Origin: Lactiplantibacillus songbeiensis
GTDB lineage: Bacteria > Bacillota > Bacilli > Lactobacillales > Lactobacillaceae
Assembly: GCF_005405125.1 (NCBI RefSeq)
Contig: NZ_BJDL01000031.1
Span: 1-46,186, forward strand
DNA: 46,186 nucleotides
Reading direction: 5' to 3'
Under the pieces are notes generated by a model, which had not been told where the DNA came from, did no database searches, and worked only from the letters and a program-made list of their open reading frames with translations. Positions 1 through 46,186 of this stretch are shown here, piece by piece; position 1 is the stretch's first letter, and the number at the start of each line of letters is the position of its first letter. A program made the translations under genes and the position numbers.

Positions 1-47
1 GACCCTACACATTTGATTCGTCGAAACTTTGTTCAGTTTTCAAAGGT
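1..47 (-). other. rRNA operon leader (left edge, reads out of window)
   Basis: On the minus strand this end reads CTTTGAAAACTGAACAAAG, a sequence typical of the leader or antitermination region ahead of rRNA genes in lactobacilli and bacilli. It lies directly downstream of three tandem strong promoters. The rRNA genes themselves would lie to the left of base 1, so the assignment is an inference from context and not from rRNA sequence. The region from 1 to 395 otherwise contains only these promoters and no convincing gene. Confidence 0.6.
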
Positions 48-85
48 CTAAGTTCGTTCGTTGATTTCCTCAACGCAGCTTAATT

Positions 86-114
86 ATCATAACATCTTAA
101 GTATTTCATGTCAA
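86..114 (-). promoter_or_regulatory. Tandem rRNA-type promoter, leader-proximal
   Basis: On the minus strand, -35 TTGACA (109-114), a 17-nt spacer and -10 TATGAT (86-91). It is the last of three promoters with identical -35 hexamers and identical spacing, all firing leftwards. Confidence 0.75.
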
Positions 115-177
115 CATCTTTTTTTCAAGAAGCAACAACTCAATTTGTTATGTGTTGCCGTTGCGACAACAGAAACT

Positions 178-206
178 ATCTTACCAATTATTGAAGTGGT
201 TGTCAA
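178..206 (-). promoter_or_regulatory. Tandem rRNA-type promoter, middle
   Basis: On the minus strand, -35 TTGACA (201-206), a 17-nt spacer and -10 TAAGAT (178-183). It is the second of three evenly built promoters feeding the leftward leader. Confidence 0.75.
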
Positions 207-265
207 CAACTACTTTCAATTAATTATTTTCAAGCTTTTGCCCTGCCGTAGCAGCAACGTGTACT

Positions 266-294
266 AATATACCAATTACAGAGAGACCTGTCAA
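266..294 (-). promoter_or_regulatory. Tandem rRNA-type promoter, distal
   Basis: On the minus strand, -35 TTGACA (289-294), a 17-nt spacer and -10 TATATT (266-271). Perfect -35 hexamers in tandem triplicate are characteristic of stable RNA operons. Confidence 0.75.
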
Positions 295-395
295 CGGTTT
301 TTCACAACTTTTTTCATAAAGCCACTGATACCGGTCGCATCCCAGCGCTCGGTTGCTTATAATAGTACCTAATCTAGTCTAAGGAGTCCACTGCT

Positions 396-905
396 ATGCT
401 CGCTTGGTTACCATTCTTACTATTATCTTGTTTTATGATTGGTCTCACTATTTATCTTTGGCAACAACCTCAATCAGCTTTAAAAAAGTTAAAACAACTT
501 GCCTTGCTCGGATTCATCTGGGTACTTACAGCCTTTTGCTATACACCGACTGCCTACAACTTCGGTGGTAACGTCACGTTGCAATACATTCAGTGGGGAC
601 CCGTTAAACTAATTCTTAATCCTTTCCGACATCTTGACCTTGAATTTTGGCTCAACGTCTTATTAACTATGCCGCTTGGTTTTTTAATTGGTTGGAACAA
701 GCCGACTTGTACTTGGCGGCGACTCATCTCGCTCGGACTGCTCACCGGACTATCTTTAGAGACCGGTCAGTTCATCTTAGACTGGCTAGTAAATCTGCAG
801 CGTTGGGTTGAAGTCGATGATGTGTTGACTAATTGGACCGGTGTCATCATCGGATTTGCCGTCTATCAATTGCTGCATAAGCGATTACGCTGGTCTTGGT
901 TGTAG
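396..905 (+). CDS. VanZ-like membrane protein
   Basis: A 169-residue protein that is mostly hydrophobic, with about five membrane segments. The N-terminal helix is at residues 1-22 and the others fall around 33-50, 87-101, 106-130 and 145-162. The pattern of an internal MPLGFLIGW segment followed by SLGLLTGLSLETGQF and a DVLTNWTG stretch is typical of VanZ-family proteins. VanZ itself gives low-level teicoplanin resistance, but most chromosomal relatives have no known function. The start is supported by AAGGAG at a suitable distance. A TATAAT at 358-363 is a likely -10 box, and a strong terminator follows. It is monocistronic. Family assignment is fairly secure; the role is unknown. Confidence 0.8.
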   Translation: MLAWLPFLLLSCFMIGLTIYLWQQPQSALKKLKQLALLGFIWVLTAFCYTPTAYNFGGNVTLQYIQWGPVKLILNPFRHLDLEFWLNVLLTMPLGFLIGWNKPTCTWRRLISLGLLTGLSLETGQFILDWLVNLQRWVEVDDVLTNWTGVIIGFAVYQLLHKRLRWSWL

Positions 906-908
906 CAA

Positions 909-946
909 AAAAACGTTTAGCTTCTATATAAAGAAGCTAAACGTTT
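909..946. terminator. Bidirectional rho-independent terminator
   Basis: A perfect 16-bp stem (AAAACGTTTAGCTTCT and its complement) with a short loop and a T-run on one side and an A-run on the other. It separates the convergent VanZ and serine hydrolase genes. Confidence 0.9.
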
Positions 947-950
947 TTTA

Positions 951-1937
951 TTATGCTTCATCGAAAAATAAGTTAAAGACATGGGCACGATCGCGATTCC
1001 AAATCTGATTATCACTCGTTGGATAAACGCGATTTGTTAACACAACCAACCCGCATTGACGATCTAAGTCAAAGGCAATTGCCGGACCAGTATAACCAGT
1101 ATGGAAGTACTGATGTTTACCAGCTCGACGTTCCCAGCCAAGGGTCCGGCCTTCAACATCGTATTCGCCTAACCAATCAAAGACGTTTTCATCCAAAACC
1201 CGTTTGCCTTGGTACTCACCAAAGTTCAACATCATTTCAACAAAGACGGTTAAATCAGTTAGTGTTGAGAATAGACCAGCATGACCACTCTCGCCATTCA
1301 ACAAGAACGCTTTATAATCATGAACTTGGCCTTGGATTTGTCCCCGGCGTGGATCGAACTCAGTTGGCACAAACCGGATCTTGGGCCGATTCAAATTATA
1401 CCCAGTATTAGTCATCGCCAACGGATAACAAACATGATCCTGGATGCTACGCGCCAAAGCCCCATCGACCGTACGGATAATCCAACCTAAAATAATGTAA
1501 CCCAAGTCGGAATAAACGACTTTTTCACCTGGTTTGTTAATCAGCTCGGCATCATAGACCGCCGTAATCAAGTCTTCACGATTCATCGCCGTCAAATTAT
1601 CAATATCAGCTGGTAAGCCACTATTATGAAGCAAAAGTTCTTTAATCGTTATTTCAGTATGCTTAAACCCAGGTAAAAACCGGGCTACGGAGTCATCTAA
1701 GCGAATCGTATGATCGGATAATAGCTGGAAGATCCGGGTCGTCGTCGCCACGACTTTTGTGACAGACGCCAAATCATAAATCATCGACGCATCTAAACCG
1801 ATACCAAACTCGGCGTTACCTTGTTTACCATGGTAGTACTGATTAATCCCTTGGGGCGTAATAATCCCCACTGAAGCACCATAAATGTCGCCAGCTTGAA
1901 TACAACTGTCAATATATTGTGTTAGTTTCTCAATCAC
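951..1937 (-). CDS. Serine hydrolase, beta-lactamase/class C fold
   Basis: A 328-residue member of the serine beta-lactamase / DD-peptidase / esterase superfamily. The nucleophile motif is visible as ASVTK (S-x-x-K). A YSD triad stands in place of Y-x-N, and HTG occurs near the C-terminus. There is no signal peptide in the chosen form, so it is probably cytoplasmic. The start chosen is the GTG at 1937, preceded by AAAGGGTGG at about nine bases. The frame stays open upstream to 2063, but that extension is unlike the family. Substrate is unknown; many lactobacillar relatives are esterases rather than true beta-lactamases. The gene is divergent from pflB. Confidence 0.8.
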   Translation of the reverse strand: MIEKLTQYIDSCIQAGDIYGASVGIITPQGINQYYHGKQGNAEFGIGLDASMIYDLASVTKVVATTTRIFQLLSDHTIRLDDSVARFLPGFKHTEITIKELLLHNSGLPADIDNLTAMNREDLITAVYDAELINKPGEKVVYSDLGYIILGWIIRTVDGALARSIQDHVCYPLAMTNTGYNLNRPKIRFVPTEFDPRRGQIQGQVHDYKAFLLNGESGHAGLFSTLTDLTVFVEMMLNFGEYQGKRVLDENVFDWLGEYDVEGRTLGWERRAGKHQYFHTGYTGPAIAFDLDRQCGLVVLTNRVYPTSDNQIWNRDRAHVFNLFFDEA

Positions 1938-2287
1938 TAGTCTGAGCCACCCTTTCATCATTGCACATTCGCAAAAGCTGAATGCTTGCAGACTGTTGTC
2001 CCCCTTTATCATAACGAAATTCATCACAAAAGCAACGGCAAACCGCTCTGGATTAAAAATCAATTCAACTTGTTAATCAAATTATTAATCCCCCATTCGA
2101 TTTCTATATTAAATTATTGATATCTAAAATTGGCATATTATCAACACTTTGGTCAATATAATTTCTGAATTTATTTAAGTCGTCTTACGTTCTTAAATTA
2201 AGCTTATAAATCCTTGATATAGCTAAACTTAAGCGTTTTCGATAGTTTTTTATTTTTATTAGTGATTTTATTTTTAAAAATATTTCA

Positions 2288-2324
2288 TGGAATCGCTTAC
2301 AATATTGCTCAAATATGGTATGAT
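2288..2324 (+). promoter_or_regulatory. pflB promoter with overlapping cre site
   Basis: TGGAATCGCTTACA at 2288-2301 fits the catabolite-responsive element consensus TGNAANCGNNNNCA exactly. It overlaps the -35 TTACAA (2297-2302); the -10 is TATGAT (2319-2324) with a 16-nt spacer. This arrangement predicts CcpA repression of pfl on rapidly used sugars. The rest of the gap from 2064 to 2287 is very AT-rich, and no second promoter or Rex/FNR palindrome is obvious in it. Confidence 0.8.
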
Positions 2325-2381
2325 TCAATTGTAAAAGTTTTTATATAATCCAATTGGATTTTAATTATGGAGGCGAAACAA

Positions 2382-4640
2382 ATGATCACATTTGATAAAA
2401 CTACAACTCCAAAAGCTTGGAAAGGCTTTAAGGGCGGTCATTGGCAAGAAGAAATCAACATTCGTGATTTCATTCAACAAAACTTCACACAATACAACGG
2501 TGATGAAAGTTTCTTAGTTGGACCAACTGCAGCAACTAAGACTTTGAATGACAAAGTCTTAGCCTTAAAGAAAAAAGAACGTGAAGCTGGCGGCGTTTTA
2601 GATGCTGACACTAAAGTTGTTTCAACCATTACGTCACATGGTCCTGGCTACATTGAAAAAGACCTTGAAAAGATTGTTGGTCTCCAAACTGACAAACCTT
2701 TGAAACGTGCTTTCATGCCATTTGGTGGGATCCGGATGGCTGATGATGCCCTTAAGTCATACGGCTTTACTCCTGATGAAGAAAACGACAAGATTTTTAA
2801 TGACTATCGTAAGACACATAACCAAGGGGTCTTTGATGTTTATACCCCAGACATGCGTAAAGCACGTCACTACAAGATTGTTACTGGTTTACCAGATGCT
2901 TATGCACGTGGCCGGATTATTCCTGACTTACCACGGGTTGCCGTTTACGGGATCGACCGCTTAATGGCCGAAAAAGCTAACGACTTCGCACACATTGGCG
3001 ATGGCGAATTAACTGACAAAGTTATCCAACTTCGTGAAGAAGTTCAAGAACAATATCGTGCCTTAAACGACATGAAGAAGATGGCTGCTAGCTATGGCTA
3101 CGACATTAGCAAGCCAGCCGAAACTGCTCAAGAAGCTGTTCAATGGATGTACTTCGGCTACTTAGCAGCTATCAAGACTCAAAACGGTGCCGCGATGTCT
3201 GTTGGTCGGATTGATACCACCATGGATATCTTTATCCAACGTGATTTGGACAACGGCGTTATCGACGAAACCCAAGCCCAAGAAATCATCGACCAATTCG
3301 TCATGAAACTACGGATGGTTCGCTTTATCCGGACTGAAGAATACAATGCCCTCTTCTCAGGCGACCCAATCTGGGCAACCTTATCAATGGGTGGTGTTGG
3401 TCTTGACGGCCGTCATCACATTACGAAGACTGCTTTCCGTATTTTGAAGACTTTGGACAACATGGGTGCTGCTCCAGAACCAAACATCACTATTCTTTGG
3501 ACATCCAACTTGCCAGAAGACTTCCAGCGTTATGCAACGGAAGTTTCAATCGACAGTTCAACCATCCAATACGAAAATGATGACTTAATGCGGGTACAAT
3601 GGGGTACCGACTACTACGGCATTGCTTGCTGTGTTTCTGCACAACCAGTTGCCGATGGGATTCAATACTTCGGTGCACGGGCTAACTTAGCTAAGGCCAT
3701 CCTTTACACCATCAACGGTGGGAAAGATGAAATCGCTGAAGCACAAGTTGGACCAGCCTACGAACCAATTACTTCAGAATACATCGATTACGATGAATTC
3801 ATGAAGAAGTTCGACAAGATGATGGATTGGTTAGCTGACGTTTACGTTAACTCACTGAATGCCATTCACTACATGCATGACAAGTATTACTACGAAGCTG
3901 CTGAAATGGCTTTGAAGGATACTAACTTAGACCGGACCTTCGCTACTGGGATCTCTGGCTTATCACATGCTGCCGACTCAATCTCAGCTATCAAGTATGG
4001 TCATGTTAAAGTTATCCGGGACGAAAAAGGCATCGCGGTCGACTTCAAGGCTGACAACGATTACCCACGTTATGGGAACAACGATGACCGTGTAGATGAC
4101 ATTGCTAAATGGTTAGTCAAAGAACTTTATACGAAGATGAACACCCATCATCTCTATCGTGGGGCTAAACTTTCAACTTCAGTTCTGACCATCACTTCAA
4201 ACGTTGTCTATGGTAAGAACACTGGGACTACGCCTAATGGCCGTCAAAAAGGCGAACCATTCTCACCAGGTGCTAACCCAGCTTACGGCGCTGAAAAGAA
4301 CGGGGCTTTGGCTTCACTCCTTTCAACTGCTAAGATCCCTTATCGTTACGCAACTGACGGGATTTCAAATACCTTTGGCGTTACACCTAACACCTTAGGC
4401 CATGATATGGAATCACGTAAAGACACCCTTGTAAACATGTTAAATGGTTACATGGATAACGACGGGATGCATTTGAACATCAACGTCTTCAATAAAGCAA
4501 CTTTGATTGACGCTCAGAAACACCCAGAAGAATACCCTACCTTGACTGTTCGGGTTTCCGGCTACTGTGTCTACTTCGCCGACTTAACCAAGGAACAACA
4601 AGATGATGTTATTTCACGGACATTCTTCGAAACAATGTAA
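2382..4640 (+). CDS. pflB: Formate C-acetyltransferase (pyruvate formate-lyase)
   Basis: Glycyl-radical enzyme that converts pyruvate and CoA to acetyl-CoA and formate under anaerobiosis. The 752-residue length is normal for the family. The adjacent catalytic cysteines are visible in [10 protein letters not shown]. The C-terminal glycyl-radical motif RVSGYCVYF lies close to the end. GGAGGC places the start at 2382; an upstream in-frame ATG at 2367 overlaps that ribosome binding site and is unlikely. The activating enzyme follows 30 bases downstream, forming a two-gene operon with a single cre-overlapped promoter. Confidence 0.97.
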
Positions 4641-4670
4641 TTAATCTTTAAACGTAAGAGGGCAAGGCTC

Positions 4671-5489
4671 ATGGAGAATAAAACAGTTACAGCGGATCAA
4701 ACCACTAATGAACCAGTCAAGGGCTATGTCCACTCTATTGAAACTTTTGGATCAGTGGATGGACCGGGAATTCGGTATGTGGCGTTCTTACAAGGATGTC
4801 ATATGCGGTGCCAGTACTGTCACAACCCTGACACTTGGAAACTAAATGTTGGTGATGAAATGACCACCGATGAAATTTTAGCGGACGCGGCTAAATACCG
4901 TAAGTTCTGGGGCAAAACAGGTGGTATCACCGTTAGTGGCGGCGAATCACTGGTACAAATTGACTTTATTTTGGAACTCTTCGAAAAGGCTAAAGCGATG
5001 AATATCAGTACTTGTCTAGATACGTCTGGCCAACCATTCACCCGTGAACAACCTTTCTTCGGCAAGTTTGAACGTTTGATGGAAGTCACCGATATTTCGT
5101 TGGTCGATATCAAGCACATCAACTCCGCTGAACATAAGAAGTTGACCCAATACGGCAACGAAAATATTTTGGACATGATTCAGTACATGGCCCAACACCA
5201 CGACGATATGTGGATTCGTCACGTACTCGTACCGCAACGCACCGATTACGACAAGTATTTGACTGAACTTGGCGATTACATCGCTAAGATTCCAAATAAT
5301 GTCGTTCAAAAGGTCGAAGTATTGCCATACCACACTTTAGGAGTTAAAAAGTATCATGAAATGAAGATCAAATATCGCTTGGAAGGTATTGATTCTCCAA
5401 CTCCTGAACGGGTCGCTAATGCTGAAAAGTTGTTGCATACTGCGGACTACACTGGCTACAAGAAGTGGATGCCATTGCCAAAACTGTGA
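4671..5489 (+). CDS. pflA: Pyruvate formate-lyase activating enzyme
   Basis: Radical SAM enzyme that installs the glycyl radical on PflB. The 4Fe-4S binding motif CxxxCxxC is visible as GCHMRCQYCHN near residues 43-53, followed by the GGIxxSGGE SAM-binding segment. Its length of 272 residues is typical, with a short non-conserved N-terminal extension of about 17 residues. It is co-transcribed with pflB. It is one of the few clearly Fe-S-dependent proteins in a window where two repair enzymes have lost their cluster ligands. Confidence 0.97.
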   Translation: MENKTVTADQTTNEPVKGYVHSIETFGSVDGPGIRYVAFLQGCHMRCQYCHNPDTWKLNVGDEMTTDEILADAAKYRKFWGKTGGITVSGGESLVQIDFILELFEKAKAMNISTCLDTSGQPFTREQPFFGKFERLMEVTDISLVDIKHINSAEHKKLTQYGNENILDMIQYMAQHHDDMWIRHVLVPQRTDYDKYLTELGDYIAKIPNNVVQKVEVLPYHTLGVKKYHEMKIKYRLEGIDSPTPERVANAEKLLHTADYTGYKKWMPLPKL

Positions 5490-5540
5490 TAACCAACGTT
5501 ATTCGTTAGTGAGTTTTGTCAGAATATTCGCGTTATTAAA

Positions 5541-5573
5541 GGAGTCGAGATTAAATTCTCGGCTTCTTTTTTT
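5541..5573 (+). terminator. pflBA terminator
   Basis: GGAGTCGAGA pairs with TCTCGGCTTC, followed by a run of seven T residues. Confidence 0.85.
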
Positions 5574-5606
5574 ATTCCTTTATTGGGATGAGTTGGGATT
5601 GGCGTG

Positions 5607-6120
5607 ACTTCCCACTCCGGTTGGGCTGGATTGATGCTGGAACGTGGTGGCCACGTTTTTGAGCCATGGAGCCGTCTCAAAAGCCGGGCTTTGACTAAGG
5701 CCGGGACAAATCACCCGGTCTAAGTCAAACGACACCACTGAGCATCATCCAGCCCGCCTACGCTAATCAACACTTAACTATAAACTATGGCGTTGAAATG
5801 CCTTTAGAACAAAGACACCTTAGTTACGGCTTTGAAAAGGCATTAAAACTAACTACACTGACTTGCCGTATCGACATCGACGACCCTGTCCTATTCAGCC
5901 AAGTCCAACTTAGCAAAAAATAATCGTTCATGTTTAAATACTCAGTCATTAACGCCGGGCGGTCCAGAATTGGCTCAGTGGTGTCGTTTATCTTAGTCGT
6001 GGTTTTCGACTTAGATAAAGCCCGATTTTCGAGACCGCCCTTTGGCTCGAAAACGTGGCCACCACGTTCCAGCCAATTCTGGACCAACCAGAGTGGCAAT
6101 TTAATCCAACTAGTTACGAC
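5607..6120. repeat. Composite palindromic element, locus 1 (class C forward + class B reverse)
   Basis: Two structured modules in inverted orientation. The forward class C module (about 5610-5766) has outer arms GGGCTGGATTGATGC and GCATCATCCAGCCC. The hairpin loop is CCATGGAGCCGT, and a long stem (5686-5728) carries a central A-A mismatch. The reverse class B module (5951-6100) has arms CCAGAATTGGCTC and AGCCAATTCTGG. A spacer of about 190 bases separates them and contains a 41-codon ORF. Forward means the strand reading GCTGGAACG. The same architecture recurs at other loci in this window. Confidence 0.85.
5798..5923 (+). other. Small ORF or gene remnant inside repeat spacer
   Basis: A 41-codon ATG-to-TAA frame in the spacer of the composite repeat, reading MPLEQRHLSYGFEKALKLTT at its start. 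The composition looks protein-like (mixed charged and hydrophobic residues, no low complexity). No ribosome binding site is visible, and the frame stays open for several codons upstream of the ATG. It could be the 3-prime remnant of a decayed gene into which the repeat inserted, or chance. I do not recognise it. Confidence 0.3.
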
Positions 6121-6210
6121 TTATTTAAAAATAAAATCATTTTAAGAACACCGGTATATCAGTCTTTCTAAAAAAATGTTAAGTCAACTAAAAAAAGTAG
6201 GGTCTTTCTA

Positions 6211-6239
6211 TTGCAACCGCTTACAAAAACTGTTAGTAT
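6211..6239 (+). promoter_or_regulatory. Promoter with overlapping cre for large ncRNA
   Basis: TTGCAA (6211-6216), a 17-nt spacer and TAGTAT (6234-6239) form a promoter. TGCAACCGCTTACA (6212-6225) matches the cre consensus TGNAANCGNNNNCA at every fixed position and covers the -35. The layout mirrors that of pflB, so CcpA repression of the transcript is predicted. Confidence 0.7.
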
Positions 6240-6246
6240 ACTAAGT

Positions 6247-6896
6247 GAGGAAAGGAATTACAACCTCGTTAGCAAGCTTCTCAATAAAGAGTTTGATAGA
6301 TGTCGCCAACACGTTAGACATCTAAGTTCCACAGGTTATGGTCGTTACCGAGACCAGTTCAGGCATTGCTTAGCGTTATCGGTTCAGCGAGTGTCGGGAG
6401 ATTTGCGTTGGATGACTGAACGTTGATCCTTGAATAAACGGTAACCGCATCACGTTTTAATTGGTGTTATCAAGACTATCTAGATTTAACTTTAAGAGTT
6501 GGAAACAGGTGTCGCCGATGACCAGATTTAAGTTCCACTAGTACCATGGTTCCTGAGATTTAAGTACCATTAGTACCAGTTCCATTGTAGGCTTAGGCAT
6601 TAAAAGTTTAAACGGAGGTGCATGTCTGTTACGAAGACATTACCAAGTTATAAACGCGAGTTCGACTTTCGTTAAAACCCGTTTGAAGAGTCACGAATCA
6701 AGTAAGGATTTACTTTTGATCGACTAAAGCAGATAGATACAATAAGTACGGGTTAGTCCGTTAGAAGTTGGACACACGTAAAATTGAATAGTATGAAGGT
6801 GTAACGCATTAAGAACACTGAACAACGTAATCTTGTTAACGGTGGTTATTCCTCATAAGTAGAACTCAAGTTGAGAAGCCTTGGGTTCTATTTTTT
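6247..6896 (+). ncRNA. Large structured non-coding RNA candidate (about 650 nt)
   Basis: The stretch has a promoter, a terminator and no credible ORF. Its ends pair: 6254-6276 (GGAATTACAACCTCG...) is complementary to 6832-6852 (...GGTGGTTATTCC) over about 20 base pairs with a few bulges, enclosing the whole transcript. Internal hairpins include AGATGTC/GACATCT near 6298-6323, GTTCAG/CTGAAC near 6382-6421, and ATGTCT/AGACAT at 6622-6640. A 28-30 nt direct repeat beginning AGATTTAAGT lies at 6524-6553 and 6556-6583. The size and closed multibranch layout recall the ornate large RNAs (ROOL, GOLLD) known from lactobacilli, but I cannot confirm membership from memory. It is not tmRNA, RNase P RNA or 6S RNA by visible motifs. 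Confidence 0.65.
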
Positions 6897-6897
6897 T
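6861..6897 (+). terminator. Terminator of the large ncRNA
   Basis: AGAACTCAAG pairs with CTTGGGTTCT (one G-T wobble), followed by seven T residues. Confidence 0.85.
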
Positions 6898-6987
6898 GTG
6901 CTTAGAAACTCGATTCGGAGCGGCTAGGACCGATACTGGTTAAACTTGCCACCTCCCACTATTCAAGATACCTTGCGATTTAGTGAC

Positions 6988-7019
6988 TTCGTGGTGTCAT
7001 ATATAATTGACATCATGAA
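6988..7019 (+). promoter_or_regulatory. Inverted-repeat operator over the -10 of the Xre-DUF3278 operon
   Basis: TTCGTGGTGTCA, an 8-bp spacer TATATAAT, then TGACATCATGAA. The two 12-bp arms match at 10 of 12 positions, and the spacer contains the -10 hexamer TATAAT (7002-7007). This is the expected place for an autoregulatory Xre-type repressor site. The -35 is weak. Confidence 0.6.
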
Positions 7020-7112
7020 CACCAGGGACTACACTTTAGGCGTCAAAAAATCAGTCGCCAGCTCTCAATCAAAAAAGCGCGACTGAAACGCTGCTATCAA
7101 GGAAGTCCTGCT

Positions 7113-7301
7113 TTGAATCAAGTCAAAAAATATCGTCAACAATCCCACCTGACTCAATTTCAGCTCGCTCAAAAAATCGGTGTTGCTCGTCAAACCATTA
7201 ATTTAATCGAAAACGACAAATATAACCCTTCACTGGATCTTTGTATTCACTTAGCTAGAATCTTACAAACAGATTTGAATCATTTGTTTTGGGAGGGATA
7301 A
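7113..7301 (+). CDS. Xre-family HTH regulator (small)
   Basis: A 62-residue protein that is almost entirely one helix-turn-helix domain. The Cro/C1 pattern is visible in LTQFQLAQKIGVARQTIN followed by ENDKYNPSLDLCIHLARIL. It starts at TTG, supported by AAGGAAG upstream. It is translationally close to the next gene: only two bases separate its stop from the following ATG. Small regulators of this type are commonly paired with DUF3278 membrane proteins. An inverted repeat over the promoter suggests autoregulation. Confidence 0.85.
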   Translation: MNQVKKYRQQSHLTQFQLAQKIGVARQTINLIENDKYNPSLDLCIHLARILQTDLNHLFWEG

Positions 7302-7303
7302 CC

Positions 7304-7834
7304 ATGGCAGGCAAAAAAAGTTTACGTGATACGATCGTCAAACACTGGTTTGGTATTTCTGGAACTTTTGATGAATATAAACGTCAAGAAGTGAATCGGA
7401 TTGGCACGAACGCTTTTATGCTTTTGCTGCCGTTCAGCTTCATTTCACTGTTTGTCGCTGGATTGACTGTTGCCAATCGTCCACAGGATGCCATCAGCAT
7501 TGTTATTTCACTTCAAGTTGGCTACTTCATGTTAGTCATTTGCCCCTACGTTCTACTTGCCTCACACCGTGCCCACATTACCGATACTGAAGTAACTACC
7601 CATGATCTCAAACAAGCCTACTTGCACATTGGACAAAAGATGAGCTTCAGTGCCGTTTACACTGGACTATGGTTTTATTTTCAAACTACCCTACTGGACC
7701 ATTACTTTGATGGCACTAACTTACTTCACACACTAACACAATGGCATTATATTTGGACTGGCATTTGGACCGGCGGCATCATGGGTATCATCATTGGTAT
7801 TCAGGCACTGATTCGACTAAAAAAATACCGTTAG
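7304..7834 (+). CDS. DUF3278-type membrane protein
   Basis: A 176-residue protein with four hydrophobic segments around residues 38-58, 64-86, 112-130 and 148-170 and a basic C-terminus (RLKKYR). An N-terminal cytoplasmic stretch of about 35 residues precedes them. The start at 7304 is chosen because GGGAGGG lies 7 bases upstream; a further in-frame ATG-like start at 7289 would overlap the regulator. Pairing with a tiny Xre regulator is the usual context for this uncharacterised family. Function is unknown. Confidence 0.7.
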   Translation: MAGKKSLRDTIVKHWFGISGTFDEYKRQEVNRIGTNAFMLLLPFSFISLFVAGLTVANRPQDAISIVISLQVGYFMLVICPYVLLASHRAHITDTEVTTHDLKQAYLHIGQKMSFSAVYTGLWFYFQTTLLDHYFDGTNLLHTLTQWHYIWTGIWTGGIMGIIIGIQALIRLKKYR

Positions 7835-7895
7835 TAACTCATAATCAATCAAATACAACATATACGTACCAGATAGTGCTAGCCTAACCATCTAC

Positions 7896-7932
7896 TGTAA
7901 TCGTTTACACAATCAGTCACAACCTTTATACT
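7896..7932 (+). promoter_or_regulatory. Aldo/keto reductase promoter with cre
   Basis: TGTAATCGTTTACA (7896-7909) is an exact match to the cre consensus and contains the -35 TTTACA (7904-7909). A 17-nt spacer leads to -10 TATACT (7927-7932). CcpA repression is predicted. Confidence 0.75.
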
Positions 7933-7960
7933 AGAGGAACTAACAAGGAGGTTTTTTAAC

Positions 7961-8881
7961 TTGAAAACACTCAATTTAGGTCAAAGTGGCTTGCAAGCTT
8001 CCACCGTTGCCCTGGGGATTATGCGTATGAATGCCCTCACTGTGGATCAAGCCACGACTGTGTTGGAATCCACTGTTGATTTAGGGATCAACTACATTGA
8101 TTCCGCGGATATTTATGGTAATGGTGACTCTTCTAAAATTTTTGGTGCCGCTTTAAAGCAAGCAAATGTTAACCGCGACAATCTTTATATTCAATCTAAA
8201 GGTGGGATTGTCCCAGGGAAACGTTATGATTTCTCCAAGCAACATATCCTTGATGCTGTAGATGGCGAATTACAACGGCTAGGCGTGGATTACCTCGACA
8301 CCTTTCTCTTGCACCGTCCTGACCCATTGATGGACCCTAGCGAAGTCGCAGACGCCTTTAACGCACTACAGGCTAGTGGTAAAGTCCGCCATTTCGGCGT
8401 TTCTAACTTTAATCCCATGCAGGTTGACTTATTGCAATCAGCTTTGAGTCAACGCTTAATGATCAACCAACTCCAATTCGGCATCATGCATACTGGAGCC
8501 ATTGATTTCGGACTACACACCAATATGCAAGATGACCGCAGTCTTAATCATGATGGCGAAATCATTGAGTATTCACGGTTACATCACATGACGATCCAGG
8601 CTTGGTCCCCTTATCAATATGGGATGTTTGCCGGAATCTTCCTCGATAATCCGAAGTTTCCAAAGCTAAATGCTGCCATGCAAACCTTAGCTGATGAAAA
8701 ACAGACGACTAAGTCAGCCATCGCAACTGCTTGGATCTTACGTCATCCGGCTAACATGCAAGTTATCCTAGGCACAATGAATCCTAAACATCTCGCCGAG
8801 AATGCCGCTGGCGCCGATATCGACTTAACCCGTCAGGAATGGTATGACATCTACTTCGCTGCTGGTAACGATTTGCCATAA
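7961..8881 (+). CDS. Aldo/keto reductase (YdhF-like)
   Basis: A 306-residue NAD(P)H-dependent oxidoreductase of the aldo/keto reductase barrel family. The catalytic tetrad is visible: Asp and Tyr in YIDSADIYG (about residues 47 and 52), Lys in IQSKGG (about 80) and His in LLHRPDP (about 114). It starts at TTG, with AAGGAGG about nine bases upstream. It is monocistronic, with its own cre-overlapped promoter and terminator, so it is probably expressed when preferred sugars run out. The substrate cannot be read from the sequence. Confidence 0.92.
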   Translation: MKTLNLGQSGLQASTVALGIMRMNALTVDQATTVLESTVDLGINYIDSADIYGNGDSSKIFGAALKQANVNRDNLYIQSKGGIVPGKRYDFSKQHILDAVDGELQRLGVDYLDTFLLHRPDPLMDPSEVADAFNALQASGKVRHFGVSNFNPMQVDLLQSALSQRLMINQLQFGIMHTGAIDFGLHTNMQDDRSLNHDGEIIEYSRLHHMTIQAWSPYQYGMFAGIFLDNPKFPKLNAAMQTLADEKQTTKSAIATAWILRHPANMQVILGTMNPKHLAENAAGADIDLTRQEWYDIYFAAGNDLP

Positions 8882-8883
8882 TA

Positions 8884-8920
8884 AAAAAGGTTCGAGCCGA
8901 AATTGACTCGAGCCTTTTTT
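8884..8920 (+). terminator. Aldo/keto reductase terminator
   Basis: AAGGTTCGAG pairs with CTCGAGCCTT, followed by T6. Confidence 0.85.
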
Positions 8921-9112
8921 AGGTTGGAGGTAGCGCCCTAATTTCACTCAGTGACACCCTTTTTCTTAATTTTATCGCAAGATTCTTTAAATCGCGCTAA
9001 AATCAAGTTTTTATATTTCGAGTTTATACTAAAATGCGCTATCATTAACAGTATAAGACCAACTTTTATTATGCCATTCAATTAAACTGCAATTATCAAG
9101 GGGAGCCCTGCC

Positions 9113-9556
9113 ATGTCAAAATTTAATATCTCACTCGTTAGTGCCGACCGCGCCAAAGCGATGCTAACGGAATATAAGGAACAACGTAAAAATTCCGTTC
9201 CACAGCTAACAGCACCTGGTCGCTACATTTTACCAGATTACAAAATGACGCGACGTCGGGCTGCTTTTAAAATTGTGAAGCATACCTTCTTGACGCCACA
9301 CTACAAATCCTACGTTGCCCTGGACTCTGACAATGGGCACACCTTGTGGATGCGTAACTTCGGCTCATTGACAGAAGCCCTATTCTGGTTAGAAACTGGA
9401 CTTAAAATCAGTGATACCGACTCCCACTCCAATTATAAAGAGTGGAGCGACAAGCACACCGCTGAAATTGCGACCTTCAAAGATCTTTTACGGCAACGTC
9501 CGAAAGCTAAGCAAAAGAAGATCGGCAAAAAAGCTGTTAAGAAACCCAATAAATAA
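9113..9556 (+). CDS. Conserved hypothetical protein, basic
   Basis: A 147-residue soluble protein that I do not recognise. It is strongly basic, with a lysine-rich tail (KAKQKKIGKKAVKKPNK), a basic MTRRRAAFKIVKHTF patch in the middle, and an aromatic segment containing LWMRNFGSLTEALFWLETGL. No signal peptide or membrane segment is seen. A ribosome binding site (AAGGGGAG) and terminator frame it as a single-gene unit. The charge suggests nucleic-acid contact, but that is only a guess. Confidence 0.65.
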   Translation: MSKFNISLVSADRAKAMLTEYKEQRKNSVPQLTAPGRYILPDYKMTRRRAAFKIVKHTFLTPHYKSYVALDSDNGHTLWMRNFGSLTEALFWLETGLKISDTDSHSNYKEWSDKHTAEIATFKDLLRQRPKAKQKKIGKKAVKKPNK

Positions 9557-9557
9557 C

Positions 9558-9597
9558 AAAAAACGGCATCGACTTTCAAGTCAACGCCGTTTTTTTG
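9558..9597 (+). terminator. Terminator after hypothetical protein
   Basis: AAAAAACGGC...GCCGTTTTTTT hairpin with a GACTT/AAGTC inner stem. Confidence 0.8.
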
Positions 9598-9804
9598 ATG
9601 TTCAATATACTGATGCCCATAATCCCCATAATTAATGGTCATTAGCTAGAACATCCCCCAAAAATAATGACTAACCCAATCTCTTTTGACCGTGGTATGC
9701 CGACCACTGATGACTTATGTTTAAAACACAGGTCAAGTATATGAGCTTGGTGTAAATCTACGACCATTTCAAAGTAAAGTTATTGTATAGATTTTGTAAA
9801 GTAG

Positions 9805-10192
9805 CACACTTGGGGCTAGTTAAAATTGCCGCCTACCGGTTGGTTTCTAAAACGCTGGAACGCCATGGGCCATTTTGAAGCCAAAGAACGGTCTTCAAAA
9901 CTGGCCTTGGTCTAAGTCCGAGTAGACCACTCGCACTAAGGCCAACGACACGGCTGAGCATTTTAGAAACCAACCTCTCGGCTAAATGTATGGATTTAAT
10001 GATAACTATCCGATAATTAACGACGGGCGGGCCAGAATTGGCTCAGTGGTGTCGTTTATCTTAGTCGTGGTTTTCCGACTTAGATAAAGCCCGGCTTGTG
10101 AGACCGCCCCTTGGCTCACAAACGTGGCCACCACGTTCCAGCCAATTCTGGGCCAACCAGAGTGACAAGTAAAATCCAACTAGCACCAAACG
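9805..10192. repeat. Composite palindromic element, locus 2 (class A forward + class B reverse)
   Basis: Full-length composite. The class A module (about 9826-9987) has outer arms GGTTGGTTTCTAAAACGC and GCATTTTAGAAACCAACC, hairpin TTTTGAAG/CTTCAAAA with loop CCAAAGAACGGT, and a long stem with an A-A mismatch. The class B module (about 10021-10170, reverse) has hairpin stem TGTGAG/CTCACA with loop CCAAGGGGCGGT. The outer ends are inverted copies of CTTGGNGCTAGTTNNA. The bases between 9643 and 9804 hold nothing I recognise. Confidence 0.85.
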
Positions 10193-10202
10193 TAACGTAC
10201 AC

Positions 10203-10251
10203 AAAAACCCGGTTAATTGTGCCTGAAAGGCAATGCAATTAACCGGGTTTT
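10203..10251 (-). terminator. BCCT gene terminator (bidirectional)
   Basis: A 15-16 bp stem AAAACCCGGTTAATTG with its complement, with T-rich ends on both strands. Confidence 0.85.
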
Positions 10252-10276
10252 ATTGAACTTTGTTTTCAGAAACAGT

Positions 10277-11965
10277 CTAATCGGTTTCTTGGGCCGATGT
10301 TGACTTTCGCCGTGACCGTTCACGTGCATAATCAGTCTTCGTCGAGATTTCAACATCCCGTGCTAACTGCTTCCGTTTGGCTTTAGCCGTTGCCTTAGCG
10401 GTTGCTTTAGCAGCTTCTTCGACCGGATCAGTTGTTAAATCACGATGGATCGAATAAAGCATGATCAATACCACGGCAATCAGTGGGAACCCAGACATCG
10501 CACAAATCGACTGGATGGCTTTAAAGCCCCCGACTGTCACCAATCCTAATGAGAAGAGTAAGAAAATAACTACCCAACTCATCCGATTGAACCGACTTGG
10601 TTGTTGACCAACTTCCAACTTTTTACTAGTGAAAGATGACGTGATGAACGCAAATGATGACACGGTTGTGGCTAAGAAGATGAAGCATGATAAGCAGTAG
10701 AGTACTAACATGATCATCTTAAGCGGCAACGTCGTCAATACAGCGGCAATCACAGCAGCTTGACCTTGCGTGTTCAAGATATGGACTAAGTTGACAATCC
10801 CCATCTTTTGCAAGTACAAGGCGTAACCACCTAAAATTGCGTAAAAGCTGACACAGCCTAACGAGCCCCACAACAACATCCCACCTAAGACTTGGCGAAT
10901 GGTCCGTCCGCGTGAGATCCGGGCAATGAATAAGCCCATCACTGGCATAAAGGATAACCACCAGCCCCAGTAGAAGATCGTTTGACTTTGCATGACGGTG
11001 ACTTTACCGTTAGCAGCCGTATTGAAGCTCATGCTGACAAACTTATTAAGGAATAGTCCGATACTGTTCGTTTCGGAATTCAAAATGTATAACGTTGGGC
11101 CGACTACTAGTACGATGACTAAAAAGCCAATCGCTAACCAGATATGGGCGGAACTCAACCGGCCGATCCCCTTGGTTAACCCATGAAAGACCGCCGTAGC
11201 AAAGATAACGAATAAAATGGCGAATAAACCGAGTTTGAGCATCATCGTATCCGGAATCCCGGTAACGGTGCTCAACACTTTAGAAATAACTGGAATTTCC
11301 ATCCCAACTGAGGTACCGACACCACCCATAATCCCAATAACGACTAAAAAGTCGACCAGGTTACGAGCAATACGTTTACCTAAGCTGTCACCTTCTAAGA
11401 CAGAAATCGCAGCACTTAAACGTTGGACCTTGATATGCTTAACGTACATGGCGTACGAAATCGCAATTGTGGCGGGAGCAAACATCATCCACGCCATTGG
11501 TCCCCAGTTGAATTGACCCAACATGTGGGCATAATTATAAGCGGAATTAGAAAACGGCTTAATGCCGAATGACGGACTTTGTAAATAACGTAACGGATCA
11601 ACGATACTCAACATTAAGATGCTGGCATCGATCCCCGTAGCGTAAACCATACTGCCCCAATGGAAGGTTGAAAACTCTGGCTTATCCTTGGGACCGCCTA
11701 ACTTGGTTTTACCGAATTTACTCAAGCCTAAGTAAATGAAAAAGATAAAGTTGATGACATAGACCAGCATGTATAACCAGCTCATATTGCCTGTCAGCCA
11801 GTTGAGGATTGCCCCCAAACCTGCTTCCAATGATTGACCGCCGACTAATAGAAAAATCGAAGCCACTGCAAACAAACCAATTGTTGGCAAGTACACCCAC
11901 CAATCAATATTCTTACTTTTTAAAATAATAAACCTGCTACTGAAAATATCCATTCGATATATCAA
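10277..11965 (-). CDS. BCCT-family betaine/carnitine/choline transporter
   Basis: A 562-residue membrane transporter with about twelve hydrophobic segments. Family signatures are visible: the glycine-rich GGVGTSVGMEIP segment near the first unwound helix, and the conserved GLFIARISRGRTIRQ stretch. The C-terminal tail is long and charged, with alternating Ala-Lys repeats (KATAKATAKAKRKQ), as in osmoregulated BCCT carriers. Role: uptake of a trimethylammonium compound, probably for osmoprotection or exchange. The start is uncertain. TTG at 11965 and ATG at 11953 are 17 and 29 bases from GGAGG, while an in-frame ATT at 11971 sits at 11 bases. That Shine-Dalgarno lies inside a hairpin, so translation is probably regulated. 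Confidence 0.88.
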   Translation of the reverse strand: MIYRMDIFSSRFIILKSKNIDWWVYLPTIGLFAVASIFLLVGGQSLEAGLGAILNWLTGNMSWLYMLVYVINFIFFIYLGLSKFGKTKLGGPKDKPEFSTFHWGSMVYATGIDASILMLSIVDPLRYLQSPSFGIKPFSNSAYNYAHMLGQFNWGPMAWMMFAPATIAISYAMYVKHIKVQRLSAAISVLEGDSLGKRIARNLVDFLVVIGIMGGVGTSVGMEIPVISKVLSTVTGIPDTMMLKLGLFAILFVIFATAVFHGLTKGIGRLSSAHIWLAIGFLVIVLVVGPTLYILNSETNSIGLFLNKFVSMSFNTAANGKVTVMQSQTIFYWGWWLSFMPVMGLFIARISRGRTIRQVLGGMLLWGSLGCVSFYAILGGYALYLQKMGIVNLVHILNTQGQAAVIAAVLTTLPLKMIMLVLYCLSCFIFLATTVSSFAFITSSFTSKKLEVGQQPSRFNRMSWVVIFLLFSLGLVTVGGFKAIQSICAMSGFPLIAVVLIMLYSIHRDLTTDPVEEAAKATAKATAKAKRKQLARDVEISTKTDYARERSRRKSTSAQETD

Positions 11966-12500
11966 TAAAATTCGTGGTTCTTCCTCCCAAGTTAATGGGA
12001 GTCCCCACGCGTTAATTTCCGACTAGCAATCGGTACACCCCTTCGAGTTACTCCTCGAAGCACTCAGTACCCTTAGTTTTAATAAGGTAAATCGGCTTGC
12101 AGGTCCAGTTCGGTTTGTGCTAACTCAAAATCAGTAGCAGAATTTCCTTCTTTCCGTTGGTGAACTTAGACCTGCGCCATACTGACAAACTTATTAAATT
12201 GCTTCATCTACGTTGGTACTTACCAGTTTAGCTTAGAGTGTGAGTCAGAGCGGGTTGAAACTGATCATTAGGCTAGCCAGCCAATGGTTCGGCGCTCTTC
12301 CGAACGGTTGGTTGGCGTACCTAAGCGCAGGCTTCAGCTCTGGCGAATACGTTTCGGCAAATTTGCTGAAACGTGTTCACTCCGGCAGTTGGCTCCGCTT
12401 GCTACGCTAAGTCAAGGATGCGGAAAACCACCCCATCATTGACTTAGCTAGGCAATGCTCACCAACTACCCGCCGTCGTTCACACTCTATAAATATCTTG
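11966..12500 (-). promoter_or_regulatory. Long structured 5-prime leader of the BCCT gene
   Basis: About 500 bases upstream of the transporter fold into nested helices on the minus strand. A closed domain spans 12234-12488, with outer arms AGAGTGTGA/TCACACTCT. It contains hairpins at 12278-12315 (GTTCGG/CCGAAC), 12350-12373 (CGTTTC/GAAACG) and 12406-12448 (GCTAAGTCAA/TTGACTTAGC). Closer to the gene are GCAGGTC/GACCTGC (12099-12175), CTTCGAG/CTCGAAG (12041-12060) and CTCCCA/TGGGAG (11985-12002). The last of these buries the Shine-Dalgarno GGGAGG. It has no T-box, purine or other riboswitch motif that I recognise. Confidence 0.6.
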
Positions 12501-12571
12501 CTAATGGATAACCCCCTTGAATTCAGATACGTCATTTGTAAAACGGTAGCTAAAATAGTCCCATAATACAC

Positions 12572-12673
12572 AAAAAGTCGCACGGCAGGGTAACAAGTTA
12601 CCACCTGTACAGCGCGACCCGTCTTATACAAATGCTGATTTCAGTATTTTTCGTCTGATATATCTGATGTTCA
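12572..12673 (-). ncRNA. Small RNA or attenuator candidate
   Basis: On the minus strand a promoter (-35 TTGAAT at 12702-12707, 16-nt spacer, -10 TATAGT at 12680-12685) is followed about 60 bases later by a terminator. The terminator is a GTCGC/GCGAC stem with inner GGTAAC/GTTACC, then T5 (12572-12618). This would give an RNA of about 100 nt. Alternatively it is an attenuator at the head of the BCCT leader. No ORF of note. Confidence 0.45.
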
Positions 12674-12826
12674 TCTATTACTATACTAGCATTAGAAAAT
12701 AATTCAAATAGCCGGTTTAACGGGAGTTTAAGCCTATCATGATAGGGATAAGACCGCTTTTTTAGCCGCAAAAACGCCGATTTTTCTGAAAATTAATCGG
12801 TTTTTCCGCAAATTATTAATTTTTAT

Positions 12827-12883
12827 TTAGAATCATTCTAAACTAATTGAATTTATTTTTGTTAGTGTTATTCTAATGATAAC
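12827..12883 (+). promoter_or_regulatory. Metal ATPase promoter with Fur/PerR-type boxes
   Basis: TTAGAATCATTCTAA (12827-12841) is a perfect 7-1-7 inverted repeat of the Fur/PerR/Zur type. It lies just upstream of -35 TTGAAT (12847-12852), with a 16-nt spacer and -10 TATTCT (12869-12874). A second, weaker palindrome GTTATTCTAATGATAAC (12867-12883) covers the -10. Confidence 0.65.
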
Positions 12884-12925
12884 AGTAAAGGAATCGGTTA
12901 CACAGTAAAAAGGAAGGTGCTTTTT

Positions 12926-14764
12926 ATGCGACATTACTACAAATTGATTTTAACCGTTAGTATTGGGATTTTAGCGCTAATCTTAGAATTCGGCTTCCAT
13001 TGGCAACTAACCGCGCAAGTCATCATCACCGTGATGGGCTCGATTATGGCGCTATCAATGTTAGTTGAAATGATCAAAACCTTGCGTTCTGGCAAATACG
13101 GGGTCGACTTATTAGCCATCACTGCCATTGTTGCAACATTAGCGGTCAGTGAGTACTGGGCGGGACTAGTCGTTCTAATTATGCTGACCGGTGGCGATTC
13201 ATTAGAGGATTACGCCGCCAAACGGGCGAATACAGAACTAAAAGCCCTCTTAGATAATTCCCCACAAGTCGCCCATCGGCTCGTTGATGGCCAGCTTGCT
13301 GATATTGACGTTGACGCTGCCCAAGTTGGCGATCAATTAGTCGTTAAGCCTGGCGAGCTCGTCCCGGTTGATGGGCATTTGATCCAAGGAACCGCCTTAT
13401 TCGACGAATCTTCCTTAACTGGTGAATCCAAACCCGTTGAAAAAACGCTTGGCGATGACCTGATGTCTGGGGCTGTTAACGGTGATAGTGCCGTGACGAT
13501 GGTCGTCGATAAAGTTGCTGCTGATAGTCAGTATCAACAATTAGTGAAGTTAGTTCAAGAATCCGAAGCCCGACCGGCGAAGTTTGTTCGTTTGGCTGAC
13601 CGATACGCGGTGCCTTTTACCTTAGTTGCCTATGTGATTGCTGGGGTAGCCTGGGCACTTAGCGGGGACCCGCATCGCTTCGCCGAAGTTCTCGTCGTTG
13701 CTTCACCGTGCCCTTTGATCTTGGCAGCACCCGTTGCGTTAGTCTCTGGGATGAGTCGCTCCAGCCGCAATGGGATCGTGGTTAAGACCGGTGATATGCT
13801 TGAAAAGATGTCGCTAGCTAAGTCCGCCGCCTTTGATAAGACTGGGACAATTACTAGTGGCCAATTAACGGTTAACCAAATCCAGCCACAAGCTGAATTT
13901 ACCGCCGCGGAAATCTTACATCTAGCTGCTAGTGCGGAACAAAATTCCAGTCATATTCTGGCCCGTTCCATCGTTAAATATGCAGCCGACCAGCCACTTA
14001 GCGCTGCGAATAATTTGGCCGAAGTTACCGGTAGTGGGGTCACTGCCACCGTTGATGACCATCTCGTTAAAGTCGGCAAATTAGCATTCGTCGATCCTGA
14101 CACGACTGAACAACCATTAGCCCAGACCGCCATTTACGTCGCGATTGATGGCCACTACGCCGGGGTCATCACCTTTATTGATAATGTCCGGCCCGAAGCT
14201 GCTACGACCTTGCAGGCGTTACATGCTGAAGGCGTTCAAAACGTGATGATGCTCACGGGGGATCAACGGGCGATCGCCGATAGTATTGCCGCTGAAGTTG
14301 GGATTGATACCGTTCAAGCTGACTTACTCCCAGCTGATAAGATTAAGAATTTAAAAGCTGTTCCAAATGATCAGCGTCCCGTCATTATGGTCGGCGATGG
14401 CGTGAATGATGCCCCTTCGCTAGCCGTCGCCGATGTTGGGATTGCCATGGGCGCTCATGGATCAACCGCCGCCAGTGAATCCGCTGACGTCGTAATCTTA
14501 AAAGATGACCTCAGTCGCGTGGTAACCGCAATTCAAATCTCCAAAGACACCTTGAATGTGGCTAAGCAAGCAGTCTGGATTGGGATTGCCATCTGTACGA
14601 TTCTTATGCTCATTGCTAGTTCCGGGATTATTCCCGCCTTATTTGGGGCGATGCTACAAGAAGTTGTCGACACCGTTTCAATCCTTTGGGCCTTGCGGGC
14701 TTTACGGGATCGTTCCCAAACGAAAGCCACGACTAAGAAATCGCCAAGCACCACTCAGAATTAA
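12926..14764 (+). CDS. P1B-type heavy-metal translocating ATPase (SPC motif)
   Basis: A 612-residue metal-transporting P-type ATPase. Landmarks in order are the actuator-domain TGES in SSLTGESKPV, the membrane metal-site motif SPCPL, the phosphorylation site DKTGTIT, and the GDGVNDAP hinge. There is no N-terminal metal-binding domain. The usual HP dipeptide is replaced by SHILARS, and helix 8 carries QEVVD. SPC and the missing N-terminal domain fit the P1B-4 group, which includes PerR-controlled Fe(II) exporters of Bacillus and Listeria. The Fur-type boxes upstream support Fe(II), or possibly Mn/Co/Zn, efflux. The start at 12926 has GGAAGG upstream; a GTG at 12917 lies within that site. Confidence 0.85.
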   Translation: MRHYYKLILTVSIGILALILEFGFHWQLTAQVIITVMGSIMALSMLVEMIKTLRSGKYGVDLLAITAIVATLAVSEYWAGLVVLIMLTGGDSLEDYAAKRANTELKALLDNSPQVAHRLVDGQLADIDVDAAQVGDQLVVKPGELVPVDGHLIQGTALFDESSLTGESKPVEKTLGDDLMSGAVNGDSAVTMVVDKVAADSQYQQLVKLVQESEARPAKFVRLADRYAVPFTLVAYVIAGVAWALSGDPHRFAEVLVVASPCPLILAAPVALVSGMSRSSRNGIVVKTGDMLEKMSLAKSAAFDKTGTITSGQLTVNQIQPQAEFTAAEILHLAASAEQNSSHILARSIVKYAADQPLSAANNLAEVTGSGVTATVDDHLVKVGKLAFVDPDTTEQPLAQTAIYVAIDGHYAGVITFIDNVRPEAATTLQALHAEGVQNVMMLTGDQRAIADSIAAEVGIDTVQADLLPADKIKNLKAVPNDQRPVIMVGDGVNDAPSLAVADVGIAMGAHGSTAASESADVVILKDDLSRVVTAIQISKDTLNVAKQAVWIGIAICTILMLIASSGIIPALFGAMLQEVVDTVSILWALRALRDRSQTKATTKKSPSTTQN

Positions 14765-14825
14765 AGCGTTGCCAAATCAGATTTGTTAGTGCTATGCTGA
14801 GGGGAAATGAAATGGATGTGATACC

Positions 14826-15002
14826 ATGCCGCAATGGGTCTTGGATTGGTCCAAAGAATCCCTGATTTTCATCGTTGTCCTAACCTTTGTCACGGTGGTC
14901 TTGATGAAGATCGACCTCCGTCAAGCGATTCTGGTCGACTTTGGTTATATGATTCTAGCGTTGCCTTTAGCTTATCGAAATCGCAACCGCCGCAAAAAAT
15001 AA
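14826..15002 (+). CDS. Small membrane protein, 58 aa
   Basis: Reads MPQWVLDWSKESLIFIVVLT and onward. One strong membrane helix spans about residues 13-28, and a second hydrophobic stretch about 38-50. The tail is very basic (RNRNRRKK). It follows the metal ATPase by 61 bases and ends in the shared terminator, so it may be co-transcribed. The ribosome binding site is weak. I do not recognise a family. Its position suggests an accessory to the ATPase, but that is inference only. Confidence 0.55.
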   Translation: MPQWVLDWSKESLIFIVVLTFVTVVLMKIDLRQAILVDFGYMILALPLAYRNRNRRKK

Positions 15003-15030
15003 AGCAACCCCAATTCGGGTTGCTTTATTT
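15001..15030. terminator. Terminator between convergent genes
   Basis: AAAGCAACCC/GGGTTGCTTT stem with a 6-nt loop. T-rich on both sides, it serves the ATPase unit and the adenine deaminase gene. Confidence 0.85.
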
Positions 15031-15038
15031 TATGACTA

Positions 15039-16712
15039 TTATTTATCGACCGAAATAAAATCAAAACTGTCATAGTCGAACAATCCTCGATCGGTTAATT
15101 TTAACGTTGGAATCACTGGTAACGTTAGAAAAGACAAGGTAATAAACGGATCAAAGGCAATCGGCTGATCACATAATTGATTATAAGCCGTCTTAATCTC
15201 GGCTAACTGTTGTGCGACCGTCTCATAGCCGGCGGCGGATAATAGGCCCCCAATCGCTAACGGCAACGTCGCCGTCACTTGTTGATCATCTGACACCGCG
15301 ATGCCGCCATTAGTATGCGTAATCTGCGTGATAGCGCGTAAAATTGCCAAATCCGAGGTCCCGACTGCCACAATATTATGGGCATCATGCGCCACTGAAC
15401 CAGCAACTGCCCCGTGCTTCAATTGAAAGCCATGTACCAAGCCAACGCCAACCCGACCGGTATGACGATGCCGCTCCACAACAACCATTTTTAAAATATC
15501 CTGGTCCAAATCCGTCACAAATTGACCTGCAACCACTGGCACTTGCTTAATCAGGTGATCTGTTTCAATATGGTTCGGCTGCACACCAATCACGTTGGCC
15601 TTTCCCGTAGTTAATGGTAACGCCAAGTCCGCGAGCGTGGCGTGCTGCTGAATCCGAGTCGCCGTAAAGGCTAATGGTTTGGTGGTTGCTTCTTCGTCAA
15701 TCCATATTCCGTTCTTCATCGTTCGGCTAACCTTGACTTGGTCAACATCATCTAAAACCACTAGATCTGCTAATTTACCGGGCGTCAAACTACCCCGATC
15801 GGTTAAACGATGGGCGTTAGCAGCATGATAGCTGGCCATTGTATAGGCTAATGCTGGCCGAATCCCGCTAGCAATGGCCAGCTTAACGTTATAGTCAATC
15901 GACCCTTCCGTCATTAAATCCGCAATCGTCTTATCATCAGTACAAAAGGCAAACCGACTGGCATTCGCTTCCGTGACAGCGCCAATGGTTCCCTGCACAT
16001 CGCGTTCAACAGTCCCCTCTCGTAAGAAGACAAACATGCCTGCCTTAACGCGTGCTAACGCTTCTGGGACCGTCGTACATTCATGGTCCGTATCTAAACC
16101 AGCATTGCGCATCACGTTCAACTGATGCGCATCTAAGCCGGCCGCATGCCCATCAGCGTGATAGCCATGGGCGTTGGCATCGCGAATCTTAGCCAGGGTA
16201 TCGGCATCCCCACGTTCAACGGCACCATAATCCATCACTTCCGCGAGTCCACGTACTTCCGGCTGCGCATATAACGGTCGTAAGTCAGCCGCATGCAATG
16301 TTGCCCCATTATCATCAAATGGTACACAAGGGACTGAAGATGGCAACATGAAGAAAACATCGAGTGGTGTCTGGCGCGCATCATCAATCAAATATTGGAT
16401 TCCCGCGATTCCCGCCACATTAGCCAATTCATGCGGATCAGTCGCAATCGCGGTAACCCCATGTTGTAACAGGACTTTACCTAGTTCACTCGGCGCCACC
16501 ATCGCACTTTCCATGTGTACATGGGCATCAATCATGCCCGGGACAATCCATTTGCCGGTTGCATCAACCTGTTCACGGGCCTGGTACGGTTCATCTTTTA
16601 AATTACTAATAATATGGCCATGATCAATCCACAGACTCGTGGTTTCAAATTCACGAGTCAACACGTTTAATACTTGGGCCCCGGTAATAACCATATCCAC
16701 TGTTTTCGTCAA
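15039..16712 (-). CDS. ade: Adenine deaminase
   Basis: A 557-residue amidohydrolase that converts adenine to hypoxanthine and ammonia for purine salvage. The metal-binding IDAHVHMESAM motif lies at about residues 61-71, then the family-typical ATDPHELANVAG, then PSSVPCVPF. The C-terminal half carries conserved HRHTGRVGVG and HDAHNIVAVG segments. Length is normal for bacterial AdeC. It starts at TTG with AAGGAG upstream. Transcription is controlled by a purine riboswitch-terminator ahead of the gene. Confidence 0.95.
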   Translation of the reverse strand: MTKTVDMVITGAQVLNVLTREFETTSLWIDHGHIISNLKDEPYQAREQVDATGKWIVPGMIDAHVHMESAMVAPSELGKVLLQHGVTAIATDPHELANVAGIAGIQYLIDDARQTPLDVFFMLPSSVPCVPFDDNGATLHAADLRPLYAQPEVRGLAEVMDYGAVERGDADTLAKIRDANAHGYHADGHAAGLDAHQLNVMRNAGLDTDHECTTVPEALARVKAGMFVFLREGTVERDVQGTIGAVTEANASRFAFCTDDKTIADLMTEGSIDYNVKLAIASGIRPALAYTMASYHAANAHRLTDRGSLTPGKLADLVVLDDVDQVKVSRTMKNGIWIDEEATTKPLAFTATRIQQHATLADLALPLTTGKANVIGVQPNHIETDHLIKQVPVVAGQFVTDLDQDILKMVVVERHRHTGRVGVGLVHGFQLKHGAVAGSVAHDAHNIVAVGTSDLAILRAITQITHTNGGIAVSDDQQVTATLPLAIGGLLSAAGYETVAQQLAEIKTAYNQLCDQPIAFDPFITLSFLTLPVIPTLKLTDRGLFDYDSFDFISVDK

Positions 16713-16744
16713 AATGTTCTCCTTCTGCCTATCATATCAGGAGC

Positions 16745-16869
16745 AAAAAATCGACCGACGCCACCACAAAGCGAGTTGTGGTGGTATCGATCGACTCAAT
16801 TCGCTTATAGTCCAGTGTTTACGGCACTGGGTAGAAACTCGCCATCCATATCATGGCATTATATAGGCA
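16745..16869 (-). promoter_or_regulatory. Purine riboswitch (guanine-type) with terminator
   Basis: The minus strand reads TATATAATGCC, then the conserved GTTTCTACC and CCGTAAACAC loops, then GGACTATAAG. This is the three-way-junction purine aptamer (16801-16869). The specificity base in GACTAT is C, which is characteristic of guanine/hypoxanthine-binding members; adenine binders have GATTAT. A terminator follows (16745-16793: ATCGA...CCACCAC/GTGGTGG...TCGAT, then T6). Ligand binding should stop transcription of the adenine deaminase gene. Confidence 0.9.
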
Positions 16870-16894
16870 ATTCATTTATTTTTGATTGTCCGTA

Positions 16895-16923
16895 ACTTTA
16901 GCAGATTTCTAGGGTAAATGCAA
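16895..16923 (-). promoter_or_regulatory. Promoter of the riboswitch-ade transcript
   Basis: Minus-strand -35 TTGCAT (16918-16923), 17-nt spacer, -10 TAAAGT (16895-16900), immediately upstream of the aptamer. Confidence 0.6.
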
Positions 16924-17050
16924 ATTGGGTTGTCGGTTGGTAAACCTCTATAGTCGTTGATTGACCGTCTTCGTCGATTAGGACAACTATTGTTAGGTTT
17001 ATCGATAATCCTATCTTTCGGATAATTAGCTGGTCAAAATAAATCGTTAT

Positions 17051-17370
17051 CACGCTTGATGTTAATTACCGCCTACCGATTGATTTCTTAAACATTGGAA
17101 CGCCATGCGCCATTTTAAAGCTAAGACTGAACATTTTAGAAACCAACCACTCAGCTAAATGACCGGACTAAGAATAATCAACAGTTAACTTTTTAATACC
17201 GTTATTTAACGTCGGGCGGACCAACATTGGCTCAGTGATGTCGTTTATCTTGGTCGGTAGTTTTCCGACCTAGATAAAGCCCGGCTCTTGAGACCGCACT
17301 ATGGCTCAAAAACGCGGCCACCACGTTCCAGCCGATGCTGGCCCAACCAGAGTGGCAAGTAAACAACCAA
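17051..17370. repeat. Composite palindromic element, locus 3 (degenerate)
   Basis: A class A forward module with an internal deletion (about 17068-17160: left arm, CGCCATGCGCCATTTT, then directly the right arm CATTTTAGAAACCAACC) and a full class B reverse module (17211-17361). The B hairpin stem is TTGAG/CTCAA around loop CCATAGTGCGGT (read forward). The ends are more decayed than at other loci. The remaining gap bases, 16924-17050, show nothing further. Confidence 0.8.
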
Positions 17371-17477
17371 TAAACTCATCAATTATTTGGTTCACGTTGA
17401 TTTACAACGGATTACCGGTTATCATGAAAGCGATGTCTTAACTTATTAACTAAAAAGAGTTCAAGGGGTTCAATACT

Positions 17478-18590
17478 ATGATGATGATGAATAATCCAAC
17501 CATGCTTTCTTATATCCGTCGTGAGCAGTCCGTGCTCAATCAAATTCTAGATGCTTATCCAGATCAAACCGGCGCAGCACTGGCACAAGCGTCAACTGAC
17601 ACAACCCACTGGTTAATCTTAACAACTGCTTCCAGCCTCAATGCTGCCCAAAGTGCCCGCTTTTATATGGAAAAGGTTGCTGATGTCCAAGTCGAAGTTC
17701 AAGATGCCCAACTATATGCGAACTATGCCCGCGTCAATCCAAACGTCGATACGGTTATCGGTATTTCACTTAGTGGTCAAGATCCAGAGACTTTAGCAGC
17801 CATGCAAAAAGTTAAAACCGAATCAAATGCCTACACGATTGCAATGACCGCCCAAAAAGAGTCAACGCTAACGACCTTAACCGATGCTACTTTTGATATT
17901 TTAACCGGTAAAGAAACAATTCCTTACATTACGTTAAGCTACAATGCTATCGTCTTATCCCTGATGTTCTTGGGGTTACGCAGTGCTGTTGACCGCAAGC
18001 TAATGCCAACACTAGCTGCGAATCAAGAACTTGATGAATTTGGGCTCCTGATCGAACACATCAACGAAACCATCCAACGGTCCAATGACTATTACCGGAA
18101 GTTCACGATTGACTTTGGATTAGCCCAACAATTCACGGCAATTGGGTCGAATATTGTTGCCGGAACTTTAGCTGAAATGCAGACGAAATTCACTGAAATT
18201 GTCCGCGTCCCAACTCATGGCTACACCTTAGCTGACTTTACCCATGGTGGCTACCTAGGCGCCCACGAAACCCATCGGCAGTTCTATATTGAATTGAACA
18301 CCCCAAAGACAGCCATCATGCAACAACTTCAAGCCGTCAAAACTTATGAGTCACACCTGACACCACACATTTACACGATCAGCTTTACCGGCGAGCACCC
18401 CGCCATCAATGACGGTCAAACACTCCAATTGCATCAAGTCGATGATCCTTTAAAAGCCCCATTATTAGCCATTATTCCGTTCCAAGTTTTAGCTTGGTTT
18501 ATCGCTAAAGCTAAGGGTATCAATTTGAATCATCCGATTTTTACCAACTTTCAAGACGCGATTAAGATTCCCACCAACATTACTGAATAA
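17478..18590 (+). CDS. SIS-domain sugar-phosphate isomerase-like protein
   Basis: A 370-residue protein with two sugar-isomerase (SIS) domains arranged as in the isomerase half of GlmS and in AgaS/FrlB-type deglycases. The first has an ILTTASSLNAAQSARFYMEK phosphosugar-binding pattern and VIGISLSGQDPET; the second begins near GSNIVAGTLAEMQTKFTE. It probably acts on an amino-sugar phosphate or a fructosamine phosphate. It stands alone with no PTS or kinase next to it, so the substrate is open. AAGGGG supports the first of four tandem Met/Asn codons. A near-cre site (TGAAAGCGATGTCT, one mismatch, 17425-17438) lies upstream. Confidence 0.85.
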   Translation: MMMMNNPTMLSYIRREQSVLNQILDAYPDQTGAALAQASTDTTHWLILTTASSLNAAQSARFYMEKVADVQVEVQDAQLYANYARVNPNVDTVIGISLSGQDPETLAAMQKVKTESNAYTIAMTAQKESTLTTLTDATFDILTGKETIPYITLSYNAIVLSLMFLGLRSAVDRKLMPTLAANQELDEFGLLIEHINETIQRSNDYYRKFTIDFGLAQQFTAIGSNIVAGTLAEMQTKFTEIVRVPTHGYTLADFTHGGYLGAHETHRQFYIELNTPKTAIMQQLQAVKTYESHLTPHIYTISFTGEHPAINDGQTLQLHQVDDPLKAPLLAIIPFQVLAWFIAKAKGINLNHPIFTNFQDAIKIPTNITE

Positions 18591-18592
18591 CA

Positions 18593-18631
18593 AAAAAACG
18601 TGCCTGACCTCATCGTCAGACACGTTTTCTT
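18593..18631. terminator. Terminator shared by SIS protein and nhaC-like gene
   Basis: AAAACGTG...CACGTTTT stem with inner CTGA/TCAG, placed between convergent genes. Confidence 0.85.
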
Positions 18632-18639
18632 ATAATCAA

Positions 18640-20064
18640 TTAATTTAATTCGGCCGCTTGATGGATTTTAGCGGACTTAGTTTGATGAACATGAGCCAAC
18701 CCAATCCCAGTAAAGCCACTAATAATTGAAATGACCGGGCAAAGTAAACTGAAGAAGGCGAATGGTAAGTATTGAATCGTTGGTACCCCTAACGTGGTCG
18801 TCAAGAAGACCCCACCAACACCCCAAGGCACTAAGTAGTTGATGACGGTCCCGCCATCTTCCAAGACACGACCTAATGATTGGTTATCTAAGCCGCCGTT
18901 GTTAAAGGCTTGTTTGAATGCCCGTCCAGGTAAGATGATGGATAAGAATTGTTCGCCAACAAAGACGTTGACACCGATACAAGTGATAATTCCAGCCGTA
19001 ATCAACTTGCCATCACTCGTTAAGTGCTTGGCAACTGGCGTCATAATCTGACCGATTAAGCCAAACTTCATGAGCAACCCGCCTAGTGATAACGTGACCA
19101 CAATCAAGGCCACCATACTCATCATACTGACAATCCCACCACGCGATAATAAGGTATCGACACTCGCATTACCAGTTTTTGAAACGAAACCCGTGTTAAT
19201 AATTGCGGTTAACTTGGTCATCGTGGTTTGGGGTTGTTCGAATAAAATCAGCCCAGCGGAAAGAAATATATTGAGTAACATCGTTGGAATCGCTGGCATC
19301 TTGAAGCCCGCGCAGACAAAGACTAAAACGATTGGTAACAAGGCCAACGCCGAAACAGTAAAGTTGCCATTTAACACCGCAACCGTCTGATGAATCTTCG
19401 CTAAGCTGGTACTCGTATTGTCATGGCCTAACATGGCGAATAGCCCTAAGGAAATTAACCCAGCTGGTAATGTCGTCCATAATAAGTGCTTGATGTGGGC
19501 AAATAAATCCGTGTCAACCACTGCTGACGCTAGGTTATTGGTTTCAGATAAAGGTGATAATTTGTCACCGAAGATTCCGCCACTAATAATGGCCCCAGCA
19601 ACTAATGCGGGATTCAAATTCATCGTGACGCCCATCCCAAAGAACGCAATCCCAACTGTTGAGGTGACCGTAAAGGCACTACCAACGGCGGCGCCCACTA
19701 ACGTACAAACGATAAAGACAGATGGTAAGAACCATTGAACATTGATTAATTTAAAACCAATCACCATCAACGTTGGAATCGTTCCGGCCGCAATCCAAGT
19801 TGAAATCATCGCCCCAATCAAGATAAAGATAAAAATCGGAATAATCCCTTGGTCAATTCCTTCCTTGATGCCGGCATTCACTGCCGACCAAGGGAAGCCA
19901 CGTAACATCGCCCAAGCGGTAACTACGCCCATAGCTAAGAGCACGGGAACTTGTGGTGATAAGCCAAAACCAATGACGCCCAGACTCATAATGCCTAGGA
20001 CAACCAACAATACGATTACTGCTTCTAATGTGCTAATTTTAGGGGTGCTTTTTGTTTGCTTCAT
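18640..20064 (-). CDS. NhaC-family transporter, probably tyrosine-linked
   Basis: A 474-residue carrier with about twelve membrane segments. The NhaC signature GDKLSPLSETNNLAS is at about residues 170-185, followed by DTDLFAHIKHLLWTTLPAG, and there is a second inverted-repeat half. NhaC proteins are classed as Na+/H+ antiporters. Here the gene is preceded by a T-box whose specifier reads UAC (Tyr). That argues for an amino-acid transport role, as proposed for T-box-controlled NhaC relatives in Firmicutes. The start ATG at 20064 has GAGGAG nine bases upstream. It is monocistronic. Confidence 0.85.
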   Translation of the reverse strand: MKQTKSTPKISTLEAVIVLLVVLGIMSLGVIGFGLSPQVPVLLAMGVVTAWAMLRGFPWSAVNAGIKEGIDQGIIPIFIFILIGAMISTWIAAGTIPTLMVIGFKLINVQWFLPSVFIVCTLVGAAVGSAFTVTSTVGIAFFGMGVTMNLNPALVAGAIISGGIFGDKLSPLSETNNLASAVVDTDLFAHIKHLLWTTLPAGLISLGLFAMLGHDNTSTSLAKIHQTVAVLNGNFTVSALALLPIVLVFVCAGFKMPAIPTMLLNIFLSAGLILFEQPQTTMTKLTAIINTGFVSKTGNASVDTLLSRGGIVSMMSMVALIVVTLSLGGLLMKFGLIGQIMTPVAKHLTSDGKLITAGIITCIGVNVFVGEQFLSIILPGRAFKQAFNNGGLDNQSLGRVLEDGGTVINYLVPWGVGGVFLTTTLGVPTIQYLPFAFFSLLCPVISIISGFTGIGLAHVHQTKSAKIHQAAELN

Positions 20065-20178
20065 ACGTCATTACTCCTCGTAAAAACTGTCTTCAGTAAC
20101 GCCAACTATTAGCACTCGCAATATCGAGCAATCCCACCACAATGTCTGATCGTCATCCTAATCATCCTCTTCTATATA

Positions 20179-20433
20179 AAAAATCGTCCCCATTGTTCAC
20201 TAAGAACAACAGGGACGATTAGACTAGTCGCGGTACCACCCAGGTTGAGGATTGATGAAACAATCCCCCACTCACTAGAAGATAACGGTTCTAGTTATTA
20301 CCCGTTTCAAGTTTGAAAAGCCGTTACCGTATTTCAACCACAGCTCCTGATCGGTTCGCAGCAACCACCGACTTCCTGACACCCAGACCTGCATCTACTT
20401 GATGTAACGTTCAACGCTCAATATATTAACTTG
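20179..20433 (-). promoter_or_regulatory. T-box leader, tyrosine specifier
   Basis: Minus strand. Stem I is closed by GTTAC (20404-20408) and GTAAC. The distal loop contains GGAAGTCGGTGGTTGCTG. The specifier loop reads GAAATACG, with UAC at 20329-20331 directly before the closing strand. The antiterminator T-box GGGTGGTACCGCG lies at 20229-20241. The terminator AATCGTCCC/GGGACGATT with T6 is at 20179-20220. Uncharged tRNA-Tyr should allow read-through into the transporter. Confidence 0.92.
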
Positions 20434-20439
20434 CCATTA

Positions 20440-20468
20440 ACAATACCACCGTTTATTTTAATCGTCAA
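20440..20468 (-). promoter_or_regulatory. Promoter of the T-box leader
   Basis: Minus-strand -35 TTGACG (20463-20468), 17-nt spacer, -10 TATTGT (20440-20445). Confidence 0.65.
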
Positions 20469-20590
20469 GACATTATTTTAATTATATTCTCATTTACTTT
20501 AGTCGCTGTAAAGTTAACTTTTAAGTAACTCGCTCATTGACCGTCTTCGTTGACCAACAGGTTAGTGGCATACCATTTACCAACAATATT

Positions 20591-20920
20591 ACGCTTGGTG
20601 TTAGTTGAACTTGCCGCCTACCGGTTGGTTCCTAAAACGCTGGAACGCCATGGGCCAACGACACGGCTGAGCATTTTAGAAACCAACCTCTCGGCTAAAT
20701 GAGTCGGTTAAATAATTTAACATTAATTGACAATTTTCCAGTAGTTAACGTCGGGCGGGCCAGAATTGGCTCAGTGGTGTCGTTTATCTTAGTCGGTGAT
20801 TTTCCGACTTAGATAGAGCCCGGCTTCCGAGACCGCACTGTGGCACGAAAACGCGGCCACCACGTTCCAGCCAATTCTGGCCCAACCAGAGTGGCAATTT
20901 AAGCCAACTAGCACCAAACG
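20591..20920. repeat. Composite palindromic element, locus 4 (A deleted + B full)
   Basis: The class A forward module has lost its interior: the left half ends CGCCATGGGCCA and continues directly as ACGACACGGCTGAGC. This is consistent with recombination between two GGCCA copies. Class B reverse (20750-20899) is complete, with a TTCCGAG hairpin arm. The inverted ends are ACGCTTGGTGTTAGTTG and CAACTAGCACCAAACG, flanked on both sides by AATATT. Confidence 0.85.
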
Positions 20921-20943
20921 TAACAATATTAAATAAGCCAGTT

Positions 20944-21003
20944 AGCGGGGACTGGGCTGGATGACGTTCAGCAGCATCATTCCAGCCCAACCGGAGCGGC
21001 AAA
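20944..21003 (-). repeat. Class C repeat remnant
   Basis: On the minus strand GGGCTGGAATGATGCTG joins directly to CTGAACGTCATCCAGCCC. This is the outer helix of a class C module with the whole interior missing. It abuts locus 4 and the 3-prime end of the CPBP protease gene. Confidence 0.7.
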
Positions 21004-21013
21004 TTAAATCAAC

Positions 21014-21676
21014 CTAGTTAAATAAAAACACCATGCTATTCCATGCAATATGTAGGAACATCGACGGCCAAATACTGTGGCTACGTTGATAATTCCAACC
21101 GAATAATAACCCCAACGGGAATACACAGGCAATATTACCAAGCCAAATTAACGAACTGTAACCCGCAACTAAGTAAAGTGGAAAGTGGATCACTTGAAAA
21201 GCTACTGCTTGCGCAAGATTCACACGCCAAAATGGACCAGTCTTCAATAAGCTATTCGTTAAAAAGCCACGGAAAAACCATTCTTCAAATAAACCGGCCG
21301 CTAAAGTGACATTTAGTAATTGTCCATTCTCCCGAGTTAATAGGTTCGGATTCAATCTAAATGGCTGGGCCTGCCACGATTGCCCGACACTTTGGATACC
21401 GATTAAAACTAACAAACTGATCCAGAAGACTTTGGTCAGCTGCAGGTGCCATAATTGCCGCGGCTGATCGGTTAATTGATCACGAAAGACCCGACACCCC
21501 CACCAGGTTAAAACCGTCCATGGTATTGCTTTGACCATAACTGTTAGGAAATCAAAACGCCATCCAGTCACAACTGTAGGTAACCAACCGTGAATCACCG
21601 GTGTTAGGAAACTCCATAACCCCAGTAGCACCAAATAGACCCACCACACTGAGTTAACTTTTGATTTCAAATTCAC
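21014..21676 (-). CDS. CPBP-family intramembrane metalloprotease
   Basis: A 220-residue membrane protein with six or so hydrophobic segments. The family motif EExxxR is visible as FEEWFFRGFL, with accessory motifs FQVIHF and HIAWNSM supplying likely metal ligands. Relatives process prenylated or membrane substrates, and some give self-immunity next to bacteriocin genes. No bacteriocin gene is visible here, so it may simply be housekeeping. It starts at GTG with AAAGGCGG upstream. The neighbouring amidase is divergent. Confidence 0.85.
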   Translation of the reverse strand: MNLKSKVNSVWWVYLVLLGLWSFLTPVIHGWLPTVVTGWRFDFLTVMVKAIPWTVLTWWGCRVFRDQLTDQPRQLWHLQLTKVFWISLLVLIGIQSVGQSWQAQPFRLNPNLLTRENGQLLNVTLAAGLFEEWFFRGFLTNSLLKTGPFWRVNLAQAVAFQVIHFPLYLVAGYSSLIWLGNIACVFPLGLLFGWNYQRSHSIWPSMFLHIAWNSMVFLFN

Positions 21677-21899
21677 TCGCCGCCTTTTATTAATTAATCA
21701 ATAAGGTTAATCTTAAAACTGGATATAAATTTCGTAATGTTAACTGGTTGTAATCGATTTGCAACATTGGCAAGGTACACTTGGTGTTTGAATGATACCG
21801 CCAAGTTGTTTAAATAGTGGTATTCTAAAAAGTGGACAGTTTTTCAGATAAAAAGGATAGTTCAACTCTTCAGGAATTGATGGAAAGGTCGCATATTTA

Positions 21900-23123
21900 A
21901 TGAAGTTAGTCTCAACGGGGTCATTTATCAGACGTACAATCGTGGCTGGCGTCGCCTTGTTCGGTATCGGTGTCGCATTACAAACCACTACCGCCCACGC
22001 TGAAAGTGTCAACAGCTATATTAGTAATCAAAAAGTGGGACATGCCAAAGTCACCACGGCAATTTGGGGCGGTTTTCCTAAGTATAAATACCGTCACGGT
22101 GTTGGTAAACCAGAAGGTGTCGTCGTTCATGAAACGGCTAACCCGACCTCAACAATTTATGGTGAAATGGCCTATATGAAGGCCCATTACAATAACGCGT
22201 TCGTGCATAGTTTCGTGGACGCCTCACGCATCATCAACATTGCCAATACAAATTATTTAGCTTGGGGCGCCGGTCCCGCTGCCAACCAACGCTTTGTTCA
22301 ATTTGAACAGGTCGAAGTTCACAGCAAGTCCGCCTTTGCCCATCAGATCGCTAATTCAGCCTACTACACGGCTTATATTTTGAACAAATACCATCTCAAG
22401 CCCAATGATGCGGCTTACGATGGTAAAGGAACAGTTTGGTCACACGCATCCGTTTCTAAGTTCTTGGGTGGCTCAGACCATAGTGACCCGACCGGTTATT
22501 ATGCCTCAGCTGGTCGGAAGTACTTTGGGCAAGCGTATACAATGGCGCAATTCTACCAACAAGTGAAACGGCAGTATAATCTGATTCATCATGCCGCTTA
22601 CGAAAAAGCCACTTACCGCAAAGGATCGGGCTCCGAAACGGCTAAGCTCAGCAGCCGTTATACGAGCTACCGTCTCTATAATCACATTAAAGGGACCCGA
22701 GCAACCAAGAAATACACTTGGAAACGGTCAAAAGCTTACACTGGCAAGCGCGTTTATATTGATGCAATCGGGACAAAGACAACTAAGAAGTCAAAATGGT
22801 ATCGCATTCGCTTTAAGAAATCGACTTCAGCCCAACGTTACTGGGTCTACAGTAAAGCTTTAGACTTTGGCACGTTAACCTTCAATAAGAACTTAACGCT
22901 TCAAAAGACAGTCAAGGCTGATAGTAATACGACCTATTACGACCATATTCCGAATACGTTATATGTATCAAAGCCAGTCGGTAACACCAGCAGCTTGCGC
23001 GGTCAAACCGTAGCGGTTAACTGTGAAGGCTTCCGGACAATTGATGGCGTTCAAACCCAATGGTACCGGGTCGTTCCTACTAGCGGGACGCCTTATTGGA
23101 TCAACGCGACGGAATTTGACTAA
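21900..23123 (+). CDS. Secreted N-acetylmuramoyl-L-alanine amidase with SH3-like repeats
   Basis: A 407-residue cell-wall hydrolase. The signal peptide ends near residue 33 (TTTAHA|ES). The Amidase_2 zinc domain spans about residues 50-220. Candidate zinc or catalytic segments are VVVHETANP, AFVHSF, and SHASVSKF with DHSDP. The C-terminal half has two or three SH3/GW-like wall-binding units. These show WYRIRF...YWVYSKAL and WYRVVPTSG...YWINATEFD. The unit is monocistronic, with AAAGG upstream of the start. It cleaves the bond between muramic acid and the stem peptide. Role: probably wall turnover or autolysis. Confidence 0.88.
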   Translation: MKLVSTGSFIRRTIVAGVALFGIGVALQTTTAHAESVNSYISNQKVGHAKVTTAIWGGFPKYKYRHGVGKPEGVVVHETANPTSTIYGEMAYMKAHYNNAFVHSFVDASRIINIANTNYLAWGAGPAANQRFVQFEQVEVHSKSAFAHQIANSAYYTAYILNKYHLKPNDAAYDGKGTVWSHASVSKFLGGSDHSDPTGYYASAGRKYFGQAYTMAQFYQQVKRQYNLIHHAAYEKATYRKGSGSETAKLSSRYTSYRLYNHIKGTRATKKYTWKRSKAYTGKRVYIDAIGTKTTKKSKWYRIRFKKSTSAQRYWVYSKALDFGTLTFNKNLTLQKTVKADSNTTYYDHIPNTLYVSKPVGNTSSLRGQTVAVNCEGFRTIDGVQTQWYRVVPTSGTPYWINATEFD

Positions 23124-23170
23124 ATAACTGGACTTAAAATAATCAATCGTTATTTTTTTAATTCCCGTTA

Positions 23171-23336
23171 GTTAACAACGGGCGGCCCAAAATTGGCTCA
23201 GTGGTGTCGTTTATCTTAGTCATGGTTTTCGACTTAGATAAAGCCCGGCTTTTGAGACCGCTCTATGGCTCGCAAACGTGACCACCACGTTTCAGCCGAT
23301 TCTGGGCCAACCAGAGTGACATTTCACACCAAACGT
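23171..23336 (-). repeat. Palindromic element, locus 5 (class B only)
   Basis: A complete class B module in reverse orientation, with arms CCAAAATTGGCTC and AGCCGATTCTGGG. It ends near CACCAAACG. The class A partner is absent, leaving only the linker CGTTAGTTAACAACGGGCGG. The outer arms are partly mismatched, suggesting decay. Confidence 0.8.
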
Positions 23337-23346
23337 AGTGGTTATT

Positions 23347-23377
23347 AAAAAGAGCTGATTCGCGTCAGCTCTTTTTT
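23347..23377 (-). terminator. Terminator of the hydroxyacid dehydrogenase gene
   Basis: AAAGAGCTGA/TCAGCTCTTT stem with T-runs on both strands. Confidence 0.85.
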
Positions 23378-23386
23378 AATACCAAT

Positions 23387-24364
23387 TTATTTAGGTTCTA
23401 CAACGCCATTCACTACCGCGGTTGGTGCTTGCCCGTCTAAAACGGCCAGTGCATTGTCCGTCACAATCTTCGCCATGGCATCGCGTGCTTCAACGGTAGC
23501 ATTGCCAATATGTGGCGTTAAGATGACATTCTTCAGCTCTGCAAAACCCGGCGTCAACTTAGGTTCAGTTTCGTACACGTCCAGTGCCGCGCCAGCTAAT
23601 TGACCGGCCTTCAACTGGGCTAACAAGGCATATTCATCAACTAATGGGCCCCGCGCGGCGTTGATCAAATAAGCACTCGGCTGCATCAAGGCTAGTTTGT
23701 CAGCATTTAATAAATGCTGCGTTGCCGGCGTTAATGGCGCATGTAAGCTCACCACGTCAGCGGTCTTCAGCAGTTCATCTAAAGTTAAATAAGTCGCATC
23801 GGTCTTGCTCTGCGTAAAAACGTCCAATTGGTGACGCTGGGTATAGACAATATTCATGCCAAATGCATGCAACCGTTTGGCAACGGCTTGCCCAATCTGA
23901 CCCATCCCAATGACCCCTAGTGTCTTACCAGCCAACTCATGGCCTAAGAAGAACAACGGGGCCCAACCATCAAAACCAGTTGTCCGCATCAGACGATCCC
24001 CTTCGACCATCCGATGCATTAATGCTAAGACTAAGCCAACTGTGACTTCCGCCGTACTAGCTGTTGAGACGCCAGGCGTATTCGTCACCGCAATGGCTTT
24101 GGTGGCAGCATAGTTAATATCAATATTATTAAAGCCCGCGCCAAAGTTTGCAATCAACCGTAATTTAGGTGCCGCATCAATAACGGCCTTTGTTACGGGG
24201 GTCGATAATGGGGTAATCAAAACTTCGGCGTCAGCAACCCCCGCGATCAATTCAGATGGGGTAATTAACCCAGTCCCTTGATAGACTGCTGGTTCATAAC
24301 CGGCTTGTTGCAATGCTTGAATCCCACTTGTTGGAATCTGAGCGGAGATAAAAATTTTTGCCAT
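23387..24364 (-). CDS. D-2-hydroxyacid dehydrogenase (GhrB/SerA-like)
   Basis: A 325-residue NAD(P)-dependent dehydrogenase of the D-isomer-specific 2-hydroxyacid family. The nucleotide-binding GVIGMGQIGQAVA motif is at about residues 150-162. The catalytic Arg is in NAARGPLVDE, the Glu in YETEP, and the His in TPHIGNAT. Likely reactions are reduction of glyoxylate, hydroxypyruvate or other 2-keto acids; the substrate cannot be fixed from sequence. It is not a D-lactate dehydrogenase by length or motif context. Confidence 0.9.
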   Translation of the reverse strand: MAKIFISAQIPTSGIQALQQAGYEPAVYQGTGLITPSELIAGVADAEVLITPLSTPVTKAVIDAAPKLRLIANFGAGFNNIDINYAATKAIAVTNTPGVSTASTAEVTVGLVLALMHRMVEGDRLMRTTGFDGWAPLFFLGHELAGKTLGVIGMGQIGQAVAKRLHAFGMNIVYTQRHQLDVFTQSKTDATYLTLDELLKTADVVSLHAPLTPATQHLLNADKLALMQPSAYLINAARGPLVDEYALLAQLKAGQLAGAALDVYETEPKLTPGFAELKNVILTPHIGNATVEARDAMAKIVTDNALAVLDGQAPTAVVNGVVEPK

Positions 24365-24388
24365 GTCCTAACCTACTTTCTAAACAAC

Positions 24389-24419
24389 GAAAGGGCAGAA
24401 GATTCACATCTTCGCCCTA
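24389..24419 (-). terminator. Terminator of DUF915 hydrolase gene
   Basis: AGGGCGAAGAT...ATCTTCTGCCCT on the minus strand, with one bulged position, followed by a T-containing tract. Confidence 0.7.
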
Positions 24420-24425
24420 ACTTAA

Positions 24426-25322
24426 TTACCATAAGAATGAAATCATCGAGCGCGCGACTGCTGGATTTTGATTCAGTGCACAATGCGCAGCATCCGCCCC
24501 ACTATAAAATTCTTCACGATAGCGGGCCAACTTGTTCCGCAATAAATAACTAACTGACCGCGCTGACGCGACCGCTACATAGCCATCATTGTTAAAACCA
24601 CTGTTCGTATCACCAATCACATTCAACATCTGCACGTGCTTCGGAAAATTCGCGCGCTGTTTTAACATCGCCGCAAAATGTCGCGTAAAACGGGTTGGCT
24701 TGGCAGCGACCGCTTGCACATGCCGTTCCGTTTCGGCATTCAGGTAGCCGGTCAACCCATCAAAAGGCCCGGCAATCGTGACAATTTTACGTAACTTAGG
24801 CAAACGATGGTCATGACCATAAGTTAGCGCCTGATTGACAATATCATTAGACCCTAGTGAATGGCCGACTGCATTGTACTTGGTCACACCATATTTAGCT
24901 TTTAACTGTACCAATACCTGATGTAACCAATAAATTTGCGTTTTCTGCGTGGCATGATTGTCTTGAAAGACCACCTGGACCATCGGATTTTTAATCGATT
25001 TTTTCCAATACCCCTTAAAACCCATCACACCGTTTTTATAAACGTTAACCACTAGCGCTTTTTGGGCCGCACCAGCTTTTTCCGCTTTTTTAATTAAGTA
25101 ATCAGTCGAATAGGCGCCACCATTATACCCATGTAAAAAGATCGTTGCCGTTTTCGACTGTTGGTACTGACTGTTAATCGGCTGGGTCGGCATCGACCGC
25201 AACTGACTAGTTACTTTCGTAATTTTGGTGCTGTTACCACCGGCACCAATTAAGACAACCGTAGCCCCAATTACGAAGGCAAGTAGCAGAAATTGCAGTA
25301 CCGTTTTGAATCGTTTCACCAA
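24426..25322 (-). CDS. DUF915-type alpha/beta hydrolase, membrane-anchored
   Basis: A 298-residue protein with an N-terminal hydrophobic anchor or signal (about residues 8-28). An alpha/beta hydrolase domain of the DUF915 family follows, which is frequent in lactobacilli. The oxyanion region is FLHGYNGGAYS, the nucleophile elbow GHSLGSND, and the terminal His is in AAHCALNQNP. The enzyme is probably extracytoplasmic, an esterase or lipase of unknown substrate. It lies in the same orientation as the dehydrogenase but is separated from it by a terminator. Confidence 0.85.
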   Translation of the reverse strand: MVKRFKTVLQFLLLAFVIGATVVLIGAGGNSTKITKVTSQLRSMPTQPINSQYQQSKTATIFLHGYNGGAYSTDYLIKKAEKAGAAQKALVVNVYKNGVMGFKGYWKKSIKNPMVQVVFQDNHATQKTQIYWLHQVLVQLKAKYGVTKYNAVGHSLGSNDIVNQALTYGHDHRLPKLRKIVTIAGPFDGLTGYLNAETERHVQAVAAKPTRFTRHFAAMLKQRANFPKHVQMLNVIGDTNSGFNNDGYVAVASARSVSYLLRNKLARYREEFYSGADAAHCALNQNPAVARSMISFLW

Positions 25323-25515
25323 AATTCACCACTTTCCCCGTCAAACTCCACTAGTCTATTTTACCCGTTTCCCTTAAAACCGCAATTAATAATCAAAACG
25401 ACCACTTATTTGGTGGGACCTTTAATTCGGTTTTAGATTGAAGACTAGTATAATAAGGAACGTAACCTTAGTGAACGAACTTAATATTACTGGTGGTTAC
25501 AATAATCGTCAAAAA

Positions 25516-25738
25516 CACTTCAGTTAGATCGAACTTACCACTCTGGTTGGGTCAAAATCGGCTGGAACGTGGTGGCCGCGTTTGGAAGCCAAAGAGCGGT
25601 CTTTACAAGCCGAGCTTTATTTAAGTCGGAAAAACACCGACCAAGATAAACGACACCACTGAGCCAATTCTGACCCGCCCGGCGTTAATTAACCGATATT
25701 TTTAAGTTTACTATAACCAGTAGGCAGCAGTTTTAACT
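25516..25738. repeat. Palindromic element, locus 6 (class B forward + class A remnant)
   Basis: Class B forward (25535-25694) with arms GGTCAAAATCGGCTGG and CTGAGCCAATTCTGACC. After the linker, only the tip of a reverse class A module remains (ACCAGTAGGCAGCAGTTTTAACT). This locus shows that the B-plus-A composite plan holds even where A is nearly gone. The stretch 25323-25515 shows nothing else recognisable. Confidence 0.75.
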
Positions 25739-25800
25739 CAGAGCCAACGGAATCAATTTACTAGCTGATTAAGCAATGAGAAAACTAGTTTGAGTCGTAG

Positions 25801-25955
25801 TGATCAGTCTGTTCGCCGTGTCGAGACACTTAGCTGGGTGATTTTTGCCCAGGTTAGTGTCTGGGCCGACTTTTAAGACGTGGTTTTTGGCTTGAAAGCG
25901 CCCTGCAGACCGCAGTTTGGCTGCAGGGTCCGCCCCACCGCGAACAGACTGATCA
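25801..25955 (-). repeat. Palindromic element, class D
   Basis: Perfect 16-bp outer arms TGATCAGTCTGTTCGC and GCGAACAGACTGATCA. Read on the minus strand, the hairpin CCCTGCAG/CTGCAGGG carries loop CCAAACTGCGGT. A long stem, AGACACTAACCTGGG with CCCAGCTAAGTGTCT, contains the A-A mismatch. CGACACGGC then precedes the right arm. A second hairpin is CTTTCAAG/CTTAAAAG. Only short motifs are shared with classes A-C, yet the layout is the same. Confidence 0.75.
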
Positions 25956-26003
25956 ACGGAGACGGTTATTAACCTAATTAAAATAATTCATTGGAGGATG
26001 ACC

Positions 26004-26504
26004 ATGTATAATAAAGCATTTAAATATCCAGACAAAGCAGCTTACGAATTCGTTGTGCAGGCACTAGCCGCAAAAGGGATTACGTATCATGAAATCGCGC
26101 AGATTACCTTCAAACTGCAGACTAAATATGTGCCTGACTTAACGATTGCCGAATGCGAAGCTGAAACTAAAGAAGTCTTGCATAAACGAGAGCTACTGAA
26201 TAATGCCATGGTCGCCCTCGAACTTGACCGTTTAGCGACTGCTGGACAATTGAGTGAACCACTGCAAACGATTGTTGCCAACGATGCCGGGGTCTTCGGC
26301 GTTGATGAAGGCTTGGCCCTCAATATGGCTAACATCTACGGGACTATCGGCGTGACCAACTATGGTTATGTTGATAAAGTTAAAGAAGGCGTCATTAAAA
26401 AGTTAGACACCGACAAATCCGGGGTCGTTAATACCTTTATTGATGACCTCGTAGGTGCGATTGCGGCGGCTGTTGCGGCCAAAGTTGCTCATAAATACGC
26501 CTAA
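26004..26504 (+). CDS. pgpA: Phosphatidylglycerophosphatase A family (YutG-like)
   Basis: A 166-residue protein of the PgpA/YutG family, which removes the phosphate from phosphatidylglycerol phosphate in lipid synthesis. The family hallmark segment LALNMANIYGTIGVTNYGYV lies in the centre. VNTFIDDLVGAIAAAVAAKV near the C-terminus carries the acidic residues expected to bind metal. The N-terminal half resembles the extra helical region of Firmicute members. The start at 26004 has GGAGG six bases upstream; an ATG at 25998 directly abuts that site. Confidence 0.85.
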   Translation: MYNKAFKYPDKAAYEFVVQALAAKGITYHEIAQITFKLQTKYVPDLTIAECEAETKEVLHKRELLNNAMVALELDRLATAGQLSEPLQTIVANDAGVFGVDEGLALNMANIYGTIGVTNYGYVDKVKEGVIKKLDTDKSGVVNTFIDDLVGAIAAAVAAKVAHKYA

Positions 26505-26510
26505 AAAAGC

Positions 26511-26563
26511 AAAAGAGTGCTAACTGCCGATATCAGTTTAATCGGACAGTTAGCACTCTTTTT
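26511..26563. terminator. Bidirectional terminator between pgpA and the Spx paralogue
   Basis: AAAGAGTGCTAACTG/CAGTTAGCACTCTTT with T6. The interior also pairs (CCGAT/ATCGG). Confidence 0.9.
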
Positions 26564-26620
26564 TAATTTTAAATTAACTATTGGCCCTCAGCCGATCCAG
26601 ACACGCTTAACTTGGTCGAC

Positions 26621-27025
26621 TTACGCCATCTGATGTTCAGCCAGCGACTTCATCTTTCGGACACGTTGGTCGCGGGGAATGAACATCCGAATTTCGTCTT
26701 GATTAAAGCCACATAACAAACGATGATCATCAAAGATAATCGGCCGTCGTAATAATTGCGGTGTTTGGCTCAAGACATGTACAGCTTCACTCAATGGCAT
26801 ATCTTCAATTGGTGTCGTCTTACTTAATTGTCGATATGCGTTAGATTTGGTACTAATCAAATCATCGATACCATCATAAGTATATTGAAGCAAATGTTTA
26901 ATCTCAGCTTCCGTCAAAGGCTGAGCATTCATATTCCGTTCATGGAACGGAATCCGATGCTCGAGTAACCAGCGATGGGCTTTGCGACAACTTGCGGTAC
27001 TTGGTAACACACATAAGTTTATCAT
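26621..27025 (-). CDS. spx: Spx/ArsC-family regulator paralogue lacking the CXXC switch
   Basis: A 134-residue member of the Spx family, which binds the RNA polymerase alpha subunit to redirect transcription under thiol stress. The fold is clear: RKAHRWLLEHRIPFHERN at the start and RRPIIFDDHRLLCGFNQDEI later. The redox switch normally C10-x-x-C13 reads T10-A-S-C13, so no intramolecular disulfide can form. The paralogue is therefore probably not thiol-responsive in the classical way, or is controlled by level and by ClpXP. The ATG at 27025 is preceded by GGGGAT. Confidence 0.85.
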   Translation of the reverse strand: MINLCVLPSTASCRKAHRWLLEHRIPFHERNMNAQPLTEAEIKHLLQYTYDGIDDLISTKSNAYRQLSKTTPIEDMPLSEAVHVLSQTPQLLRRPIIFDDHRLLCGFNQDEIRMFIPRDQRVRKMKSLAEHQMA

Positions 27026-27255
27026 AATATTATCCCCAATCTTGCTTGCCTAACAATGCAACCCCCATTATTGTGCACTGTAATAGTTGACGTCATTAAT
27101 TAACACCCTAATCATAGCAAAATTCATCACTAATTGCTAGCGTTTTCAGGAAAATATTTAAAATAATTTGATTGTCGCAGTTTATTAACAAATTAATTCC
27201 GAACTTGGTACGTCCGGGATTAATTTTTTTATCTTTTTAACCTGGTGATACACAC

Positions 27256-27621
27256 CTAATCTAGCCCTAATTGTTCCCGTAAATAGGCATTTAGAACGAC
27301 TGCTTGGTTGTGTTGTTCATCTTTAGCGCCGTATAATAAAATTACGTTGGTCGTTTTAAGTTGTTCGGCAATCTGATTAATAAAATCAACAGTAATCGGA
27401 TTAGCTTTGAGTTCAGCCAAATAACGGGTCTTAAATTTGGGATACTTAGCCGGTTCATGATTGAACCATTTGCGTAATTCGGTTGATGGCCCAATCTCTT
27501 TGACCCAGTCATCTAGCCGCGCATTAACTTTTGAGATGCCACGCGGCCACAGTCGATCAACTAACACCCGATAACCATCCAAATCGGCTGGCTTAGTATA
27601 GATACGTTCCAACTTTAACAC
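27256..27621 (-). CDS. DUF488-family protein
   Basis: A 121-residue protein of the DUF488 (YeaO-like) family. Conserved motifs visible are RVLVDRLWPRGISK, WVKEIGPSTELRKWFNHEP and VILLYGAKDEQHNQAVVL. The start chosen is the GTG at 27621, which gives the normal family length. The frame stays open to 27729, but that extension overlaps the start of the divergent glycosylase gene. The ribosome binding site is weak. The biochemical role is unknown. A hairpin at 27187-27236 (ATTAAT...ATTAAT with GG/CC) may terminate it. Confidence 0.78.
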   Translation of the reverse strand: MLKLERIYTKPADLDGYRVLVDRLWPRGISKVNARLDDWVKEIGPSTELRKWFNHEPAKYPKFKTRYLAELKANPITVDFINQIAEQLKTTNVILLYGAKDEQHNQAVVLNAYLREQLGLD

Positions 27622-27663
27622 TATCTCATCATCTTCAATCTTTAGAATTCGAGGTCTTACCTT

Positions 27664-28299
27664 ATGACAACTTCTAAGTTCGCCACCGCCGACTTTTTCA
27701 CCGGTCGGCCCACCACTGAAATCGCCCAAGCCTTATTGGGCACAACTTTATTATATCGCAATCCAACCGGGACTGTCGGCGGTTTAATCGTCGAAACGGA
27801 AGCCTATTTAGGCGCTAACGACACCGCCGCTCACGCCTTTAACGGCCGACGAACAGCCTTTAGTGAACCACTCTATCGCGATCCCGGGACTTTGTACATT
27901 TATCGGCTGCGGGCTAATTACTTACTAGATATCGTCACCCAACCCGCGGAAACTCCGGAAGGCGTCTTAATCCGGGCGATTGAACCGACTCTAAATATCG
28001 ATCAACAATTAACTAACCGTGGTAAAACCGGCGTCCAAGTCACCAATGGCCCCGGTAAATTAATGCAGGCGTTAGGAATTCAAGATCAGGATATGAACCT
28101 AGCTCCCATTACGGACAGTGCCATTGCAGTTGATTTATCTCAACGACGAACCCCACAACAAATTCAAGCACTACCACGGGTCGGGGTTAATGCTGAAGCA
28201 GCTAGTGGTCAACTGCCACTGCGGTTTGTTGTTGCCGGAAATCCATACATTAGCGACAGCCGGAAACGTGATTGGCACGCGGACCATGGCTGGGCATAA
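27664..28299 (+). CDS. DNA-3-methyladenine glycosylase (AAG/Mpg family)
   Basis: A 211-residue base-excision repair enzyme related to human alkyladenine glycosylase, which removes 3-methyladenine and related lesions. Family motifs are the start FFTGRPTTEIAQALLGTTLLY, the catalytic-acid segment IVETEAYLGANDTAAHAF, LYIYRLRANYLLDIVT and GVLIRAIEPT, then NGPGKLMQALGI. The start ATG has a TAAGGT upstream and is only 42 bases from the divergent DUF488 start. No Fe-S ligands are expected in this family. Confidence 0.93.
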   Translation: MTTSKFATADFFTGRPTTEIAQALLGTTLLYRNPTGTVGGLIVETEAYLGANDTAAHAFNGRRTAFSEPLYRDPGTLYIYRLRANYLLDIVTQPAETPEGVLIRAIEPTLNIDQQLTNRGKTGVQVTNGPGKLMQALGIQDQDMNLAPITDSAIAVDLSQRRTPQQIQALPRVGVNAEAASGQLPLRFVVAGNPYISDSRKRDWHADHGWA

Positions 28300-28320
28300 T
28301 TAAGCAATCAGGAGATAACT

Positions 28321-28369
28321 AAAAATAGTGATTCAGAGTCATTTAAAACGCTCTGAATCACTATTTTTA
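28321..28369 (+). terminator. Glycosylase terminator
   Basis: A 16-bp perfect stem AAATAGTGATTCAGAG with its complement, followed by T5. Confidence 0.9.
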
Positions 28370-28375
28370 TCATCA

Positions 28376-28777
28376 GCACACTTGGTGCTAGTTGGTTTAA
28401 ATTGCCGCCTGCCGGTTGGTTCCTAAAATGCTGGAACGCCATGGACCATTTTGAAGCCAAAGTTCGGTCTTCAAAACTGGCCTTGGCCTAAGTCCGAGCA
28501 GACCACTCGCACTAAGGCCAACGACACGGCTGAGCATTTTAGGAACCAACCTCTCGGCTAAATTTGTGGTCGACAATAGATCATCATTAATTCACGTTAA
28601 TTAACGACGGGCGGGCCAGAATTGGCTCAGTGGTGTCGTTTATCTTAGTCGGTGATTTTCCAACTTAGATAAAGCCCGGCTTTCGAGACCGCACTGTGGC
28701 TCGAAAACGTGGCCACCACGTTCCAACCGATTCTGGACCAACCAGAGTGGCGATTTAAACCAACTAGCACCAAGCGT
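28376..28777. repeat. Composite palindromic element, locus 7 (best-preserved A + B)
   Basis: The cleanest copy. Terminal inverted repeats at 28381-28406 and 28749-28774 agree at 25 of 26 positions. Class A forward (28404-28562) has perfectly complementary outer arms GGTTGGTTCCTAAAATGC and GCATTTTAGGAACCAACC, with loop CCAAAGTTCGGT. The linker holds CGTTAATTAACG. Class B reverse (28605-28757) has loop CCACAGTGCGGT in a TTTCGAG/CTCGAAA stem. It ends ten bases before the stop of the next gene. Confidence 0.9.
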
Positions 28778-28786
28778 ATCGTCAAC

Positions 28787-29107
28787 CTATTCTCCAATGA
28801 CCAACTCAACCTGGCCACGTTTGGGAACAAAATTAATATTAAAGATCGGTTCCCGCAAGATTTTTTCATATTCGTCCAACACATCGTTGGGTAGCGGCGT
28901 ATGGTCAGCTAAGGCCTTCGTTAGGTCATCAACGGAATAAATCTCGTCCATATTAATAAAGATCCGCATGTTGCTAACGACGTCATTCAGTAATTCCGTC
29001 AAGACCGCATTCGGTTTCCCATTGCCATCGGTGACCACAACTTGGTTACTATCAAGCTCTTTATGGTCAATCTCAGTTAACTTAACGATATCAAATACAT
29101 TTAGCAT
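28787..29107 (-). CDS. Conserved hypothetical protein, acidic
   Basis: A 106-residue protein that I do not recognise. It is acidic, with no membrane segment, and contains FDIVKLTEIDHKEL at the start and PNDVLDEYEKILREPIF near the end. The ATG at 29107 is chosen because GGAGG lies at a good distance; an open extension to 29149 lacks support. It stands alone, with a repeat element at its 3-prime end. Confidence 0.65.
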   Translation of the reverse strand: MLNVFDIVKLTEIDHKELDSNQVVVTDGNGKPNAVLTELLNDVVSNMRIFINMDEIYSVDDLTKALADHTPLPNDVLDEYEKILREPIFNINFVPKRGQVELVIGE

Positions 29108-29331
29108 CTTTATTCCTCCGTTAATTTCTAGGTTGCTTGCCACGCACAACCGCCCGCAACATCATTTTTCACTAGTTTACCACAAACCCCAGCATTGCAA
29201 AGCGTAAACTTACCCGCAAGTCGCACTCACTTAACAATCTGTTACGGCATCTAAATTTAATCGTTTTGACACAAAGCTAATGAATGCCCGTGGCTATTAG
29301 GTTTAAGTTCGTGTACATGCAACGAATAAGC

Positions 29332-29360
29332 TTGTTTCAACTACACATTGAAGGTATGAT
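29332..29360 (+). promoter_or_regulatory. Promoter of the secreted serine hydrolase gene
   Basis: -35 TTGTTT (29332-29337), 17-nt spacer, -10 TATGAT (29355-29360), ending 33 bases before the start codon. Confidence 0.55.
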
Positions 29361-29393
29361 TTAATCACTAAAACGATTATGGGGAGTTTTATA

Positions 29394-30710
29394 ATGAAAA
29401 AAATGGCCACTATTTTGGGGTTAGCTGGCACCGTGGCAGCAGTCGCGTTCACGACGCCGACCATTGCCCATGCTTACGACACCATCAGTAATCAATCTAC
29501 GCAAAACTACACCGCCCGTTTTGTGAATCAAGCAAAAACGAACGATGGTATTTATAAATACGGTATCTATAATACCAGTCGATCAACGACCACTCGTGAT
29601 TTAAACGGTAGTAACTGGGAGCATAGCTTCATTAAAGTCACCCAACAAGCGACTACGGCTAGTGGCACTTGGGTCAAGTTCAGCTATTATGGTAAGAATA
29701 TTGGCTGGGTCAAGAAGAGCGCCATTGAACCCTACTCCGTGAAGCAAAACGCCATTGCCTTAATTGACAAGTATCACTACCGCGGCACCGCGATGCTGAT
29801 CAAGAACTACGCCAGCAATAGTGTCACCGCTTCGACCGGCTACGCCTACTACGGTGGTCGCAAGTTGAATACTAACGAGACCGTTTATCCAACCGCATCA
29901 CTACAAAAAGTCATCACCGCGGCCATTATCGTCCAACTCGTTAATGAACATAAGTTAACGCAATACACTCGGCTCAGTAAGTTCTATCCGAACATCAAAA
30001 CCAGTGCCAATATTACGATTCGGCAACTGCTTGACCATAATTCTGGTTTAGAACAAGAAAACGAAGAAATTGATCCTGGTAAGTTTTTAACTGAAGCACA
30101 AGCCGTTCAATATGCCATCAGTCAATTGAACGCGACTGGTGCCGGTAAGCATCACTATACCAACGCTAACTACATTATTTTAGCAGGTATCATTCGACAA
30201 TTAACCGGAAAATCCTTGGAAGAAAACGTGCAGAGTCGGATTATTAATAAGCTCGGTTTAACCCACACTTACTTTTATAATACGATTCCAGCTAACTTAA
30301 CCCCCGCCGTTAGTTATAAATACGTAGATGGCAAGAATTACCAATACTATCCACTAACGACGAACTTGCTCTCTTCCTTGACCGGGGCCGGCAATATGTA
30401 TATGTCGCCTGCTGATTATTACACCGTTCAAAAAGGCTTGCGGAATGGTAAGATCTTAAATAAGAGCGATTATTATTACTTATCCAATCACTACAAATAC
30501 GCCTACGATGGTGGCATGTGGCACATTAAGAGCAACCACATGAAATACAGTTCCGGCAGTCTACGCAACACCGGCGTGACAACCCACATGTACTTGTCCG
30601 AGGGTAATAAGACCGGCGTCATTTTCTTCTCTAATCAAAAAGGTACCGGCACCACAACTGCCGATTTGACTGAAAAAACACTTTATCGCCTCGTTCAATA
30701 CTACATGTAA
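29394..30710 (+). CDS. Secreted serine hydrolase with N-terminal SH3-like domain
   Basis: A 438-residue exported protein. The signal peptide ends near TIAHA (about residue 27). An SH3-like wall-binding segment spans about residues 35-105 and includes GTWVKFSYYGKNIGWVKKSA. A class C beta-lactamase/DD-peptidase fold follows, with nucleophile motif TASLQK (S-x-x-K), HNSG, and YTN (Y-x-N). Role: probably a D,D-carboxypeptidase-like or esterase enzyme at the cell wall; true beta-lactamase action is not implied. The start at 29394 has GGGGAG upstream; an ATG at 29379 overlaps that site. It is related in fold to the hydrolase at 951-1937. Confidence 0.85.
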   Translation: MKKMATILGLAGTVAAVAFTTPTIAHAYDTISNQSTQNYTARFVNQAKTNDGIYKYGIYNTSRSTTTRDLNGSNWEHSFIKVTQQATTASGTWVKFSYYGKNIGWVKKSAIEPYSVKQNAIALIDKYHYRGTAMLIKNYASNSVTASTGYAYYGGRKLNTNETVYPTASLQKVITAAIIVQLVNEHKLTQYTRLSKFYPNIKTSANITIRQLLDHNSGLEQENEEIDPGKFLTEAQAVQYAISQLNATGAGKHHYTNANYIILAGIIRQLTGKSLEENVQSRIINKLGLTHTYFYNTIPANLTPAVSYKYVDGKNYQYYPLTTNLLSSLTGAGNMYMSPADYYTVQKGLRNGKILNKSDYYYLSNHYKYAYDGGMWHIKSNHMKYSSGSLRNTGVTTHMYLSEGNKTGVIFFSNQKGTGTTTADLTEKTLYRLVQYYM

Positions 30711-30744
30711 AGCTTTTTAGTGCTGGTGACTTAGTTGTGGGACT

Positions 30745-30901
30745 AACTTACCACTCTGATTGGTCCAGAATCGGCTGGAACGTGGTGGCCGCTGAGCCAA
30801 TTCTGGCCCGCCCGGCGTTAGTTAACGGGAATTAATGATTATCTATTATCGACCACAGATTTAACCAACCGGCAGGCGGCAATTTCAACTAGTACCAAGC
30901 G
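30745..30901. repeat. Palindromic element, locus 8 (internal deletions in both modules)
   Basis: The class B forward module runs from GGTCCAGAATCGGCTGG to ACGTGGTGGCCGC, then jumps straight to TGAGCCAATTCTGGCC, losing about 85 internal bases. The partner A module (reverse) is reduced to its tip, AACCAACCGGCAGGCGGCAA. The outer helix and the inverted ends are kept. Confidence 0.75.
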
Positions 30902-30915
30902 TACTGCTAATACTA

Positions 30916-30969
30916 AAAATAAATCACGCGTTTCAAAGTCGATCAAACTTTGAAACGCGTGATTTATTT
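30916..30969 (-). terminator. mutY terminator overlapping its stop codon
   Basis: A stem of about 22 bp (AAATCACGCGTTTCAAAG and its complement). The mutY TAA at 30964-30966 is part of the stem. Confidence 0.9.
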
Positions 30970-32064
30970 CGGTTGGTAACGATTCCATATTTTTTCTTGC
31001 ACTTTAGGCATCGGCAAGGCTGCAAGTCGATCAGCTGACACTAGTTTACCCGGAAAGTAAGCTAGGTCTGCCTGTTCAACCTTGGCACCGAATAACTGAA
31101 TCGTCCACTTTTGATGCGTAAACGTATGCTTGACTGGCTTTAAACCTAGATCAAAACTAGTGACGGTCAGTTGATACTCTTGCTGGAAATACGTTTGAAT
31201 CGCTAGTTCTAGATCAGCTGGTAAGTAATTTTCAGTCAAATCTAAGTCCGCCACTTTCAGTAACGGAACTGTCCATAAGTTCGCTAACATGCCATTACTC
31301 GGCCGTTGCGTCATTAACCATTGCCTATCAGCTTGCGCCAATACCGCCACATAATCAACTGGGACTGGCCGTGGTTTCTTCGTCTTGACGGGATAATCTA
31401 ATTCCTTACCATCCAGATAAGCCTGATTGAAGTCCTTGACCGGCGAATGAGCTGAATCAGGATTACGCGCGGTCATATAACTAGAACCGAGATCCATAAT
31501 TGCTTGGTTAAAGTCTCCTGGCCGATCTTTAGGAATAATCCGCGCAATCACCTTTTCAAATAACTGCCGGGTCTGCGGCTTGGCAATATCAGCGTCAATC
31601 TCTAATAACCGACTAAAGACCCGGAACGCATTGCCATCGACTGCCGGGACTGGTTCATTAAAGGCAATACTAGCAATCGCGCCCGCTGTATACGGACCAA
31701 TGCCGATCAATTCCGTGAGTTCAGTGGCTGTCCGTGGCCACTGACCACCGTAATCCGCCAATAATTGGCGCGCACAGCGTTGCATGTTGCGAACCCGGGA
31801 ATAATACCCTAAGCCTTCCCAAGCCTTTAGCAACTGACTCTCAGGCGCCTGAGCCAAGGCCGTCACCGTTGGAAACCACGTCATGAAACGCTCGTAGTAC
31901 GGGATCACCGTTTGAACTTGCGTCTGTTGGAGCATAATCTCTGAGACCCAAATATGATATGGTTCATGATCATGGCGCCACGGTAAATCGCGCCCTTCAC
32001 GATCAAACCAGGTCAGTAACGTCGCCTGAAATGCCTTAATTGTTGCCGGTGACCACTCAATCAA
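30964..32064 (-). CDS. mutY: A/G-specific adenine glycosylase, cluster-less
   Basis: A 366-residue base-excision repair enzyme that removes adenine mispaired with 8-oxoguanine. Visible are the catalytic Glu in WVSEIMLQQTQV (about residue 42), the helix-hairpin-helix LIGIGPYTAGAI, and the catalytic Asp in AVDGNAFRVFSR. The C-terminal NUDIX-like 8-oxoG recognition domain follows. The usual four-cysteine 4Fe-4S motif is gone: where most MutY proteins have four Cys, this region reads YMTARNPDSAHSPVKDFNQA. Only one Cys occurs in the whole protein. Cluster-less MutY is known from some lactobacilli. RBS AGGAGG supports the start. Confidence 0.93.
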   Translation of the reverse strand: MIEWSPATIKAFQATLLTWFDREGRDLPWRHDHEPYHIWVSEIMLQQTQVQTVIPYYERFMTWFPTVTALAQAPESQLLKAWEGLGYYSRVRNMQRCARQLLADYGGQWPRTATELTELIGIGPYTAGAIASIAFNEPVPAVDGNAFRVFSRLLEIDADIAKPQTRQLFEKVIARIIPKDRPGDFNQAIMDLGSSYMTARNPDSAHSPVKDFNQAYLDGKELDYPVKTKKPRPVPVDYVAVLAQADRQWLMTQRPSNGMLANLWTVPLLKVADLDLTENYLPADLELAIQTYFQQEYQLTVTSFDLGLKPVKHTFTHQKWTIQLFGAKVEQADLAYFPGKLVSADRLAALPMPKVQEKIWNRYQPK

Positions 32065-32083
32065 GTAAATTCCTCCTACCTAA

Positions 32084-32119
32084 AAATGAGCCTGACTAGG
32101 TCGCCCTCGTCAAGCTCAT
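32084..32119 (-). terminator. Terminator of the two-gene hypothetical unit
   Basis: Minus strand ATGAGCTTGAC/GTCAGGCTCAT with T5, just downstream of the 124-aa gene and upstream of mutY. Confidence 0.8.
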
Positions 32120-32125
32120 CGCTAA

Positions 32126-32500
32126 TTATTCAACATCTAGCGTACTTGCTAGATCAACTAATGTTTTTTCGTAATGATCAGTCACACTAGCATCTTGAAA
32201 GTCGGCGTTAAAGACTGCCATCGTCAAATATTCTGGATACTTGACGATGACCGCTGCTAACCGGTCGTTACTTTCAGGATACTTCTGATCTTCGTTATTT
32301 AAAATATCTAAGCTTGCTTGATAACACACATTTGCTAAGAACAAATAATCGACAAAATAATTAAAGCCCAACTGATTTTTTAACTTAAAATGTGCATCGG
32401 CATCAACGGTCTCGTAGACGTTATCCATATACTTCGACACGATCTCTTGATACTGACGCAACAACTCTGTCTTGGCCTGCACATGATTTTCGGCTGCCAT
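32126..32500 (-). CDS. Hypothetical protein, helical, acidic
   Basis: A 124-residue predicted all-helical soluble protein that I do not recognise. It contains YQEIVSKYMDNVYETVDAD and a Tyr/Phe-rich central section NYFVDYLFLANVCYQ. AGGTGGGG precedes the start. It lies 32 bases downstream of the next-listed gene and shares a terminator, so the two probably form an operon. Confidence 0.65.
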   Translation of the reverse strand: MAAENHVQAKTELLRQYQEIVSKYMDNVYETVDADAHFKLKNQLGFNYFVDYLFLANVCYQASLDILNNEDQKYPESNDRLAAVIVKYPEYLTMAVFNADFQDASVTDHYEKTLVDLASTLDVE

Positions 32501-32532
32501 CTAATCCCCACCTAACTTTGTACCTGTAGGCA

Positions 32533-33039
32533 TTATAGCATATGGCGTAACCCCAAATTGATGTTTTGAACCAATCCGGCCAATTGTTGGTACTGCCACT
32601 GGCGTTCAGCCGTGACCGCTGCTTGGTCATTGGGTTGGGTCAAGTTGACTAATTTAATCGCTTGGTCGGCTGCTCGTAAGGCATTCTCATCGACATACGC
32701 CGAGGCAATTGCCCAACTAATACATTCTAACGCCGCCGCCCCAATCGAACTGGTACTATTAGCGCCCATCGCCTCAACTTTAGCACTGGCTTGGCGCACT
32801 TGGTAGACACTAGCTAAATTAACCTGCCACAATTCATTGGCATCAATCGCCAACCGTAATTGACGATCATGCTTCTGATTGTCATCGACATACTGCATCG
32901 CTTTTTTCGCGATAATCAACGCCCACTTGGCGAGTTGCTGTTGGGAGAGTTCACCGGTTAAACTTTCGATTTGGCTCCGTATTCCAGGGTCATCGTCAAT
33001 CGATATTTTAGGGTGACTCGGTCTAAAACCTTCCGTCAT
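32533..33039 (-). CDS. Hypothetical protein, Imm5-like (weak)
   Basis: A 168-residue Ala-rich helical protein. The pattern of a tryptophan-containing N-terminal helix (AKWALIIAKKAMQYVDD) and then HDRQLRLAIDANELW is reminiscent of Imm5-type putative immunity proteins. So is a later Ala-rich tract with regularly spaced helices (AALECISWAIASAYVDENAL). No toxin gene is adjacent, so an immunity role is only a lead. The ATG at 33039 is preferred over a GTG one codon earlier, with AGGAA upstream. It is first in a probable two-gene operon. Confidence 0.55.
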   Translation of the reverse strand: MTEGFRPSHPKISIDDDPGIRSQIESLTGELSQQQLAKWALIIAKKAMQYVDDNQKHDRQLRLAIDANELWQVNLASVYQVRQASAKVEAMGANSTSSIGAAALECISWAIASAYVDENALRAADQAIKLVNLTQPNDQAAVTAERQWQYQQLAGLVQNINLGLRHML

Positions 33040-33042
33040 CAC

Positions 33043-33491
33043 ACATTCCTACTTTCTTACTAATCCTACGACTGTTCAAACTATACAGCAATGTTAGTAT
33101 TGCACCTATTACGACCCGGTTGGCGTGGCGACGTCCCAAGGATTGCACGCTCATCCTGGTACCTAGCGAATCAAGACTTACTTGCGCACACGTCAAAGAC
33201 AAGCGACTTCGTCTAACCAACCATAACCTAACGTTGCTTAATATCGGTCATTAATTACCACTACCTAATCTTGAATGACCCAGTGATTAGTGCAAAACCG
33301 GCACCTAGCAACACCGTTGATTGTCACCACAACCTAGTCATTATCAACTTGTGACGCCATTTAACGACGCCACATTTGGCAGTCTAAAATAACATCCGAT
33401 ATTACTGAATTGTAACAGAAAATTGGCCAATAAGGTCCAATCAACTACTAAATTTCGGAAAATATTTATATCTATCAGTCGAACACCGCTT
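33043..33491. other. Intergenic gap without recognisable feature
   Basis: About 450 bases between the hypothetical operon and the hsp terminator. I see no gene, no strong palindrome and no copy of the repeat family. A GTTAGTATTGCAC stretch near 33090 could hold a leftward promoter for the hypothetical operon, but it is weak. Confidence 0.4.
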
Positions 33492-33536
33492 AAAAAAAGA
33501 CGGTGCGCAAGTCTCATTCAACTTGCATCACCGTCC
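33492..33536 (-). terminator. hsp20 terminator
   Basis: GACGGTG...GCAAGT/ACTTGC...CACCGTC on the minus strand, followed by T7. Confidence 0.85.
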
Positions 33537-33561
33537 AAGCGAAACTAACTCGCCTTAATCC

Positions 33562-34008
33562 TTATTGAATTTCAATGTGATGAGTATCGGCCGCAGCCTT
33601 TTTCGGCAAGGTCAAGCTCAAGACCCCATTATCATAATGGGCAGCAATCTTTGTCGCATCGACGTCAGGTAATGAATATTCCCTGCCAAAACGGCCCGTT
33701 TGCCGTTCACTAGTGATGATATTGCCGTCTTTGTCACTGTCATCACTAAGGCTTTCGCGCTTCACACCAATCGATAATCGGCCATCGCGATACTTCAAGG
33801 CAATATCAGCCTTCTGAATGCCGGGAACATCGATTTGCATGGTGTACTGCTCATCATTTTCTTTAATGTCAGTCTTCAACAAGGCACTATCATGGCCCGT
33901 CACGTTAGCGACTGAACGGCCTAGCCCGGTTAATAAATCATCCATCTTAGAAAAATCATTCAATCGATCAAATAAATCATGGTTCCAATTCAACATATCA
34001 TTAGCCAT
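33562..34008 (-). CDS. hsp3: Small heat-shock protein, Hsp20/alpha-crystallin family
   Basis: A 148-residue holdase chaperone. The alpha-crystallin domain begins near residue 45 (DIKENDEQYTMQIDVPG). It ends with the typical AHYDNGVLSLTLPKK segment and the C-terminal I-x-I-like HIEIQ anchor. The size and sequence match my memory of the L. plantarum Hsp3 (HSP19.3) protein; the symbol is given on that basis. A CIRCE element upstream indicates HrcA control. AAGGGTG supports the ATG at 34008. Confidence 0.9.
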   Translation of the reverse strand: MANDMLNWNHDLFDRLNDFSKMDDLLTGLGRSVANVTGHDSALLKTDIKENDEQYTMQIDVPGIQKADIALKYRDGRLSIGVKRESLSDDSDKDGNIITSERQTGRFGREYSLPDVDATKIAAHYDNGVLSLTLPKKAAADTHHIEIQ

Positions 34009-34043
34009 ATGCTAATCACCCTTTCAACTTGTTTACAGTTTCT

Positions 34044-34102
34044 ATTCTAAGCGTTCACCGATTAAGTTCAACAATTTAGCACTCTTGTATAGCGAGTGCT
34101 AA
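34044..34102 (-). promoter_or_regulatory. hsp20 promoter with CIRCE element
   Basis: TTAGCACTC-N9-GAGTGCTAA (34076-34102) is a perfect CIRCE, the HrcA operator. It sits just upstream of minus-strand -35 TTGAAC (34066-34071) and -10 TAGAAT (34044-34049, 16-nt spacer). The left CIRCE arm contains the stop codon of the preceding gene. Confidence 0.9.
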
Positions 34103-34437
34103 TTTAACTTGTAATCCTGCATATCAACGGGTACTACTCGGACAACTTTATATGGTGTGATCGCCATGGCCTTAGTCATCGTCGTCCGTGGCCATTGCTG
34201 TTCTGGCACATCAGCTAGTTCAACCCCCACCAATGACCGAATGCGATCCAAAATATCAGCTACCCCAAAGTCATTGTCGCCTTGATTGAAGGACGTTTGT
34301 AACGTCGTCAGTTCGACTTGTAAATGCTGATGCTGAAAGCTAAACGTGACTGGTACTTGCACCAAGTTTGCTGGTGACAGCTTTTCTTGGGCTAAACTGT
34401 CATCTAAGCTAGCAATAAAGGCTGTAAATTGCGTCAT
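34099..34437 (-). CDS. Conserved hypothetical protein
   Basis: A 112-residue protein that I do not recognise. It starts MTQFTAFIASLDDSLAQEK, contains a beta-rich segment QVPVTFSFQHQHLQVELTTL, and ends near VVRVVPVDMQDYKLN. The ATG at 34437 has GGAGGTGG upstream; the longer open frame to 34476 lacks a site. The stop codon lies within the CIRCE element of hsp20, so read-through into the heat-shock gene is possible. Confidence 0.65.
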   Translation of the reverse strand: MTQFTAFIASLDDSLAQEKLSPANLVQVPVTFSFQHQHLQVELTTLQTSFNQGDNDFGVADILDRIRSLVGVELADVPEQQWPRTTMTKAMAITPYKVVRVVPVDMQDYKLN

Positions 34438-34571
34438 TATGACCACCTCCATCAATTTGCTCATATTATACTGCACCCATCTAGTAAGCGCTATCTAATC
34501 GATTGAGTTCGTTTTATTTTCAGCTAAAAAACAATTTTTGAATTAAAAAAGCCTACATTCAAAAAATGGTA

Positions 34572-34607
34572 AAAAAAAGCTGTCAACAATCAAAGATTGC
34601 CAACAGT
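34572..34607 (-). terminator. Terminator of the 47-aa gene
   Basis: CTGTTGGCAATC/GATTGTTGACAG on the minus strand with T8. Confidence 0.85.
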
Positions 34608-34630
34608 TTCTTTATTAGAACGTTAAAAGA

Positions 34631-34774
34631 TTAGTTTTTAGCTAACTTTTTAGCATCTTCGTCGATGGTTTCAAAACCGGAAACACCGCTCTTTTGCTTT
34701 GGATGCTTTGCACGTTCTTCTTCAGCTTTTTGAATCATAGCTTTCTTTTGTTCCTTGCTAAGCTTTTGTGCCAT
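34631..34774 (-). CDS. Small charged protein, 47 aa
   Basis: Reads MAQKLSKEQKKAMIQKAEEE and continues with a KHPKQKSGVSGFETIDEDAKK tail. It is very rich in Lys, Glu and Ala, with a helical first half and a short disordered second half. AGAGGCG precedes the ATG and a good terminator follows, so it is a genuine short gene. The composition resembles small stress- or ribosome-associated proteins of lactobacilli. Function is unknown. Confidence 0.75.
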   Translation of the reverse strand: MAQKLSKEQKKAMIQKAEEERAKHPKQKSGVSGFETIDEDAKKLAKN

Positions 34775-34938
34775 GATAATCGCCTCTTTTATGATGGAAA
34801 CGGAACCAATGTCCGTTACAAGTTCATTATAGTGCTAAAACGTCTTAATGGCGCATTTTTGTTTTAAAAATTTTGAAACGCTTAACTTGCATTCTGTAAT
34901 AATAAGATTTACAGTTAAGACATTCAGGAGGGGATCAT

Positions 34939-35577
34939 ATGACAAAAGTACTTATTCTCGGCGCTGCCGGCCAAATTGCCCAGTTAGCTGAAACGCAATT
35001 TTTAGGTAATACCGATGTTGATTTGACACTTTACTTACGCAACGCGCAACGGCTCAGTGACTTAGCGTCAGCTCGGGTCACCCTGATCGATGGCGACACG
35101 ACTGATGCTGACAAGCTAACTAGCGCGATGCAAGGTCAAGATGTCGTTTACGCCAACTTAGCTGGTCAAAATATTAAAATTCAAGCGGAAACCGTCTTGA
35201 AAGCCATGCATGCCGCACACATCAAACGGTTAATCTGGATCTCAACGTTAGGAATCTATGATGAAGTGCCTGGTAAGTTCGGCGAGTGGAATAACGCCAC
35301 TTTGGGTAGCTACTTGACCCGTTATTACAGTGCCGCTGAAGTCTTAGAAAACTCCGACCTTGATTACACCATTATTCGGCCTGCTTGGTTGACTAATAAA
35401 GATGAGATCGACTATGAAACCACTGGCCGCCACGATGCTTTTAAAGGGACTGAAGTATCCCGTAAAAGTATCGCCGCGTTAGTCGTGAAGTTAGCGACCA
35501 ATCCCACTGAAAGTGTCCGGGAATCCTTAGGGGTCAACAAACCTAACACTGATGGCGATAAGCCCGCCTGGTATTAA
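34939..35577 (+). CDS. NAD(P)-binding SDR/NmrA-like protein
   Basis: A 212-residue atypical short-chain dehydrogenase. The dinucleotide-binding motif is GAAGQIAQLAE at residues 8-18. It has the DxT and VVYANLAGQN segments, then RLIWISTLGIYDE, a catalytic-type region SYLTRYYSAAEVLENS with Tyr, and YTIIRPAWLTNK. Relatives act as NADPH sensors or flavin/quinone-type reductases; the substrate is open. AGGAGGGG precedes the start. It is monocistronic with its own terminator. Confidence 0.87.
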   Translation: MTKVLILGAAGQIAQLAETQFLGNTDVDLTLYLRNAQRLSDLASARVTLIDGDTTDADKLTSAMQGQDVVYANLAGQNIKIQAETVLKAMHAAHIKRLIWISTLGIYDEVPGKFGEWNNATLGSYLTRYYSAAEVLENSDLDYTIIRPAWLTNKDEIDYETTGRHDAFKGTEVSRKSIAALVVKLATNPTESVRESLGVNKPNTDGDKPAWY

Positions 35578-35593
35578 AATTTAATCACAACTC

Positions 35594-35626
35594 AAAAAAT
35601 CAGCGACTAACTTCGCTGATTTTTTA
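35594..35626 (+). terminator. SDR gene terminator
   Basis: AAAAAATCAGCG/CGCTGATTTTTT stem and loop. Confidence 0.85.
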
Positions 35627-35775
35627 ATACGCTTTTCATTTTTAACCCCTTCAAATTAGGCTTTTAAAATCACGAACCTTTTGCGTTGACCCTACTAAAC
35701 TGCGGTGTTAAATTTAAGACTCATTTTGAAAATAACTCGGGTTTTCTGACCCAGTTTTCAAGGAGGCGCCACCTA

Positions 35776-36228
35776 ATGAAATGGTTCGTAAAAAAGTTCA
35801 CCGGTCTAACGACCACCCAACTACACGACATCTATCAACTACGCGCTAAGACGTTTGTTCAAGAACAAGCCCGTAGCTACCAAGATCCTGATAATACCGA
35901 CTTTGACGCCCGCCATATCTTTGCTTACGATGGCAATCAACTGGTGGCTTACGCGCGCATCTATGAACATGACGGTCTAGTGACTTTCGGCCGCATTACG
36001 ACTGATAGTACCTATCGTGGAACCGGCCTTGGTAAACAATTGATGAATCACGTCATGGCAATTTTAAAAACCCACTACGCCAATGCCACGATTGAAATCG
36101 ACGCCCAAACTCAAGTCCAGCATTTCTATGAAAAATTTGGGTTAACCGTTGCTGGTGACCCCTTCATGGACCTCGGTGCCCAAGTCATCAAGATGCAGGC
36201 ACCAGCTCGTGCGTTAGTTTTAATTTAA
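35776..36228 (+). CDS. GNAT acetyltransferase, ElaA-like
   Basis: A 150-residue N-acetyltransferase of the ElaA subgroup. The opening WFVKKFTGLTTTQLHDIYQL with RAKTFVQEQ is typical of ElaA, and the acetyl-CoA loop appears as TYRGTGLGKQLM (R/Q-x-x-G-x-G). The last strand includes FYEKFGL. The start is set at 35776 by AGGAGG at seven bases. A hairpin (GGGT/ACCC within TTGAAAA...TTTTCAA, 35732-35762) lies just upstream of that site and may limit translation. The acceptor substrate is unknown. Confidence 0.87.
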   Translation: MKWFVKKFTGLTTTQLHDIYQLRAKTFVQEQARSYQDPDNTDFDARHIFAYDGNQLVAYARIYEHDGLVTFGRITTDSTYRGTGLGKQLMNHVMAILKTHYANATIEIDAQTQVQHFYEKFGLTVAGDPFMDLGAQVIKMQAPARALVLI

Positions 36229-36236
36229 AAAATAAT

Positions 36237-36863
36237 CTAATCCTGTGAATCGAGAATCTGTTTTAGCGCGGCTAAATCAGCATTAACGGTTGGCAGGATT
36301 TTTTTGAACCGTCGACTATATGACGGATGATACAACGGAAAGAGGCGGTAATTGACCGTGGTTAATTCAAAACGCTGGTCAGCTGTTGACCATTGGCGAA
36401 TCGGCTGGGTTAATAATTGGCCATGCACCGCACTGATTTTGACTTTGGGTCCCAATAATCGCTGTAACCCGGTATTCCCCAATGGCACCAGTAGCCGATC
36501 TGGCAACTGCTGTAATTCAACATCTAGAAGTGGCGCACTGGCTGCAATCTCGGCTGGTGTTGGGCGCCGATCCCGTTTTAATCCCGTCGGTCCTAACTGG
36601 TAAGGCCGTGAACGAACTGCACCAGTTAAATAGACTTCTGAGCGCGTCAACCCAAGTGCCGCTAACCAGCGATCCAATTCTTTGCCAGCTGGGCCTTGAA
36701 AGGGGTGGCCAACCTGGGCTTCCACTTTTCCAGGCGCCTCTGATACCATCACTAAAGCTGGGGTTAAACTCCCCTCACCTGGCACAAACCCTTCTAAATG
36801 GTCAAATTGCGTTAGTAAAGCACGCCCCTGTGCTTGCTGTGTGGTTGTTAAAAAACTAGTCAT
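36237..36863 (-). CDS. Uracil-DNA glycosylase, family 4-like, without Fe-S ligands
   Basis: A 208-residue protein of the uracil-DNA glycosylase superfamily. Motif A appears as VSEAPGKVEAQVGHPFQGPAG, and motif B as LYHPSYSRRF with its catalytic-type His. The middle segment EVYLTGAVRSRPYQ matches the position where family 4 enzymes have a ligand Cys (KCRP), here Ser. The protein contains no cysteine at all, so the 4Fe-4S cluster of typical family 4 enzymes is absent. It probably still excises uracil from DNA, but activity should not be assumed. Confidence 0.82.
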   Translation of the reverse strand: MTSFLTTTQQAQGRALLTQFDHLEGFVPGEGSLTPALVMVSEAPGKVEAQVGHPFQGPAGKELDRWLAALGLTRSEVYLTGAVRSRPYQLGPTGLKRDRRPTPAEIAASAPLLDVELQQLPDRLLVPLGNTGLQRLLGPKVKISAVHGQLLTQPIRQWSTADQRFELTTVNYRLFPLYHPSYSRRFKKILPTVNADLAALKQILDSQD

Positions 36864-36939
36864 TTGAATCCCTCCGATTGTTTACTTCATCCTTCTAATA
36901 ATATTGCGATTATCCGGAAGTACCTGTTTACGATACTAC

Positions 36940-36983
36940 AAAGCCCTACACCGTTCATAGTTGCGTAAACGGGTAGGGCTTTC
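36940..36983. terminator. Terminator downstream of the DMT transporter gene
   Basis: AAAGCCCTAC/GTAGGGCTTT with inner CGTT/AACG. It lies between the UDG gene start and the transporter 3-prime end and can act on the minus strand. Confidence 0.8.
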
Positions 36984-36995
36984 GTCTTAAAGTGA

Positions 36996-37910
36996 CTATT
37001 CTATTCCAGGTTCACTCCGGTAACGTTGCAAGATATAAATCGCCAGTACCACTAAAACAGAACCAATGATCTCAACGACACTAACCTTTAGATTCAAGAA
37101 AATAATGCTTAAGACAAATGTCACGACTGGTTGCACGGCATCCACAATGCTAACAACCGCAGAAGGCGCGTATTGCAAACTGTGTAGTAGGGATAAGAAT
37201 GCAAAAATCGTCCCAATCAACACAATCGCCCCAATTGAGATCACTAGTTTCGGTGTAATTGCTGGCGCTCCAATCCATAACGGATGATAAGTATTGAATA
37301 AAATTCCGGCAATCAAGGTCCCCCAGCCTAGAATGACGACTGGCGAGTTTTCAGCGACAATTTTCCGTGGTAACACCACGTATAACGCGGCTGTAACCCC
37401 TGATAAGATTCCCCAGACCAATGCATCGGTCGGAATAGCCAACTCATGGATATTCCCCCGCGTAATGGCTAAGAAGACCCCTAGTAAGGATACCCCGAAA
37501 GCTAGCATATCTGTTCGTAAAGGCAGTTCCCGTTTAAATACCAGCGTTCCTAACACGATGAATAATGGACTTAAGTATTGCAGAATTGTAGCTGCCGCCG
37601 CGGTTCCACGTTCAATACTGACATAGAACGTATACATATTCGCCATCAAGCCCAATGTCGCATACGCAACTAATTGCGCGATTGACCACCATGACTTAAA
37701 GACTTTAAAGATGCCACGCCCTTGTTGCATCGCACCGATTGCTAACAAGATGACCCCGGCAGATAAGGTCCGGACCGATAAGAACCAGTCAGCCGGAATG
37801 GCTTGGTTCTGAGAGACAAACTGCATGACCGTCCCCGAGATTCCCCATAAAGTCGAGGCGAGCATCGCCCACATGATACCCTTCATATAACGATTAGTTG
37901 TTGTTTGCAA
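36996..37910 (-). CDS. EamA/DMT-family transporter
   Basis: A 304-residue membrane protein with ten hydrophobic segments in two repeated EamA halves; the second starts near VWGILSGVTAALYVVLPRKI. The conserved MWAMLASTLWGISGT opening and the YTFYVSIERGTAAAATILQYLSPLFIVL segment are typical of drug/metabolite exporters. It starts at TTG with GAGGT upstream. The substrate is unknown. It is monocistronic. Confidence 0.87.
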   Translation of the reverse strand: MQTTTNRYMKGIMWAMLASTLWGISGTVMQFVSQNQAIPADWFLSVRTLSAGVILLAIGAMQQGRGIFKVFKSWWSIAQLVAYATLGLMANMYTFYVSIERGTAAAATILQYLSPLFIVLGTLVFKRELPLRTDMLAFGVSLLGVFLAITRGNIHELAIPTDALVWGILSGVTAALYVVLPRKIVAENSPVVILGWGTLIAGILFNTYHPLWIGAPAITPKLVISIGAIVLIGTIFAFLSLLHSLQYAPSAVVSIVDAVQPVVTFVLSIIFLNLKVSVVEIIGSVLVVLAIYILQRYRSEPGIE

Positions 37911-38058
37911 TTTTCATGACCTCAATCTAATTAATGGCAATATTATACCGGGGCTTGATTAAAGTTTCCTGAAAATTATCGTTTTATTTTCAACAAAAAA
38001 ATAGCGGGTACCGCCATTTTTGACGTCCTACTATCATTACAGAATTGATAATTATAAC

Positions 38059-38757
38059 CTAGAACAAAGTCCCAATATAGTAGTGAATAAACATCGTAAT
38101 AATCCCGACAATCACGTTACGAATAACGGCGGTCTTAACATTGCCTTTACCCAAAACTGCGGATAAATAACCGGTCAGTGCCACTGATAGCGACACGGCT
38201 AGAATGGTGCCTGGCCACTTCATCGCATTCGGCAAAAACGTCATCGCCACTAATGGGAAGACGCCTCCCGCTGAAGCCGAGAATAATGATGAAAATGCGG
38301 CGTCCCAAGGATTCATATAATGGCCTAATTGCATATCATATTTAATACTGATCATGGTTTCAAGTGGCTTCTTAGCTAACAGATCATCTGCAATCGCCAA
38401 TGCAGTCTTTTCGGTCACGCCTAGCGTCATATAATGCCGTTTAACCGCGGCGACTTCATCAGCATAATTCGTCTTCAGTAGCTGGCGTTCCTTTTCAACC
38501 ACGGCTTTTTCCGTATCCTTTTGGGTACTAACAGACGCATATTCCCCACCAGCCATTGAAAACGCACAGGCTAATAGGTCTGATAACCCAGCAATAAAAA
38601 TCGTAAATTGATTACTCGTTGCCGCGGCAACACTAAATAACACGCCGACAACGGTTAAAATGCCATCATTGGAGCCCAATACACCAGCACGCAGTGTATT
38701 GAGCTTTTCGTCCATCGTTTGTTTAGCCTTTTTAGGCTTTGATTTTGACATTAACAT
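38059..38757 (-). CDS. VIT/CCC1-family metal transporter, paralogue 2
   Basis: A 232-residue membrane protein of the vacuolar iron transporter family, which moves Fe(II) or Mn(II). The conserved first segment LRAGVLGSNDGILTVVGV and the acidic cytoplasmic loop are visible. MAGGEYASVSTQKDTEKA carries the Glu expected in the metal-binding region. Five membrane segments are predicted. It lies 18 bases downstream of a paralogue in the same operon. A weak terminator (GCGG/CCGC, 37997-38021) follows. Confidence 0.87.
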   Translation of the reverse strand: MLMSKSKPKKAKQTMDEKLNTLRAGVLGSNDGILTVVGVLFSVAAATSNQFTIFIAGLSDLLACAFSMAGGEYASVSTQKDTEKAVVEKERQLLKTNYADEVAAVKRHYMTLGVTEKTALAIADDLLAKKPLETMISIKYDMQLGHYMNPWDAAFSSLFSASAGGVFPLVAMTFLPNAMKWPGTILAVSLSVALTGYLSAVLGKGNVKTAVIRNVIVGIITMFIHYYIGTLF

Positions 38758-38775
38758 GTAATGATCCCCCTCAAC

Positions 38776-39453
38776 CTATGCGAACAAGTGACCAATAAAG
38801 TAAGTCACCAGCATCGTCAACAATCCTGAAATCACGTTGCGGACAACACCATGCCGCCAATCAGAATTACCCAACTTGGCCGCCACAAATCCCGTAATCG
38901 ATAACGCAATCGCCACCGCAATAATCGTTGCTAAGATCTTAACTTGTGGTGGAAAGAACGTAATCGAAACTAGTGGCAAGATTGAGCCGGTTGGAAATGA
39001 AATCATCGAGGCGATCCCAGCCGCATAGGGACTGATAAATTGGCTTGGATTAAAACCATACCGTTCACGCACGGTCGTGACTAACGCATCTTCTTGCATC
39101 ATTTCTTGGGTCGCCTGTTGCGCTAACGGGGTACTAATCCCTTGATCCACATATTTTTTAGTGACCATTGCGACTTGACCGTCATAGTCCGCTTTTAAAG
39201 CGGCCCGTTGATGACTAATGGCCATCTTTTGCGCATCTTTTTGCGTATTGACGGAGACATACTCGCCCATCGCCATCGAAATCGTCCCAGCCAACATCCC
39301 AGCTAAACCAGAAATCAAGATTGAGTAACTGTTGGTTGTCGCACCCGCGACCCCGACAACAATCCCGGCTACGGATAAGATCCCATCATTTGCCCCCATC
39401 ACGCTCGCCCGCAAAATATTGACGCGTTGTGCCAAGGTCATTTTCTTTTTCAT
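38776..39453 (-). CDS. VIT/CCC1-family metal transporter, paralogue 1
   Basis: A 225-residue protein of the same family as its downstream neighbour. It carries LRASVMGANDGILSVAGI, then MAMGEYVSVNTQKDAQKM, then a helical loop with repeated Glu and Met residues (TQEMMQEDALVTTVRERYG). The tandem pair suggests a heterodimer or two metals. In a Mn-accumulating lactobacillus, Mn(II) or Fe(II) export from the cytosol is plausible. A Fur/PerR-type box lies at the promoter. A leftward GGGGGCGG sequence precedes the ATG at 39453. Confidence 0.87.
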   Translation of the reverse strand: MKKKMTLAQRVNILRASVMGANDGILSVAGIVVGVAGATTNSYSILISGLAGMLAGTISMAMGEYVSVNTQKDAQKMAISHQRAALKADYDGQVAMVTKKYVDQGISTPLAQQATQEMMQEDALVTTVRERYGFNPSQFISPYAAGIASMISFPTGSILPLVSITFFPPQVKILATIIAVAIALSITGFVAAKLGNSDWRHGVVRNVISGLLTMLVTYFIGHLFA

Positions 39454-39476
39454 ACTGCCGCCCCCAAGTAACTACT

Positions 39477-39528
39477 TTATAATCATTATCATGTAATACA
39501 TGTTATTCCTTTAGTGGCTGAATTGCAA
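39477..39528 (-). promoter_or_regulatory. VIT operon promoter with Fur/PerR-type box
   Basis: Minus-strand -35 TTGCAA (39523-39528), 17-nt spacer, -10 TAACAT (39500-39505). TTATAATCATTATCA (39477-39491) matches the PerR consensus TTATAATNATTATAA except at one position. It covers the expected start of transcription, so repression by a Fur-family protein is predicted. Confidence 0.7.
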
Positions 39529-39623
39529 GCCTAATACCAATTAACTAATTAACTAAAGTTTTGTATCCCTAAAACTAAACCTAGTGTAACATCAATTTAA
39601 AAGTAACGTTATGTAAACATAAC

Positions 39624-39660
39624 AAAAAACCAACTAACTTTACACAAGTCAGTTGGTTTT
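39624..39660 (-). terminator. Choloylglycine hydrolase terminator
   Basis: AAAACCAACTGACTT/AAAGTTAGTTGG stem on the minus strand with T6. Confidence 0.85.
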
Positions 39661-39673
39661 AACCAATAGTCAT

Positions 39674-40660
39674 CTAATTAACATTATTAAATTGTTGTGC
39701 CGTTGCCAACGTAAATTCAGTTGGTTGCGCTGCGGTCATCAATTCTGGCGTCAAGGCAACCCGCGTGATCGTTTGGTCGTTGTAAGGTTGCATATAAAAA
39801 GCCGGTTCAGACATGCTCATGTACGACCGATATTGCGTATAATCCACTGAGCCATCCGCTTTAATCTTAACACCCTTTGGAATTTCGACCGAGTTCAACA
39901 TATGTGACAGCGCGTTAACTGCGGCACTCGTTGTCGCGACTGCTTCCGTATGTTCACGCATAAAGACCGTCCGCACAAAACGAGATGGTGACGTAAAATC
40001 ACCCGGCATTCCTAATGCACCCGTACCAGGACCAAAGGCATTAACCGTTAAATCGCCATATTGACGATTGGCATGCTGTTCAGGTTGTAATTGAACATAG
40101 TTACTTAAGTTCTTTAAATGCCAACCGAAATCAGGTGAATTCGTCATCACACCAACTGGATTCTTCATGTAGTGCATGCCATCAGATTGTTGTTCCAAAA
40201 CGTAAGTTGCACCACTCTTGTCACTGATAATCCAGTGTAAGGGTACGACAATGTTCAATAATGGGGCTTTAGCTTCTACGATCGTTAAGTTAGCTAAGCG
40301 GTCCCCAAGTTCTTGGGTACTCTTAACATTACCTAAAATCCACATCAAAACTTCATGCGGTGCCAGATTAATCTGACCATCGACTGGAGCGGCAGCATAA
40401 TGCGCTTGCCCAGCAAAGTATAAAGCCGCTGCGCTGACGCCATATTCATTGACCCCGTCGACATGAATATAGCCATCTAAATTACGCCCGGTACCGACAA
40501 AACTATACGGTGCGTCAAATCCGGTCTGATTAGTAACACTGCTAAAATGATGGTGGCGTGGCATCGCAACCGGGCGACCACCCAATTCAAAGCCAAAATC
40601 CATCGTCCGAGCTAAGAACTGGTCACCGCCCGTCGTTTGATACGTTAAACTAGTACACAT
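39674..40660 (-). CDS. bsh3: Choloylglycine hydrolase family (penicillin/acyl-homoserine acylase or bile salt hydrolase)
   Basis: A 328-residue N-terminal nucleophile hydrolase. After removal of Met1 the catalytic Cys2 is exposed (M-CTSLTYQ). Other active-site residues are visible: Arg18 and Asp21 in LARTMDF, Asn in MTNSPDF (near 175), and Arg in PSRFVRTV (near 228). Length and sequence agree with my memory of the third Bsh paralogue of L. plantarum, which is thought to be mainly an acylase rather than a strong bile salt hydrolase. It is monocistronic; the left neighbour is the VIT operon and the right neighbour a repeat locus. Confidence 0.87.
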   Translation of the reverse strand: MCTSLTYQTTGGDQFLARTMDFGFELGGRPVAMPRHHHFSSVTNQTGFDAPYSFVGTGRNLDGYIHVDGVNEYGVSAAALYFAGQAHYAAAPVDGQINLAPHEVLMWILGNVKSTQELGDRLANLTIVEAKAPLLNIVVPLHWIISDKSGATYVLEQQSDGMHYMKNPVGVMTNSPDFGWHLKNLSNYVQLQPEQHANRQYGDLTVNAFGPGTGALGMPGDFTSPSRFVRTVFMREHTEAVATTSAAVNALSHMLNSVEIPKGVKIKADGSVDYTQYRSYMSMSEPAFYMQPYNDQTITRVALTPELMTAAQPTEFTLATAQQFNNVN

Positions 40661-40770
40661 AGGGACTCACTTCCTTGATTTGAATACCTTTATTTTAGCA
40701 CCCCAAACCCGTTAAAACACAGATTTGCGCTAAATATTTTACTATTATCAGTTTATTCTGTGGCTTTTCG

Positions 40771-41302
40771 TTTAGCTAGACTAAATTAGATTGCCGCTAC
40801 GGGTGGGCTGGCTTGACGCTGGAACGTGGTGGCCACGTTTGGAAGCCATAATGCGGTCTCCCAAGCCGGGCCTTGACTAAGGAATTCACCCGGTCTAAGT
40901 CAAACGACACCACTGAGCGTCATCCAGCCCGCCCTGCGCTAATAACAACCGAAATTGTGATGTGGATTCAACCAGAAACAGTTTTCTGCAAATTTATTTG
41001 AACGTGCTTATGCCAAAATATTAATCACTAATCACTCACAAACACTACCATCCTCAATCAATAATTCTTTCACCTATACTTGAACAGTTCTTTTTAATCC
41101 ATAATTATCGATTAGACAACCACTACGCTCCAGATTCACTACAATTAACTAACGCCGGGCGGGCCAGCATTGGCTCAGTGGTGTCGTTTATCTTGGTCGG
41201 TGATTTTCCGGCCTTAGATAAAGCCCGGCTTTCGAGACCGCACTGTGGCTCGAAAACGCGGCCACCACGTTCCAGCCAATGCTGGCCCAACCAGAGTGGC
41301 AA
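40771..41302. repeat. Composite palindromic element, locus 9 (class C forward + class B reverse)
   Basis: Class C forward (40790-40945) has arms GGGCTGGCTTGACGCT and AGCGTCATCCAGCCC, loop CCATAATGCGGT and the long stem TTGACTAAGG/CCGGTCTAAGTCAA. Class B reverse (41153-41302) has arms CCAGCATTGGCTC and AGCCAATGCTGG. Note that the B arms here read GCATTGG instead of GAATTGG, on both sides. A spacer of about 205 bases contains no gene. Confidence 0.85.
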
Positions 41303-41323
41303 CCTTCATCCATCCAATAACGA

Positions 41324-41358
41324 CAAAAAGGGCCTATCCTAATCACGGATAAGCCCTC
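41324..41358 (-). terminator. copB terminator
   Basis: GGGCTTATCC/GGATAGGCCC on the minus strand followed by T5. Confidence 0.85.
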
Positions 41359-41369
41359 CATCAATTCAT

Positions 41370-43424
41370 TTATGCTTTCTTTAAATGCAACGTCATTGCG
41401 TTAATCGCCACAATCACAGTACTGAGGGACATAACCACGGCCCCGACCATTGGGTTCAATAAGAAGCCCCACGGCGCTAAGATTCCGGCCGCCAATGGAA
41501 TGGTAATGACGTTGTACCCAGCGCCCCACCAGAGGTTCTGAGTCATCTTGCGGGTCGTATTGCGCGCTAACTCTAAGAACTCAACCACATCATTGGGATT
41601 GCTTTTGACTAAGACCACGTCCGCAGAATCAATCGCGACATCAGTCCCTGAACCAATCGCCACACCAATTTCGGCACTTGCTAGACTTGGCGCATCGTTA
41701 ACGCCATCCCCAATCATCATGACATGACTGCCATCAGCTTGGTATTGTTTCACCAATTTAGCTTTATCTTCTGGCAACAAACTAGCATGAACTTCAGTGA
41801 TGCCAAGTTGTTTCGCCACCACTTGGGCGCTTTGCGCATTATCACCGGTCAACATCACTGGCGTAATATGTTGGGCCTTCAAACTGTCGATTAAGTTCTT
41901 CGCTTCAGGTTTAAGCTGATCCCCTTGAGCGGCGTAACCTAAGACTTGTTGGTCTTGGATCAAGTAGCTGACCGAGTTTCCAGCTGAAGCTAGCCGATCA
42001 AAAGCGACTTGGTCGTAAACTAACTTTTGCCGATCCAAGTAAGCCGCGGAAACAACTTGATAAGTTTGACCAGCTACCGTCCCACTCAAGCCAACTCCCG
42101 TTAATTGTTCACTATCGGTGGCTTCAGCAGGCGTCAACTTTTGGGCTTTAGCGGCCTTTAAGATTCCGACTGCTAACGGATGACTAGAACCCGTTTCCAG
42201 ACTGGCCATAATGCTTAAGACTTGGTCAGCTGTATATTCTGAATTGAGACTTTGATATTCAGCGACTTTAAAGTTACCGGCCGTTAACGTCCCCGTCTTG
42301 TCCATTAGGGCATAGTTCAACTTTTTGACTTGTTCCATCGCATCACGGTTCCGAATCAATAGCCCGTGACTCGCCGCGATTGCTGTGCTTCGAGCAATAA
42401 CTAATGGTACCGCTAAACCTAAAGCATGGGGGCAAGCAATAACTAAAACCGTCACTGCAATAGATAAGGCTAAAGCCAAGTTACCAACTAACATCCAGAC
42501 GATAAATGCGACAATGGCAACGGTTAAGGCTGCATAGAACAAGAGTCCAGCAACGCGGTCAGCCATATTTTCTTGGGCCGACTTGGCAGCTTGCGCATCT
42601 GAGACTAACTTCATCACTTGCGCCAAATACCCATCTTCACCGGTCCCAGTAATTCGCATCTCAAAGGTACCTTCACCATTGACCGACCCACCGACAACCT
42701 GAGCATCGACTTGTTTTTCAACTAACCGTGCTTCACCAGTGACCATGGCTTCGTTAACACTCGTGGCACCACTAACAATCACCCCATCAGCCGGAATCTT
42801 TTCACCAGCTCGTACTTGTACATGATCATCAGCTGCTAATTCCGACACATCAACATCACTCACTTGCCCAGCGACAACTTTATGCGCACTGCTTGGTAAA
42901 AGTTTGGCCAAATTATCGACCGCGGAACCCGCATTCATGACGGTATCCATTTCGATCCAGTGCCCTAGCAACATAATATCAATCAAAGTTGCTAGTTCCC
43001 AGAAGAAGTCGGTCACTGGCGGTGTCACTTGTAACCAGTTATTCGCCACGACTGCGTAGATACTATAGACGAACGCGACACCAATCCCCATGGCAATCAA
43101 GGTCATCATCGCCGGCTTGCGATTAGCTAATTCAGCTTTGGCCCCACTGAAGAATGGTTGACCGCCGTAGATAAAAATCACAGTCCCTAGAATGGCCGCT
43201 AAATAATCAGACCACGGATGAAAGATCAATTGAAACGGTAGCTGCATCCCCATCATCGGACTCATGATAATCAGCGGTAGCGTTAAAATCAACGATACCC
43301 AGAACTTGCGCTTTAGATTACCCATATGCATCATTTGGCCGTTCCCCATGTCCATATCCATATCATGCATATCCATGTTGCTCATGTCTTTTGCTGGAGC
43401 TTCAGTCATTGCCATCTTTTTCAT
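41370..43424 (-). CDS. copB: Copper-translocating P1B-type ATPase, CopB type
   Basis: A 684-residue copper export ATPase. The N-terminus is a Met/His/Asp-rich copper-binding tail (repeated DM, HDM and MHM units) instead of an HMA domain. The membrane metal-site motif is CPH in VIACPHALGLAVP, which defines the P1B-3/CopB group. Then follow DKTGTLT, the HP dipeptide in SSHPLAVG, and GDGVNDAP. The start is set at the ATG at 43424, with GAGGAGG nine bases upstream; a TTG at 43442 and ATG at 43433 fall in or too near that site. It pairs with copY upstream. Confidence 0.94.
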   Translation of the reverse strand: MKKMAMTEAPAKDMSNMDMHDMDMDMGNGQMMHMGNLKRKFWVSLILTLPLIIMSPMMGMQLPFQLIFHPWSDYLAAILGTVIFIYGGQPFFSGAKAELANRKPAMMTLIAMGIGVAFVYSIYAVVANNWLQVTPPVTDFFWELATLIDIMLLGHWIEMDTVMNAGSAVDNLAKLLPSSAHKVVAGQVSDVDVSELAADDHVQVRAGEKIPADGVIVSGATSVNEAMVTGEARLVEKQVDAQVVGGSVNGEGTFEMRITGTGEDGYLAQVMKLVSDAQAAKSAQENMADRVAGLLFYAALTVAIVAFIVWMLVGNLALALSIAVTVLVIACPHALGLAVPLVIARSTAIAASHGLLIRNRDAMEQVKKLNYALMDKTGTLTAGNFKVAEYQSLNSEYTADQVLSIMASLETGSSHPLAVGILKAAKAQKLTPAEATDSEQLTGVGLSGTVAGQTYQVVSAAYLDRQKLVYDQVAFDRLASAGNSVSYLIQDQQVLGYAAQGDQLKPEAKNLIDSLKAQHITPVMLTGDNAQSAQVVAKQLGITEVHASLLPEDKAKLVKQYQADGSHVMMIGDGVNDAPSLASAEIGVAIGSGTDVAIDSADVVLVKSNPNDVVEFLELARNTTRKMTQNLWWGAGYNVITIPLAAGILAPWGFLLNPMVGAVVMSLSTVIVAINAMTLHLKKA

Positions 43425-43461
43425 GATACCCATCCTCCTCAAACGTTTCTCTCTTATTGTT

Positions 43462-43500
43462 TACATTTGTAATTTATAGTTACAGTTTACAATCGTAAAC
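43462..43500 (-). promoter_or_regulatory. Cop-box operators upstream of copB
   Basis: TACATTTGTA (43462-43471) fits the CopY operator core TACANNTGTA. A second site, the 16-bp palindrome GTTTACAATCGTAAAC (43485-43500), is identical to the one upstream of copY. Confidence 0.85.
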
Positions 43501-43540
43501 GTAAAAAGTCAAGCATTGCCATCAACTTCGTAAAAATACA

Positions 43541-43575
43541 ATAGCGGCATCCCCAGTTTTCTTGGCATGCCGCTA
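43541..43575 (-). terminator. copY terminator
   Basis: TAGCGGCAT/ATGCCGCTA on the minus strand, followed by a short T-containing tract. It separates copY from copB. Confidence 0.7.
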
Positions 43576-43600
43576 CTTCTCAGTTATTTAGTTCACCGGC

Positions 43601-44032
43601 TTAGCAGTTCATTTCACCGGGCAAGCAATCACAGTCCACCGTTTCCGGGGCTGTGGCGGCCTTTTCTGCGAGGACCGTTTGTAGCTTCGTAATATCAGTT
43701 TGACTCAAGTCTAACTGGCCGACTAGATCCGTTAACGTCTGACCGACCCGCATCTGACACAGGTGGCCAAATAAAGTCGTCACGGCTTCGTCCATCGACG
43801 GTTGTTCATCGACCGTTGGATAATAAGTAAAGGCGCGACCATGCTTTTCAGCGCGTAAGGCTCCTTTCTTAATCAAGCGGCCGAGCAACGTCTTGACAGT
43901 CGCCGTCTTCCAGCCCATCTTTTCAGCCATAATTTCGGCCATCTGACTACTGGTCACGTGTCCAAGCGTCCAAGTCACCCGCATAACTTCCCATTCAGCA
44001 TCACTAATTTCAATCTTGGTCTGTGCTTCCAC
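43601..44032 (-). CDS. copY: CopY/BlaI-family copper-responsive repressor
   Basis: A 143-residue winged-helix repressor of the BlaI/MecI/CopY family. The HTH appears in VTSSQMAEIMAEKMGWKTATVKTLLGRLIKKG. The C-terminal metal hook ends DCDCLPGEMNC. Classical CopY has CxCx4CxC; here the third Cys is Met, giving CxCx4MxC. It should repress itself and copB by binding the GTTTACAATCGTAAAC sites and be released by Cu(I). The unusual hook may alter copper or zinc affinity. Confidence 0.9.
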   Translation of the reverse strand: MEAQTKIEISDAEWEVMRVTWTLGHVTSSQMAEIMAEKMGWKTATVKTLLGRLIKKGALRAEKHGRAFTYYPTVDEQPSMDEAVTTLFGHLCQMRVGQTLTDLVGQLDLSQTDITKLQTVLAEKAATAPETVDCDCLPGEMNC

Positions 44033-44064
44033 TTAATTAGCCACCTTTCTTTAAAGTTTTATCT

Positions 44065-44093
44065 AGTTTACAATCGTAAACACTAAATTGCAA
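44065..44093 (-). promoter_or_regulatory. copY promoter with overlapping cop box
   Basis: Minus-strand -35 TTGCAA (44088-44093), 17-nt spacer, -10 TAAACT (44065-44070). The operator GTTTACAATCGTAAAC (44066-44081) covers the -10 and most of the spacer. Confidence 0.85.
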
Positions 44094-44192
44094 GCAATCG
44101 TTCTCAGCTATTAGTGTCTATCAATTTTAATTTTACCACGTTTACGCTGATATAAATGTGTTTATATTCAGGCCTGAATTCAGGTCGCTACA

Positions 44193-44221
44193 TTGATAAC
44201 GTTATAAATGTATACTAAAAT
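44193..44221 (+). promoter_or_regulatory. Promoter of the EAL-GGDEF operon
   Basis: -35 TTGATA (44193-44198), 17-nt spacer, -10 TAAAAT (44216-44221). Overlapping palindromes TTCAGGCCTGAA (44167-44178) and CCTGAATTCAGG (44173-44184) lie just upstream and could be an operator. Confidence 0.5.
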
Positions 44222-44280
44222 AATAATAGACAGATTTGAGCAATAACTCAATGACTTTGCTAAGTTAGGAGGAGATTCTC

Positions 44281-44931
44281 ATCTATAAATTTTTTGTACA
44301 GCCGCAGATTAATGAGCAAGATCATTCAATTTACGGCTACGAAGCGTTATTACGCAAACGCCAAAAGGATACTTGGACGTTACCCACGAACTTCTCCGAG
44401 ATTTCGTTGGATGACCAGACCAAGCTGATCGAGCAAACGGCGGCTGATTTAAAAACATCCTTGACTAATAAAGTGATTGCTTTCAACCTTAACCGTGAAC
44501 AGATCGACGACCCGTTAGCGTTAGGTGCGATTGTGGCATTAAAGAAACGCCTCAATCCAGCCGCCTTAACCATCGAATTGACTGATGCGCCCACTTTGGA
44601 TGAAATTCAACGCTACAGTTTGTTACTACATCAATATGGGATGAAATTAGTTTTAGACGACGTCGGCACGGGGACCAATACTTACGACAATATCAAGAAT
44701 CTATTACCCTTCGTTGACCAGATTAAGTTTGCCATGCAAAATTTGCGCATGAGTGGTCAGGCGAACCAGATTCCCGAATTGTTGGCTTTTTGGACCAATA
44801 TTGCGCGCCAATATCACTTAGAGATGGTCCTCGAAGGCGTTGAAGATCATCACGACCAATTATTGGCCGATAAATATGGGATTAAGATTCACCAAGGTTA
44901 CCTTTATGGCAAGCCTACAATTCCAGTTTAA
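44281..44931 (+). CDS. EAL-domain protein (putative c-di-GMP phosphodiesterase) with non-canonical start
   Basis: A 216-residue stand-alone EAL domain: YGYEALLRKR (EAL signature), AFNLNREQ, ELTDAP, LVLDDVGTG (usually DDFGTG), QIKFAM, VLEGVED and QGYLYGKP. Enough acidic residues remain for activity, though two motif positions deviate. The domain begins YKFFVQPQI, and AGGAGGAG stands eight bases before the codon at 44281. That codon is ATC, not ATG; ATT at 44275 is the only near alternative. An in-frame TAG at 44266 blocks extension, and the first canonical start is TTG 44407, inside the domain. It may use a rare start or be inactivated. It precedes the GGDEF gene by 39 bases. Confidence 0.75.
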   Translation: MYKFFVQPQINEQDHSIYGYEALLRKRQKDTWTLPTNFSEISLDDQTKLIEQTAADLKTSLTNKVIAFNLNREQIDDPLALGAIVALKKRLNPAALTIELTDAPTLDEIQRYSLLLHQYGMKLVLDDVGTGTNTYDNIKNLLPFVDQIKFAMQNLRMSGQANQIPELLAFWTNIARQYHLEMVLEGVEDHHDQLLADKYGIKIHQGYLYGKPTIPV

Positions 44932-44970
44932 CTAGTAAAATCTACATCGCCGGATGGGAGGCCGATAAAG

Positions 44971-46101
44971 ATGACACTAACTCACTGGTACGTGCCTTCA
45001 TTGGTGACTAGTATCTTTTTCCTTTTAGGAATGATCACGTTATATTGGACCTTGGCGGATAAGGCGATCCGCTATTTCGAAAAACGTGGCAAAAAATTTG
45101 ATCAAGAACAGGTGCGGACAGTCGTCGGCTTGTTGTACATGGCACTCTTTGTCTTAGGTCTGCAACTAATTGTTAGTCAGCAGAATACGACTTGGGTCTT
45201 TATGAATTTTCAGCTTTTCGCCGTTGTGTTCGTTAGTTATTTTCTTTTACTTGGTATCAAGCTATGGCAATGGGTCATTACCGCCATCTTATTCATGCTA
45301 ATCAACGGGACGATTACGCAGACGCTCTCTTGGCTGTATACCGCGATTTTCGTAGCCTTTTTCTTCATTATGAAGCTGTTAAAACGACACCGTCACTATG
45401 ATCACTGGGATTTTTGGAAATACATTGTCGTGGCGATGCTCTTCTCCACCGCACTATGGACAGTGGTTGCTTTCCGATTACATCTGACGCAAAACTTAGT
45501 GCTGCAGGAATTACTGTACATGGCAATTATGTTGGTAACCGTTTATTTCTACGTCAACCTTCTGTACCGCGATGCCGCCACGTTGGCTCAGCTCACGTAC
45601 AATACGAACTTTGATGAACTAACCCATGCCAAAAACTTTTTTGCCTTTCGCTCCAAGTATAGTCAAGCTTTTGACCGCAATCGAGCTGAACAACAGCCAT
45701 TTACGGTGATGTTATTCGATATTGATCACTTTAAATCAATCAACGATACTTATGGTCATCTAGCAGGCGATTATGTCTTGGAACGACTTGCGCTATTGAT
45801 TGAAAAATACTTAAATAGTGTCGACAACAACCTCGTCCTTTATCGAACCGGGGGCGAGGAATTCACAATCTTGTTCAATGATTATGAACTTGCGGATGCC
45901 GTTAAACACGCCGAAAAGATTGCGAATATGATCCGCGATGCCGACTTTCAATACGACACCCAGACCATTCACATCAGTATCTCCATTGGGATGACGCAAC
46001 AGCATCCTGATGATGAAGATAGCACTCATCTCTACAAGCGCGCTGATGGGTACTTGTACCACTCTAAAAATAATGGCCGTGACCAGATTACGGCTGAGTA
46101 A
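44971..46101 (+). CDS. Membrane-bound GGDEF diguanylate cyclase
   Basis: A 376-residue protein with about six membrane segments in residues 1-200, then a GGDEF domain. Active-site signs are intact: FDIDHFKSINDTYGHLAGD and the signature GGEEF in YRTGGEEFTILF. The inhibitory I-site RxxD expected a few residues before GGEEF is absent, so product feedback is unlikely. It probably makes cyclic di-GMP at the membrane in response to a signal sensed by the N-terminal region. It is co-transcribed with the EAL protein, giving a maker/breaker pair. GGGAGG supports the start. Confidence 0.88.
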   Translation: MTLTHWYVPSLVTSIFFLLGMITLYWTLADKAIRYFEKRGKKFDQEQVRTVVGLLYMALFVLGLQLIVSQQNTTWVFMNFQLFAVVFVSYFLLLGIKLWQWVITAILFMLINGTITQTLSWLYTAIFVAFFFIMKLLKRHRHYDHWDFWKYIVVAMLFSTALWTVVAFRLHLTQNLVLQELLYMAIMLVTVYFYVNLLYRDAATLAQLTYNTNFDELTHAKNFFAFRSKYSQAFDRNRAEQQPFTVMLFDIDHFKSINDTYGHLAGDYVLERLALLIEKYLNSVDNNLVLYRTGGEEFTILFNDYELADAVKHAEKIANMIRDADFQYDTQTIHISISIGMTQQHPDDEDSTHLYKRADGYLYHSKNNGRDQITAE

Positions 46102-46147
46102 ACAAAAACGGCTCTTTGTCAACGGCTGTTGATGAATGATCCTATGA

Positions 46148-46181
46148 GAAACCAATTCATTTTCGAATTGGTTTCTTTTTT
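46148..46181 (+). terminator. Terminator of the EAL-GGDEF operon
   Basis: GAAACCAATTC/GAATTGGTTTC stem with a 6-nt loop, followed by T6. Confidence 0.9.
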
Positions 46182-46186
46182 GTAAT

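What the first reader, a model, noticed from the sequence alone, without database searches (positions are those of the whole stretch)
5607..41302. Interspersed composite element family with structure conserved across four sequence classes
At about ten intergenic loci (5.6, 9.8, 17.1, 20.6, 20.95, 23.2, 25.5, 25.8, 28.4, 30.7, 40.8 kb) the same module recurs. It has an outer helix, a hairpin with a 12-nt loop of form CCANNNNNCGGT, a long stem with one fixed A-A mismatch, and CGACAC just before the right arm. Stem sequences differ between classes A-D but stay complementary. Examples of the hairpin stem are TTTTGAAG/CTTCAAAA, TGTGAG/CTCACA, TTTCGAG/CTCGAAA and CCCTGCAG/CTGCAGGG. Covarying stems with a constant loop and a constant mismatch indicate selection on folded RNA or single-stranded DNA. 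I know of no named family that fits.
Basis: partly seen in the sequence, partly recalled or inferred. Interest (0 to 1): 0.88.

Follow-up and report, generated by a model that had tools for sequence, protein, structure and literature searches.

The report
Paired hairpin mini-transposons of lactobacilli
Lactobacilli carry up to hundreds of copies of a small gene-less mobile DNA built from two facing, intricately folded hairpin units whose shape is kept while the letters change; in this genus a common jumping gene (IS982 type) has the same end sequences and probably moves it, but what the folded core does is unknown.

Summary
The window (a Lactiplantibacillus, nearest L. dongliensis) holds 13 full and about 6 damaged copies of a 150-nt module that folds as a three-way junction. 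A covariance model gives 77 copies in 400 kb of this genome and hits in 58 of 201 Lactobacillaceae genomes (12 of 40 genera), almost none outside. Covariation is overwhelming; the constant parts are an internal loop GGAAC/TG and one A·A mismatch. Three facts change the reading. (1) The unit is a convergent pair of modules: 78 of 81 neighbours. (2) A-B composites end in ACGCTTGGTGCTAGTTGA, identical over 18 bp to both ends of an intact IS982-family IS in a related species, with 7-9 bp target duplications: a MITE. (3) Pairs are Watson-Crick with 1.6% G·T and no less A·C, so the fold looks kept in DNA, not RNA. IS and composite share only the ends; other genera carry the core with other ends. Best reading: a non-autonomous element with a conserved folded DNA core, moved by IS982 here. 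No transposase with these ends was seen in this genome, and the core's job is unproven. New variant of a known kind.

The parts
5608..5764 (+). class C module, left half of a C>..<B composite
   Evidence: R1 139.8 bits
5952..6100 (-). class B module, right half of the C>..<B composite; absent at this site in G008
   Evidence: R1 169.7 bits
9806..10193 (.). A>..<B composite (MITE) with IS982-type terminal inverted repeats at both ends
   Evidence: TIR pair
9825..9980 (+). class A module
   Evidence: R1 133 bits
10020..10169 (-). class B module
   Evidence: R1 164.1 bits
17065..17153 (+). class A module, internally deleted
   Evidence: R1 16.6 bits; sequence
17209..17359 (-). class B module
   Evidence: R1 161.6 bits
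20582..20590 (.). left target-site duplication AACAATATT
   Evidence: perfect 9-bp direct repeat
20591..20921 (.). A>..<B composite with TIRs ACGCTTGGTGTTAGTTGA / ACGTTTGGTGCTAGTTGG
20610..20693 (+). class A module with both inner hairpins deleted
   Evidence: R1 49.9 bits
20748..20898 (-). class B module
   Evidence: R1 166.8 bits
20922..20930 (.). right target-site duplication AACAATATT
20945..21003 (-). class C module with inner hairpins deleted
   Evidence: R1 23.4 bits; a C with its inner hairpins at the matching site of G008
23175..23323 (-). class B module; remnant of an AB composite that is inverted at the same site in G008 / L. dongliensis
   Evidence: R1 153 bits
25534..25685 (+). 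class B module facing class D
   Evidence: R1 146.5 bits
25804..25955 (-). class D module: long outer helix, two tandem P2-type hairpins, P3 with A·A (four-way junction)
   Evidence: (32.2 bits)
28378..28777 (.). A>..<B composite with TIRs and imperfect 9-bp target duplication (7 of 9)
28401..28556 (+). class A module
   Evidence: R1 135.3 bits
28604..28754 (-). class B module
   Evidence: R1 165.4 bits
30747..30818 (+). class B module with inner hairpins deleted
   Evidence: R1 52.8 bits
30885..30902 (-). right terminal inverted repeat of the damaged 30.7-kb composite
40790..40939 (+). class C module
   Evidence: R1 133 bits
41152..41303 (-). class B module
   Evidence: R1 164.4 bits

Best explanation
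The repeats are halves of a non-autonomous mobile element. Each element is two 150-nt modules of different classes facing each other; each module is an imperfect palindrome that can fold as a three-way junction (outer helix P1 with an invariant GGAAC/TG internal loop, hairpin P2, hairpin P3 with an A·A mismatch). In Lactiplantibacillus, A-B and E-F pairs lie inside terminal inverted repeats of IS982 type, so an IS982-family transposase acting in trans moves them and leaves a 7-9 bp target duplication (shown: shared ends, target duplications, plasmid carriage; inferred: that this transposase moves them). The fold is kept at DNA level, as a single-stranded or cruciform T-shaped hairpin at each end, because only masters with the fold spread (inferred from near-pure Watson-Crick covariation and lack of a sense-strand G·T excess). 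A likely role is recognition by the transposase or a host DNA-binding protein while the ends are single-stranded, for example at replication forks (inferred; weakest step).
For: Pairing: 78 of 81 module neighbours within 1 kb are convergent. Ends: ACGCTTGGTGCTAGTTRR with up to one mismatch occurs 134 times in the own genome, 0 for the reversed pattern; in the window and 400 kb of own genome 35 of 46 TIR-like hits lie directly outside a module, 0 hits in a shuffle of one strand. Target duplications: for 40 TIR pairs (37 own-genome, 3 from G008 loci; a few share an end) mean identity at 9 bp is 0.433 against 0.31 shuffled, maximum of 500 shuffles 0.378; perfect at 7 bp 5 of 40 (shuffles: mean 0.18, maximum 3 of 5000), at 8 bp 0, at 9 bp 2 (mean 0.05, maximum 2); a G003 composite has ATACTGAT on both sides. 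Partner: IS982-family transposase (NF033520, 219 bits, cut-off 130) of 289 aa in G014, IS 958 bp, one copy with duplication ATCAATT, both ends identical over 18 bp to the A-side end of A-B composites (B side differs at the last base); a broken G008 copy has ends ACGCGTTGTGCTAGTTAA, 17 of 18 as at a G003 composite. IS and composites share only the ends, and no module lies in 8 IS loci. Covariation. DNA rather than RNA: 17 G·T and 22 A·C in 1053 core cells, against 53 G·U in 761 tRNA pairs; within own-genome classes G·T/A·C = 14/15, 42/88, 9/17. Pieces on 26 plasmid records of Lactiplantibacillus and Ligilactobacillus.
Against: No transposase with these ends was found in the window's own genome: its two DDE_Tnp_1 hits lack the TIR within the 1.5-kb flanks, and only 0.65 Mb of it was searched with the IS proteins, without a hit. 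No transposition was observed. No base-alignable empty site was seen; L. mudanjiangensis (L043) shows no element by eye at the 23-, 25.5- and 28.4-kb sites, but its flanks are too diverged. Class C ends show no TIR (0 of 12), and other genera carry other ends, so IS982 cannot explain the whole family. Most target duplications are degraded, 2 of 40 at 9 bp equals the highest shuffle, and most other IS copies printed show no clear duplication. The tRNA control is weak on A·C because ARAGORN draws no A·C pairs. In class B, A·C exceeds G·T (88 to 42, p 7e-5, relatedness ignored), which could be a subfamily effect or a preference for the other strand.
Confidence: 0.65

Rival explanations
1. Structured RNA: each module is a transcribed RNA (regulator, terminator-like 3' element or RNA guide) and the stems covary because the RNA must fold.
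For: Strong covariation and an invariant internal loop GGAAC/TG (34 of 34 at four of its seven positions, 33 of 34 at the other three); modules are more frequent between convergent genes (13 of 32 gaps) than tandem (28 of 126) or divergent ones (9 of 48).
Against: G·T about 1.6% of core pairs and not above A·C; no Rfam match; 78 of 81 pairs convergent, so any one transcript reads one module in sense and the other in antisense.
Confidence: 0.13
2. The covariation is a by-product: arms are kept complementary by hairpin-templated correction or slippage (quasi-palindrome conversion), without selection on the fold.
For: Double Watson-Crick changes are common within class B (147 cells against 192 single-change cells); recurrent loss of the inner hairpins shows that the palindromes are processed in the cell.
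Against: Such correction should erase mismatches, yet the A·A mismatch (32 of 34) and the GGAAC/TG internal loop (33-34 of 34) persist across the sampled genera.
Confidence: 0.1
3. The module pair is the true mobile unit with its own, unidentified enzyme; IS982 ends were acquired secondarily in Lactiplantibacillus, and other genera use other ends.
For: The core is found in 12 genera while outer ends differ: a GRTTCTTTCTTAANTTNGNTTAGTGT-like end on both sides in G167; 12 of 12 class C ends lack the TIR; IS982 elements occur in G002, which has no module hits.
Against: No enzyme tied to the core was found; the target duplications sit at the IS982-type ends, not at the module ends; some B partners of C modules do have TIR-like flanks (L129, L130); a direct-repeat look at 9 pairs from other genera was inconclusive.
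Confidence: 0.3

Closest known systems
IS982-derived MITE MITECca01 of Cardinium cOegib (PMC9769881, passages read)
   Same: about 240-bp gene-less element with ends like an IS982-family IS, 169 copies, 3.5% of the chromosome, mostly intergenic
   Different: [quoted passage not shown] here the body shares nothing with the IS tested and is a covarying module pair found in 12 genera
REPINs / BIMEs (PMC3116915 and PMC3733652, passages read; PMC2817692, search listing only)
   Same: high-copy intergenic palindromes whose replicative unit is an inverted doublet with spacer; 93% of 430 doublets inverted; compensatory changes; ssDNA hairpins
   Different: REPs are 20-40 bp, often GTAG-tagged and tied to RAYT tyrosine transposases; here the unit is a 150-nt three-way junction, and the Lactiplantibacillus form has IS982 (DDE) ends and target duplications
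Bacillus cereus repeats bcr1-bcr18 (PMC6542083, passages read)
   Same: 100-400 bp interspersed repeats with mobile features, restricted to one bacterial group
   Different: mobility linked there to a TTTAT motif, at most 130 copies of bcr1; no IS982 ends mentioned in the passages read
Parvovirus-type T-shaped terminal hairpins (recalled, no call)
   Same: about 150-nt terminal palindromes with two inner arms, inverted at the two ends
   Different: shape only; no replication protein, no linear replicon and no homology shown

Membership tests
MITE (non-autonomous IS-related element) | terminal inverted repeats shared with an autonomous IS | tested here: met
   A-B composites: 18 of 18 bp with both ends of the G014 IS982; a G003 composite end agrees 17 of 18 with the G008 IS982 ends. 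Not met for class C ends (0 of 12)
MITE (non-autonomous IS-related element) | target-site duplication | tested here: met
   7-9 bp; mostly degraded
MITE (non-autonomous IS-related element) | no transposase gene | tested here: met
   longest ORF-like stretch 42-89 aa in 5 composites
MITE (non-autonomous IS-related element) | body derived from the parent IS | tested here: not met
   3 IS against 5 composites: only the ends match beyond chance; not required by all definitions (recalled)
MITE (non-autonomous IS-related element) | mobilised in trans | not testable with these tools
   needs a transposition assay
REPIN / BIME | inverted doublets as the unit | tested here: met
   78 of 81 convergent
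REPIN / BIME | 20-40 bp palindrome | tested here: not met
   modules are about 150 nt
REPIN / BIME | RAYT (Y1) transposase | not tested
   target duplications point to a DDE enzyme instead
Known structured RNA family (Rfam 15) | match at the gathering score | tested here: not met
   none on the modules at E<=10 either
Structured RNA in general | G·U pairs tolerated on the sense strand more than A·C | tested here: not met
   17 G·T and 22 A·C; 14/15, 42/88, 9/17

The most novel reading that the evidence does not exclude
A Lactobacillaceae-wide selfish DNA family whose conserved part is a pair of facing three-way-junction hairpins with invariant unpaired recognition features, and which swaps its transposon ends from genus to genus so as to use whichever IS transposase is active: a structured, end-swapping parasite of insertion sequences.
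Probability: 0.28. Interest if true: 0.82.

Novelty: new variant of a known kind. Interest (0 to 1): 0.62.

Why it matters
Gene-less mini-transposons normally keep only their ends. Here a large internal DNA shape is conserved by compensatory change across 12 genera of food and gut bacteria, at perhaps 600 modules in this genome by extrapolation, with an invariant internal loop that looks like a binding site. That makes a testable case of selection on DNA secondary structure in a bacterial mobile element, and supplies a covariance model that annotates an apparently unnamed repeat also seen in L. plantarum and on L. pentosus and L. salivarius plasmids.

Tried and rejected
RNA reading: set aside as the main reading for lack of G·U and of sense-strand bias. 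Arm correction without selection: disfavoured because the mismatch and internal loop persist. Autonomous copies as long TIR pairs: 9 pairs of 0.7-4 kb in the 2.7 Mb held at that time were composites, or two composites flanking ordinary genes, with no transposase-like ORF by eye (one looked at closely). An IS5 next to a TIR fragment in pL1277-1 turned out to have its own ends and to sit in a damaged composite. ISLre2 (PF06782): no hit, but its control also rang nowhere, so it says nothing. Phages and IMG/VR: no match to the sequences tried; the first plasmid search, with an A-B composite, found nothing, the later one, with an E-F composite, 26 records. Ends in genus g4: a 56-base query found nothing in plasmids, and a direct-repeat look at 9 pairs from G167, G116 and G151 was inconclusive, with controls giving similar lengths. 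A parvovirus-like replicon was considered from shape alone and kept only as an analogy. Ten literature searches gave no listing that names this repeat; the library lacks most subscription papers and all bioRxiv preprints.
Full report
What is there. The window belongs to a Lactiplantibacillus: its MutY is 95% identical to that of L. dongliensis and 85% to that of L. mudanjiangensis. Repeats at the stated places were found mechanically. Each full copy folds alone into an outer helix P1 carrying hairpins P2 and P3. A covariance model R1 built from 12 window copies scores those 12 at 133-170 bits and adds damaged copies and the divergent class D. In the same genome the search returned 150 matches, the cap, all with E below 1e-32. 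In 400 kb taken from contigs C1, C7 and C10, 77 copies on the proper strand were kept, about 580 if the whole 3.03 Mb is like these contigs, which were not chosen at random.

Distribution. R1 rings in 22 of 60 genomes, own included, in 4 of 34 genera. A broader model R2, from 34 diverse copies, rings in 58 of 201 Lactobacillaceae genomes, own included, 12 of 40 genera (stricter filters, so a lower bound). In a class-wide sample of 250 genomes only the own genome and one marginal hit (E 2.9e-4) rang. Named hosts seen around mutY include L. plantarum, L. plajomi, L. modestisalitolerans, Lacticaseibacillus brantae, Lapidilactobacillus wuchangensis and Secundilactobacillus oryzae. Plasmids of Lactiplantibacillus (19 records) and Ligilactobacillus (7) carry pieces. 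Rfam has no such family.

The unit is a facing pair. Among 222 module hits (some from overlapping loci; identical pairs counted once), 78 of 81 neighbours within 1 kb are convergent, 2 tandem, 1 divergent. Partners are mostly of different classes: A with B at about 48-58 bp and C with B at about 50-550 bp, and two other classes, called E and F here, at up to about 580 bp in genomes G003, G005, G016 and G019, whose composites resemble those on L. plantarum and L. pentosus plasmids.

Ends and target sites. A-B composites of about 400 bp begin and end with ACGCTTGGTGCTAGTTGR. The pattern with up to one mismatch occurs 134 times in the genome and its reversed control never. Flanking 9-mers of 40 TIR pairs agree at 0.433 against 0.31 for shuffled pairings, maximum 0.378 of 500. 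Perfect duplications: 5 of 40 at 7 bp (shuffles mean 0.18, maximum 3 of 5000), 0 at 8 bp, 2 at 9 bp (mean 0.05, maximum 2); with at most one mismatch 5, 6 and 7 of 40. The window composite 20591-20921 has AACAATATT on both sides. E-F composites of about 740-960 bp mostly begin ACGCRTTGTGCTAGTT, and one in G003 has ATACTGAT on both sides.

A matching IS. A search for DDE_Tnp_1 in 7 genomes followed by a TIR scan of 30 loci found IS982-family elements whose ends match. In G014 a 958-bp IS has an intact 289-aa transposase (NF033520 219 bits; PF13612), ends ACGCTTGGTGCTAGTTGA on both sides and the 7-bp duplication ATCAATT; a second G014 copy has one altered end and no clear duplication. In G008 a broken copy has ends ACGCGTTGTGCTAGTTAA and duplication TAAGCCT. 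G002, which has no module hits, has a related IS without a clear duplication. The A-side ends of A-B composites match G014 at 18 of 18, the B side at 17; a G003 composite end matches G008 at 17 of 18. BLAST of 3 IS against 5 composites shows only these ends shared beyond chance, and no module lies in 8 IS loci. So A-B and E-F composites are MITEs whose body does not come from the IS tested. In the own genome no such IS was found: its two DDE_Tnp_1 hits have no such end in their flanks, and tblastn of 0.65 Mb gave nothing.

The core outlives the ends. In other genera the flanks differ. G167 and less clearly G116 show another end, roughly GRTTCTTTCTTAANTTNGNTTAGTGT, in G167 on both sides of the pair; G018, G034, G031 and Lapidilactobacillus loci show no IS982-type end by eye. 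A direct-repeat look at 9 such pairs was inconclusive. In this genome 0 of 12 class C modules have a TIR-like end within 60 nt (flanks), though some of their B partners do. The structured pair is therefore separable from its IS982 ends, and wider in distribution. That is the basis of the end-swapping idea, which remains an inference.

Covariation and its nature. On 34 diverse copies aligned by sequence only, with the structure taken from one window class, 83.4% of 1794 cells pair (60.2% shuffled), the covariation score is 0.563 (0.167 +- 0.009 shuffled; at most 0.165 when slid by 1-3) and 50 of 55 pairs show changes on both sides. The measure 'further pair types' does not stand out (129 against 123.6; 75 of 500 shuffles as high). 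The rows include several copies per genome, so they are not independent. In 31 core pairs there are 999 Watson-Crick, 17 G·T, 22 A·C and 15 other cells; 35 tRNAs from the same loci have 53 G·U of 761 (ARAGORN draws no A·C, so only the G·U share is comparable). On a model-fitted alignment of 81 other-genome rows there are 3584 Watson-Crick, 111 G·T (79 of them at one constant position), 120 A·C and 173 other. Within the own genome, single changes give G·T/A·C of 14/15 (class A), 42/88 (B, p 7e-5 ignoring relatedness) and 9/17 (C). No level shows the sense-strand G·U excess expected of RNA. In a facing pair each strand carries one module in sense and one in antisense, so strand symmetry is what a DNA-level constraint predicts; the class B excess of A·C is not explained.

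What is constant. The internal loop of P1, GGAAC on one side and TG on the other, is invariant in 33-34 of 34; the A·A mismatch of P3 is A·A in 32 of 34. The 12-nt P2 loop is constant in this species (12 of 13) but not outside; in E modules it is replaced by an added stem. Persistent mismatches argue against simple templated correction of the arms.

Decay and movement in place. Inner hairpins are lost again and again (20610-20693, 20945-21003, 30747-30818; G008 at the 25.5- and 30.7-kb sites). Of 8 sites compared with G008 by BLAST or by eye, the composite is inverted in place at two (9.8 and 23 kb), as expected of recombination between long inverted arms, and at 5.6 kb G008 keeps C but lacks B. 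No base-alignable empty site was seen.

Verdict. Observation confirmed; structural claim confirmed; RNA reading disfavoured. The element is a new variant of a known kind: a MITE by ends and target sites, REPIN-like in its inverted doublet, unlike both in its conserved three-way-junction core. IS982-derived MITEs are in print (PMC9769881, passages read). Ten searches of the open library gave no listing that names this repeat.

Noticed in passing
window 25804-25955 (-): Class D carries two tandem P2-type hairpins and a long outer helix, i.e. a four-way junction. Relatives over about 170 nt at 76-82% identity lie in own-genome loci L201, L140, L122, L206 and L123.
   Followed up: partly
window 16788-16886 (-): Purine riboswitch, 73.8 bits, beside the damaged composite at 17.1 kb.
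   Followed up: no
window 20208-20423 (-): T-box-leader-like stretch, 72.6 bits, below the family's gathering score of 93, upstream of an NhaC-type antiporter gene on the minus strand.
   Followed up: no
window 9806-10193 and about 23.1-23.3 kb: The composite is inverted in place between this genome and G008 / L. dongliensis at two of eight compared sites.
   Followed up: partly
G000 contig ends (C9, C17, C18, C29, C8, C12, C10, C27): These eight contigs of the draft assembly begin or end inside or at the edge of a composite: the repeat appears to fragment the assembly.
   Followed up: no
L210 1171-1970 (plasmid pL1277-1): An IS5-type transposase element sits next to the remains of an E-F composite end.
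   Followed up: partly
window 29379-30707 (+): Serine beta-lactamase/DD-peptidase-like protein with a below-cut-off match to a GW/SH3 domain model near its N-terminus.
   Followed up: no
own-genome class B modules: Single-change A·C cells outnumber G·T 88 to 42: a subfamily effect or a hint that the other strand is the folded one.
   Followed up: no

What the first reader, a model, noticed from the sequence alone, without database searches (positions are those of the whole stretch)
5607..41302. Interspersed composite element family with structure conserved across four sequence classes
At about ten intergenic loci (5.6, 9.8, 17.1, 20.6, 20.95, 23.2, 25.5, 25.8, 28.4, 30.7, 40.8 kb) the same module recurs. 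It has an outer helix, a hairpin with a 12-nt loop of form CCANNNNNCGGT, a long stem with one fixed A-A mismatch, and CGACAC just before the right arm. Stem sequences differ between classes A-D but stay complementary. Examples of the hairpin stem are TTTTGAAG/CTTCAAAA, TGTGAG/CTCACA, TTTCGAG/CTCGAAA and CCCTGCAG/CTGCAGGG. Covarying stems with a constant loop and a constant mismatch indicate selection on folded RNA or single-stranded DNA. I know of no named family that fits.
Basis: partly seen in the sequence, partly recalled or inferred. Interest (0 to 1): 0.88.

Follow-up and report, generated by a model that had tools for sequence, protein, structure and literature searches.

The report
Folding mobile repeats filling Lactobacillaceae genomes
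Hundreds of copies of a small self-folding DNA repeat, mostly in facing pairs and inserted like a tiny transposon, are scattered between the genes of this lactic acid bacterium, and relatives occur in many related genera, yet no named family was found that fits it.

Summary
The window holds 14 model-detected arms plus deletion remnants. Most intact arms fold as a three-way junction with fixed irregularities (GGAAC/TG internal loop, bulged T, A·A mismatch); covariation is strong. Arms are halves of a ~390-400-bp element: two convergent arms (82 convergent, 0 divergent, 7 tandem close pairs), ~16-bp terminal inverted repeats, ~9-bp target duplications; one copy of L. dongliensis has its unoccupied site in this genome. 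This Lactiplantibacillus genome holds several hundred arms. The fold occurs in 91 of 350 Lactobacillaceae genomes, 13 of 40 genera, and in no other genome of a 398-genome Bacilli draw. Rfam has no match. Best reading: a MITE-like, DNA-transposed element whose arms are kept as folded DNA rather than RNA (G·T pairs rare, about as rare as A·C), probably as recognition structures for mobilisation. The enzyme was not found; Y1/RAYT is missing in 14 of 23 carriers tested. Oddity: in class A two hairpin-loop bases differ even between the closest copies, yet were unchanged in the orthologous copies compared (only two are class A).

The parts
5636..5743 (+). arm core, class C, left arm of a pair
   Evidence: CM R1 108.9 bits; fold
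5973..6073 (-). arm core, class B, right arm of the 5.6-6.1 kb pair
   Evidence: CM 113.8 bits
9806..10193 (.). A-B composite with terminal inverted repeats, 388 bp; no clear target duplication (2 of 9)
   Evidence: aligned
9854..9959 (+). arm core, class A
   Evidence: CM 103.6 bits
10041..10142 (-). arm core, class B
   Evidence: CM 112.5 bits
17046..17176 (+). class A arm remnant with internal deletion; also present, differently deleted, in L. dongliensis
   Evidence: the repeat finder; alignment
17230..17332 (-). arm core, class B
   Evidence: CM 105.0 bits; orthologous copy in L064
20591..20921 (.). A-B composite, A arm missing P2 and P3; target duplication AACAATATT, 9 of 9
20639..20672 (+). 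class A arm remnant (P2-P3 deleted)
   Evidence: CM 24.3 bits
20769..20871 (-). arm core, class B
   Evidence: CM 103.0 bits
20951..21000 (-). outer-stem-only remnant resembling a class C arm (approximate ends)
   Evidence: read by eye; not found by the model
23196..23296 (-). arm core, class B, single; L. dongliensis has a two-arm element of other arrangement at the corresponding place
   Evidence: CM 102.1 bits
25561..25664 (+). arm core, class B, left arm of the 25.5-25.95 kb pair
   Evidence: CM 95.0 bits
25801..25955 (-). class D arm with an additional hairpin
   Evidence: CM 29.3 bits for 25813-25909; folds; 26 matches in the genome
28378..28777 (.). A-B composite, 400 bp; target duplication 7 of 9
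28430..28535 (+). arm core, class A
   Evidence: CM 101.9 bits
28625..28727 (-). arm core, class B
   Evidence: CM 112.2 bits
30745..30833 (+). class B remnant, P2-P3 deleted; followed by a class A end
40818..40918 (+). arm core, class C
   Evidence: CM 103.4 bits
41173..41276 (-). arm core, class B, right arm of the 40.8-41.3 kb pair
   Evidence: CM 113.0 bits

Best explanation
The loci are copies of one family of non-autonomous mobile DNA elements. The full unit is ~390-400 bp: terminal inverted repeat (ACGCTTGGTGCTAGTT in this genome), arm, short spacer, arm in opposite orientation, terminal inverted repeat; it inserts with a ~9-bp target duplication, as many DDE transposases do (recalled). 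Each arm can fold as a three-way junction: a long P1 broken by a GGAAC/TG internal loop, P2 ending in CC-7nt-GG with a bulged T, and P3 with an A·A mismatch. Shown: fold, covariation, convergent pairing, inverted ends, target duplications, insertion polymorphism, spread in the family. Inferred: the fold is kept as DNA (single strand or cruciform); it serves as the recognition structure by which a trans-acting enzyme processes or copies the element; selection acts chiefly on mobile lineages, while resident copies decay, sometimes by losing the hairpins. Not known: the enzyme. The scrambled loop dinucleotide of class A suggests that the P2 hairpin tip is altered when the element is copied (inference).
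For: Duplications: 8 of 23 end-paired copies match at 7 or more of 9 positions (0.45 expected, maximum 4 in 2000 shuffles); mean 4.0 against 2.9. Unoccupied site: L. dongliensis L294 2694-3083 (390 bp) against unbroken own sequence in L110. 82 convergent, 0 divergent, 7 tandem close pairs. Covariation in two alignments. DNA level: G·T 37 and A·C 66 (own), 23 and 61 (L. dongliensis), 9 and 7, 14 and 9 (two sets of relatives); tRNA control 14 and 0. Fixed mismatches. Loop dinucleotide: most variable columns of 45 own class A copies; likeness flat from 3 to 26 differences between copies; first and third of 21 variable columns by the close-pair measure in the own genome, first and second of 24 in L. 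dongliensis, there with 9 close pairs only; 0 of 30 loop positions changed in 16 orthologous arms.
Against: No autonomous element: no transposase seen between arms in 446 kb own plus 386 kb L. dongliensis or in 20 regions with terminal-repeat matches, and no dispersed repeat over 450 bp in the own sample. 15 of 23 end-paired copies do not reach 7 of 9. 30 of 100 arms in the own sample have no close convergent partner. Terminal repeats differ between genera while the fold is kept, so one DDE enzyme cannot be assumed; target duplications were tested only in Lactiplantibacillus. Orthologous cores diverge less (41 of 1603) than adjacent flanks (143 of 3194, p = 0.001), and paired sites less than unpaired (16 of 989, 25 of 628, p = 0.005), hinting at some host-level constraint, although orthologs were chosen partly by similarity. 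The G·T count set aside two conserved non-Watson-Crick columns per set, and deviations in young copies are largely post-insertion noise. Only two of the orthologous arms with readable loops are class A; the other stable ones are class B or D.
Confidence: 0.55

Rival explanations
1. RNA-level element: transcription entering from either side meets a canonical arm first, and the folded RNA acts as a terminator, processing site or regulator.
For: The convergent arrangement gives each strand a canonical arm at its 5' side. About a quarter of intergenic regions in the stretches examined carry one (103 of 398). RNA folds are stable. A single diverged arm lies just upstream of what reads by eye as a thioredoxin start in a relative (L014).
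Against: G·T pairs 9 of 799 and 14 of 1369 counted cells, about as rare as A·C. No marked preference by gene orientation: 28 of 87 convergent, 22 of 92 divergent, 53 of 219 tandem regions occupied. No Rfam relative. No compensatory change among 16 paired-site changes in orthologs.
Confidence: 0.2
2. A REPIN/REP-type system mobilised by a Y1 (HUH) transposase (RAYT or IS200/IS605).
For: REPINs are also inverted doublets forming hairpins in extragenic space (passages of PMC3116915), and TnpAREP reads hairpin bulges and mismatches (passages of PMC8266576). The own genome has 3 Y1 matches.
Against: 14 of 23 carrier genomes tested have no PF01797 match, among them G068 (1 contig), G243 and G258 (3 contigs each), while both element-free genomes tested have matches. 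Inverted ends and target duplications are not Y1 features (recalled).
Confidence: 0.06
3. A domesticated chromosomal DNA structure (nucleoid, gyrase or SMC site, or spacer) that spread by transposition and is now kept by the host.
For: Spread over 13 of 40 genera; cores diverge less than flanks and paired sites least; intergenic density.
Against: Insertion sites differ between close species. L. mudanjiangensis shows no BLAST match to the elements at the window sites it covers, about 11.7-33.5 kb. Hairpins are deleted at several sites. G018 and G019 of the same genus have no match at the threshold used.
Confidence: 0.13
4. An ordinary MITE in which complementarity is kept by mutation (template switching within hairpins, gene conversion between copies) rather than by selection.
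For: Perfectly complementary stem variants occur in many combinations; 11 of 15 pairs of features in class B show no significant linkage. Two syntenic arms look replaced.
Against: Template switching would erase the fixed A·A mismatch and GGAAC/TG loop, which persist across genera. Paired-site changes in the 16 retained orthologs are all single, none compensated.
Confidence: 0.06

Closest known systems
[quoted passage not shown]
   Same: Short, non-coding, terminal inverted repeats, target duplications, high copy, intergenic; QMITE2 of Coxiella has 7-9-bp direct repeats (figure legend in PMC10969869).
   Different: ~100-nt folded arm cores with covarying stems and fixed mismatches kept across 13 genera while terminal repeats change; no parent found.
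REPINs / BIMEs (REP doublets, RAYT-associated)
   Same: Inverted doublets forming hairpins, high copy, extragenic (passages of PMC3116915).
   Different: Arm several times longer than a REP, three-way junction, terminal inverted repeats and ~9-bp duplications, no PF01797 match in 14 of 23 carriers tested.
attC sites of integrons (recalled)
   Same: Fold kept while stem sequence varies; recognition through unpaired bases.
   Different: Not in cassette arrays; transposon-type ends and duplications.
BOX, RUP and SPRITE of Streptococcus pneumoniae
   Same: Interspersed intergenic repeats of a Gram-positive genome (listing of PMC3049150; passages of PMC10969869).
   Different: No direct comparison was made; the model matched none of the other 397 genomes of the class draw, which includes further Lactobacillales families.

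Membership tests
MITE | terminal inverted repeats | tested here: met
   287 matches to the 16-nt end in the genome, up to 3 mismatches, against 40 for the reversed control; alignment
MITE | target-site duplication of constant size | tested here: met
   ~9 bp; 8 of 23 with 7 or more of 9 matches, above all 2000 shuffles; 8 bp in some copies; Lactiplantibacillus only
MITE | insertion polymorphism or empty site | tested here: met
   L294 against L110, clean; L291 against L112, element absent but the flank next to it has diverged
MITE | no coding capacity | tested here: met
   ~400-bp units; no transposase seen between arms
MITE | derives from a known autonomous element (typical, not strictly defining) | tested here: inconclusive
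   none found in 20 regions with terminal-repeat matches or in the own sample; the genome was not scanned exhaustively
REPIN/REP | Y1 transposase (RAYT) in the genome | tested here: not met
   no match in 14 of 23 carriers
REPIN/REP | short REP palindrome with 5' GTAG tetranucleotide | tested here: not met
   no such conserved 5' foot in the alignments, read by eye
IS200/IS605 relatives | no target duplication and no inverted ends (recalled) | tested here: not met
   both are present
any Rfam family | match to a covariance model | tested here: not met
   no match to the element at gathering threshold in the window, 0 matches at E up to 5 for 9780-10220
attC | recombined by an integron integrase | not tested
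   -

The most novel reading that the evidence does not exclude
A previously undescribed class of DNA transposon in Lactobacillaceae whose ends are recognised as three-way-junction DNA, with a copying step that opens or re-synthesises the P2 hairpin tip and so writes a new, near-random dinucleotide into the loop at each amplification. (Lowered from 0.30 to 0.25 on re-check: in-place stability of the loop rests on only two class A orthologs.)
Probability: 0.25. Interest if true: 0.9.

Novelty: new variant of a known kind. Interest (0 to 1): 0.72.

Why it matters
A repeat found in about a quarter of the intergenic regions examined, with relatives in 13 of 40 genera of an industrially central family, appears undescribed in the searches made. 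It links DNA secondary structure to transposon-type insertion, and its loop dinucleotide may record copying events. It coincides with breaks in the short-read assembly, separates insertion histories of close species and may affect expression of many genes used in fermentation strains.

Tried and rejected
Y1/RAYT mobilisation: rejected by distribution. ISLre2-type transposase (PF06782): no match in 21 genomes, but the control rang nowhere, so absence is not shown. Autonomous parent: sought by wide convergent pairs, terminal-repeat pairs and repeated long DNA (which showed only tandem repeats within three stretches and one overlap of fetched stretches); none found. A terminal repeat near an ATG only re-found element ends. 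Plasmids: no match for three queries, nine records for a fourth; four of the nine were fetched and two hold model matches (L. brevis p5, L. plantarum L75). Link of the class A loop dinucleotide to target sequence or partner arm, 32 copies, 62 tests, 6 below 0.05: the two loop bases are linked to each other; left -5 and right +6 (p 0.006, 0.004) were judged chance; the partner arm has the same pair in 1 of 24. The close-pair test in class B had 5 and 2 close pairs, too few.

Dropped before counts: of 21 arms aligned with L. dongliensis, 5 were dropped: one gapped class D arm of the window, two non-orthologous L107 rows, and two syntenic class A arms with 14 and 29 changes that look replaced. 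In the first of those two the loop letters differ; in the second they agree while the stems differ. If both were true orthologs, the loop would have changed in one of four class A cases. In the G·T/A·C count, weakly paired rows (5 of 100, 1 of 28, 8 of 91, 1 of 48) and two columns below 60% Watson-Crick per set were set aside: the G·T beside the GGAAC loop, and a P2 position that is T·G in 68 of 94 own arms and A·C in 27 of 47 of set A7.

The 20 own and 20 L. dongliensis stretches were not random; several were placed where hits were known, so density and copy-number estimates lean upwards. An earlier count gave 83 arms for the 400-kb sample; the recount is 86.
Full report
WHAT IS THERE. The window is contig C31 of a 3.03-Mb genome in 50 contigs. 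A protein of the window is 97% identical to one of Lactiplantibacillus dongliensis 218-3, and the DNA is syntenic at about 83-98% per long block. Genome G004 is that strain: its contig C35 has the record's length (36,646) and gives the same alignments to the window as the named locus. The repeats of the finding are present. A covariance model of the arm core (106 positions, 32 pairs, 19 sequences) finds 14 arms in the window; 17.05(+), 20.95 and 30.7 kb are deletion remnants.

FOLD. P1 is a long outer stem with a GGAAC/TG internal loop (84 of 100 own arms, 76 of 91 in L. dongliensis, 25 of 28 in set A5, 37 of 48 in set A7). P2 ends in CC, seven loop bases, GG and a bulged T. P3 carries an A·A mismatch inside CTAAG/CTAAG (92 of 100, 87 of 91, 23 of 28, 45 of 48). 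Class D has an additional hairpin. As DNA, 8 of 8 window arms tested are more stable than all 200 shuffles each; in one the best fold rearranges P2. On a sequence-only MAFFT alignment of 18 arms, 16 of 36 pairs change on both sides, score 0.377 against 0.117 (0 of 500 shuffles) and at most 0.090 for slid partners; further pair types were reached by 7 of 500. On 28 arms, 24 from other genera, 27 of 32 pairs, 0.521 against 0.153, 0 of 500 (fitted to the model).

UNIT. Alignment of 15 A-B copies shows common outer ends. In the window plus 400 kb, 23 copies have both ends; 8 have at least 7 of 9 matching flanking bases, against 0.45 expected and a maximum of 4 in 2000 shuffles. One search shows further copies with 8-9-bp duplications. 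L. dongliensis has a 390-bp copy at a site where the own genome has unbroken sequence. Close pairs are 35 convergent, 0 divergent, 3 tandem in the own sample (under 450 nt), 32, 0 and 3 in L. dongliensis, and 15, 0 and 1 in other genomes, 8 of the 15 in genus g16 (under 700 nt). In the own sample 30 of 100 arms have no close convergent partner.

NUMBERS. All 150 scored of 1652 first-look candidates matched in the own genome. 86 arms in 400 kb of fetched stretches, plus 14 in the window, would give about 650 arms per genome, biased upwards because some stretches were chosen at known hits. 287 end matches against 40 for the reversed control. L. dongliensis: 91 arms in 386 kb. By crude gene of 191 arms have their midpoint outside genes, and 103 of 398 intergenic regions of at least 60 nt carry one, without marked preference for gene orientation.

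SPREAD. 91 of 350 Lactobacillaceae genomes, 13 of 40 genera, with only the best 11 candidates scored per genome and strict filters. In a class-wide draw of 398 genomes only the own genome matched; of the 20 listed without a match two are of the same family. Named carriers: L. dongliensis, L. mudanjiangensis (weak pair) and Levilactobacillus koreensis, and plasmids of Levilactobacillus brevis and L. plantarum.

DNA OR RNA. In stems, G·T is 37 against 66 A·C (own), 23 against 61 (L. dongliensis), 9 against 7 and 14 against 9 (sets A5 and A7, partly overlapping), with 774 and 1332 Watson-Crick cells in the last two. Nine tRNAs give 14 G·T and 0 A·C of 189 (the tRNA finder favours standard pairs). 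Structural RNAs normally keep G·U as a settled state (recalled), so the data favour DNA. Limits: two conserved non-Watson-Crick columns per set were set aside, and young copies carry post-insertion noise, which alone would give equal G·T and A·C.

THE LOOP DINUCLEOTIDE. In 45 class A copies of the own genome two adjacent P2 loop positions have diversity 0.68 and 0.71, against a mean of 0.085. Likeness of the pair is flat (0.51-0.62 of 2) between copies that differ at 3 to 26 other positions and falls to 0.39 and 0.26 in the most distant bins. By the ratio of close-pair to overall difference the two positions rank first and third of 21 variable columns (49 close pairs) in the own genome, and first and second of 24 in 31 L. 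dongliensis copies, there with 9 close pairs. In 16 retained orthologous arms none of 30 loop positions changed; most of these arms are class B or D, and only two class A orthologs have a readable loop, both unchanged. So the pair seems to change with copying, not in place; this is inference. Two syntenic class A arms were dropped as replaced; in one of them the loop differs.

RESIDENT COPIES. Orthologous cores differ at 41 of 1603 sites, the adjacent flank at 143 of 3194 (p = 0.001), distant sequence at 1525 of 25227. Paired sites changed 16 of 989 times, unpaired 25 of 628 (p = 0.005); none of the 16 was compensated. Deletions removing P2 and P3 are seen at several sites. Resident copies thus seem to be decaying, with some slowing at paired sites that may be constraint or selection of the sample.

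MOBILISER. Not found. PF01797 has no match in 14 of 23 carriers tested and matches in both element-free genomes tested. No transposase was seen between the arms or terminal repeats examined.

LITERATURE. Searches over the open-licence PubMed Central library showed no description of this family in their listings; most papers of subscription journals are outside it. I saw passages of PMC3116915, PMC8266576, PMC10969869 and PMC2267715, and only the listing and start of the abstract of PMC3049150.

VERDICT. A real, large, apparently undescribed family of mobile folded DNA repeats; MITE-like in its insertion, REPIN-like in its paired hairpins, but not a REPIN by the Y1 test and not in Rfam.

Noticed in passing
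16788-16886 (-): Purine riboswitch (RF00167, 73.8 bits) just upstream of an adenine deaminase gene at 15039-16712 (-), beside the 17 kb element.
   Followed up: partly
L014 1511-1660 (genome G009): A strongly diverged single arm between a terminator-like hairpin and what reads by eye as the start of a thioredoxin gene; an old insertion or a recruited regulatory element.
   Followed up: partly
Own genome contig ends (e.g. C8, C9, C12, C17, C18, C27, C29, C34): Several contigs end within about 60-400 bp of an element terminal repeat, so the elements seem to break the short-read assembly.
   Followed up: no
20.6 and 30.7 kb; L064 near 13.9 kb: Deletions that remove P2 and P3 nearly exactly, as expected if hairpins form in vivo and are skipped in replication.
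   Followed up: partly
L096 1-1819, L098 1-1827, L108 1958-2778: Long tandem repeats, two of them at contig starts, perhaps repeat-rich surface proteins.
   Followed up: no
Class B arms, own genome: The P2 upper stem exists as at least eight complementary three-base variants; 11 of 15 pairs of features show no significant linkage, suggesting mosaic exchange between copies.
   Followed up: partly
P2 stem, one fixed position: A wobble-like mismatch is T·G in 68 of 94 own arms but A·C in 27 of 47 of set A7.
   Followed up: no
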